From NCBI GenBank assembly GCA_916048095.2, contig OU696595.1:6203165-6267164 (forward strand): 64,000 nt of DNA, written 5' to 3'. This document shows, piece after piece, positions 1-64,000 of this stretch; within the stretch, counting starts at the first letter, position 1, and each line of letters opens with the position of its first letter. Source of the DNA: Sacculina carcini. Taxonomy: Eukaryota > Arthropoda > Thecostraca > Sacculinidae. A model generated the notes under the pieces. It was not told the DNA's origin. It saw only the letters and a program-made list of their open reading frames with translations, and made no database searches. Both the position numbers and the translations under genes were made by a program.

Positions 1-1056
1 AACACTTAGGGCACACTTAGGTAACACTTAGGTAACACTTAGGTAACACTTAGGTAACACTTAGGGCACACTTAGGTAACACTTATGTAACACTTAGGTA
101 ACATTTATGTAACACTTAGGTAACACTTAGGTAACACTTAGGTAACACTTAGGTAACACTTAGGTAACACTTAGGTAACACTTAGGGCACACTTAGGTAA
201 AACTTAGGGCACACTTAGGGCACACTTAGGTAACACTTAGGGCACACTTAGGTACACTTAGGTAACACTTAGGGCACACTTAGGCAACACTTAGGTAACA
301 CTTAGGGCACACTTAGGTAACACTTAGGGCACACTTAGGGAAGCACTTAGGGCACACTTAGGGCACACTTAGGTAACACTTAGGGCACACTTAGGTAACA
401 CTTAGGGCACACTTAGGTAACACTTAGGCACACTTAGGTAACACTTAGGGCACACTTAGTAACACTTAGGTAACACTTGAGGCACACTTAGTTAACACTT
501 AGGGTAACACTTAGGTAACACTTAGGGCACACTTAGGCAACACTTAGGGCACACTTAGGTAACACTTAGGTAACACTTAGGGCACACTTAGGGTACACTT
601 AGGTAACACTTGAGGCACACTTAGTTAACACTTAGGGCACACTTAGGGCACACTTAGGTAACACTTAGGTAACACTTAGGTAACACTTAGGTAACACTTA
701 GGTAACACTAGGGGTACACTTAGTTAACACTTAGGGCACACTTAGGTAACACTCAGGTAACACTTAGGGCACACTTAGGGCCAGGGCACACTTAGGGCAC
801 ACTTAGGTAACACTTGGGTTACACTTAGGTAACACTTAGGGTACACTTAGGTAACACTTAGGTAACACTTAGGTAACACTTAGGACACACTTAGGTAACA
901 CTTAGGTAACACTTAGGTAACACTTAGGGCACACTTAGGGCACACTTAGGTAACACTTAGGTATCACTTAGGGCACACTTAGGTAACACTTAGGGCACAC
1001 TTAGGTAACACTTAGGTAACACTTAGGTAACACTTAGGTAAACACTTAGGGTACAC
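1..1056 (+). repeat. Degenerate left margin of the array
   Basis: This stretch holds nearly all the monomers of wrong length that I found: 10-bp units near 251 (TTAGGTACAC), 425 (TTAGGCACAC) and 458 (TTAGTAACAC), 12-bp units near 340 (GGGAAGCACTTAGG) and 501 (TTAGGGTAACAC), a 6-bp unit GCCAGG near 779-784, and a 12-bp unit near 1026 (GGTAAACAC). A core altered to CACTAGGGG lies near 708. The landmark order (TTGAGG near 477, CTCAGG near 751, TTGGGTT near 815, TATCAC at 961) is the same as at about 4,027-4,530, so it is a worn copy of that block. Less homogenised, indel-bearing repeats are typical of array edges, so the true left boundary may lie close outside the window (inference). Confidence 0.85.
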
Positions 1057-1129
1057 TTAGTTAACACTTAGGGCACACTTAGGTAACACTTAGGTAACAC
1101 TTAGGGCACACTTAGGTAACACTTAGGGC

Positions 1130-2687
1130 ACACTTAGGTAACACTTAGGGCACACTTAGGTAACACTTATGTAACACTTAGGTAACACTTAGGTAACACT
1201 TAGGTAACACTTAGGGTACACTTAGGTAACACTTAGGGTACGCTTAGGTAACACTTAGGTAACACTTAGTTAACACTTAGGGCACACTTAGGTAACACTT
1301 AGGTAACACTTAGGGCACACTTAGGTAACACTTAGGGCACACTTAGGTAACACTTATGTAACACTTAGGTAACATTTATGTAACACTTAGGTAACACTTA
1401 GGTAACACTTAGGTAACACTTAGGTAACACTTAGGGCACACTTAGGTAACACTTAGGGCACACTTAGGTAACACTTAGGTAACACTTAGGTAACACTTAG
1501 GGTACACTTAGGTAACACTTAGGGTACACTTAGATAACACTTAGGTAACACTTAGGGCACGCTTAGGTAACACTTAGGGCACACTTAGGTAACACTTAGG
1601 GCACACTTAGGTAACACTTAGGGCACACTTAGGTAACACTTAGGTAACACTTAGGTAACACTTAGGTAACACTTAGGGTACACTTAGTTAACACTTAGGG
1701 CACACTTATGTAACACTTAGGTAACACTTAGGGCACACTTAGGTAACACTTAGGGCACACTTAGGTAAAACTTAGGGAATACTTAGGTAACACTTAGGGC
1801 ACACTTAGGGCATACTTAGGTAACACTTAGGTAACACTTAGGGCACACTTAGGTAACACTTAGGGCACACTTAGGTAACACTTAGGTAACACTTAGGGCA
1901 CACTTAGGTAACACTTAGGGCACACTTAGGTAACACTTAGGTAACACTTAGGTAACACTTAGGGCACACTTAGGTAACACTTAGGTAACACTTAGGTAAC
2001 ACTTAGGTAACACTTAGGGCACACTTAGGTAACACTTATGTAACACTTAGGTAACACTTAGGTAACACTTAGGTAACACTTAGGGTACACTTAGGTAACA
2101 CTTAGGGTACGCTTAGGTAACACTTAGGTAACACTTAGTTAACACTTAGGGCACACTTAGGTAACACTTAGGTAACACTTAGGGCACACTTAGGTAACAC
2201 TTAGGGCACACTTAGGTAACACTTATGTAACACTTAGGTAACATTTATGTAACACTTAGGTAACACTTAGGTAACACTTAGGTAACACTTAGGTAACACT
2301 TAGGGCACACTTAGGTAACACTTAGGGCACACTTAGGTAACACTTAGGTAACACTTAGGTAACACTTAGGTAACACTTAGGGTACACTTAGGTAACACTT
2401 AGGGTACACTTAGATAACACTTAGGTAACACTTAGGGCACGCTTAGGTAACACTTAGGGCACACTTAGGTAACACTTAGGGCACACTTAGGTAACACTTA
2501 GGGCACACTTAGGTAACACTTAGGTAACACTTAGGTAACACTTAGGTAACACTTAGGGTACACTTAGTTAACACTTAGGGCACACTTATGTAACACTTAG
2601 GTAACACTTAGGGCACACTTAGGTAACACTTAGGGCACACTTAGGTAAAACTTAGGGAATACTTAGGTAACACTTAGGGCACACTTA
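1130..2687 (+). repeat. 880-bp nested tandem duplication
   Basis: About 1,130-1,807 is repeated at about 2,000-2,687. TTAGATAAC lies at 1,534 and 2,414, and GAATAC at 1,777 and 2,657 (880 bp, 80 monomers); the GTACGC unit lies at 1,241 and 2,110 and the first TTATG at 1,167 and 2,036 (869 bp), so one monomer was gained or lost inside. The copies part where the first continues into GCATAC (1,811) and the second into GTACAC-TTAGTTAAC (about 2,700). The same nested pair is present again at about 7,510-9,060 in the second 6.37-kb copy, so it is older than the 6.37-kb duplication. Confidence 0.85.
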
Positions 2688-3875
2688 GGTAACACTTAGG
2701 GTACACTTAGTTAACACTTAGGGCACACTTAGGTAACACTCAGGTAACACTTAGGGCACACTTAGGGCACACTTAGGGCACACTTAGGTAACACTTGGGT
2801 TACACTTAGGTAACACTTAGGGTACACTTAGGTAACACTTAGGTAACACTTAGGGCACACTTAGGTAACACTTATGTAACACTTAGGTAACACTTAGGTA
2901 ACACTTAGGTAACACTTAGGTAACACTTAGGGTACACTTAGGTAACACTTAGGGTACGCTTAGGTAACACTTAGGTAACACTTAGTTAACACTTAGGGCA
3001 CACTTAGGTAACACTTAGGGCACACTTAGGTAACACTTAGGTAACACTTAGGTAACACTTAGGTAACACTTAGGGCACACTTAGGTAACACTTATGTAAC
3101 ACTTAGGTAACATTTATGTAACACTTAGGTAACACTTAGGTAACACTTAGGTAACACTTAGGTAACACTTAGGTAACACTTAGGTAACACTTAGGGCACA
3201 CTTAGGTAAAACTTAGGGCACACTTAGGTAACACTTAGGTAACACTTAGGGCACACTTAGGTAACACTTAGGGCACACTTAGGTAAAACTTAGGGCACAC
3301 TTAGGGCACACTTAGGTAACACTTAGGGCACACTTAGGTAACACTTAGTTAACACTTAGGGCACACTTAGGTAACACTTAGGTAACACTTAGGGCACACT
3401 TAGGTAACACTTAGGGCACACTTAGGTAACACTTATGTAACACTTAGGTAACACTTAGGTAACACTTAGGTAACACTTAGGTAACACTTAGGGTACACTT
3501 AGGTAACACTTAGGGTACGCTTAGGTAACACTTAGGTAACACTTAGTTAACACTTAGGGCACACTTAGGTAACACTTAGGTAACACTTAGGGCACACTTA
3601 GGTAACACTTAGGGCACACTTAGGTAACACTTATGTAACACTTAGGTAACATTTATGTAACACTTAGGTAACACTTAGGTAACACTTAGGTAACACTTAG
3701 GTAACACTTAGGTAACACTTAGGTAACACTTAGGGCACACTTAGGTAAAACTTAGGGCACACTTAGGGCACACTTAGGTAACACTTAGGGCACACTTAGG
3801 TAACACTTAGGTAACACTTAGGGCACACTTAGGCAACACTTAGGTAACACTTAGGGCACACTTAGGTAACACTTA

Positions 3876-3911
3876 GGGCACACTTAGGGCACACTTAGGG
3901 CACACTTAGGG
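3876..3911 (+). repeat. Run of four B monomers with four GGG tracts
   Basis: Four consecutive B monomers place GGG at 3,876, 3,887, 3,898 and 3,909, separated by 8-nt CACACTTA loops. The same run recurs in the equivalent place of most repeats, for example at 10,245-10,280 and 40,275-40,310, and near 6,700, 13,130, 15,800, 17,030, 20,830, 22,450, 30,350, 34,130, 37,920, 43,945, 47,873, 49,100, 51,960, 53,195, 56,225, 60,780 and 62,405. I did not see runs longer than four or five B units, whereas A units run to eight or nine. Confidence 0.8.
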
Positions 3912-6364
3912 CACACTTAGGTAACACTTAGGGCACACTTAGGTAACACTTAGGGCACACTTAGGTAACACTTAGGGCACACTTAGGTAACACTTAGGGC
4001 ACACTTAGGTAACACTTAGGTAACACTTGAGGCACACTTAGTTAACACTTAGGTAACACTTAGGTAACACTTAGGGCACACTTAGGCAACACTTAGGGCA
4101 CACTTAGGTAACACTTAGGGCACACTTAGGTAACACTTAGGGCACACTTAGGGTACACTTAGGTAACACTTGAGGCACACTTAGTTAACACTTAGGGCAC
4201 ACTTAGGGCACACTTAGGGCATACTTAGGTAACACTTAGGTAACACTTAGGTAACACTTAGGTAACACTTAGGTAACACTTAGGGTACACTTAGTTAACA
4301 CTTAGGGCACACTTAGGTAACACTCAGGTAACACTTAGGGCACACTTAGGGCACACTTAGGGCACACTTAGGTAACACTTGGGTTACACTTAGGTAACAC
4401 TTAGGGTACACTTAGGTAACACTTAGGTAACACTTAGGTAACACTTAGGACACACTTAGGTAACACTTAGGTAACACTTAGGTAACACTTAGGGCACACT
4501 TAGGGCACACTTAGGTAACACTTAGGTATCACTTAGGGCACACTTAGGTAACACTTAGGGCACACTTAGGTAACACTTAGGTAACACTTAGGTAACACTT
4601 AGGTAACACTTAGGGTACACTTAGTTAACACTTAGGGCACACTTAGGTAACACTTAGGTAACACTTAGGGCACACTTAGGTAACACTTAGGGCACACTTA
4701 GGTAACACTTAGGGCACACTTAGGTAACACTTATGTAACACTTAGGTAACACTTAGGTAACACTTAGGTAACACTTAGGGTACACTTAGGTAACACTTAG
4801 GGAACACTTAGGTAACACTTAGGTAACACTTAGTTAACACTTAGGGCACACTTAGGTAACACTTAGGTAACACTTAGGGCACACTTAGGTAACACTTAGG
4901 GCACACTTAGGTAACACTTATGTAACACTTAGGTAACATTTATGTAACACTTAGGTAACACTTAGGTAACACTTAGGTAACACTTAGGTAACACTTAGGG
5001 CACACTTAGGTAACACTTAGGGCACACTTAGGTAACACTTAGGTAACACTTAGGTAACACTTAGGGTACACTTAGGTAACACTTAGGGTACACTTAGATA
5101 ACACTTAGGTAACACTTAGGGCACGCTTAGGTAACACTTAGGGCACACTTAGGTAACACTTAGGGCACACTTAGGTAACACTTAGGGCACACTTAGGTAA
5201 CACTTAGGTAACACTTAGGTAACACTTAGGTAACACTTAGGGTACACTTAGTTAACACTTAGGGCACACTTATGTAACACTTAGGTAACACTTAGGGCAC
5301 ACTTAGGTAACACTTAGGGCACACTTAGGTAAAACTTAGGGAATACTTAGGTAACACTTAGGGCACACTTAGGGCATACTTAGGTAACACTTAGGTAACA
5401 CTTAGGGCACACTTAGGTAACACTTAGGGCACACTTAGGTAACACTTAGGTAACACTTAGGGCACACTTAGGTAACACTTAGGGCACACTTAGGTAACAC
5501 TTAGGTAACACTTAGGTAACACTTAGGGCACACTTAGGTAACACTTAGGTAACACTTAGGTAACACTTAGGTAACACTTAGGGCACACTTAGGTAACACT
5601 TAGGGCACACTTAGGTAACACTTAGGGCACACTTAGGTAACACTTAGGTAACACTTAGGGCACACTTAGGTAACACTTATGTAACACTTAGGTAACACTT
5701 AGGTAACATTTATGTAACACTTAGGTAACACTTAGGGCACACTTAGGTAACACTTAGGTAACACTTAGGTAACACTTAGGGCACACTTAGGTAACACTTA
5801 GGGTACACTTAGGTAACACTTAGGTAACACTTAGGGCACGCTTAGGTAACACTTAGGGCACACTTAGGCAACACTTAGGTAACACTTAGGTAACACTTAG
5901 GGCACACTTAGGTAACACTTAGGGCACACTTAGGGCACACTTAGGTAACACTTAGGGCACACTTAGGTAACACTTAGGTAACACTTAGGGCACACTTAGG
6001 CAACACTTAGGTAACACTTAGGGCACACTTAGGTAACACTTAGGGCACACTTAGGTAACACTTATGTAACACTTAGGTAACACTTAGGTAACACTTAGGT
6101 AACACTTAGGGTACACTTAGGTAACACTTAGGGTACGCTTAGGTAACACTTAGGTAACACTTAGTTAACACTTAGGGCACACTTAGGTAACACTTAGGTA
6201 ACACTTAGGGCACACTTAGGTAACACTTAGGGCACACTTAGGTAACACTTATGTAACACTTAGGTAACACTTAGGTAACACTTAGGTAACACTTAGGTAA
6301 CACTTAGGGTACACTTAGGTAACACTTAGGGTACGCTTAGGTAACACTTAGGTAACACTTAGTT

Positions 6365-9300
6365 AACACTTAGGGCACACTTAGGTAACACTTAGGTAAC
6401 ACTTAGGGCACACTTAGGTAACACTTAGGGCACACTTAGGTAACACTTATGTAACACTTAGGTAACATTTATGTAACACTTAGGTAACACTTAGGTAACA
6501 CTTAGGTAACACTTAGGTAACACTTAGGTAACACTTAGGTAACACTTAGGGCACACTTAGGTAAAACTTAGGGCACACTTAGGGCACACTTAGGTAACAC
6601 TTAGGGCACACTTAGGTAACACTTAGGTAACACTTAGGGCACACTTAGGCAACACTTAGGTAACACTTAGGGCACACTTAGGTAACACTTAGGGCACACT
6701 TAGGGCACACTTAGGGCACACTTAGGGCACACTTAGGTAACACTTAGGGCACACTTAGGTAACACTTAGGGCACACTTAGGTAACACTTAGGGCACACTT
6801 AGGTAACACTTAGGGCACACTTAGGTAACACTTAGGTAACACTTGAGGCACACTTAGTTAACACTTAGGTAACACTTAGGTAACACTTAGGGCACACTTA
6901 GGCAACACTTAGGGCACACTTAGGTAACACTTAGGGCACACTTAGGTAACACTTAGGGCACACTTAGGGTACACTTAGGTAACACTTGAGGCACACTTAG
7001 TTAACACTTAGGGCACACTTAGGGCACACTTAGGGCATACTTAGGTAACACTTAGGTAACACTTAGGTAACACTTAGGTAACACTTAGGTAACACTTAGG
7101 GTACACTTAGTTAACACTTAGGGCACACTTAGGTAACACTCAGGTAACACTTAGGGCACACTTAGGGCACACTTAGGGCACACTTAGGTAACACTTGGGT
7201 TACACTTAGGTAACACTTAGGGTACACTTAGGTAACACTTAGGTAACACTTAGGTAACACTTAGGACACACTTAGGTAACACTTAGGTAACACTTAGGTA
7301 ACACTTAGGGCACACTTAGGGCACACTTAGGTAACACTTAGGTATCACTTAGGGCACACTTAGGTAACACTTAGGGCACACTTAGGTAACACTTAGGTAA
7401 CACTTAGGTAACACTTAGGTAACACTTAGGGTACACTTAGTTAACACTTAGGGCACACTTAGGTAACACTTAGGTAACACTTAGGGCACACTTAGGTAAC
7501 ACTTAGGGCACACTTAGGTAACACTTAGGGCACACTTAGGTAACACTTATGTAACACTTAGGTAACACTTAGGTAACACTTAGGTAACACTTAGGGTACA
7601 CTTAGGTAACACTTAGGGTACGCTTAGGTAACACTTAGGTAACACTTAGTTAACACTTAGGGCACACTTAGGTAACACTTAGGTAACACTTAGGGCACAC
7701 TTAGGTAACACTTAGGGCACACTTAGGTAACACTTATGTAACACTTAGGTAACATTTATGTAACACTTAGGTAACACTTAGGTAACACTTAGGTAACACT
7801 TAGGTAACACTTAGGGCACACTTAGGTAACACTTAGGGCACACTTAGGTAACACTTAGGTAACACTTAGGTAACACTTAGGGTACACTTAGGTAACACTT
7901 AGGGTACACTTAGATAACACTTAGGTAACACTTAGGGCACGCTTAGGTAACACTTAGGGCACACTTAGGTAACACTTAGGGCACACTTAGGTAACACTTA
8001 GGGCACACTTAGGTAACACTTAGGTAACACTTAGGTAACACTTAGGTAACACTTAGGGTACACTTAGTTAACACTTAGGGCACACTTATGTAACACTTAG
8101 GTAACACTTAGGGCACACTTAGGTAACACTTAGGGCACACTTAGGTAAAACTTAGGGAATACTTAGGTAACACTTAGGGCACACTTAGGGCATACTTAGG
8201 TAACACTTAGGTAACACTTAGGGCACACTTAGGTAACACTTAGGGCACACTTAGGTAACACTTAGGTAACACTTAGGGCACACTTAGGTAACACTTAGGG
8301 CACACTTAGGTAACACTTAGGTAACACTTAGGTAACACTTAGGGCACACTTAGGTAACACTTAGGTAACACTTAGGTAACACTTAGGTAACACTTAGGGC
8401 ACACTTAGGTAACACTTATGTAACACTTAGGTAACACTTAGGTAACACTTAGGTAACACTTAGGGTACACTTAGGTAACACTTAGGGTACGCTTAGGTAA
8501 CACTTAGGTAACACTTAGTTAACACTTAGGGCACACTTAGGTAACACTTAGGTAACACTTAGGGCACACTTAGGTAACACTTAGGGCACACTTAGGTAAC
8601 ACTTATGTAACACTTAGGTAACATTTATGTAACACTTAGGTAACACTTAGGTAACACTTAGGTAACACTTAGGTAACACTTAGGGCACACTTAGGTAACA
8701 CTTAGGGCACACTTAGGTAACACTTAGGTAACACTTAGGTAACACTTAGGGTACACTTAGGTAACACTTAGGGTACACTTAGATAACACTTAGGTAACAC
8801 TTAGGGCACGCTTAGGTAACACTTAGGGCACACTTAGGTAACACTTAGGGCACACTTAGGTAACACTTAGGGCACACTTAGGTAACACTTAGGTAACACT
8901 TAGGTAACACTTAGGTAACACTTAGGGTACACTTAGTTAACACTTAGGGCACACTTATGTAACACTTAGGTAACACTTAGGGCACACTTAGGTAACACTT
9001 AGGGCACACTTAGGTAAAACTTAGGGAATACTTAGGTAACACTTAGGGCACACTTAGGTAACACTTAGGGTACACTTAGTTAACACTTAGGGCACACTTA
9101 GGTAACACTCAGGTAACACTTAGGGCACACTTAGGGCACACTTAGGGCACACTTAGGTAACACTTGGGTTACACTTAGGTAACACTTAGGGTACACTTAG
9201 GTAACACTTAGGTAACACTTAGGGCACACTTAGGTAACACTTATGTAACACTTAGGTAACACTTAGGTAACACTTAGGTAACACTTAGGTAACACTTAGG

Positions 9301-11705
9301 GTACACTTAGGTAACACTTAGGGTACGCTTAGGTAACACTTAGGTAACACTTAGTTAACACTTAGGGCACACTTAGGTAACACTTAGGGCACACTTAGGT
9401 AACACTTAGGTAACACTTAGGTAACACTTAGGTAACACTTAGGGCACACTTAGGTAACACTTATGTAACACTTAGGTAACATTTATGTAACACTTAGGTA
9501 ACACTTAGGTAACACTTAGGTAACACTTAGGTAACACTTAGGTAACACTTAGGTAACACTTAGGGCACACTTAGGTAAAACTTAGGGCACACTTAGGTAA
9601 CACTTAGGTAACACTTAGGGCACACTTAGGTAACACTTAGGGCACACTTAGGTAAAACTTAGGGCACACTTAGGGCACACTTAGGTAACACTTAGGGCAC
9701 ACTTAGGTAACACTTAGTTAACACTTAGGGCACACTTAGGTAACACTTAGGTAACACTTAGGGCACACTTAGGTAACACTTAGGGCACACTTAGGTAACA
9801 CTTATGTAACACTTAGGTAACACTTAGGTAACACTTAGGTAACACTTAGGTAACACTTAGGGTACACTTAGGTAACACTTAGGGTACGCTTAGGTAACAC
9901 TTAGGTAACACTTAGTTAACACTTAGGGCACACTTAGGTAACACTTAGGTAACACTTAGGGCACACTTAGGTAACACTTAGGGCACACTTAGGTAACACT
10001 TATGTAACACTTAGGTAACATTTATGTAACACTTAGGTAACACTTAGGTAACACTTAGGTAACACTTAGGTAACACTTAGGTAACACTTAGGTAACACTT
10101 AGGGCACACTTAGGTAAAACTTAGGGCACACTTAGGGCACACTTAGGTAACACTTAGGGCACACTTAGGTAACACTTAGGTAACACTTAGGGCACACTTA
10201 GGCAACACTTAGGTAACACTTAGGGCACACTTAGGTAACACTTAGGGCACACTTAGGGCACACTTAGGGCACACTTAGGGCACACTTAGGTAACACTTAG
10301 GGCACACTTAGGTAACACTTAGGGCACACTTAGGTAACACTTAGGGCACACTTAGGTAACACTTAGGGCACACTTAGGTAACACTTAGGTAACACTTGAG
10401 GCACACTTAGTTAACACTTAGGTAACACTTAGGTAACACTTAGGGCACACTTAGGCAACACTTAGGGCACACTTAGGTAACACTTAGGGCACACTTAGGT
10501 AACACTTAGGGCACACTTAGGGTACACTTAGGTAACACTTGAGGCACACTTAGTTAACACTTAGGGCACACTTAGGGCACACTTAGGGCATACTTAGGTA
10601 ACACTTAGGTAACACTTAGGTAACACTTAGGTAACACTTAGGTAACACTTAGGGTACACTTAGTTAACACTTAGGGCACACTTAGGTAACACTCAGGTAA
10701 CACTTAGGGCACACTTAGGGCACACTTAGGGCACACTTAGGTAACACTTGGGTTACACTTAGGTAACACTTAGGGTACACTTAGGTAACACTTAGGTAAC
10801 ACTTAGGTAACACTTAGGACACACTTAGGTAACACTTAGGTAACACTTAGGTAACACTTAGGGCACACTTAGGGCACACTTAGGTAACACTTAGGTATCA
10901 CTTAGGGCACACTTAGGTAACACTTAGGGCACACTTAGGTAACACTTAGGTAACACTTAGGTAACACTTAGGTAACACTTAGGGTACACTTAGTTAACAC
11001 TTAGGGCACACTTAGGTAACACTTAGGTAACACTTAGGGCACACTTAGGTAACACTTAGGGCACACTTAGGTAACACTTAGGGCACACTTAGGTAACACT
11101 TATGTAACACTTAGGTAACACTTAGGTAACACTTAGGTAACACTTAGGGTACACTTAGGTAACACTTAGGGTACGCTTAGGTAACACTTAGGTAACACTT
11201 AGTTAACACTTAGGGCACACTTAGGTAACACTTAGGTAACACTTAGGGCACACTTAGGTAACACTTAGGGCACACTTAGGTAACACTTATGTAACACTTA
11301 GGTAACATTTATGTAACACTTAGGTAACACTTAGGTAACACTTAGGTAACACTTAGGTAACACTTAGGGCACACTTAGGTAACACTTAGGGCACACTTAG
11401 GTAACACTTAGGTAACACTTAGGTAACACTTAGGGTACACTTAGGTAACACTTAGGGTACACTTAGATAACACTTAGGTAACACTTAGGGCACGCTTAGG
11501 TAACACTTAGGGCACACTTAGGTAACACTTAGGGCACACTTAGGTAACACTTAGGGCACACTTAGGTAACACTTAGGTAACACTTAGGTAACACTTAGGT
11601 AACACTTAGGGTACACTTAGTTAACACTTAGGGCACACTTATGTAACACTTAGGTAACACTTAGGGCACACTTAGGTAACACTTAGGGCACACTTAGGTA
11701 ACACT
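6365..11705 (+). repeat. 6.37-kb higher-order repeat, copy 2
   Basis: Colinear with the start of the window to about 5,330. The match breaks near 11,700. There copy 2 omits the segment that holds the TAAAAC, GAATAC and GCATAC units at 5,330-5,795 and resumes at a place equivalent to 5,801 (the GTACAC unit at 11,708; offset now 5,907 bp). The loss is 462 bp, exactly 42 monomers, so the register is kept. The same shortened junction recurs near 14,368 through the next duplication, which shows that the deletion came before that duplication. Confidence 0.85.
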
Positions 11706-14700
11706 TAGGGTACACTTAGGTAACACTTAGGTAACACTTAGGGCACGCTTAGGTAACACTTAGGGCACACTTAGGCAACACTTAGGTAACACTTAGGTAA
11801 CACTTAGGGCACACTTAGGTAACACTTAGGGCACACTTAGGGCACACTTAGGTAACACTTAGGGCACACTTAGGTAACACTTAGGTAACACTTAGGGCAC
11901 ACTTAGGTAACACTTAGGGCACACTTAGGTAACACTTAGGTAACACTTAGGTAACACTTAGGGCACACTTAGGTAACACTTAGGTAACACTTAGGTAACA
12001 CTTAGGTAACACTTAGGGCACACTTAGGTAACACTTAGGGCACACTTAGGTAACACTTAGGGCACACTTAGGTAACACTTAGGTAACACTTAGGGCACAC
12101 TTAGGTAACACTTATGTAACACTTAGGTAACACTTAGGTAACATTTATGTAACACTTAGGTAACACTTAGGGCACACTTAGGTAACACTTAGGTAACACT
12201 TAGGTAACACTTAGGGCACACTTAGGTAACACTTAGGGTACACTTAGGTAACACTTAGGTAACACTTAGGGCACGCTTAGGTAACACTTAGGGCACACTT
12301 AGGCAACACTTAGGTAACACTTAGGTAACACTTAGGGCACACTTAGGTAACACTTAGGGCACACTTAGGGCACACTTAGGTAACACTTAGGGCACACTTA
12401 GGTAACACTTAGGTAACACTTAGGGCACACTTAGGCAACACTTAGGTAACACTTAGGTAACACTTAGGGCACACTTAGGTAACACTTAGGGCACACTTAG
12501 GTAACACTTATGTAACACTTAGGTAACACTTAGGTAACACTTAGGTAACACTTAGGTAACACTTAGGGTACACTTAGGTAACACTTAGGGTACGCTTAGG
12601 TAACACTTAGGTAACACTTAGTTAACACTTAGGGCACACTTAGGTAACACTTAGGTAACACTTAGGGCACACTTAGGTAACACTTAGGGCACACTTAGGT
12701 AACACTTATGTAACACTTAGGTAACATTTATGTAACACTTAGGTAACACTTAGGTAACACTTAGGTAACACTTAGGTAACACTTAGGTAACACTTAGGTA
12801 ACACTTAGGTAACACTTAGGTAACACTTAGGACACACTTAGGTAACACTTAGGTAACACTTAGGGTACACTTAGATAACACTTAGGTAACACTTAGGGCA
12901 CACTTAGGTAACACTTAGGGCACACTTAGGTAACACTTAGGGCACACTTAGGCAACACTTAGGTAACACTTAGGTAACACTTAGGGCACACTTAGGTAAC
13001 ACTTAGGGCACACTTAGGGCACACTTAGGTAACACTTAGGGCACACTTAGGTAACACTTAGGTAACACTTAGGGCACACTTAGGCAACACTTAGGTAACA
13101 CTTAGGGCACACTTAGGTAACACTTAGGGCACACTTAGGGCACACTTAGGGCACACTTAGGGCACACTTAGGTAACACTTAGGGCACACTTAGGTAACAC
13201 TTAGGGCACACTTAGGTAACACTTAGGGCACACTTAGGGCACACTTAGGGCATACTTAGGTAACACTTAGGTAACACTTAGGTAACACTTAGGTAACACT
13301 TAGGTAACACTTAGGGTACACTTAGTTAACACTTAGGGCACACTTAGGTAACACTCAGGTAACACTTAGGGCACACTTAGGGCACACTTAGGGCACACTT
13401 AGGTAACACTTGGGTTACACTTAGGTAACACTTAGGGTACACTTAGGTAACACTTAGGTAACACTTAGGTAACACTTAGGACACACTTAGGTAACACTTA
13501 GGTAACACTTAGGTAACACTTAGGGCACACTTAGGGCACACTTAGGTAACACTTATGTATCACTTAGGGCACACTTAGGTAACACTTAGGGCACACTTAG
13601 GTAACACTTAGGTAACACTTAGGTAACACTTAGGTAACACTTAGGGTACACTTAGTTAACACTTAGGGCACACTTAGGTAACACTTAGGTAACACTTAGG
13701 GCACACTTAGGTAACACTTAGGGCACACTTAGGTAACACTTAGGGCACACTTAGGTAACACTTATGTAACACTTAGGTAACACTTAGGTAACACTTAGGT
13801 AACACTTAGGGTACACTTAGGTAACACTTAGGGTACGCTTAGGTAACACTTAGGTAACACTTAGTTAACACTTAGGGCACACTTAGGTAACACTTAGGTA
13901 ACACTTAGGGCACACTTAGGTAACACTTAGGGCACACTTAGGTAACACTTATGTAACACTTAGGTAACATGTATGTAACACTTAGGTAACACTTAGGTAA
14001 CACTTAGGTAACACTTAGGTAACACTTAGGGCACACTTAGGTAACACTTAGGGCACACTTAGGTAACACTTAGGTAACACTTAGGTAACACTTAGGGTAC
14101 ACTTAGGTAACACTTAGGGTACACTTAGATAACACTTAGGTAACACTTAGGGCACGCTTAGGTAACACTTAGGGCACACTTAGGTAACACTTAGGGCACA
14201 CTTAGGTAACACTTAGGGCACACTTAGGTAACACTTAGGTAACACTTAGGTAACACTTAGGTAACACTTAGGGTACACTTAGTTAACACTTAGGGCACAC
14301 TTATGTAACACTTAGGTAACACTTAGGGCACACTTAGGTAACACTTAGGGCACACTTAGGTAACACTTAGGGTACACTTAGGTAACACTTAGGTAACACT
14401 TAGGGCACGCTTAGGTAACACTTAGGGCACACTTAGGCAACACTTAGGTAACACTTAGGTAACACTTAGGGCACACTTAGGTAACACTTAGGGCACACTT
14501 AGGGCACACTTAGGTAACACTTAGGGCACACTTAGGTAACACTTAGGTAACACTTAGGGCACACTTAGGTAACACTTAGGGCACACTTAGGTAACACTTA
14601 GGTAACACTTAGGTAACACTTAGGGCACACTTAGGTAACACTTAGGTAACACTTAGGTAACACTTAGGTAACACTTAGGGCACACTTAGGTAACACTTAG

Positions 14701-15890
14701 GGCACACTTAGGTAACACTTAGGGCACACTTAGGTAACACTTAGGTAACACTTAGGGCACACTTAGGTAACACTTATGTAACACTTAGGTAACACTTAGG
14801 TAACATTTATGTAACACTTAGGTAACACTTAGGGCACACTTAGGTAACACTTAGGTAACACTTAGGTAACACTTAGGGCACACTTAGGTAACACTTAGGG
14901 TACACTTAGGTAACACTTAGGTAACACTTAGGGCACGCTTAGGTAACACTTAGGGCACACTTAGGCAACACTTAGGTAACACTTAGGTAACACTTAGGGC
15001 ACACTTAGGTAACACTTAGGGCACACTTAGGGCACACTTAGGTAACACTTAGGGCACACTTAGGTAACACTTAGGTAACACTTAGGGCACACTTAGGCAA
15101 CACTTAGGTAACAATTAGGTAACACTTAGGGCACACTTAGGTAACACTTAGGGCACACTTAGGTAACACTTATGTAACACTTAGGTAACACTTAGGTAAC
15201 ACTTAGGTAACACTTAGGTAACACTTAGGGTACACTTAGGTAACACTTAGGGTACGCTTAGGTAACACTTAGGTAACACTTAGTTAACACTTAGGGCACA
15301 CTTAGGTAACACTTAGGTAACACTTAGGGCACACTTAGGTAACACTTAGGGCACACTTAGGTAACACTTATGTAACACTTAGGTAACATTTATGTAACAC
15401 TTAGGTAACACTTAGGTAACACTTAGGTAACACTTAGGTAACACTTAGGTAACACTTAGGTAACACTTAGGTAACACTTAGGTAACACTTAGGACACACT
15501 TAGGTAACACTTAGGTAACACTTAGGGTACACTTAGGTAACACTTAGGTAACACTTAGGGCACACTTAGGTAACACTTAGGGCACACTTAGGTAACACTT
15601 AGGGCACACTTAGGCAACACTTAGGTAACACTTAGGTAACACTTAGGGCACACTTAGGTAACACTTAGGGCACACTTAGGGCACACTTAGGTAACACTTA
15701 GGGCACACTTAGGTAACACTTAGGTAACACTTAGGGCACACTTAGGCAACACTTAGGTAACACTTAGGGCACACTTAGGTAACACTTAGGGCACACTTAG
15801 GGCACACTTAGGGCACACTTAGGGCACACTTAGGTAACACTTAGGGCACACTTAGGTAACACTTAGGGCACACTTAGGTAACACTTAGGG
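10567..15890 (+). repeat. 2,662-bp higher-order repeat, two tandem copies
   Basis: Copy 1 is about 10,567-13,228 and copy 2 about 13,229-15,890. The offset is exactly 2,662 bp (242 monomers) at every landmark tested: GCATAC 10,589 and 13,251; CTCAGG 10,690 and 13,352; CACGC 11,744 and 14,406 and again 12,272 and 14,934; CATTTATG 12,143 and 14,805; GTACGC 12,591 and 15,253; TTAGGACAC 12,830 and 15,492. Differences are single bases: TTAGATAAC at 12,875 is TTAGGTAAC in copy 2, TTATGTATCAC near 13,553 replaces TTAGGTATCAC, and CAATTAGG occurs once near 15,113. Confidence 0.9.
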
Positions 15891-18800
15891 CACACTTAGG
15901 TAACACTTAGGGCACACTTAGGTAACACTTAGGTAACACTTGAGGCACACTTAGTTAACACTTAGGTAACACTTAGTTAACACTTAGGGCACACTTAGGC
16001 AACACTTAGGGCACACTTAGGTAACACTTAGGGCACACTTAGGTAACACTTAGGGCACACTTAGGGTACACTTAGGTAACACTTGAGGCACACTTAGTTA
16101 ACACTTAGGGCACACTTAGGGCACACTTAGGGCATACTTAGGTAACACTTAGGTAACACTTAGGTAACACTTAGGTAACACTTAGGTAACACTTAGGGTA
16201 CACTTAGTTAACACTTAGGGCACACTTAGGTAACACTCAGGTAACACTTAGGGCACACTTAGGGCACACTTAGGGCACACTTAGGTAACACTTGGGTTAC
16301 ACTTAGGTAACACTTAGGGTACACTTAGGTAACACTTAGGTAACACTTAGGTAACACTTAGGACACACTTAGGTAACACTTAGGTAACACTTAGGTAACA
16401 CTTAGGGCACACTTAGGTAACACTTAGGTAACACTTAGGTAACACTTAGGTAACACTTAGGGCACACTTAGGTAACACTTAGGGCACACTTAGGTAACAC
16501 TTAGGGCACACTTAGGTAACACTTAGGTAACACTTAGTTAACACTTAGGGCACACTTAGGTAACACTTAGGTAACACTTAGGGCACACTTAGGTAACACT
16601 TAGGGCACACTTAGGTAACACTTATGTAACACTTAGGTAACACTTAGGTAACACTTAGGTAACACTTAGGGTACACTTAGGTAACACTTAGGGTACGCTT
16701 AGGTAACACTTAGGTAACACTTAGTTAACACTTAGGGCACACTTAGGTAACACTTAGGTAACACTTAGGGCACACTTAGGTAACACTTAGGGCACACTTA
16801 GGTAACACTTATGTAACACTTAGGTAACATTTATGTAACACTTAGGTAACACTTAGGTAACACTTAGGTAACACTTAGGTAACACTTAGGTAACACTTAG
16901 GGCACACTTAGGTAACACTTAGGGCACACTTAGGGCACACTTAGGTAACACTTAGGTAACACTTAGGGCACACTTAGGCAACACTTAGGTAACACTTAGG
17001 GCACACTTAGGTAACACTTAGGGCACACTTAGGGCACACTTAGGGCACACTTAGGGCACACTTAGGTAACACTTAGGGCACACTTAGGTAACACTTAGGG
17101 CACACTTAGGTAACACTTAGGGCACACTTAGGTAACACTTAGGGCACACTTAGGTAACACTTAGGTAACACTTGAGGCACACTTAGTTAACACTTAGGTA
17201 ACACTTAGGTAACACTTAGGGCACACTTAGGCAACACTTAGGGCACACTTAGGTAACACTTAGGGCACACTTAGGTAACACTTAGGGCACACTTAGGGTA
17301 CACTTAGGTAACACTTGAGGCACACTTAGTTAACACTTAGGGCACACTTAGGGCACACTTAGGGCATACTTAGGTAACACTTAGGTAACACTTAGGGCAC
17401 ACTTAGGTAACACTTAGGGCACACTTAGGTAACACTTATGTAACACTTAGGTAACACTTAGGTAACACTTAGGTAACACTTAGGGTACACTTAGGTAACA
17501 CTTAGGGTACGCTTAGGTAACACTTAGGTAACACTTAGTTAACACTTAGGGCACACTTAGGTAACACTTAGGTAACACTTAGGGCACACTTAGGTAACAC
17601 TTAGGGCACACTTAGGTAACACTTATGTAACACTTAGGTAACATTTATGTAACACTTAGGTAACACTTAGGTAACACTTAGGTAACACTTAGGTAACACT
17701 TAGGTAACACTTAGGGCACACTTAGGTAACACTTAGGGCACACTTAGGGCACACTTAGGTAACACTTAGGTAACACTTAGGGCACACTTAGGTAACACTT
17801 AGGGCACACTTAGGTAACACTTATGTAACACTTAGGTAACATTTATGTAACACTTAGGTAACACTTAGGTAACACTTAGGTAACACTTAGGTAACACTTA
17901 GGGCACACTTAGGTAACACTTAGGGCACACTTAGGTAACACTTAGGTAACACTTAGGTAACACTTAGGGTACACTTAGGTAACACTTAGGGTACACTTAG
18001 ATAACACTTAGGTAACACTTAGGGCACGCTTAGGTAACACTTAGGGCACACTTAGGTAACACTTAGGGCACACTTAGGTAACACTTAGGGCACACTTAGG
18101 TAACACTTAGGTAACACTTAGGTAACACTTAGGTAACACTTAGGGTACACTTAGTTAACACTTAGGGCACACTTATGTAACACTTAGGTAACACTTAGGG
18201 CACACTTAGGTAACACTTAGGGCACACTTAGGTAAAACTTAGGGAATACTTAGGTAACACTTAGGGCACACTTAGGGCATACTTAGGTAACACTTAGGTA
18301 ACACTTAGGGCACACTTAGGTAACACTTAGGGCACACTTAGGTAACACTTAGGTAACACTTAGGGCACACTTAGGTAACACTTAGGGCACACTTAGGTAA
18401 CACTTAGGTAACACTTAGGTAACACTTAGGGCACACTTAGGTAACACTTAGGTAACACTTAGGTAACACTTAGGTAACACTTAGGGCACACTTAGGTAAC
18501 ACTTAGGGCACACTTAGGTAACACTTAGGGCACACTTAGGTAACACTTAGGTAACACTTAGGGCACACTTAGGTAACACTTATGTAACACTTAGGTAACA
18601 CTTAGGTAACATTTATGTAACACTTAGGTAACACTTAGGGCACACTTAGGTAACACTTAGGTAACACTTAGGTAACACTTAGGGCACACTTAGGTAACAC
18701 TTAGGGTACACTTAGGTAACACTTAGGTAACACTTAGGGCACGCTTAGGTAACACTTAGGGCACACTTAGGCAACACTTAGGTAACACTTAGGTAACACT

Positions 18801-21586
18801 TAGGGCACACTTAGGTAACACTTAGGGCACACTTAGGGCACACTTAGGTAACACTTAGGGCACACTTAGGTAACACTTAGGTAACACTTAGGGCACACTT
18901 AGGCAACACTTAGGTAACACTTAGGTAACACTTAGGGCACACTTAGGTAACACTTAGGGCACACTTAGGTAACACTTATGTAACACTTAGGTAACACTTA
19001 GGTAACACTTAGGTAACACTTAGGTAACACTTAGGGTACACTTAGGTAACACTTAGGGTACGCTTAGGTAACACTTAGGTAACACTTAGTTAACACTTAG
19101 GGCACACTTAGGTAACACTTAGGTAACACTTAGGGCACACTTAGGTAACACTTAGGGCACACTTAGGTAACACTTATGTAACACTTAGGTAACATTTATG
19201 TAACACTTAGGTAACACTTAGGTAACACTTAGGTAACACTTAGGTAACACTTAGGTAACACTTAGGTAACACTTAGGTAACACTTAGGTAACACTTAGGA
19301 CACACTTAGGTAACACTTAGGTAACACTTAGGGTACACTTAGGTAACACTTAGGTAACACTTAGGGCACACTTAGGTAACACTTAGGGCACACTTAGGTA
19401 ACACTTAGGGCACACTTAGGCAACACTTAGGTAACACTTAGGTAACACTTAGGGCACACTTAGGTAACACTTAGGGCACACTTAGGGCACACTTAGGTAA
19501 CACTTAGGGCACACTTAGGTAACACTTAGGTAACACTTAGGGCACACTTAGGCAACACTTAGGTAACACTTAGGGCACACTTAGGTAACACTTAGGGCAC
19601 ACTTAGGGCACACTTAGGGCACACTTAGGGCACACTTAGGTAACACTTAGGGCACACTTAGGTAACACTTAGGGCACACTTAGGTAACACTTAGGGCACA
19701 CTTAGGTAACACTTAGGGCACACTTAGGTAACACTTAGGTAACACTTGAGGCACACTTAGTTAACACTTAGGTAACACTTAGTTAACACTTAGGGCACAC
19801 TTAGGCAACACTTAGGGCACACTTAGGTAACACTTAGGGCACACTTAGGTAACACTTAGGGCACACTTAGGGTACACTTAGGTAACACTTGAGGCACACT
19901 TAGTTAACACTTAGGGCACACTTAGGGCACACTTAGGGCATACTTAGGTAACACTTAGGTAACACTTAGGTAACACTTAGGTAACACTTAGGTAACACTT
20001 AGGGTACACTTAGTTAACACTTAGGGCACACTTAGGTAACACTCAGGTAACACTTAGGGCACACTTAGGGCACACTTAGGGCACACTTAGGTAACACTTG
20101 GGTTACACTTAGGTAACACTTAGGGTACACTTAGGTAACACTTAGGTAACACTTAGGTAACACTTAGGACACACTTAGGTAACACTTAGGTAACACTTAG
20201 GTAACACTTAGGGCACACTTAGGTAACACTTAGGTAACACTTAGGTAACACTTAGGTAACACTTAGGGCACACTTAGGTAACACTTAGGGCACACTTAGG
20301 TAACACTTAGGGCACACTTAGGTAACACTTAGGTAACACTTAGTTAACACTTAGGGCACACTTAGGTAACACTTAGGTAACACTTAGGGCACACTTAGGT
20401 AACACTTAGGGCACACTTAGGTAACACTTATGTAACACTTAGGTAACACTTAGGTAACACTTAGGTAACACTTAGGGTACACTTAGGTAACACTTAGGGT
20501 ACGCTTAGGTAACACTTAGGTAACACTTAGTTAACACTTAGGGCACACTTAGGTAACACTTAGGTAACACTTAGGGCACACTTAGGTAACACTTAGGGCA
20601 CACTTAGGTAACACTTATGTAACACTTAGGTAACATTTATGTAACACTTAGGTAACACTTAGGTAACACTTAGGTAACACTTAGGTAACACTTAGGTAAC
20701 ACTTAGGGCACACTTAGGTAACACTTAGGGCACACTTAGGGCACACTTAGGTAACACTTAGGTAACACTTAGGGCACACTTAGGCAACACTTAGGTAACA
20801 CTTAGGGCACACTTAGGTAACACTTAGGGCACACTTAGGGCACACTTAGGGCACACTTAGGGCACACTTAGGTAACACTTAGGGCACACTTAGGTAACAC
20901 TTAGGGCACACTTAGGTAACACTTAGGGCACACTTAGGTAACACTTAGGGCACACTTAGGTAACACTTAGGTAACACTTGAGGCACACTTAGTTAACACT
21001 TAGGTAACACTTAGGTAACACTTAGGGCACACTTAGGCAACACTTAGGGCACACTTAGGTAACACTTAGGGCACACTTAGGTAACACTTAGGGCACACTT
21101 AGGGTACACTTAGGTAACACTTGAGGCACACTTAGTTAACACTTAGGGCACACTTAGGGCACACTTAGGGCATACTTAGGTAACACTTAGGTAACACTTA
21201 GGGCACACTTAGGTAACACTTAGGGCACACTTAGGTAACACTTATGTAACACTTAGGTAACACTTAGGTAACACTTAGGTAACACTTAGGGTACACTTAG
21301 GTAACACTTAGGGAACGCTTAGGTAACACTTAGGTAACACTTAGTTAACACTTAGGGCACACTTAGGTAACACTTAGGTAACACTTAGGGCACACTTAGG
21401 TAACACTTAGGGCACACTTAGGTAACACTTATGTAACACTTAGGTAACATTTATGTAACACTTAGGTAACACTTAGGTAACACTTAGGTAACACTTAGGT
21501 AACACTTAGGTAACACTTAGGGCACACTTAGGTAACACTTAGGGCACACTTAGGGCACACTTAGGTAACACTTAGGTAACACTTAG
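14520..21586 (+). repeat. 3,806-bp higher-order repeat, two copies
   Basis: Copy 1 is about 14,520-17,775 and copy 2 about 18,326-21,585; the offset is 3,806 bp (346 monomers) throughout. Paired landmarks include CATTTATG 14,805 and 18,611, CACGC 14,934 and 18,740, TTAGGACAC 15,492 and 19,298, TTGAGG 15,941 and 19,747, CTCAGG 16,234 and 20,040, TTGGGTT 16,291 and 20,097, GCATAC 17,365 and 21,171, and TTATG 17,623 and 21,429. It overlaps the second copy of the 2,662-bp repeat, so the two duplications happened at different times. Copy 2 has a private GAACGC unit at 21,313 where copy 1 and other blocks have GTACGC. Confidence 0.9.
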
Positions 21587-24540
21587 GGCACACTTAGGCA
21601 ACACTTAGGTAACACTTAGGGCACACTTAGGTAACACTTAGGGCACACTTAGGGCACACTTAGGGCACACTTAGGTAACACTTAGGGCACACTTAGGGCA
21701 CACTTAGGGCACACTTAGGTAACACTTGGGTTACACTTAGGTAACACTTAGGGTACACTTAGGTAACACTTAGGTAACACTTAGGTAACACTTAGGACAC
21801 ACTTAGGTAACACTTAGGTAACACTTAGGTAACACTTAGGGCACACTTAGGGCACACTTAGGTAACACTTAGGTATCACTTAGGGCACACTTAGGTAACA
21901 CTTAGGGCACACTTAGGTAACACTTAGGTAACACTTAGGTAACACTTAGGTAACACTTAGGGTACACTTAGTTAACACTTAGGGCACACTTAGGTAACAC
22001 TTAGGTAACACTTAGGGCACACTTAGGTAACACTTAGGGCACACTTAGGTAACACTTATGTAACACTTAGGTAACACTTAGGTAACACTTAGGTAACACT
22101 TAGGTAACACTTAGGGTACACTTAGGTAACACTTAGGGTACGCTTAGGTAACACTTAGGTAACACTTAGTTAACACTTAGGGCACACTTAGGTAACACTT
22201 AGGGCACACTTAGGTAACACTTATGTAACACTTAGGTAACATTTATGTAACACTTAGGTAACACTTAGGTAACACTTAGGTAACACTTAGGTAACACTTA
22301 GGGCACACTTAGGTAACACTTAGGGCACACTTAGGGCACACTTAGGTAACACTTAGGGCACACTTAGGTAACATTTAGGTAACACTTAGGGCACACTTAG
22401 GCAACACTTAGGTAACACTTAGGGCACACTTAGGTAACACTTAGGGCACACTTAGGGCACACTTAGGGCACACTTAGGGCACACTTAGGTAACACTTAGG
22501 GCACACTTAGGTAACACTTAGGGCACACTTAGGTAACACTTAGGGCACACTTAGGTAACACTTAGGGCACACTTAGGTAACACTTAGGTAACACTTGAGG
22601 CACACTTAGTTAACACTTAGGTAACACTTAGGTAACACTTAGGGCACACTTAGGCAACACTTAGGGCACACTTAGGTAACACTTAGGGCACACTTAGGTA
22701 ACACTTAGGGCACACTTAGGGTACACTTAGGTAACACTTAGGGTACACTTAGGTAACACTTAGGGTACGCTTAGGTAACACTTAGGTAACACTTAGTTAA
22801 CACTTAGGGTACACTTAGGTAACACTTAGGTAACACTTAGGGCACACTTAGGTAACACTTAGGGCACACTTAGGTAACACTTATGTAACACTTAGGTAAC
22901 ATTTATGTAACACTTAGGTAACACTTAGGTAACACTTAGGTAACACTTAGGACACACTTAGGTAACACTTAGGTAACACTTAGGTAACACTTAGGGCACA
23001 CTTAGGGCACACTTAGGTAACACTTAGGTATCACTTAGGGCACACTTAGGTAACACTTAGGGCACACTTAGGTAACACTTAGGTAACACTTAGGTAACAC
23101 TTAGGTAACACTTAGGGTACACTTAGTTAACACTTAGGGCACACTTAGGTAACACTTAGGTAACACTTAGGGCACACTTAGGTAACACTTAGGGCACACT
23201 TAGGTAACACTTATGTAACACTTAGGTAACACTTAGGTAACACTTAGGTAACACTTAGGGTACACTTAGGTAACACTGAGGGTACGCTTAGGTAACACTT
23301 AGGTAACACTTAGTTAACACTTAGGGCACACTTAGGTAACACTTAGGTAACACTTAGGGCACACTTAGGTAACACTTAGGGCACACTTAGGTAACACTTA
23401 TGTAACACTTAGGTAACATTTATGTAACACTTAGGTAACACTTAGGTAACACTTAGGTAACACTTAGGTAACACTTAGGGCACACTTAGGTAACACTTAG
23501 GGCACACTTAGGTAACACTTAGGTAACACTTAGGTAACACTTAGGGTACACTTAGGTAACACTTAGGGTACACTTAGATAACACTTAGGTAACACTTAGG
23601 GCACGCTTAGGTAACACTTAGGGCACACTTAGGTAACACTTAGGGCACACTTAGGTAACACTTAGGGCACACTTAGGTAACACTTAGGTAACACTTAGGT
23701 AACACTTAGGTAACACTTAGGTAACACTTAGGGTACACTTAGTTAACACTTAGGGCACACTTATGTAACACTTAGGTAACACTTAGGGCACACTTAGGTA
23801 ACACTTAGGGCACACTTAGGTAAAACTTAGGGAATACTTAGGTAACACTTAGGGCACACTTAGGGCATACTTAGGTAACACTTAGGTAACACTTAGGGCA
23901 CACTTAGGTAACACTTAGGGCACACTTAGGTAACACTTAGGTAACACTTAGGGCACACTTAGGTAACACTTAGGGCACACTTAGGTAACACTTAGGTAAC
24001 ACTTAGGTAACACTTAGGGCACACTTAGGTAACACTTAGGTAACACTTAGGTAACACTTAGGTAACACTTAGGGCACACTTAGGTAACACTTAGGGCACA
24101 CTTAGGTAACACTTAGGGCACACTTAGGTAACACTTAGGTAACACTTAGGGCACACTTAGGTAACACTTATGTAACACTTAGGTAACACTTAGGTAACAT
24201 TTATGTAACACTTAGGTAACACTTAGGGCACACTTAGGTAACACTTAGGTAACACTTAGGTAACACTTAGGGCACACTTAGGTAACACTTAGGGTACACT
24301 TAGGTAACACTTAGGTAACACTTAGGGCACGCTTAGGTAACACTTAGGGCACACTTAGGCAACACTTAGGTAACACTTAGGTAACACTTAGGGCACACTT
24401 AGGTAACACTTAGGGCACACTTAGGGCACACTTAGGTAACACTTAGGGCACACTTAGGTAACACTTAGGTAACACTTAGGGCACACTTAGGCAACACTTA
24501 GGTAACACTTAGGTAACACTTAGGGCACACTTAGGTAACA
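17785..24540 (+). repeat. 5,577/5,588-bp offset duplication
   Basis: About 17,785-18,950 reappears at about 23,365-24,540. TTATG at 17,821 and 23,398 and TTAGATAAC at 18,001 and 23,578 are 5,577 bp apart (507 monomers); CACGC at 18,740 and 24,328 and the CAACAC units at 18,772 and 24,360 and at 18,904 and 24,492 are 5,588 bp apart, so one monomer was inserted between (an extra A unit near 23,700-23,720). The left part carries the full series TTAGATAAC, CACGC, TTAGTTAAC, TTATG, TAAAAC, GAATAC, GCATAC. Confidence 0.85.
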
Positions 24541-24619
24541 CTTAGGGCACACTTAGGGCACACTTAGGGCACACTTAGGTAACACTTAGGGCACACTTAG
24601 GTAACACTTAGGGCACACT

Positions 24620-27600
24620 TAGGTAACACTTAGGTAACACTTAGGGCACACTTAGGTAACACTTATGTAACACTTAGGTAACACTTAGGTAACATTTATG
24701 TAACACTTAGGTAACACTTAGGGCACACTTAGGTAACACTTAGGTAACACTTAGGTAACACTTAGGGCACACTTAGGTAACACTTAGGGTACACTTAGGT
24801 AACACTTAGGTAACACTTAGGGCACGCTTAGGTAACACTTAGGGCACACTTAGGCAACACTTAGGTAACACTTAGGTAACACTTAGGGCACACTTAGGTA
24901 ACACTTAGGGCACACTTAGGGCACACTTAGGTAACACTTAGGGCACACTTAGGTAACACTTAGGTAACACTTAGGGCACACTTAGGCAACACTTAGGTAA
25001 CACTTAGGTAACACTTAGGGCACACTTAGGTAACACTTAGGGCACACTTAGGGCACACTTAGGGCACACTTAGGTAACACTTAGGGCACACTTAGGTAAC
25101 ACTTAGGGCACACTTAGGTAACACTTAGGTAACACTTGAGGCACACTTAGTTAACACTTAGGTAACACTTAGGTAACACTTAGGTAACACTTAGGGTACA
25201 CTTAGGTAACACTTAGGTAACACTTAGGGCACGCTTATGTAACACTTAGGTAACACTTAGGTAACACTTAGGTAACACTTAGGTAACACTTAGGGCACAC
25301 TTAGGTAACACTTAGGGCACACTTAGGGCACACTTAGGTAACACTTAGGGCACACTTAGGTAACACTTAGGGTACACTTAGGTAACACTTAGGGTACACT
25401 TAGATAACACTTAGGTAACACTTAGGGCACGCTTAGGTAACACTTAGGGCACACTTAGGTAACACTTAGGGCACACTTAGGTAACACTTAGGGCACACTT
25501 AGGTAACACTTAGGTAACACTTAGGTAACACTTAGGTAACACTTAGGGTACACTTAGGTAACACTTAGGTAACACTTAGGTAACACTTAGGGCACACTTA
25601 GGTAACACTTAGGTAACACTTAGGTAACACTTAGGTAACACTTAGGGCACACTTAGGTAACACTTAGGGCACACTTAGGTAACACTTAGGGCACACTTAG
25701 GTAACACTTAGGTAACACTTAGGGCACACTTAGGTAACACTTATGTAACACTTAGGTAACACTTATGTAACACTTAGGTAACACTTAGGGCACACTTAGG
25801 TAACACTTAGGTAACACTTAGGTAACACTTAGGTAACACTTAGGTAACACTTAGGTAACACTTAGGGTACACTTAGTTAACACTTAGGGCACACTTAGGT
25901 AACACTCAGGTAACACTTAGGGCACACTTAGGGCACACTTAGGGCACACTTAGGTAACACTTGGGTTACACTTAGGTAACACTTAGGGTACACTTAGGTA
26001 ACACTTAGGTAACACTTAGGTAACACTTAGGACACACTTAGGTAACACTTAGGTAACACTTAGGTAACACTTAGGGCACACTTAGGGCACACTTAGGTAA
26101 CACTTAGGTATCACTTAGGGCACACTTAGGTAACACTTAGGGCACACTTAGGTAACACTTAGGTAACACTTAGGTAACACTTAGGTAACACTTAGGGTAC
26201 ACTTAGTTAACACTTAGGGCACACTTAGGTAACACTTAGGTAACACTTAGGGCACACTTAGGTAACACTTAGGGCACACTTAGGTAACACTTATGTAACA
26301 CTTAGGTAACACTTAGGTAACACTTAGGTAACACTTAGGTAACACTTAGGGTACACTTAGGTAACACTTAGGGTACACTTAGGTAACACTTAGGTAACAC
26401 TTAGGTAACACTTAGGGTACACTTAGGTAACACTTAGGTAACACTTAGGTAACACTTAGGGCACACTTAGTTAACACTTAGGGCACACTTAGGTAACACT
26501 TAGGTAACACTTAGGGCACACTTAGGTAACACTTAGGGCACACTTAGGTAACACTTATGTAACACTTAGGTAACATTTATGTAACACTTAGGTAACACTT
26601 AGGTAACACTTAGGTAACACTTAGGGCACACTTAGGTAACACTTATGTAACACTTAGGTAACACTTAGGTAACATTTATGTAACACTTAGGTAACACTTA
26701 GGGCACACTTAGGTAACACTTAGGTAACACTTAGGTAACACTTAGGGCACACTTAGGTAACACTTAGGGTACACTTAGGTAACACTTAGGTAACACTTAG
26801 GGCACGCTTAGGTAACACTTAGGGCACACTTAGGCAACACTTAGGTAACACTTAGGTAACACTTAGGGCACACTTAGGTAACACTTAGGGCACACTTAGG
26901 GCACACTTAGGTAACACTTAGGGCACACTTAGGTAACACTTAGGTAACACTTAGGGCACACTTAGGCAACACTTAGGTAACACTTAGGTAACACTTAGGG
27001 CACACTTAGGTAACACTTAGGGCACACTTAGGGCACACTTAGGGCACACTTAGGTAACACTTAGGGCACACTTAGGTAACACTTAGGGCACACTTAGGTA
27101 ACACTTAGGTAACACTTGAGGCACACTTAGTTAACACTTAGGTAACACTTAGGTAACACTTAGGTAACACTTAGGTAACACTTAGGGTACACTTAGGTAA
27201 CACTTAGGTAACACTTAGGGCACGCTTATGTAACACTTAGGTAACACTTAGGTAACACTTAGGTAACACTTAGGTAACACTTAGGGCACACTTAGGTAAC
27301 ACTTAGGGCACACTTAGGGCACACTTAGGTAACACTTAGGGCACACTTAGGTAACACTTAGGGTACACTTAGGTAACACTTAGGGTACACTTAGATAACA
27401 CTTAGGTAACACTTAGGGCACGCTTAGGTAACACTTAGGGCACACTTAGGTAACACTTAGGGCACACTTAGGTAACACTTAGGGCACACTTAGGTAACAC
27501 TTAGGTAACACTTAGGTAACACTTAGGTAACACTTAGGGTACACTTAGGTAACACTTAGGTAACACTTAGGTAACACTTAGGGCACACTTAGGTAACACT

Positions 27601-27692
27601 TAGGTAACACTTAGGTAACACTTAGGTAACACTTAGGGCACACTTAGGTAACACTTAGGGCACACTTAGGTAACACTTAGGGCACACTTAGG
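24620..27692 (+). repeat. 1,980/1,991-bp direct repeat pair
   Basis: About 24,620-25,701 matches about 26,600-27,692. The TTATG and CATTTATG motifs at 24,661 and 26,641 are 1,980 bp apart; the CACGCTTATG landmarks at 25,232 and 27,223 are 1,991 bp apart because one A monomer was gained near 27,171. Beyond the end of the match the first copy carries 198 bp (18 monomers) that the second lacks, since CTCAGG lies at 25,903 and 27,696. The second copy is also the source of the left end of the 3,784-bp repeats. Confidence 0.85.
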
Positions 27693-30600
27693 TAACACTC
27701 AGGTAACACTTAGGGCACACTTAGGGCACACTTAGGGCACACTTAGGTAACACTTGGGTTACACTTAGGTAACACTTAGGGTACACTTAGGTAACACTTA
27801 GGTAACACTTAGGTAACACTTAGGACACACTTAGGTAACACTTAGGTAACACTTAGGTAACACTTAGGGCACACTTAGGGCACACTTAGGTAACACTTAG
27901 GTAACACTTAGGGCACACTTAGGTAACACTTAGGGCACACTTAGGTAACACTTAGGTAACACTTAGGTAACACTTAGGTAACACTTAGGGTACACTTAGT
28001 TAACACTTAGGGCACACTTAGGTAACACTTAGGTAACACTTAGGGCACACTTAGGTAACACTTAGGGCACACTTAGGTAACACTTATGTAACACTTAGGT
28101 AACACTTAGGTAACACTTAGGTAACACTTAGGTAACACTTAGGGTACACTTAGGTAACACTTAGGGTACACTTAGGTAACACTTAGGTAACACTTAGGTA
28201 ACACTTAGGGTACACTTAGGTAACACTTAGGTAACACTTAGGTAACACTTAGGGCACACTTAGTTAACACTTAGGGCACACTTAGGTAACACTTAGGTAA
28301 CACTTAGGGCACACTTAGGTAACACTTAGGGCACACTTAGGTAACACTTATGTAACACTTAGGTAACATTTATGTAACACTTAGGTAACACTTAGGTAAC
28401 ACTTAGGTAACACTTAGGTAACACTTAGGGCACACTTAGGTAACACTTAGGGCACACTTAGGTAACACTTAGGGCACACTTAGGTAACACTTAGGGCACA
28501 CTTAGGTAACACTTAGGTAACACTTGAGGCACACTTAGTTAACACTTAGGTAACACTTAGGTAACACTTAGGTAACACTTAGGTAACACTTAGGGTACAC
28601 TTAGGTAACACTTAGGTAACACTTAGGGCACGCTTATGTAACACTTAGGTAACACTTAGGTAACACTTAGGTAACACTTAGGTAACACTTAGGGCACACT
28701 TAGGTAACACTTAGGGCACACTTAGGGCACACTTAGGTAACACTTAGGGCACACTTAGGTAACACTTAGGGTACACTTAGGTAACACTTAGGGTACACTT
28801 AGATAACACTTAGGTAACACTTAGGGCACGCTTAGGTAACACTTAGGGCACACTTAGGTAACACTTAGGGCACACTTAGGTAACACTTAGGGCACACTTA
28901 GGTAACACTTAGGTAACACTTAGGTAACACTTAGGTAACACTTAGGGTACACTTAGGTAACACTTAGGTAACACTTAGGTAACACTTAGGGCACACTTAG
29001 GTAACACTTAGGTAACACTTAGGTAACACTTAGGTAACACTTAGGGCACACTTAGGTAACACTTAGGGCACACTTAGGTAACACTTAGGGCACACTTAGG
29101 TAACACTTAGGTAACACTTAGGGCACACTTAGGTAACACTTATGTAACACTTAGGTAACACTTAGGTAACATTTATGTAACACATAGGTAACACTTAGGG
29201 CACACTTAGGTAACACTTAGGTAACACTTAGGTAACACTTAGGTAACACTTAGGTAACACTTAGGTAACACTTAGGGTACACTTAGTTAACACTTAGGGC
29301 ACACTTAGGTAACACTCAGGTAACACTTAGGGCACACTTAGGGCACACTTAGGGCACACTTAGGTAACACTTGGGTTACACTTAGGTAACACTTAGGGTA
29401 CACTTAGGTAACACTTAGGTAACACTTAGGTAACACTTAGGACACACTTAGGTAACACTTAGGTAACACTTAGGGCACACTTAGGGCACACTTAGGTAAC
29501 ACTTAGGTAACACTTAGGGCACACTTAGGTAACACTTAGGGCACACTTAGGTAACACTTAGGTAACACTTAGGTAACACTTAGGTAACACTTAGGGTACA
29601 CTTAGTTAACACTTAGGGCACACTTAGGTAACACTTAGGTAACACTTAGGGCACACTTAGGTAACACTTAGGGCACACTTAGGTAACACTTATGTAACAC
29701 TTAGGTAACACTTAGGTAACACTTAGGTAACACTTAGGTAACACTTAGGGTACACTTAGGTAACACTTAGGGTACGCTTAGGTAACACTTAGGTAACACT
29801 TAGTTAACACTTAGGGCACACTTAGGTAACACTTAGGTAACACTTAGGGCACACTTAGGTAACACTTAGGGCACACTTAGGTAACACTTATGTAACACTT
29901 AGGTAACACTTAGGTAACACTTAGGTAACACTTAGGTAACACTTAGGGTACACTTAGGTAACACTTAGGGTACGCTTAGGTAACACTTAGGTAACACTTA
30001 GTTAACACTTAGGGCACACTTAGGTAACACTTAGGTAACACTTAGGGCACACTTAGGTAACACTTAGGGCACACTTAGGTAACACTTATGTAACACTTAG
30101 GTAACATTTATGTAACACTTAGGTAACACTTAGGTAACACTTAGGTAACACTTAGGTAACACTTAGGTAACACTTAGGTAACACTTAGGTAACACTTAGG
30201 GCACACTTAGGTAAAACTTAGGGCACACTTAGGGCACACTTAGGTAACACTTAGGGCACACTTAGGTAACACTTAGGTAACACTTAGGGCACACTTAGGC
30301 AACACTTAGGTAACACTTAGGGCACACTTAGGTAACACTTAGGGCACACTTAGGGCACACTTAGGGCACACTTAGGGCACACTTAGGTAACACTTAGGGC
30401 ACACTTAGGTAACACTTAGGGCACACTTAGGTAACACTTAGGGCACACTTAGGTAACACTTAGGGCACACTTAGGTAACACTTAGGTAACACTTGAGGCA
30501 CACTTAGTTAACACTTAGGTAACACTTAGGTAACACTTAGGGCACACTTAGGCAACACTTAGGGCACACTTAGGTAACACTTAGGGCACACTTAGGTAAC

Positions 30601-30714
30601 ACTTAGGGCACACTTAGGGTACACTTAGGTAACACTTGAGGCACACTTAGTTAACACTTAGGGCACACTTAGGGCACACTTAGGGCATACTTAGGTAACA
30701 CTTAGGTAACACTT
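26931..30714 (+). repeat. 3,784-bp higher-order repeat, copy 1 of 3
   Basis: This is the start of the most regular block. Its landmarks are CACGCTTATG at 27,223 and 28,631 (1,408 bp apart), CTCAGG at 27,696 and 29,313, the private CACATAGG unit at 29,183, paired GTACGC units at 29,773 and 29,971, and two TTGAGG units near 30,491 and 30,637 followed by GCATAC near 30,686. Each recurs exactly 3,784 bp (344 monomers) downstream. Copy 1 has TAACAC near 27,901 where the other two copies have TATCAC. Confidence 0.93.
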
Positions 30715-33700
30715 AGGTAACACTTAGGTAACACTTAGGGCACACTTAGGCAACACTTAGGTAACACTTAGGTAACACTTAGGGCACACTTAGGTAACAC
30801 TTAGGGCACACTTAGGGCACACTTAGGGCACACTTAGGTAACACTTAGGGCACACTTAGGTAACACTTAGGGCACACTTAGGTAACACTTAGGTAACACT
30901 TGAGGCACACTTAGTTAACACTTAGGTAACACTTAGGTAACACTTAGGTAACACTTAGGTAACACTTAGGGTACACTTAGGTAACACTTAGGTAACACTT
31001 AGGGCACGCTTATGTAACACTTAGGTAACACTTAGGTAACACTTAGGTAACACTTAGGTAACACTTAGGGCACACTTAGGTAACACTTAGGGCACACTTA
31101 GGGCACACTTAGGTAACACTTAGGGCACACTTAGGTAACACTTAGGGTACACTTAGGTAACACTTAGGGTACACTTAGATAACACTTAGGTAACACTTAG
31201 GGCACGCTTAGGTAACACTTAGGGCACACTTAGGTAACACTTAGGGCACACTTAGGTAACACTTAGGGCACACTTAGGTAACACTTAGGTAACACTTAGG
31301 TAACACTTAGGTAACACTTAGGGTACACTTAGGTAACACTTAGGTAACACTTAGGTAACACTTAGGGCACACTTAGGTAACACTTAGGTAACACTTAGGT
31401 AACACTTAGGTAACACTTAGGGCACACTTAGGTAACACTTAGGGCACACTTAGGTAACACTTAGGGCACACTTAGGTAACACTCAGGTAACACTTAGGGC
31501 ACACTTAGGGCACACTTAGGGCACACTTAGGTAACACTTGGGTTACACTTAGGTAACACTTAGGGTACACTTAGGTAACACTTAGGTAACACTTAGGTAA
31601 CACTTAGGACACACTTAGGTAACACTTAGGTAACACTTAGGTAACACTTAGGGCACACTTAGGGCACACTTAGGTAACACTTAGGTATCACTTAGGGCAC
31701 ACTTAGGTAACACTTAGGGCACACTTAGGTAACACTTAGGTAACACTTAGGTAACACTTAGGTAACACTTAGGGTACACTTAGTTAACACTTAGGGCACA
31801 CTTAGGTAACACTTAGGTAACACTTAGGGCACACTTAGGTAACACTTAGGGCACACTTAGGTAACACTTATGTAACACTTAGGTAACACTTAGGTAACAC
31901 TTAGGTAACACTTAGGTAACACTTAGGGTACACTTAGGTAACACTTAGGGTACACTTAGGTAACACTTAGGTAACACTTAGGTAACACTTAGGGTACACT
32001 TAGGTAACACTTAGGTAACACTTAGGTAACACTTAGGGCACACTTAGTTAACACTTAGGGCACACTTAGGTAACACTTAGGTAACACTTAGGGCACACTT
32101 AGGTAACACTTAGGGCACACTTAGGTAACACTTATGTAACACTTAGGTAACATTTATGTAACACTTAGGTAACACTTAGGTAACACTTAGGTAACACTTA
32201 GGTAACACTTAGGGCACACTTAGGTAACACTTAGGGCACACTTAGGTAACACTTAGGGCACACTTAGGTAACACTTAGGGCACACTTAGGTAACACTTAG
32301 GTAACACTTGAGGCACACTTAGTTAACACTTAGGTAACACTTAGGTAACACTTAGGTAACACTTAGGTAACACTTAGGGTACACTTAGGTAACACTTAGG
32401 TAACACTTAGGGCACGCTTATGTAACACTTAGGTAACACTTAGGTAACACTTAGGTAACACTTAGGTAACACTTAGGGCACACTTAGGTAACACTTAGGG
32501 CACACTTAGGGCACACTTAGGTAACACTTAGGGCACACTTAGGTAACACTTAGGGTACACTTAGGTAACACTTAGGGTACACTTAGATAACACTTAGGTA
32601 ACACTTAGGGCACGCTTAGGTAACACTTAGGGCACACTTAGGTAACACTTAGGGCACACTTAGGTAACACTTAGGGCACACTTAGGTAACACTTAGGTAA
32701 CACTTAGGTAACACTTAGGTAACACTTAGGGTACACTTAGGTAACACTTAGGTAACACTTAGGTAACACTTAGGGCACACTTAGGTAACACTTAGGTAAC
32801 ACTTAGGTAACACTTAGGTAACACTTAGGGCACACTTAGGTAACACTTAGGGCACACTTAGGTAACACTTAGGGCACACTTAGGTAACACTTAGGTAACA
32901 CTTAGGGCACACTTAGGTAACACTTATGTAACACTTAGGTAACACTTAGGTAACATTTATGTAACACATAGGTAACACTTAGGGCACACTTAGGTAACAC
33001 TTAGGTAACACTTAGGTAACACTTAGGTAACACTTAGGTAACACTTAGGTAACACTTAGGGTACACTTAGTTAACACTTAGGGCACACTTAGGTAACACT
33101 CAGGTAACACTTAGGGCACACTTAGGGCACACTTAGGGCACACTTAGGTAACACTTGGGTTACACTTAGGTAACACTTAGGGTACACTTAGGTAACACTT
33201 AGGTAACACTTAGGTAACACTTAGGACACACTTAGGTAACACTTAGGTAACACTTAGGGCACACTTAGGGCACACTTAGGTAACACTTAGGTAACACTTA
33301 GGGCACACTTAGGTAACACTTAGGGCACACTTAGGTAACACTTAGGTAACACTTAGGTAACACTTAGGTAACACTTAGGGTACACTTAGTTAACACTTAG
33401 GGCACACTTAGGTAACACTTAGGTAACACTTAGGGCACACTTAGGTAACACTTAGGGCACACTTAGGTAACACTTATGTAACACTTAGGTAACACTTAGG
33501 TAACACTTAGGTAACACTTAGGTAACACTTAGGGTACACTTAGGTAACACTTAGGGTACGCTTAGGTAACACTTAGGTAACACTTAGTTAACACTTAGGG
33601 CACACTTAGGTAACACTTAGGTAACACTTAGGGCACACTTAGGTAACACTTAGGGCACACTTAGGTAACACTTATGTAACACTTAGGTAACACTTAGGTA

Positions 33701-34498
33701 ACACTTAGGTAACACTTAGGTAACACTTAGGGTACACTTAGGTAACACTTAGGGTACGCTTAGGTAACACTTAGGTAACACTTAGTTAACACTTAGGGCA
33801 CACTTAGGTAACACTTAGGTAACACTTAGGGCACACTTAGGTAACACTTAGGGCACACTTAGGTAACACTTATGTAACACTTAGGTAACATTTATGTAAC
33901 ACTTAGGTAACACTTAGGTAACACTTAGGTAACACTTAGGTAACACTTAGGTAACACTTAGGTAACACTTAGGTAACACTTAGGGCACACTTAGGTAAAA
34001 CTTAGGGCACACTTAGGGCACACTTAGGTAACACTTAGGGCACACTTAGGTAACACTTAGGTAACACTTAGGGCACACTTAGGCAACACTTAGGTAACAC
34101 TTAGGGCACACTTAGGTAACACTTAGGGCACACTTAGGGCACACTTAGGGCACACTTAGGGCACACTTAGGTAACACTTAGGGCACACTTAGGTAACACT
34201 TAGGGCACACTTAGGTAACACTTAGGGCACACTTAGGTAACACTTAGGGCACACTTAGGTAACACTTAGGTAACACTTGAGGCACACTTAGTTAACACTT
34301 AGGTAACACTTAGGTAACACTTAGGGCACACTTAGGCAACACTTAGGGCACACTTAGGTAACACTTAGGGCACACTTAGGTAACACTTAGGGCACACTTA
34401 GGGTACACTTAGGTAACACTTGAGGCACACTTAGTTAACACTTAGGGCACACTTAGGGCACACTTAGGGCATACTTAGGTAACACTTAGGTAACACTT
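30715..34498 (+). repeat. 3,784-bp higher-order repeat, copy 2 of 3
   Basis: Landmarks: CACGCTTATG at 31,007 and 32,415, CTCAGG at 31,480 and 33,097, CACATAGG at 32,967, GTACGC at about 33,557 and 33,755, TTGAGG at about 34,277 and 34,421, GCATAC at 34,470. All lie 3,784 bp from their partners in copies 1 and 3. I saw no register change within the copy. Confidence 0.93.
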
Positions 34499-37400
34499 AG
34501 GTAACACTTAGGTAACACTTAGGGCACACTTAGGCAACACTTAGGTAACACTTAGGTAACACTTAGGGCACACTTAGGTAACACTTAGGGCACACTTAGG
34601 GCACACTTAGGGCACACTTAGGTAACACTTAGGGCACACTTAGGTAACACTTAGGGCACACTTAGGTAACACTTAGGTAACACTTGAGGCACACTTAGTT
34701 AACACTTAGGTAACACTTAGGTAACACTTAGGTAACACTTAGGTAACACTTAGGGTACACTTAGGTAACACTTAGGTAACACTTAGGGCACGCTTATGTA
34801 ACACTTAGGTAACACTTAGGTAACACTTAGGTAACACTTAGGTAACACTTAGGGCACACTTAGGTAACACTTAGGGCACACTTAGGGCACACTTAGGTAA
34901 CACTTAGGGCACACTTAGGTAACACTTAGGGTACACTTAGGTAACACTTAGGGTACACTTAGATAACACTTAGGTAACACTTAGGGCACGCTTAGGTAAC
35001 ACTTAGGGCACACTTAGGTAACACTTAGGGCACACTTAGGTAACACTTAGGGCACACTTAGGTAACACTTAGGTAACACTTAGGTAACACTTAGGTAACA
35101 CTTAGGGTACACTTAGGTAACACTTAGGTAACACTTAGGTAACACTTAGGGCACACTTAGGTAACACTTAGGTAACACTTAGGTAACACTTAGGTAACAC
35201 TTAGGGCACACTTAGGTAACACTTAGGGCACACTTAGGTAACACTTAGGGCACACTTAGGTAACACTCAGGTAACACTTAGGGCACACTTAGGGCACACT
35301 TAGGGCACACTTAGGTAACACTTGGGTTACACTTAGGTAACACTTAGGGTACACTTAGGTAACACTTAGGTAACACTTAGGTAACACTTAGGACACACTT
35401 AGGTAACACTTAGGTAACACTTAGGTAACACTTAGGGCACACTTAGGGCACACTTAGGTAACACTTAGGTATCACTTAGGGCACACTTAGGTAACACTTA
35501 GGGCACACTTAGGTAACACTTAGGTAACACTTAGGTAACACTTAGGTAACACTTAGGGTACACTTAGTTAACACTTAGGGCACACTTAGGTAACACTTAG
35601 GTAACACTTAGGGCACACTTAGGTAACACTTAGGGCACACTTAGGTAACACTTATGTAACACTTAGGTAACACTTAGGTAACACTTAGGTAACACTTAGG
35701 TAACACTTAGGGTACACTTAGGTAACACTTAGGGTACACTTAGGTAACACTTAGGTAACACTTAGGTAACACTTAGGGTACACTTAGGTAACACTTAGGT
35801 AACACTTAGGTAACACTTAGGGCACACTTAGTTAACACTTAGGGCACACTTAGGTAACACTTAGGTAACACTTAGGGCACACTTAGGTAACACTTAGGGC
35901 ACACTTAGGTAACACTTATGTAACACTTAGGTAACATTTATGTAACACTTAGGTAACACTTAGGTAACACTTAGGTAACACTTAGGTAACACTTAGGGCA
36001 CACTTAGGTAACACTTAGGGCACACTTAGGTAACACTTAGGGCACACTTAGGTAACACTTAGGGCACACTTAGGTAACACTTAGGTAACACTTGAGGCAC
36101 ACTTAGTTAACACTTAGGTAACACTTAGGTAACACTTAGGTAACACTTAGGTAACACTTAGGGTACACTTAGGTAACACTTAGGTAACACTTAGGGCACG
36201 CTTATGTAACACTTAGGTAACACTTAGGTAACACTTAGGTAACACTTAGGTAACACTTAGGGCACACTTAGGTAACACTTAGGGCACACTTAGGGCACAC
36301 TTAGGTAACACTTAGGGCACACTTAGGTAACACTTAGGGTACACTTAGGTAACACTTAGGGTACACTTAGATAACACTTAGGTAACACTTAGGGCACGCT
36401 TAGGTAACACTTAGGGCACACTTAGGTAACACTTAGGGCACACTTAGGTAACACTTAGGGCACACTTAGGTAACACTTAGGTAACACTTAGGTAACACTT
36501 AGGTAACACTTAGGGTACACTTAGGTAACACTTAGGTAACACTTAGGTAACACTTAGGGCACACTTAGGTAACACTTAGGTAACACTTAGGTAACACTTA
36601 GGTAACACTTAGGGCACACTTAGGTAACACTTAGGGCACACTTAGGTAACACTTAGGGCACACTTAGGTAACACTTAGGTAACACTTAGGGCACACTTAG
36701 GTAACACTTATGTAACACTTAGGTAACACTTAGGTAACATTTATGTAACACATAGGTAACACTTAGGGCACACTTAGGTAACACTTAGGTAACACTTAGG
36801 TAACACTTAGGTAACACTTAGGTAACACTTAGGTAACACTTAGGGTACACTTAGTTAACACTTAGGGCACACTTAGGTAACACTCAGGTAACACTTAGGG
36901 CACACTTAGGGCACACTTAGGGCACACTTAGGTAACACTTGGGTTACACTTAGGTAACACTTAGGGTACACTTAGGTAACACTTAGGTAACACTTAGGTA
37001 ACACTTAGGACACACTTAGGTAACACTTAGGTAACACTTAGGGCACACTTAGGGCACACTTAGGTAACACTTAGGTAACACTTAGGGCACACTTAGGTAA
37101 CACTTAGGGCACACTTAGGTAACACTTAGGTAACACTTAGGTAACACTTAGGTAACACTTAGGGTACACTTAGTTAACACTTAGGGCACACTTAGGTAAC
37201 ACTTAGGTAACACTTAGGGCACACTTAGGTAACACTTAGGGCACACTTAGGTAACACTTATGTAACACTTAGGTAACACTTAGGTAACACTTAGGTAACA
37301 CTTAGGTAACACTTAGGGTACACTTAGGTAACACTTAGGGTACGCTTAGGTAACACTTAGGTAACACTTAGTTAACACTTAGGGCACACTTAGGTAACAC

Positions 37401-38282
37401 TTAGGTAACACTTAGGGCACACTTAGGTAACACTTAGGGCACACTTAGGTAACACTTATGTAACACTTAGGTAACACTTAGGTAACACTTAGGTAACACT
37501 TAGGTAACACTTAGGGTACACTTAGGTAACACTTAGGGTACGCTTAGGTAACACTTAGGTAACACTTAGTTAACACTTAGGGCACACTTAGGTAACACTT
37601 AGGTAACACTTAGGGCACACTTAGGTAACACTTAGGGCACACTTAGGTAACACTTATGTAACACTTAGGTAACATTTATGTAACACTTAGGTAACACTTA
37701 GGTAACACTTAGGTAACACTTAGGTAACACTTAGGTAACACTTAGGTAACACTTAGGTAACACTTAGGGCACACTTAGGTAAAACTTAGGGCACACTTAG
37801 GGCACACTTAGGTAACACTTAGGGCACACTTAGGTAACACTTAGGTAACACTTAGGGCACACTTAGGCAACACTTAGGTAACACTTAGGGCACACTTAGG
37901 TAACACTTAGGGCACACTTAGGGCACACTTAGGGCACACTTAGGGCACACTTAGGTAACACTTAGGGCACACTTAGGTAACACTTAGGGCACACTTAGGT
38001 AACACTTAGGGCACACTTAGGTAACACTTAGGGCACACTTAGGTAACACTTAGGTAACACTTGAGGCACACTTAGTTAACACTTAGGTAACACTTAGGTA
38101 ACACTTAGGGCACACTTAGGCAACACTTAGGGCACACTTAGGTAACACTTAGGGCACACTTAGGTAACACTTAGGGCACACTTAGGGTACACTTAGGTAA
38201 CACTTGAGGCACACTTAGTTAACACTTAGGGCACACTTAGGGCACACTTAGGGCATACTTAGGTAACACTTAGGTAACACTT
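34499..38282 (+). repeat. 3,784-bp higher-order repeat, copy 3 of 3
   Basis: Landmarks: CACGCTTATG at 34,791 and 36,199, CTCAGG at 35,264 and 36,881, CACATAGG at 36,751, GTACGC at about 37,341 and 37,539, TTGAGG at 38,061 and 38,205, GCATAC at 38,254. Periodicity stops just after GCATAC: copies 1 and 2 lead into a CAACAC unit, while copy 3 leads into GTACAC-TTAGTTAAC near 38,318. The block is therefore almost exactly three whole repeats. Confidence 0.93.
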
Positions 38283-38630
38283 AGGTAACACTTAGGTAAC
38301 ACTTAGGTAACACTTAGGGTACACTTAGTTAACACTTAGGGCACACTTAGGTAACACTCAGGTAACACTTAGGGCACACTTAGGGCACACTTAGGGCACA
38401 CTTAGGTAACACTTGGGTTACACTTAGGTAACACTTAGGGTACACTTAGGTAACACTTAGGTAACACTTAGGTAACACTTAGGTAACACTTAGGTAACAC
38501 TTAGGTAACACTTAGGTAACACTTAGGGTACACTTAGTTAACACTTAGGGCACACTTAGGTAACACTCAGGTAACACTTAGGGCACACTTAGGGCACACT
38601 TAGGGCACACTTAGGTAACACTTAGGTATC
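38283..38630 (+). repeat. 209-bp tandem duplication
   Basis: The string TTAGTTAAC, B, CTCAGG, three B units occurs twice, with CTCAGG at 38,355 and 38,564 (209 bp, 19 monomers). The first copy continues into the usual TTGGGTT unit (about 38,412), but the second jumps to TATCAC (38,627), which is normally about 150 bp further on. This looks like an exchange between two nearby parts of the same repeat; the TTGGGTT-TTAGGACAC stretch is missing after the second copy. A third CTCAGG copy in normal context follows at 39,246. Confidence 0.85.
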
Positions 38631-39599
38631 ACTTAGGGCACACTTAGGTAACACTTAGGGCACACTTAGGTAACACTTAGGTAACACTTAGGTAACACTT
38701 AGGTAACACTTAGGGTACACTTAGTTAACACTTAGGGCACACTTAGGTAACACTTAGGTAACACTTAGGGCACACTTAGGTAACACTTAGGGCACACTTA
38801 GGTAACACTTAGGGCACACTTAGGTAACACTTATGTAACACTTAGGTAACACTTAGGTAACACTTAGGTAACACTTAGGGTACACTTAGGTAACACTTAG
38901 GGTACGCTTAGGTAACACTTAGGTAACACTTAGTTAACACTTAGGGCACACTTAGGTAACACTTAGGTAACACTTAGGGCACACTTAGGTAACACTTAGG
39001 GCACACTTAGGTAACACTTATGTAACACTTAGGTAACATTTATGTAACACTTAGGTAACACTTAGGTAACACTTAGGTAACACTTAGGTAACACTTAGGG
39101 CACACTTAGGTAACACTTAGGGCACACTTAGGTAACACTTAGGTAACACTTAGGTAACACTTAGGTAACACTTAGGTAACACTTAGGTAACACTTAGGTA
39201 ACACTTAGGGTACACTTAGTTAACACTTAGGGCACACTTAGGTAACACTCAGGTAACACTTAGGGCACACTTAGGGCACACTTAGGGCACACTTAGGTAA
39301 CACTTGGGTTACACTTAGGTAACACTTAGGGTACACTTAGGTAACACTTAGGTAACACTTAGGTAACACTTAGGACACACTTAGGTAACACTTAGGTAAC
39401 ACTTAGGGCACACTTAGGGCACACTTAGGTAACACTTAGGTATCACTTAGGGCACACTTAGGTAACACTTAGGGCACACTTAGGTAACACTTATGTAACA
39501 CTTAGGTAACACTTAGGTAACACTTAGGGTACACTTAGTTAACACTTAGGGCACACTTAGGTAACACTTAGGTAACACTTAGGGCACACTTAGGTAACA

Positions 39600-39960
39600 C
39601 TTAGGGCACACTTAGGTAACACTTATGTAACACTTAGGTAACACTTAGGTAACACTTAGGTAACACTTAGGTAACACTTAGGGTACACTTAGGTAACACT
39701 TAGGGTACGCTTAGGTAACACTTAGGTAACACTTAGGTAACACTTAGTTAACACTTAGGGCACACTTAGGTAACACTTAGGTAACACTTAGGGCACACTT
39801 AGGTAACACTTAGGGCACACTTAGGTAACACTTATGTAACACTTAGGTAACACTTAGGTAACACTTAGGTAACACTTAGGTAACACTTAGGGTACACTTA
39901 GGTAACACTTAGGGTACGCTTAGGTAACACTTAGGTAACACTTAGTTAACACTTAGGGCA
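39600..39960 (+). repeat. About 200-bp TTATG-GTACGC-TTAGTTAAC module, doubled
   Basis: A module running TTATG, four or five A, GTACAC, A, GTACGC, two or three A, TTAGTTAAC occurs twice, with GTACGC at 39,706 and 39,915 (209 bp). The same module is doubled with a 198-bp spacing at 6,134/6,332, 29,773/29,971, about 33,557/33,755 and about 37,341/37,539, and with a 187-bp spacing at 61,090/61,277 and 62,718/62,905. Elsewhere it is single. Copy number 1 or 2 and a length that varies by one monomer make it the most mobile small unit in the array. Confidence 0.8.
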
Positions 39961-41094
39961 CACTTAGGTAACACTTAGGTAACACTTAGGGCACACTTAG
40001 GTAACACTTAGGGCACACTTAGGTAACACTTATGTAACACTTAGGTAACATTTATGTAACACTTAGGTAACACTTAGGTAACACTTAGGTAACACTTAGG
40101 TAACACTTAGGTAACACTTAGGTAACACTTAGGGCACACTTAGGTAAAACTTAGGGCACACTTAGGGCACACTTAGGTAACACTTAGGGCACACTTAGGT
40201 AACACTTAGGTAACACTTAGGGCACACTTAGGCAACACTTAGGTAACACTTAGGGCACACTTAGGTAACACTTAGGGCACACTTAGGGCACACTTAGGGC
40301 ACACTTAGGGCACACTTAGGTAACACTTAGGGCACACTTAGGTAACACTTAGGGCACACTTAGGTAACACTTAGGGCACACTTAGGTAACACTTAGGGCA
40401 CACTTAGGTAACACTTAGGTAACACTTGAGGCACACTTAGTTAACACTTAGGTAACACTTAGGTAACACTTAGGGCACACTTAGGGAACACTTAGGGCAC
40501 ACTTAGGTAACACTTAGGGCACACTTAGGTAACACTTAGGGCACACTTAGGGTACACTTAGGTAACACTTGAGGCACACTTAGTTAACACTTAGGGCACA
40601 CTTAGGGCACACTTAGGGCATACTTAGGTAACACTTAGGTAACACTTAGGTAACACTTAGGTAACACTTAGGTAACACTTAGGGTACACTTAGTTAACAC
40701 TTAGGGCACACTTAGGTAACACTCAGGTAACACTTAGGGCACACTTAGGGCACACTTAGGGCACACTTAGGTAACACTTGGGTTACACTTAGGTAACACT
40801 TAGGGTACACTTAGGTAACACTTAGGTAACACTTAGGTAACACTTAGGACACACTTAGGTAACACTTAGGTAACACTTAGGTAACACTTAGGGCACACTT
40901 AGGGCACACTTAGGTAACACTTAGGTATCACTTAGGGCACACTTAGGTAACACTTAGGGCACACTTAGGTAACACTTAGGTAACACTTAGGTAACACTTA
41001 GGTAACACTTAGGGTACACTTAGTTAACACTTAGGGCACACTTAGGTAACACTTAGGTAACACTTAGGGCACACTTAGGTAACACTTAGGGCAC

Positions 41095-42540
41095 ACTTAG
41101 GTAACACTTAGGGCACACTTAGGTAACACTTATGTAACACTTAGGTAACACTTAGGTAACACTTAGGTAACACTTAGGGTACACTTAGGTAACACTTAGG
41201 GTACGCTTAGGTAACACTTAGGTAACACTTAGTTAACACTTAGGGCACACTTAGGTAACACTTAGGTAACACTTAGGGCACACTTAGGTAACACTTAGGG
41301 CACACTTAGGTAACACTTATGTAACACTTAGGTAACATTTATGTAACACTTAGGTAACACTTAGGTAACACTTAGGTAACACTTAGGTAACACTTAGGGC
41401 ACACTTAGGTAACACTTAGGGCACACTTAGGTAACACTTAGGTAACACTTAGGTAACACTTAGGGTACACTTAGGTAACACTTAGGGTACACTTAGATAA
41501 CACTTAGGTAACACTTAGGGCACGCTTAGGTAACACTTAGGGCACACTTAGGTAACACTTAGGGCACACTTAGGTAACACTTAGGGCACACTTAGGTAAC
41601 ACTTAGGTAACACTTAGGTAACACTTAGGTAACACTTAGGGTACACTTAGTTAACACTTAGGGCACACTTATGTAACACTTAGGTAACACTTAGGGCACA
41701 CTTAGGTAACACTTAGGGCACACTTAGGTAAAACTTAGGGAATACTTAGGTAACACTTAGGGCACACTTAGGGCATACTTAGGTAACACTTAGGTAACAC
41801 TTAGGGCACACTTAGGTAACACTTAGGGCACACTTAGGTAACACTTAGGTAACACTTAGGGCACACTTAGGTAACACTTAGGGCACACTTAGGTAACACT
41901 TATGTAACACTTAGGTAACACTTAGGTAACACTTAGGTAACACTTAGGGTACACTTAGGTAACACTTAGGGTACGCTTAGGTAACACTTAGGTAACACTT
42001 AGTTAACACTTAGGGCACACTTAGGTAACACTTAGGTAACACTTAGGGCACACTTAGGTAACACTTAGGGCACACTTAGGTAACACTTATGTAACACTTA
42101 GGTAACATTTATGTAACACTTAGGTAACACTTAGGTAACACTTAGGTAACACTTAGGTAACACTTAGGGCACACTTAGGTAACACTTAGGGCACACTTAG
42201 GTAACACTTAGGTAACACTTAGGTAACACTTAGGGTACACTTAGGTAACACTTAGGGTACACTTAGATAACACTTAGGTAACACTTAGGGCACGCTTAGG
42301 TAACACTTAGGGCACACTTAGGTAACACTTAGGGCACACTTAGGTAACACTTAGGGCACACTTAGGTAACACTTAGGTAACACTTAGGTAACACTTAGGT
42401 AACACTTAGGGTACACTTAGTTAACACTTAGGGCACACTTATGTAACACTTAGGTAACACTTAGGGCACACTTAGGTAACACTTAGGGCACACTTAGGTA
42501 AAACTTAGGGAATACTTAGGTAACACTTAGGGCACACTTA
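41095..42540 (+). repeat. 770-bp tandem duplication
   Basis: About 41,095-41,770 is repeated at about 41,865-42,540. GTACGC lies at 41,201 and 41,971, TTAGATAAC at 41,497 and 42,267, and GAATAC at 41,741 and 42,511; the offset is 770 bp (70 monomers). The content is the same as that of the 880-bp pair at 1.1-2.7 kb and the second copies end alike (into GTACAC-TTAGTTAAC-CTCAGG), so this is probably the same old duplication with 110 bp (10 monomers) lost between the halves. A private GTACACTCAGG unit lies near 42,676. Confidence 0.85.
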
Positions 42541-43939
42541 GGTAACACTTAGGGTACACTTAGTTAACACTTAGGGCACACTTAGGTAACACTCAGGTAA
42601 CACTTAGGGCACACTTAGGGCACACTTAGGGCACACTTAGGTAACACTTGGGTTACACTTAGGTAACACTTAGGGTACACTCAGGTAACACTTAGGTAAC
42701 ACTTAGGGCACACTTAGGTAACACTTATGTAACACTTAGGTAACACTTAGGTAACACTTAGGTAACACTTAGGTAACACTTAGGGTACACTTAGGTAACA
42801 CTTAGGGTACGCTTAGGTAACACTTAGGTAACACTTAGTTAACACTTAGGGCACACTTAGGTAACACTTAGGGCACACTTAGGTAACACTTATGTAACAC
42901 TTAGGTAACACTTAGGTAACACTTAGGGCACACTTAGGTAACACTTATGTAACACTTAGGTAACATTTATGTAACACTTAGGTAACACTTAGGTAACACT
43001 TAGGTAACACTTAGGTAACACTTAGGTAACACTTAGGTAACACTTAGGGCACACTTAGGTAAAACTTAGGGCACACTTAGGTAACACTTAGGTAACACTT
43101 AGGGCACACTTAGGTAACACTTAGGGCACACTTAGGTAAAACTTAGGGCACACTTAGGGCACACTTAGGTAACACTTAGGGCACACTTAGGTAACACTTA
43201 GTTAACACTTAGGGCACACTTAGGTAACACTTAGGTAACACTTAGGGCACACTTAGGTAACACTTAGGGCACACTTAGGTAACACTTATGTAACACTTAG
43301 GTAACACTTAGGTAACACTTAGGTAACACTTAGGTAACACTTAGGTAACACTTAGGGTACACTTAGGTAACACTTAGGGTACGCTTAGGTAACACTTAGG
43401 TAACACTTAGTTAACACTTAGGGCACACTTAGGTAACACTTAGGTAACACTTAGGGCACACTTAGGTAACACTTAGGGCACACTTAGGTAACACTTATGT
43501 AACACTTAGGTAACATTTATGTAACACTTAGGTAACACTTAGGTAACACTTAGGTAACACTTAGGGCACACTTAGGTAACACTTAGGGCACACTTAGGTA
43601 AAACTTAGGGCACACTTAGGGCACACTTAGGTAACACTTAGGGCACACTTAGGTAACACTTAGTTAACACTTAGGGCACACTTAGGTAACACTTAGGTAA
43701 CACTTAGGGCACACTTAGGTAACACTTAGGGCACACTTAGGTAACACTTATGTAACACTTAGGTAACACTTAGGTAACACTTAGGTAACACTTAGGGCAC
43801 ACTTAGGTAAAACTTAGGGCACACTTAGGGCACACTTAGGTAACACTTAGGGCACACTTAGGTAACACTTAGGTAACACTTAGGGCACACTTAGGCAACA
43901 CTTAGGTAACACTTAGGGCACACTTAGGTAACACTTAGG

Positions 43940-46053
43940 GCACACTTAGGGCACACTTAGGGCACACTTAGGGCACACTTAGGTAACACTTAGGGCACAC
44001 TTAGGTAACACTTAGGGCACACTTAGGTAACACTTAGGGCACACTTAGGTAACACTTAGGGCACACTTAGGTAACACTTAGGTAACACTTGAGGCACACT
44101 TAGTTAACACTTAGGTAACACTTAGGTAACACTTAGGGCACACTTAGGCAACACTTAGGGCACACTTAGGGCACACTTAGGTAACACTTAGGGCACACTT
44201 AGGTAACACTTAGGGCACACTTAGGGTACACTTAGGTAACACTTGAGGCACACTTAGTTAACACTTAGGGCACACTTAGGGCACACTTAGGGCATACTTA
44301 GGTAACACTTAGGTAACACTTAGGTAACACTTAGGTAACACTTAGGTAACACTTAGGGTACACTTAGTTAACACTTAGGGCACACTTAGGTAACACTCAG
44401 GTAACACTTAGGGCACACTTAGGGCACACTTAGGGCACACTTAGGTAACACTTGGGTTACACTTAGGTAACACTTAGGGTACACTTAGGTAACACTTAGG
44501 TAACACTTAGGTAACACTTAGGACACACTTAGGTAACACTTAGGTAACACTTAGGTAACACTTAGGGCACACTTAGGGCACACTTAGGTAACACTTAGGT
44601 ATCACTTAGGGCACACTTAGGTAACACTTAGGGCACACTTAGGTAACACTTAGGTAACACTTAGGTAACACTTAGGTAACACTTAGGGTACACTTAGTTA
44701 ACACTTAGGGCACACTTAGGTAACACTTAGGTAACACTTAGGGCACACTTAGGTAACACTTAGGGCACACTTAGGTAACACTTAGGGCACACTTAGGTAA
44801 CACTTATGTAACACTTAGGTAACACTTAGGTAACACTTAGGTAACACTTAGGGTACACTTAGGTAACACTTAGGGTACGCTTAGGTAACACTTAGGTAAC
44901 ACTTAGTTAACACTTAGGGCACACTTAGGTAACACTTAGGTAACACTTAGGGCACACTTAGGTAACACTTAGGGCACACTTAGGTAACACTTATGTAACA
45001 CTTAGGGCACACTTAGGGCACACTTAGGGCACACTTAGGTAACACTTAGGGCACACTTAGGTAACACTTAGGGCACACTTAGGTAACACTTAGGGCACAC
45101 TTAGGTAACACTTAGGGCACACTTAGGTAACACTTAGGTAACACTTGAGGCACACTTAGTTAACACTTAGGTAACACTTAGGTAACACTTAGGGCACACT
45201 TAGGCAACACTTAGGGCACACTTAGGGCACACTTAGGTAACACTTAGGGCACACTTAGGTAACACTTAGGGCACACTTAGGGTACACTTAGGTAACACTT
45301 GAGGCACACTTAGTTAACACTTAGGGCACACTTAGGGCACACTTAGGGCATACTTAGGTAACACTTAGGTAACACTTAGGTAACACTTAGGTAACACTTA
45401 GGTAACACTTAGGGTACACTTAGTTAACACTTAGGGCACACTTAGGTAACACTCAGGTAACACTTAGGGCACACTTAGGGCACACTTAGGGCACACTTAG
45501 GTAACACTTGGGTTACACTTAGGTAACACTTAGGGTACACTTAGGTAACACTTAGGTAACACTTAGGTAACACTTAGGACACACTTAGGTAACACTTAGG
45601 TAACACTTAGGTAACACTTAGGGCACACTTAGGGCACACTTAGGTAACACTTAGGTATCACTTAGGGCACACTTAGGTAACACTTAGGGCACACTTAGGT
45701 AACACTTAGGTAACACTTAGGTAACACTTAGGTAACACTTAGGGTACACTTAGTTAACACTTAGGGCACACTTAGGTAACACTTAGGTAACACTTAGGGC
45801 ACACTTAGGTAACACTTAGGGCACACTTAGGTAACACTTAGGGCACACTTAGGTAACACTTATGTAACACTTAGGTAACACTTAGGTAACACTTAGGTAA
45901 CACTTAGGGTACACTTAGGTAACACTTAGGGTACGCTTAGGTAACACTTAGGTAACACTTAGTTAACACTTAGGGCACACTTAGGTAACACTTAGGTAAC
46001 ACTTAGGGCACACTTAGGTAACACTTAGGGCACACTTAGGTAACACTTATGTA
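43940..46053 (+). repeat. 1,056-bp tandem duplication
   Basis: About 43,940-44,995 is followed directly by a second copy to about 46,050. TTGAGG lies at 44,089 and 45,145, CTCAGG at 44,394 and 45,450, and TATCAC at 44,599 and 45,655; the offset is 1,056 bp (96 monomers). Both copies share the extra B monomer after CAACAC that the related block at 40.4 kb lacks. The junction is visible near 44,990-45,001, where a TTATG unit runs straight into a series of B units, a neighbourhood I did not see elsewhere. Confidence 0.87.
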
Positions 46054-49000
46054 ACACTTAGGTAACATTTATGTAACACTTAGGTAACACTTAGGTAACA
46101 CTTAGGTAACACTTAGGTAACACTTAGGGCACACTTAGGTAACACTTAGGGCACACTTAGGTAACACTTAGGTAACACTTAGGTAACACTTAGGGTACAC
46201 TTAGGTAACACTTAGGGTACACTTAGATAACACTTAGGTAACACTTAGGGCACGCTTAGGTAACACTTAGGGCACACTTAGGTAACACTTAGGGCACACT
46301 TAGGTAACACTTAGGGCACACTTAGGTAACACTTAGGTAACACTTAGGTAACACTTAGGTAACACTTAGGGTACACTTAGTTAACACTTAGGGCACACTT
46401 ATGTAACACTTAGGTAACACTTAGGGCACACTTAGGTAACACTTAGGGCACACTTAGGTAAAACTTAGGGAATACTTAGGTAACACTTAGGGCACACTTA
46501 GGGCATACTTAGGTAACACTTAGGTAACACTTAGGGCACACTTAGGTAACACTTAGGGCACACTTAGGTAACACTTAGGTAACACTTAGGGCACACTTAG
46601 GTAACACTTAGGGCACACTTAGGTAACACTTAGGTAACACTTAGGTAACACTTAGGGCACACTTAGGTAACACTTAGGTAACACTTAGGTAACACTTAGG
46701 TAACACTTAGGGCACACTTAGGTAACACTTAGGGCACACTTAGGTAACACTTAGGGCACACTTAGGTAACACTTAGGTAACACTTAGGGCACACTTAGGT
46801 AACACTTATGTAACACTTAGGTAACACTTAGGTAACATTTATGTAACACTTAGGTAACACTTAGGGCACACTTAGGTAACACTTAGGTAACACTTAGGTA
46901 ACACTTAGGGCACACTTAGGTAACACTTAGGGTACACTTAGGTAACACTTAGGTAACACTTAGGGCACGCTTAGGTAACACTTAGGGCACACTTAGGCAA
47001 CACTTAGGTAACACTTAGGTAACACTTAGGGCACACTTAGGTAACACTTAGGGCACACTTAGGGCACACTTAGGTAACACTTAGGGCACACTTAGGTAAC
47101 ACTTAGGTAACACTTAGGGCACACTTAGGCAACACTTAGGTAACACTTAGGTAACACTTAGGGCACACTTAGGTAACACTTAGGGCACACTTAGGTAACA
47201 CTTATGTAACACTTAGGTAACACTTAGGTAACACTTAGGTAACACTTAGGTAACACTTAGGGTACACTTAGGTAACACTTAGGGTACGCTTAGGTAACAC
47301 TTAGGTAACACTTAGTTAACACTTAGGGCACACTTAGGTAACACTTAGGTAACACTTAGGGCACACTTAGGTAACACTTAGGGCACACTTAGGTAACACT
47401 TATGTAACACTTAGGTAACATTTATGTAACACTTAGGTAACACTTAGGTAACACTTAGGTAACACTTAGGTAACACTTAGGTAACACTTAGGTAACACTT
47501 AGGTAACACTTAGGTAACACTTAGGACACACTTAGGTAACACTTAGGTAACACTTAGGGTACACTTAGATAACACTTAGGTAACACTTAGGGCACGCTTA
47601 GGTAACACTTAGGGCACACTTAGGTAACACTTAGGGCACACTTAGGTAACACTTAGGGCACACTTAGGTAACACTTAGGGCACACTTAGGCAACACTTAG
47701 GTAACACTTAGGTAACACTTAGGGCACACTTAGGTAACACTTAGGGCACACTTAGGGCACACTTAGGTAACACTTAGGGCACACTTAGGTAACACTTAGG
47801 TAACACTTAGGGCACACTTAGGCAACACTTAGGTAACACTTAGGGCACACTTAGGTAACACTTAGGGCACACTTAGGGCACACTTAGGGCACACTTAGGG
47901 CACACTTAGGTAACACTTAGGGCACACTTAGGTAACACTTAGGGCACACTTAGGTAACACTTAGGGCACACTTAGGTAACACTTAGGGCACACTTAGGTA
48001 ACACTTAGGTAACACTTGAGGCACACTTAGTTAACACTTAGGTAACACTTAGTTAACACTTAGGGCACACTTAGGCAACACTTAGGGCACACTTAGGTAA
48101 CACTTAGGGCACACTTAGGTAACACTTAGGGCACACTTAGGGTACACTTAGGTAACACTTGAGGCACACTTAGTTAACACTTAGGGCACACTTAGGGCAC
48201 ACTTAGGGCATACTTAGGTAACACTTAGGTAACACTTAGGTAACACTTAGGTAACACTTAGGTAACACTTAGGGTACACTTAGTTAACACTTAGGGCACA
48301 CTTAGGTAACACTCAGGTAACACTTAGGGCACACTTAGGGCACACTTAGGGCACACTTAGGTAACACTTGGGTTACACTTAGGTAACACTTAGGGTACAC
48401 TTAGGTAACACTTAGGTAACACTTAGGTAACACTTAGGACACACTTAGGTAACACTTAGGTAACACTTAGGTAACACTTAGGGCACACTTAGGTAACACT
48501 TAGGTAACACTTAGGTAACACTTAGGTAACACTTAGGGCACACTTAGGTAACACTTAGGGCACACTTAGGTAACACTTAGGGCACACTTAGGTAACACTT
48601 AGGTAACACTTAGTTAACACTTAGGGCACACTTAGGTAACACTTAGGTAACACTTAGGGCACACTTAGGTAACACTTAGGGCACACTTAGGTAACACTTA
48701 TGTAACACTTAGGTAACACTTAGGTAACACTTAGGTAACACTTAGGGTACACTTAGGTAACACTTAGGGTACGCTTAGGTAACACTTAGGTAACACTTAG
48801 TTAACACTTAGGGCACACTTAGGTAACACTTAGGTAACACTTAGGGCACACTTAGGTAACACTTAGGGCACACTTAGGTAACACTTATGTAACACTTAGG
48901 TAACATTTATGTAACACTTAGGTAACACTTAGGTAACACTTAGGTAACACTTAGGTAACACTTAGGTAACACTTAGGGCACACTTAGGTAACACTTAGGG

Positions 49001-50370
49001 CACACTTAGGGCACACTTAGGTAACACTTAGGTAACACTTAGGGCACACTTAGGCAACACTTAGGTAACACTTAGGGCACACTTAGGTAACACTTAGGGC
49101 ACACTTAGGGCACACTTAGGGCACACTTAGGGCACACTTAGGTAACACTTAGGGCACACTTAGGTAACACTTAGGGCACACTTAGGTAACACTTAGGGCA
49201 CACTTAGGTAACACTTAGGGCACACTTAGGTAACACTTAGGTAACACTTGAGGCACACTTAGTTAACACTTAGGTAACACTTAGGTAACACTTAGGGCAC
49301 ACTTAGGCAACACTTAGGGCACACTTAGGTAACACTTAGGGCACACTTAGGTAACACTTAGGGCACACTTAGGGTACACTTAGGTAACACTTGAGGCACA
49401 CTTAGTTAACACTTAGGGCACACTTAGGGCACACTTAGGGCATACTTAGGTAACACTTAGGTAACACTTAGGGCACACTTAGGTAACACTTAGGGCACAC
49501 TTAGGTAACACTTATGTAACACTTAGGTAACACTTAGGTAACACTTAGGTAACACTTAGGGTACACTTAGGTAACACTTAGGGTACGCTTAGGTAACACT
49601 TAGGTAACACTTAGTTAACACTTAGGGCACACTTAGGTAACACTTAGGTAACACTTAGGGCACACTTAGGTAACACTTAGGGCACACTTAGGTAACACTT
49701 ATGTAACACTTAGGTAACATTTATGTAACACTTAGGTAACACTTAGGTAACACTTAGGTAACACTTAGGTAACACTTAGGTAACACTTAGGGCACACTTA
49801 GGTAACACTTAGGGCACACTTAGGGCACACTTAGGTAACACTTAGGTAACACTTAGGGCACACTTAGGCAACACTTAGGTAACACTTAGGGCACACTTAG
49901 GTAACACTTAGGGCACACTTAGGGCACACTTAGGGCACACTTAGGTAACACTTAGGGCACACTTAGGGCACACTTAGGGCACACTTAGGTAACACTTGGG
50001 TTACACTTAGGTAACACTTAGGGTACACTTAGGTAACACTTAGGTAACACTTAGGTAACACTTAGGACACACTTAGGTAACACTTAGGTAACACTTAGGT
50101 AACACTTAGGGCACACTTAGGGCACACTTAGGTAACACTTAGGTAACACTTAGGGCACACTTAGGTAACACTTAGGGCACACTTAGGTAACACTTAGGTA
50201 ACACTTAGGTAACACTTAGGTAACACTTAGGGTACACTTAGTTAACACTTAGGGCACACTTAGGTAACACTTAGGTAACACTTAGGGCACACTTAGGTAA
50301 CACTTAGGGCACACTTAGGTAACACTTATGTAACACTTAGGTAACACTTAGGTAACACTTAGGTAACACT
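46050..50370 (+). repeat. Distant duplicate of 17.8-22.1 kb (offset about 28.2 kb)
   Basis: Landmarks match 17,821-22,085 at an offset of 28,226 bp (TTATG 17,821 and 46,047; TTAGATAAC 18,001 and 46,227; CATTTATG 18,611 and 46,837), changing to 28,270 bp further right (TTGAGG 19,741 and 48,011; TTAGGACAC 20,161 and 48,431; TTGGGTT 21,721 and 49,991). The shift of 44 bp is four whole monomers. Shared rare details include two TTAGTTAAC units close together near 19,780 and 48,050. The match fails near 22,100 and 50,370. Many kilobases of differently arranged repeat separate the copies, so this is not simple adjacent duplication. Confidence 0.87.
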
Positions 50371-51206
50371 TAGGGTACACTTAGGTAACACTTAGGGTAC
50401 GCTTAGGTAACACTTAGGTAACACTTAGTTAACACTTAGGGCACACTTAGGTAACACTTAGGTAACACTTAGGGCACACTTAGGTAACACTTAGGGCACA
50501 CTTAGGTAACATTTATGTAACACTTAGGTAACACTTAGGTAACACTTAGGTAACACTTAGGTAACACTTAGGGCACACTTAGGTAACACTTAGGGCACAC
50601 TTAGGTAACACTTAGGTAACACTTAGGTAACACTTAGGGTACACTTAGGTAACACTTAGGGTACACTTAGATAACACTTAGGTAACACTTAGGGCACGCT
50701 TAGGTAACACTTAGGGCACACTTAGGTAACACTTAGGGCACACTTAGGTAACACTTAGGGCACACTTAGGTAACACTTAGGTAACACTTAGGTAACACTT
50801 AGGTAACACTTAGGGTACACTTAGTTAACACTTAGGGCACACTTATGTAACACTTAGGTAACACTTAGGGCACACTTAGGTAACACTTAGGGCACACTTA
50901 GGTAAAACTTAGGGAATACTTAGGTAACACTTAGGGCACACTTAGGGCATACTTAGGTAACACTTAGGTAACACTTAGGGCACACTTAGGTAACACTTAG
51001 GGCACACTTAGGTAACACTTAGGTAACACTTAGGGCACACTTAGGTAACACTTAGGGCACACTTAGGTAACACTTAGGTAACACTTAGGGCACACTTAGG
51101 TAACACTTAGGGCACACTTAGGTAACACTTAGGTAACACTTAGGTAACACTTAGGGCACACTTAGGTAACACTTAGGGCACACTTAGGTAACACTTAGGT
51201 AACACT
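47115..51206 (+). repeat. 4,092-bp higher-order repeat, copy 1
   Basis: Landmarks recur 4,092 bp (372 monomers) downstream: CAACAC 47,130 and 51,222, TTATG 47,399 and 51,491, CTCAGG 48,310 and 52,402, TTGGGTT 49,995 and 54,087, TTAGATAAC 50,671 and 54,763, GAATAC 50,914 and 55,006. The offset is constant over the whole length. Near 50,144 this copy has TAACAC where copy 2 has TATCAC. Confidence 0.9.
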
Positions 51207-54200
51207 TAGGGCACACTTAGGCAACACTTAGGTAACACTTAGGTAACACTTAGGGCACACTTAGGTAACACTTAGGGCACACTTAGGTAACACTTATGTA
51301 ACACTTAGGTAACACTTAGGTAACACTTAGGTAACACTTAGGTAACACTTAGGGTACACTTAGGTAACACTTAGGGTACGCTTAGGTAACACTTAGGTAA
51401 CACTTAGTTAACACTTAGGGCACACTTAGGTAACACTTAGGTAACACTTAGGGCACACTTAGGTAACACTTAGGGCACACTTAGGTAACACTTATGTAAC
51501 ACTTAGGTAACATTTATGTAACACTTAGGTAACACTTAGGTAACACTTAGGTAACACTTAGGTAACACTTAGGTAACACTTAGGTAACACTTAGGTAACA
51601 CTTAGGTAACACTTAGGACACACTTAGGTAACACTTAGGTAACACTTAGGGTACACTTAGATAACACTTAGGTAACACTTAGGGCACGCTTAGGTAACAC
51701 TTAGGGCACACTTAGGTAACACTTAGGGCACACTTAGGTAACACTTAGGGCACACTTAGGTAACACTTAGGGCACACTTAGGCAACACTTAGGTAACACT
51801 TAGGTAACACTTAGGGCACACTTAGGTAACACTTAGGGCACACTTAGGGCACACTTAGGTAACACTTAGGGCACACTTAGGTAACACTTAGGTAACACTT
51901 AGGGCACACTTAGGCAACACTTAGGTAACACTTAGGGCACACTTAGGTAACACTTAGGGCACACTTAGGGCACACTTAGGGCACACTTAGGGCACACTTA
52001 GGTAACACTTAGGGCACACTTAGGTAACACTTAGGGCACACTTAGGTAACACTTAGGGCACACTTAGGTAACACTTAGGGCACACTTAGGTAACACTTAG
52101 GTAACACTTGAGGCACACTTAGTTAACACTTAGGTAACACTTAGTTAACACTTAGGGCACACTTAGGCAACACTTAGGGCACACTTAGGTAACACTTAGG
52201 GCACACTTAGGTAACACTTAGGGCACACTTAGGGTACACTTAGGTAACACTTGAGGCACACTTAGTTAACACTTAGGGCACACTTAGGGCACACTTAGGG
52301 CATACTTAGGTAACACTTAGGTAACACTTAGGTAACACTTAGGTAACACTTAGGTAACACTTAGGGTACACTTAGTTAACACTTAGGGCACACTTAGGTA
52401 ACACTCAGGTAACACTTAGGGCACACTTAGGGCACACTTAGGGCACACTTAGGTAACACTTGGGTTACACTTAGGTAACACTTAGGGCACACTTAGGTAA
52501 CACTTAGGTAACACTTAGGTAACACTTAGGACACACTTAGGTAACACTTAGGTAACACTTAGGTAACACTTAGGGCACACTTAGGTAACACTTAGGTAAC
52601 ACTTAGGTAACACTTAGGTAACACTTAGGGCACACTTAGGTAACACTTAGGGCACACTTAGGTAACACTTAGGGCACACTTAGGTAACACTTAGGTAACA
52701 CTTAGTTAACACTTAGGGCACACTTAGGTAACACTTAGGTAACACTTAGGGCACACTTAGGTAACACTTAGGGCACACTTAGGTAACACTTATGTAACAC
52801 TTAGGTAACACTTAGGTAACACTTAGGTAACACTTAGGGTACACTTAGGTAACACTTAGGGTACACTTAGGTAACACTTAGGTAACACTTAGTTAACACT
52901 TAGGGCACACTTAGGTAACACTTAGGTAACACTTAGGGCACACTTAGGTAACACTTAGGGCACACTTAGGTAACACTTATGTAACACTTAGGTAACATTT
53001 ATGTAACACTTAGGTAACACTTAGGTAACACTTAGGTAACACTTAGGTAACACTTAGGTAACACTTAGGGCACACTTAGGTAACACTTAGGGCACACTTA
53101 GGGCACACTTAGGTAACACTTAGGTAACACTTAGGGCACACTTAGGCAACACTTAGGTAACACTTAGGGCACACTTAGGTAACACTTAGGGCACACTTAG
53201 GGCACACTTAGGGCACACTTAGGGCACACTTAGGTAACACTTAGGGCACACTTAGGTAACACTTAGGGCACACTTAGGTAACACTTAGGGCACACTTAGG
53301 TAACACTTAGGGCACACTTAGGTAACACTTAGGTAACACTTGAGGCACACTTAGTTAACACTTAGGTAACACTTAGGTAACACTTAGGGCACACTTAGGC
53401 AACACTTAGGGCACACTTAGGTAACACTTAGGGCACACTTAGGTAACACTTAGGGCACACTTAGGGTACACTTAGGTAACACTTGAGGCACACTTAGTTA
53501 ACACTTAGGGCACACTTAGGGCACACTTAGGGCATACTTAGGTAACACTTAGGTAACACTTAGGGCACACTTAGGTAACACTTAGGGCACACTTAGGTAA
53601 CACTTATGTAACACTTAGGTAACACTTAGGTAACACTTAGGTAACACTTAGGGTACACTTAGGTAACACTTAGGGTACGCTTAGGTAACACTTAGGTAAC
53701 ACTTAGTTAACACTTAGGGCACACTTAGGTAACACTTAGGTAACACTTAGGGCACACTTAGGTAACACTTAGGGCACACTTAGGTAACACTTATGTAACA
53801 CTTAGGTAACATTTATGTAACACTTAGGTAACACTTAGGTAACACTTAGGTAACACTTAGGTAACACTTAGGTAACACTTAGGGCACACTTAGGTAACAC
53901 TTAGGGCACACTTAGGGCACACTTAGGTAACACTTAGGTAACACTTAGGGCACACTTAGGCAACACTTAGGTAACACTTAGGGCACACTTAGGTAACACT
54001 TAGGGCACACTTAGGGCACACTTAGGGCACACTTAGGTAACACTTAGGGCACACTTAGGGCACACTTAGGGCACACTTAGGTAACACTTGGGTTACACTT
54101 AGGTAACACTTAGGGTACACTTAGGTAACACTTAGGTAACACTTAGGTAACACTTAGGACACACTTAGGTAACACTTAGGTAACACTTAGGTAACACTTA

Positions 54201-55290
54201 GGGCACACTTAGGGCACACTTAGGTAACACTTAGGTATCACTTAGGGCACACTTAGGTAACACTTAGGGCACACTTAGGTAACACTTAGGTAACACTTAG
54301 GTAACACTTAGGTAACACTTAGGGTACACTTAGTTAACACTTAGGGCACACTTAGGTATCACTTAGGTAACACTTAGGGCACACTTAGGTAACACTTAGG
54401 GCACACTTAGGTAACACTTATGTAACACTTAGGTAACACTTAGGTAACACTTAGGTAACACTTAGGGTACACTTAGGTAACACTTAGGGTACGCTTAGGT
54501 AACACTTAGGTAACACTTAGTTAACACTTAGGGCACACTTAGGTAACACTTAGGTAACACTTAGGGCACACTTAGGTAACACTTAGGGCACACTTAGGTA
54601 ACATTTATGTAACACTTAGGTAACACTTAGGTAACACTTAGGTAACACTTAGGTAACACTTAGGGCACACTTAGGTAACACTTAGGGCACACTTAGGTAA
54701 CACTTAGGTAACACTTAGGTAACACTTAGGGTACACTTAGGTAACACTTAGGGTACACTTAGATAACACTTAGGTAACACTTAGGGCACGCTTAGGTAAC
54801 ACTTAGGGCACACTTAGGTAACACTTAGGGCACACTTAGGTAACACTTAGGGCACACTTAGGTAACACTTAGGTAACACTTAGGTAACACTTAGGTAACA
54901 CTTAGGGTACACTTAGTTAACACTTAGGGCACACTTATGTAACACTTAGGTAACACTTAGGGCACACTTAGGTAACACTTAGGGCACACTTAGGTAAAAC
55001 TTAGGGAATACTTAGGTAACACTTAGGGCACACTTAGGGCATACTTAGGTAACACTTAGGTAACACTTAGGGCACACTTAGGTAACACTTAGGGCACACT
55101 TAGGTAACACTTAGGTAACACTTAGGGCACACTTAGGTAACACTTAGGGCACACTTAGGTAACACTTAGGTAACACTTAGGTAACACTTAGGGCACACTT
55201 AGGTAACACTTAGGTAACACTTAGGTAACACTTAGGTAACACTTAGGGCACACTTAGGTAACACTTAGGGCACACTTAGGTAACACTTAG
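51207..55290 (+). repeat. 4,092-bp higher-order repeat, copy 2
   Basis: Direct tandem partner of the copy beginning near 47,115. Differences seen: GTACGC in copy 1 (48,772) is GTACAC near 52,864, the GTACAC after TTGGGTT is GCACAC near 52,488, and a second TATCAC unit occurs near 54,356 where others have TAACAC. The match ends near 55,270-55,300, after which the order becomes scrambled (a GTACAC-TTAGTTAAC-BB-GTACGC string near 55,420-55,470 not seen elsewhere). Confidence 0.88.
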
Positions 55291-55739
55291 GGCACACTTA
55301 GGTAACACTTAGGTAACACTTAGGGCACACTTAGGTAACACTTATGTAACACTTAGGTAACACTTAGGTAACATTTATGTAACACTTAGGTAACACTTAG
55401 GTAACACTTAGGTAACACTTAGGGTACACTTAGTTAACACTTAGGGCACACTTAGGGCACACTTAGGGTACGCTTAGGTAACACTTAGGTAACACTTAGT
55501 TAACACTTAGGGCACACTTAGGTAACACTTAGGTAACACTTAGGGCACACTTATGTAACACTTAGGTAACACTTAGGGCACACTTAGGTAACACTTAGGG
55601 CACACTTAGGTAAAACTTAGGGAATACTTAGGTAACACTTAGGGCACACTTAGGGCATACTTAGGTAACACTTAGGTAACACTTAGGGCACACTTAGGTA
55701 ACACTTAGGGCACACTTAGGTAACACTTAGGTAACACTT

Positions 55740-58150
55740 AGGGTACACTTAGTTAACACTTAGGGCACACTTAGGTAACACTTAGGTAACACTTAGGGCA
55801 CACTTAGGTAACACTTAGGGCACACTTAGGTAACACTTATGTAACACTTAGGTAACACTTAGGTAACACTTAGGTAACACTTAGGGTACACTTAGGTAAC
55901 ACTTAGGGTACGCTTAGGTAACACTTAGGTAACACTTAGTTAACACTTAGGGCACACTTAGGTAACACTTAGGGCACACTTAGGTAACACTTATGTAACA
56001 CTTAGGTAACATTTATGTAACACTTAGGTAACACTTAGGTAACACTTAGGTAACACTTAGGTAACACTTAGGGCACACTTAGGTAACACTTAGGGCACAC
56101 TTAGGGCACACTTAGGTAACACTTAGGGCACACTTAGGTAACATTTAGGTAACACTTAGGGCACACTTAGGCAACACTTAGGTAACACTTAGGGCACACT
56201 TAGGTAACACTTAGGGCACACTTAGGGCACACTTAGGGCACACTTAGGGCACACTTAGGTAACACTTAGGGCACACTTAGGTAACACTTAGGGCACACTT
56301 AGGTAACACTTAGGGCACACTTAGGTAACACTTAGGGCACACTTAGGTAACACTTAGGTAACACTTGAGGCACACTTAGTTAACACTTAGGTAACACTTA
56401 GGTAACACTTAGGGCACACTTAGGCAACACTTAGGGCACACTTAGGTAACACTTAGGGCACACTTAGGTAACACTTAGGGCACACTTAGGGTACACTTAG
56501 GTAACACTTAGGGTACACTTAGGTAACACTTAGGGTACGCTTAGGTAACACTTAGGTAACACTTAGTTAACACTTAGGGCACACTTAGGTAACACTTAGG
56601 TAACACTTAGGGCACACTTAGGTAACACTTAGGGCACACTTAGGTAACACTTATGTAACACTTAGGTAACATTTATGTAACACTTAGGTAACACTTAGGT
56701 AACACTTAGGTAACACTTAGGACACACTTAGGTAACACTTAGGTAACACTTAGGTAACACTTAGGGCACACTTAGGGCACACTTAGGTAACACTTAGGTA
56801 ACACTTAGGGCACACTTAGGTAACACTTAGGGCACACTTAGGTAACACTTAGGTAACACTTAGGTAACACTTAGGTAACACTTAGGGTACACTTAGTTAA
56901 CACTTAGGGCACACTTAGGTAACACTTAGGTAACACTTAGGGCACACTTAGGTAACACTTAGGGCACACTTAGGTAACACTTATGTAACACTTAGGTAAC
57001 ACTTAGGTAACACTTAGGTAACACTTAGGGTACACTTAGGTAACACTTAGGGTACGCTTAGGTAACACTTAGGTAACACTTAGTTAACACTTAGGGCACA
57101 CTTAGGTAACACTTAGGTAACACTTAGGTAACACTTAGGTAACACTTAGGGCACACTTAGGTAACACTTATGTAACACTTAGGTAACATTTATGTAACAC
57201 TTAGGTAACACTTAGGTAACACTTAGGTAACACTTAGGTAACACTTAGGGCACACTTAGGTAACACTTAGGGCACACTTAGGTAACACTTAGGTAACACT
57301 TAGGTAACACTTAGGGTACACTTAGGTAACACTTAGGGTACACTTAGATAACACTTAGGTAACACTTAGGGCACGCTTAGGTAACACTTAGGGCACACTT
57401 AGGTAACACTTAGGGCACACTTAGGTAACACTTAGGGCACACTTAGGTAACACTTAGGTAACACTTAGGTAACACTTAGGTAACACTTAGGGTACACTTA
57501 GTTAACACTTAGGGCACACTTATGTAACACTTAGGTAACACTTAGGGCACACTTAGGTAACACTTAGGGCACACTTAGGTAAAACTTAGGGAATACTTAG
57601 GTAACACTTAGGGCACACTTAGGGCATACTTAGGTAACACTTAGGTAACACTTAGGGCACACTTAGGTAACACTTAGGGCACACTTAGGTAACACTTAGG
57701 TAACACTTAGGGCACACTTAGGTAACACTTAGGGCACACTTAGGTAACACTTAGGTAACACTTAGGTAACACTTAGGGCACACTTAGGTAACACTTAGGT
57801 AACACTTAGGTAACACTTAGGTAACACTTAGGGCACACTTAGGTAACACTTAGGGCACACTTAGGTAACACTTAGGGCACACTTAGGTAACACTTAGGTA
57901 ACACTTAGGGCACACTTAGGTAACACTTATGTAACACTTAGGTAACACTTAGGTAACATTTATGTAACACTTAGGTAACACTTAGGGCACACTTAGGTAA
58001 CACTTAGGTAACACTTAGGGTACACTTAGGTAACACTTAGGTAACACTTAGGGCACGCTTAGGTAACACTTAGGGCACACTTAGGCAACACTTAGGTAAC
58101 ACTTAGGTAACACTTAGGGCACACTTAGGTAACACTTAGGGCACACTTAG
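55740..58150 (+). repeat. Distant duplicate of 21.97-24.42 kb (offset about 33.77 kb)
   Basis: The rare CATTTAGG unit (22,373 and 56,143), the GTACAC-GTACAC-GTACGC string (22,741 and 56,511) and TTAGATAAC (23,578 and 57,348) all lie 33,770 bp apart (3,070 monomers). GAATAC (23,832 and 57,591) gives 33,759 and CACGC (24,328 and 58,054) gives 33,726, so one and then three further monomers were lost on the right. In both places CATTTAGG sits in the same run of B and A units before CAACAC. Confidence 0.87.
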
Positions 58151-60075
58151 GTAACATTTATGTAACACTTAGGTAACACTTAGGTAACACTTAGGTAACA
58201 CTTAGGTAACACTTAGGTAACACTTAGGGCACACTTAGGTAACACTTAGGGCACACTTAGGGCACACTTAGGTAACATTTAGGTAACACTTAGGGCACAC
58301 TTAGGCAACACTTAGGTAACACTTAGGGCACACTTAGGTAACACTTAGGGTACGCTTAGGTAACACTTAGGTAACACTTAGTTAACACTTAGGGCACACT
58401 TAGGTAACACTTAGGTAACACTTAGGGCACACTTAGGTAACACTTAGGGCACACTTAGGTAACACTTATGTAACACTTAGGTAACATTTATGTAACACTT
58501 AGGTAACACTTAGGTAACACTTAGGTAACACTTAGGTAACACTTAGGTAACACTTAGGGCACACTTAGGTAACACTTAGGGCACACTTAGGGCACACTTA
58601 GGTAACACTTAGGTAACACTTAGGGCACACTTAGGCAACACTTAGGTAACACTTAGGGCACACTTAGGTAACACTTAGGGCACACTTAGGGCACACTTAG
58701 GGCACACTTAGGTAACACTTAGGGCACACTTAGGGCACACTTAGGGCACACTTAGGTAACACTTGGGTTACACTTAGGTAACACTTAGGGTACACTTAGG
58801 TAACACTTAGGTAACACTTAGGTAACACTTAGGACACACTTAGGTAACACTTAGGTAACACTTAGGTAACACTTAGGGCACACTTAGGGCACACTTAGGT
58901 AACACTTAGGTATCACTTAGGGCACACTTAGGTAACACTTAGGGCACACTTAGGTAACACTTAGGTAACACTTAGGTAACACTTAGGTAACACTTAGGGT
59001 ACACTTAGTTAACACTTAGGGCACACTTAGGTAACACTTAGGTAACACTTAGGGCACACTTAGGTAACACTTAGGGCACACTTAGGTAACACTTATGTAA
59101 CACTTAGGTAATACTTAGGTAACACTTAGGTAACACTTAGGGTACACTTAGGTAACACTTAGGGTACGCTTAGGTAACACTTAGGTAACACTTAGTTAAC
59201 ACTTAGGGCACACTTAGGTAACACTTAGGTAACACTTAGGGCACACTTAGGTAACACTTAGGGCACACTTAGGTAACATTTATGTAACACTTAGGTAACA
59301 CTTAGGTAACACTTAGGTAACACTTAGGTAACACTTAGGGCACACTTAGGTAACACTTAGGGCACACTTAGGTAACACTTAGGTAACACTTAGGTAACAC
59401 TTAGGGTACACTTAGGTAACACTTAGGGTACACTTAGATAACACTTAGGTAACACTTAGGGCACGCTTAGGTAACACTTAGGGCACACTTAGGTAACACT
59501 TAGGGCACACTTAGGTAACACTTAGGGCACACTTAGGTAACACTTAGGTAACACTTAGGTAACACTTAGGTAACACTTAGGGTACACTTAGTTAACACTT
59601 AGGGCACACTTATGTAACACTTAGGTAACACTTAGGGCACACTTAGGTAACACTTAGGGCACACTTAGGTAAAACTTAGGGAATACTTAGGTAACACTTA
59701 GGGCACACTTAGGGCATACTTAGGTAACACTTAGGTAACACTTAGGGCACACTTAGGTAACACTTAGGGCACACTTAGGTAACACTTAGGTAACACTTAG
59801 GGCACACTTAGGTAACACTTAGGGCACACTTAGGTAACACTTAGGTAACACTTAGGTAACACTTAGGGCACACTTAGGTAACACTTAGGTAACACTTAGG
59901 TAACACTTAGGTAACACTTAGGGCACACTTAGGTAACACTTAGGGCACACTTAGGTAACACTTAGGGCACACTTAGGTAACACTTAGGTAACACTTAGGG
60001 CACACTTAGGTAACACTTATGTAACACTTAGGTAACACTTAGGTAACATTTATGTAACACTTAGGTAACACTTAG
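57188..60075 (+). repeat. 2,090-bp offset pair
   Basis: About 57,188-57,985 matches about 59,278-60,075. CATTTATG lies at 57,188 and 59,278, TTAGATAAC at 57,348 and 59,438, GAATAC at 57,591 and 59,681, and the second CATTTATG at 57,958 and 60,048; the offset is 2,090 bp (190 monomers). To the left the offset of the GTACGC units is 2,112 bp (57,053 and 59,165), a change of two monomers. Confidence 0.87.
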
Positions 60076-62340
60076 GTAACACTTAGGTAACACTTAGGGT
60101 ACACTTAGTTAACACTTAGGGCACACTTAGGTAACACTTAGGTAACACTTAGGTAACACTTAGGTAACACTTAGGGCACACTTAGGGCACACTTAGGTAA
60201 CACTTAGGTATCACTTAGGGCACACTTAGGTAACACTTAGGGCACACTTAGGTAACACTTAGGTAACACTTAGGTAACACTTAGGTAACACTTAGGGTAC
60301 ACTTAGTTAACACTTAGGGCACACTTAGGTAACACTTAGGTAACACTTAGGGCACACTTAGGTAACACTTAGGGCACACTTAGGTAACACTTATGTAACA
60401 CTTAGGTAACACTTAGGTAACACTTAGGTAACACTTAGGGTACACTTAGGTAACACTTAGGGTACGCTTAGGTAACACTTAGGTAACACTTAGTTAACAC
60501 TTAGGGCACACTTAGGTAACACTTAGGGCACACTTAGGTAACACTTATGTAACACTTAGGTAACATTTATGTAACACTTAGGTAACACTTAGGTAACACT
60601 TAGGTAACACTTAGGTAACACTTAGGGCACACTTAGGTAACACTTAGGGCACACTTAGGGCACACTTAGGTAACACTTAGGGCACACTTAGGTAACATTT
60701 AGGTAACACTTAGGGCACACTTAGGCAACACTTAGGTAACACTTAGGGCACACTTAGGTAACACTTAGGGCACACTTAGGGCACACTTAGGGCACACTTA
60801 GGGCACACTTAGGTAACACTTAGGGCACACTTAGGTAACACTTAGGGCACACTTAGGTAACACTTAGGGCACACTTAGGTAACACTTAGGGCACACTTAG
60901 GTAACACTTAGGTAACACTTGAGGCACACTTAGTTAACACTTAGGTAACACTTAGGTAACACTTAGGGCACACTTAGGCAACACTTAGGGCACACTTAGG
61001 TAACACTTAGGGCACACTTAGGTAACACTTAGGGCACACTTAGGGTACACTTAGGTAACACTTAGGGTACACTTAGGTAACACTTAGGGTACGCTTAGGT
61101 AACACTTAGGTAACACTTAGTTAACACTTAGGGCACACTTAGGTAACACTTAGGTAACACTTAGGGCACACTTAGGTAACACTTAGGGCACACTTAGGTA
61201 ACACTTATGTAACACTTAGGTAACACTTAGGTAACACTTAGGTAACACTTAGGGTACACTTAGGTAACACTTAGGGTACGCTTAGGTAACACTTAGGTAA
61301 CACTTAGTTAACACTTAGGGCACACTTAGGTAACACTTAGGTAACACTTAGGGCACACTTAGGTAACACTTAGGGCACACTTAGGTAACATTTATGTAAC
61401 ACTTAGGTAACACTTAGGTAACACTTAGGGCACACTTAGGTAACACTTAGGGCACACTTAGGTAACACTTAGGTAACACTTAGGTAACACTTAGGGCACA
61501 CTTAGGTAACACTTAGGTAACACTTAGGTAACACTTAGGTAACACTTAGGGCACACTTAGGTAACACTTAGGGCACACTTAGGTAACACTTAGGGCACAC
61601 TTAGGTAACACTTAGGTAACACTTAGGGCACACTTAGGTAACACTTATGTAACACTTAGGTAACACTTAGGTAACATTTATGTAACACTTAGGTAACACT
61701 TAGGTAACACTTAGGTAACACTTAGGGTACACTTAGTTAACACTTAGGGCACACTTAGGTAACACTTAGGTAACACTTAGGTAACACTTAGGTAACACTT
61801 AGGGCACACTTAGGGCACACTTAGGTAACACTTAGGTATCACTTAGGGCACACTTAGGTAACACTTAGGGCACACTTAGGTAACACTTAGGTAACACTTA
61901 GGTAACACTTAGGTAACACTTAGGGTACACTTAGTTAACACTTAGGGCACACTTAGGTAACACTTAGGTAACACTTAGGGCACACTTAGGTAACACTTAG
62001 GGCACACTTAGGTAACACTTATGTAACACTTAGGTAACACTTAGGTAACACTTAGGTAACACTTAGGGTACACTTAGGTAACACTTAGGGTACGCTTAGG
62101 TAACACTTAGGTAACACTTAGTTAACACTTAGGGCACACTTAGGTAACACTTAGGGCACACTTAGGTAACACTTATGTAACACTTAGGTAACATTTATGT
62201 AACACTTAGGTAACACTTAGGTAACACTTAGGTAACACTTAGGTAACACTTAGGGCACACTTAGGTAACACTTAGGGCACACTTAGGGCACACTTAGGTA
62301 ACACTTAGGGCACACTTAGGTAACATTTAGGTAACACTTA
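58260..62340 (+). repeat. CATTTAGG-bearing block, three copies
   Basis: The rare unit CATTTAGG, with the core CACTTAGG changed by one base and without the usual TTATG, occurs near 58,276, 60,696 and 62,325, each time just after a BB-A-B-A or similar run and just before a CAACAC unit. Outside this area it is found near 22,373 and 56,143 only. It marks a sublineage of the repeat concentrated in the last 8 kb of the window, with one distant relative at 22 kb. Confidence 0.75.
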
Positions 62341-64000
62341 GGGCACACTTAGGCAACACTTAGGTAACACTTAGGGCACACTTAGGTAACACTTAGGGCA
62401 CACTTAGGGCACACTTAGGGCACACTTAGGGCACACTTAGGTAACACTTAGGGCACACTTAGGTAACACTTAGGGCACACTTAGGTAACACTTAGGGCAC
62501 ACTTAGGTAACACTTAGGGCACACTTAGGTAACACTTAGGTAACACTTGAGGCACACTTAGTTAACACTTAGGTAACACTTAGGTAACACTTAGGGCACA
62601 CTTAGGCAACACTTAGGGCACACTTAGGTAACACTTAGGGCACACTTAGGTAACACTTAGGGCACACTTAGGGTACACTTAGGTAACACTTAGGGTACAC
62701 TTAGGTAACACTTAGGGTACGCTTAGGTAACACTTAGGTAACACTTAGTTAACACTTAGGGCACACTTAGGTAACACTTAGGTAACACTTAGGGCACACT
62801 TAGGTAACACTTAGGGCACACTTAGGTAACACTTATGTAACACTTAGGTAACACTTAGGTAACACTTAGGTAACACTTAGGGTACACTTAGGTAACACTT
62901 AGGGTACGCTTAGGTAACACTTAGGTAACACTTAGTTAACACTTAGGGCACACTTAGGTAACACTTAGGTAACACTTAGGGCACACTTAGGTAACACTTA
63001 GGGCACACTTAGGTAACATTTATGTAACACTTAGGTAACACTTAGGTAACACTTAGGTAACACTTAGGTAACACTTAGGGCACACTTAGGTAACACTTAG
63101 GGCACACTTAGGTAACACTTAGGTAACACTTAGGTAACACTTAGGGTACACTTAGGTAACACTTAGGGTACACTTAGATAACACTTAGGTAACACTTAGG
63201 GCACGCTTAGGTAACACTTAGGGCACACTTAGGTAACACTTAGGGCACACTTAGGTAACACTTAGGGCACACTTAGGTAACACTTAGGTAACACTTAGGT
63301 AACACTTAGGTAACACTTAGGGTACACTTAGTTAACACTTAGGGCACACTTATGTAACACTTAGGTAACACTTAGGGCACACTTAGGTAACACTTAGGGC
63401 ACACTTAGGTAAAACTTAGGGAATACTTAGGTAACACTTAGGGCACACTTAGGGCATACTTAGGTAACACTTAGGTAACACTTAGGGCACACTTAGGTAA
63501 CACTTAGGGCACACTTAGGTAACACTTAGGTAACACTTAGGGCACACTTAGGTAACACTTAGGGCACACTTAGGTAACACTTAGGTAACACTTAGGTAAC
63601 ACTTAGGGCACACTTAGGTAACACTTAGGTAACACTTAGGTAACACTTAGGTAACACTTAGGGCACACTTAGGTAACACTTAGGGCACACTTAGGTAACA
63701 CTTAGGGCACACTTAGGTAACACTTAGGTAACACTTAGGGCACACTTAGGTAACACTTATGTAACACTTAGGTAACACTTAGGTAACATTTATGTAACAC
63801 TTAGGTAACACTTAGGTAACACTTAGGTAACACTTAGGGTACACTTAGTTAACACTTAGGGCACACTTAGGTAACACTTAGGTAACACTTAGGTAACACT
63901 TAGGTAACACTTAGGGCACACTTAGGGCACACTTAGGTAACACTTAGGTATCACTTAGGGCACACTTAGGTAACACTTAGGGCACACTTAGGTAACACTT
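58800..64000 (+). repeat. 3,740-bp repeat made of 1,628- and 2,112-bp steps
   Basis: About 59,150-60,260 matches about 62,890-64,000 at 3,740 bp (340 monomers): GTACGC 59,165 and 62,905, TTAGATAAC 59,438 and 63,178, GAATAC 59,681 and 63,421, CATTTATG 60,048 and 63,788, TATCAC 60,208 and 63,948. A third partial copy lies between them, 1,628 bp (148 monomers) from one and 2,112 bp (192 monomers) from the other: TATCAC at 61,836 and CATTTATG at 61,390 and 61,676. The right copy is cut by the window end, so the array continues beyond it. Confidence 0.87.

Follow-up and report, generated by a model that had tools for sequence, protein, structure and literature searches.

The window, by which is meant the whole stretch of 64,000 bases analysed here, is occupied from end to end by one satellite array of about 5819 units, each of 11 bp and all in a single orientation on the forward strand. 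The array and the part of it in which every unit could be assigned to a fixed register are as follows.

1..64000, + strand: 11-bp satellite array with consensus NNACACTTAGG, defined by lag identity, string counts and unit decomposition
1051..63992, + strand: 5722 consecutive units of 32 types in an unbroken 11-bp register, from a fixed-register count

Self-identity across the window is 0.861 at a lag of 11 bases and 0.904 at a lag of 22. The string TTAGG is found 5267 times on the forward strand and CCTAA not at all; each of the 32 bins of 2 kb contains between 158 and 170 copies of TTAGG and none of the reverse core. The unbroken, one-orientation array of 11-bp units described in the initial annotation is therefore borne out by lag identity, bin counts and 5722 in-register units alike.

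Two unit types predominate: TAACACTTAGG (n = 3179) and GCACACTTAGG (n = 1507) together make up 4686 of the 5722 units. Twenty-six of the 32 types recur, being present in at least two copies, and the other six are singletons. The exact core ACACTTAGG is retained in 4985 units, the remaining 737 deviating from it by between one and three bases. All 5218 CACTTAG strings found past position 1060 share one phase, and not one of the units from position 1051 onwards has gained or lost a base, despite substitutions being common. An apparent pairing of 12-bp and 10-bp units was rejected as an alignment artefact, the fixed register giving TAACACTTGAG followed by GCACACTTAGT. The 6-mers TTAGGT, TTAGGG, TTAGGC and TTAGGA occur 3189, 1971, 76 and 31 times in the window, and therefore the strings named in the initial annotation, which attributed them to a variable base after TTAGG, are indeed present. 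The variable positions are not free, however, as the two bases concerned are TA in 3606 units, GC in 1649 and GT in 318, a total of 5573 out of 5722.

No open reading frame of at least 30 amino acids, open ends included, is found in the 64-kb window; neither is any tRNA gene or any match to an Rfam family at the gathering score. The absence of genes claimed from first inspection of the array is in agreement with all three scans, which leave a gene-free unit in a head-to-tail array 64 kb long, as expected of a satellite. A coding role was rejected on the additional grounds that the unit carries a stop on both strands and that 11 is not a multiple of three. A role for hairpins was likewise rejected: in a small sample of four single-strand DNA folds of 130 nt, taken from both strands at two places, every fold was weaker than the shuffle mean (z from +1.5 to +2.7).

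The level of organisation overlooked in the initial annotation lies above that of the unit. Rare unit types return in fixed orders of considerable length, and do so at several levels, among them 22 bp, blocks some tens of units long and a unit of 3784 bp. The diverged unit types are thus arranged in the fixed multi-unit order that defines a higher-order repeat. Examples are listed below.

27905..38307, + strand: 3784-bp (344-unit) higher-order repeat in approximately 2.75 exact tandem copies, seen as a 6619-bp exact repeat at an offset of 3784
2340..4802, + strand: 2463-bp segment with an exact copy 6369 bp downstream
15540..17792, + strand: 2253-bp segment with an exact copy 32076 bp downstream
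59771..61429, + strand: 1659-bp segment with an exact copy 1628 bp (148 units) downstream

Eighteen offsets, eight of them spanning 28-41 kb, show an exact repeat of 1200 bp or longer; the 6619-bp repeat, beginning at base 27905, is the longest. At a smaller scale, blocks are observed repeatedly, one of 20 units that includes several rare types being present 29 times, one of 40 units 13 times and one of 60 units nine times.

Dividing the array into 57 windows of 100 units and searching for the best copy of each elsewhere reveals a match of at least 99 out of 100 units for 31 windows, of which 22 are perfect, and of at least 95 for 36. For the other 21, the best ungapped copy matches at only 68-93 units, although these scores are depressed by the gain or loss of units inside a window as well as by age, because the comparison is ungapped. 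A single order generated by a first-order Markov process gave best copies of just 50-55 (15 windows), so long near-exact copies are present in excess. A Lempel-Ziv (LZ) parse resolves the unit order into 177 phrases; three shuffles of it need 893-900, three first-order Markov orders 787-801 and three third-order ones 577-592. Large blocks have been copied recently, as this unit order shows. Singleton types number just six over 62,942 bp (6 of 5722 units), which suggests that few private mutations have arisen since the last round of copying; this count is a minimum, given that a mutation producing a type already present goes unseen.

The turnover of such an array was simulated through tandem duplication and deletion of segments in arrays of 5722 units, using five seeds per setting. 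The starting mix, the number of new variants and the numbers of events were chosen by hand, hence these simulations are illustrations and not fits. On the four measures used, the observed array has an LZ count of 177, a median best copy of 99, a copy scoring 95/100 or better for 10 of 15 windows and a longest exact repeat of 601 units. In all 10 runs with a mean segment of 350 or 700 units (3.9 or 7.7 kb), LZ counts were 140-211, median best copies 91-100 and longest exact repeats 283-1196 units, and 5-13 of the 15 windows had a copy scoring 95/100 or better. Mean segments of 10, 50 or 150 units gave LZ counts of 257-526, medians of 67-92 and longest repeats of 98-393 units, while a slippage-like mean of two units gave 257-317, 85-98 and 194-389 units respectively, the medians in this last case being fairly high. 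Laying the observed unit types at random (five runs) resulted in LZ counts of 873-902, medians of 53-55 and longest repeats of 16-19 units. Only the two multi-kilobase settings, out of seven in all, cover the observed values on all four measures. A separate set of single-run simulations pointed in the same direction for LZ counts and copies, but produced 23-93 unit types against the 32 observed, and the share of the second unit was often off.

The interpretation that very probably holds is that this is a non-coding heterochromatic satellite of a eukaryote, turned over mainly by the in-register exchange or amplification of multi-kilobase blocks, in which TTAGG is most likely a chance resemblance. 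An 11-bp seed would have given rise to a mixture dominated by two unit types and carrying a 22-bp bias, and this in turn to longer blocks. Turnover would then have proceeded mainly as multi-kilobase blocks were exchanged unequally in register, or amplified as segments in an equivalent way, with each rare unit variant being spread within a fixed context as the block around it was copied. The copying itself may have occurred by unequal crossing-over, by conversion or by rolling-circle reinsertion, all three of which leave the same mark. The array would be packaged as heterochromatin, most likely beside a centromere or in some other region poor in genes. The classification as a satellite made in the initial annotation is supported by the long in-register array without genes; its proposal of a telomere-derived origin is not, given the absence of telomere-type strings, the ease with which TTAGG arises in shuffled units and the nested order of the blocks.

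The resemblance of TTAGG to telomere repeats is probably due to chance, the alternative that the initial annotation had itself allowed. Shuffling the letters of the two main units produces TTAGG or CCTAA in 91 and 77 of 4000 cases respectively (around 2%), and at least six bases in common with one of 13 telomere motifs in 712 and 810 of 4000. None of nine telomere-type strings, comprising tandem doublets and triplets and two long motifs, is present on either strand of the window, so none of these is found in tandem or as a remnant; a motif as yet undescribed is conceivable. This counts against a telomere motif, or telomere-like seed, as the ancestor of what is now an ordinary satellite maintained by recombination. 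Such an ancestry is to be counted among the readings because 11-bp telomere motifs containing TTAGG exist, and because one rotation of the main unit resembles a further 11-bp telomere unit. PMC10632776 gives TTAGGTCTGGG, which begins with TTAGG, as the 11-bp motif of aculeate Hymenoptera, and the present unit has both this length and TTAGG in common with it, although the exact motif is absent from the window. PMC10085805 describes an 11-bp telomere unit, ACTTGGGTTAC, mixed with a 9-bp form in the fission yeast S. osmophilus; when the main unit is rotated to ACTTAGGTAAC, the two have 9 of 11 bases in common as a raw count. The block structure is also compatible with a telomeric seed. Given how readily the core match is reproduced by shuffling, an origin of this kind nevertheless appears very unlikely.

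Another alternative is that the long-range order is an artefact of assembly, in which a repeat graph was walked several times and true blocks were multiplied. The 6619-bp exact repeat is a feature of the sort that assemblers can multiply, and the beginning of the window appears unpolished.

1..1040, + strand: segment that departs from its best copy by six 1-bp indels and a 6-bp insertion, from the alignment of 1-1100 to 6365-7480

This alignment contains five substitutions and two 11-bp deletions in addition to the seven off-register changes. By comparison, indels of a size other than 11 bp are found in none of 15 other samples of 1100 bases, in which the number of substitutions ranges from 0 to 29. 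All seven register shifts lie between 253 and 1043, and the register is constant thereafter. Because all seven off-register indels fall within 1-1040, it is probable that the window begins at the end of a contig, where read coverage was scant or unpolished, perhaps at contig base 1, to judge from the bases themselves. It is possible that these bases instead represent the true degenerate edge of the array, in which case more substitutions would be expected. On the other side, the majority of the 18 long exact repeats measure 1.2-2.9 kb and lie at many different offsets, and many copies of the 100-unit windows show scattered unit changes of the kind expected from genuine divergence. An assembly artefact is regarded as a highly improbable source of the order.

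There is a slimmer chance again that an 11-bp telomere motif since lost or altered, consisting of TTAGG and six further bases as in some Hymenoptera, survives in this unit as a fossil and is now kept as a satellite of tens of kilobases by block recombination; were this the case, the array would record how repeats once made by telomerase came to be made by recombination. The order and nesting of the blocks are those of a satellite driven by recombination and not of telomerase output, for which near-uniform units from one template or a random mix of template forms, rather than 32 types in repeated long orders, would be anticipated. Least probable of all is a working telomere maintained by a telomerase with an 11-nucleotide template motif: TTAGG is present in most units, in one orientation, over tens of kilobases, and motifs of this length are known from the Hymenoptera and S. 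osmophilus cases above, the latter with its 9/11 agreement, and from insects more widely (up to 11 nucleotides; PMC12036569), but the unit order is far more repetitive than any of the five random layings, at least a second template or a high error rate would be required to produce two main types and 24 recurrent variants, and GG, counted by copies, is the part of the core most often changed (269 and 214 of 5722, against 4-100 at the seven other positions).

A pattern scan of IMG/VR gave no matches, and a blastn search of phages and plasmids with 2 kb of the 64 kb as the query also returned none. The scan of GTDB identified three loci (L001, L002 and L003) with one match each, relative to a chance expectation of about seven, calculated for a pattern with 18 fixed bases and both strands of 257 billion bases. 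L001 (near 874) and L003 (near 679, minus strand) have an exact 802-base stretch in common around the match; their contig titles name one Saccharibacteria MAG and one unclassified bacterium MAG. Neither has a tandem repeat within 44 bases on either side of the match. At L002, in Paraburkholderia ribeironis, positions 6823-6959 hold 12.5 tandem copies of an 11-bp unit, GACACTCAGGC, which extend over 137 bp with 76% matches. Its period and a unit near to the core resemble the present array, two of its units being exactly ACACTTAGG, but it is bacterial and just 12.5 copies long; this tandem surfaced because it fits the search pattern, and the likeness is likely to be a coincidence. In the literature, 24 of the 44 possible 11-letter unit strings, covering 19 of the 22 that derive from the main unit and five of the 22 from the second, and judged by title, gave no satellite title among the matches listed. 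A telomere-titled match, PMC11677240, was discarded when the matching string proved to be a PCR primer for a human gene. The text of PMC8977481 contains no word starting with TTAGGT, ACAC, 11-bp or satellite, and a literature search for a satellite of the HSat3 type returned no match, while one for 11-bp satellites or repeat units led to work on fission-yeast telomeres and on N. gonorrhoeae. In relation to these viral, bacterial and plasmid collections and literature titles, the sequence is probably new, while the array is a satellite of an ordinary kind in which recent amplification is unusually legible.

Satellites with short units rarely display their history this clearly. Since around two dozen marker variants recur, the register is unbroken and one-off variants are few, single block duplications can be traced over 60 kb, and this array is well suited to the testing of models of satellite turnover, although no new kind of function is demonstrable from the sequence of the array alone. 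In alpha-satellite higher-order repeats, diverged unit types in a fixed order likewise form near-identical multi-unit copies, the units there being of approximately 171 bp as opposed to 11 bp. The 11-bp telomeres of Hymenoptera and S. osmophilus consist of uniform or randomly mixed units, in contrast to the nested block order found here. The nearest known pattern is that of the human HSat2 and HSat3 family, including DYZ1, to which the present array is unrelated in sequence. In that family a very short seed, CATTC, is likewise carried in multi-kilobase units, of 3.6 kb in DYZ1 and 1.77 kb in the HSat2 of chromosome 1, and changes in array size through unequal exchange or conversion are expected (PMC4022460). 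The differences from that description are that the human seed is 5 bp in length whereas the units here are of 11 bp, that the 3784-bp unit is present in about 2.75 copies within the window, and that several block lengths are mixed within the one array.
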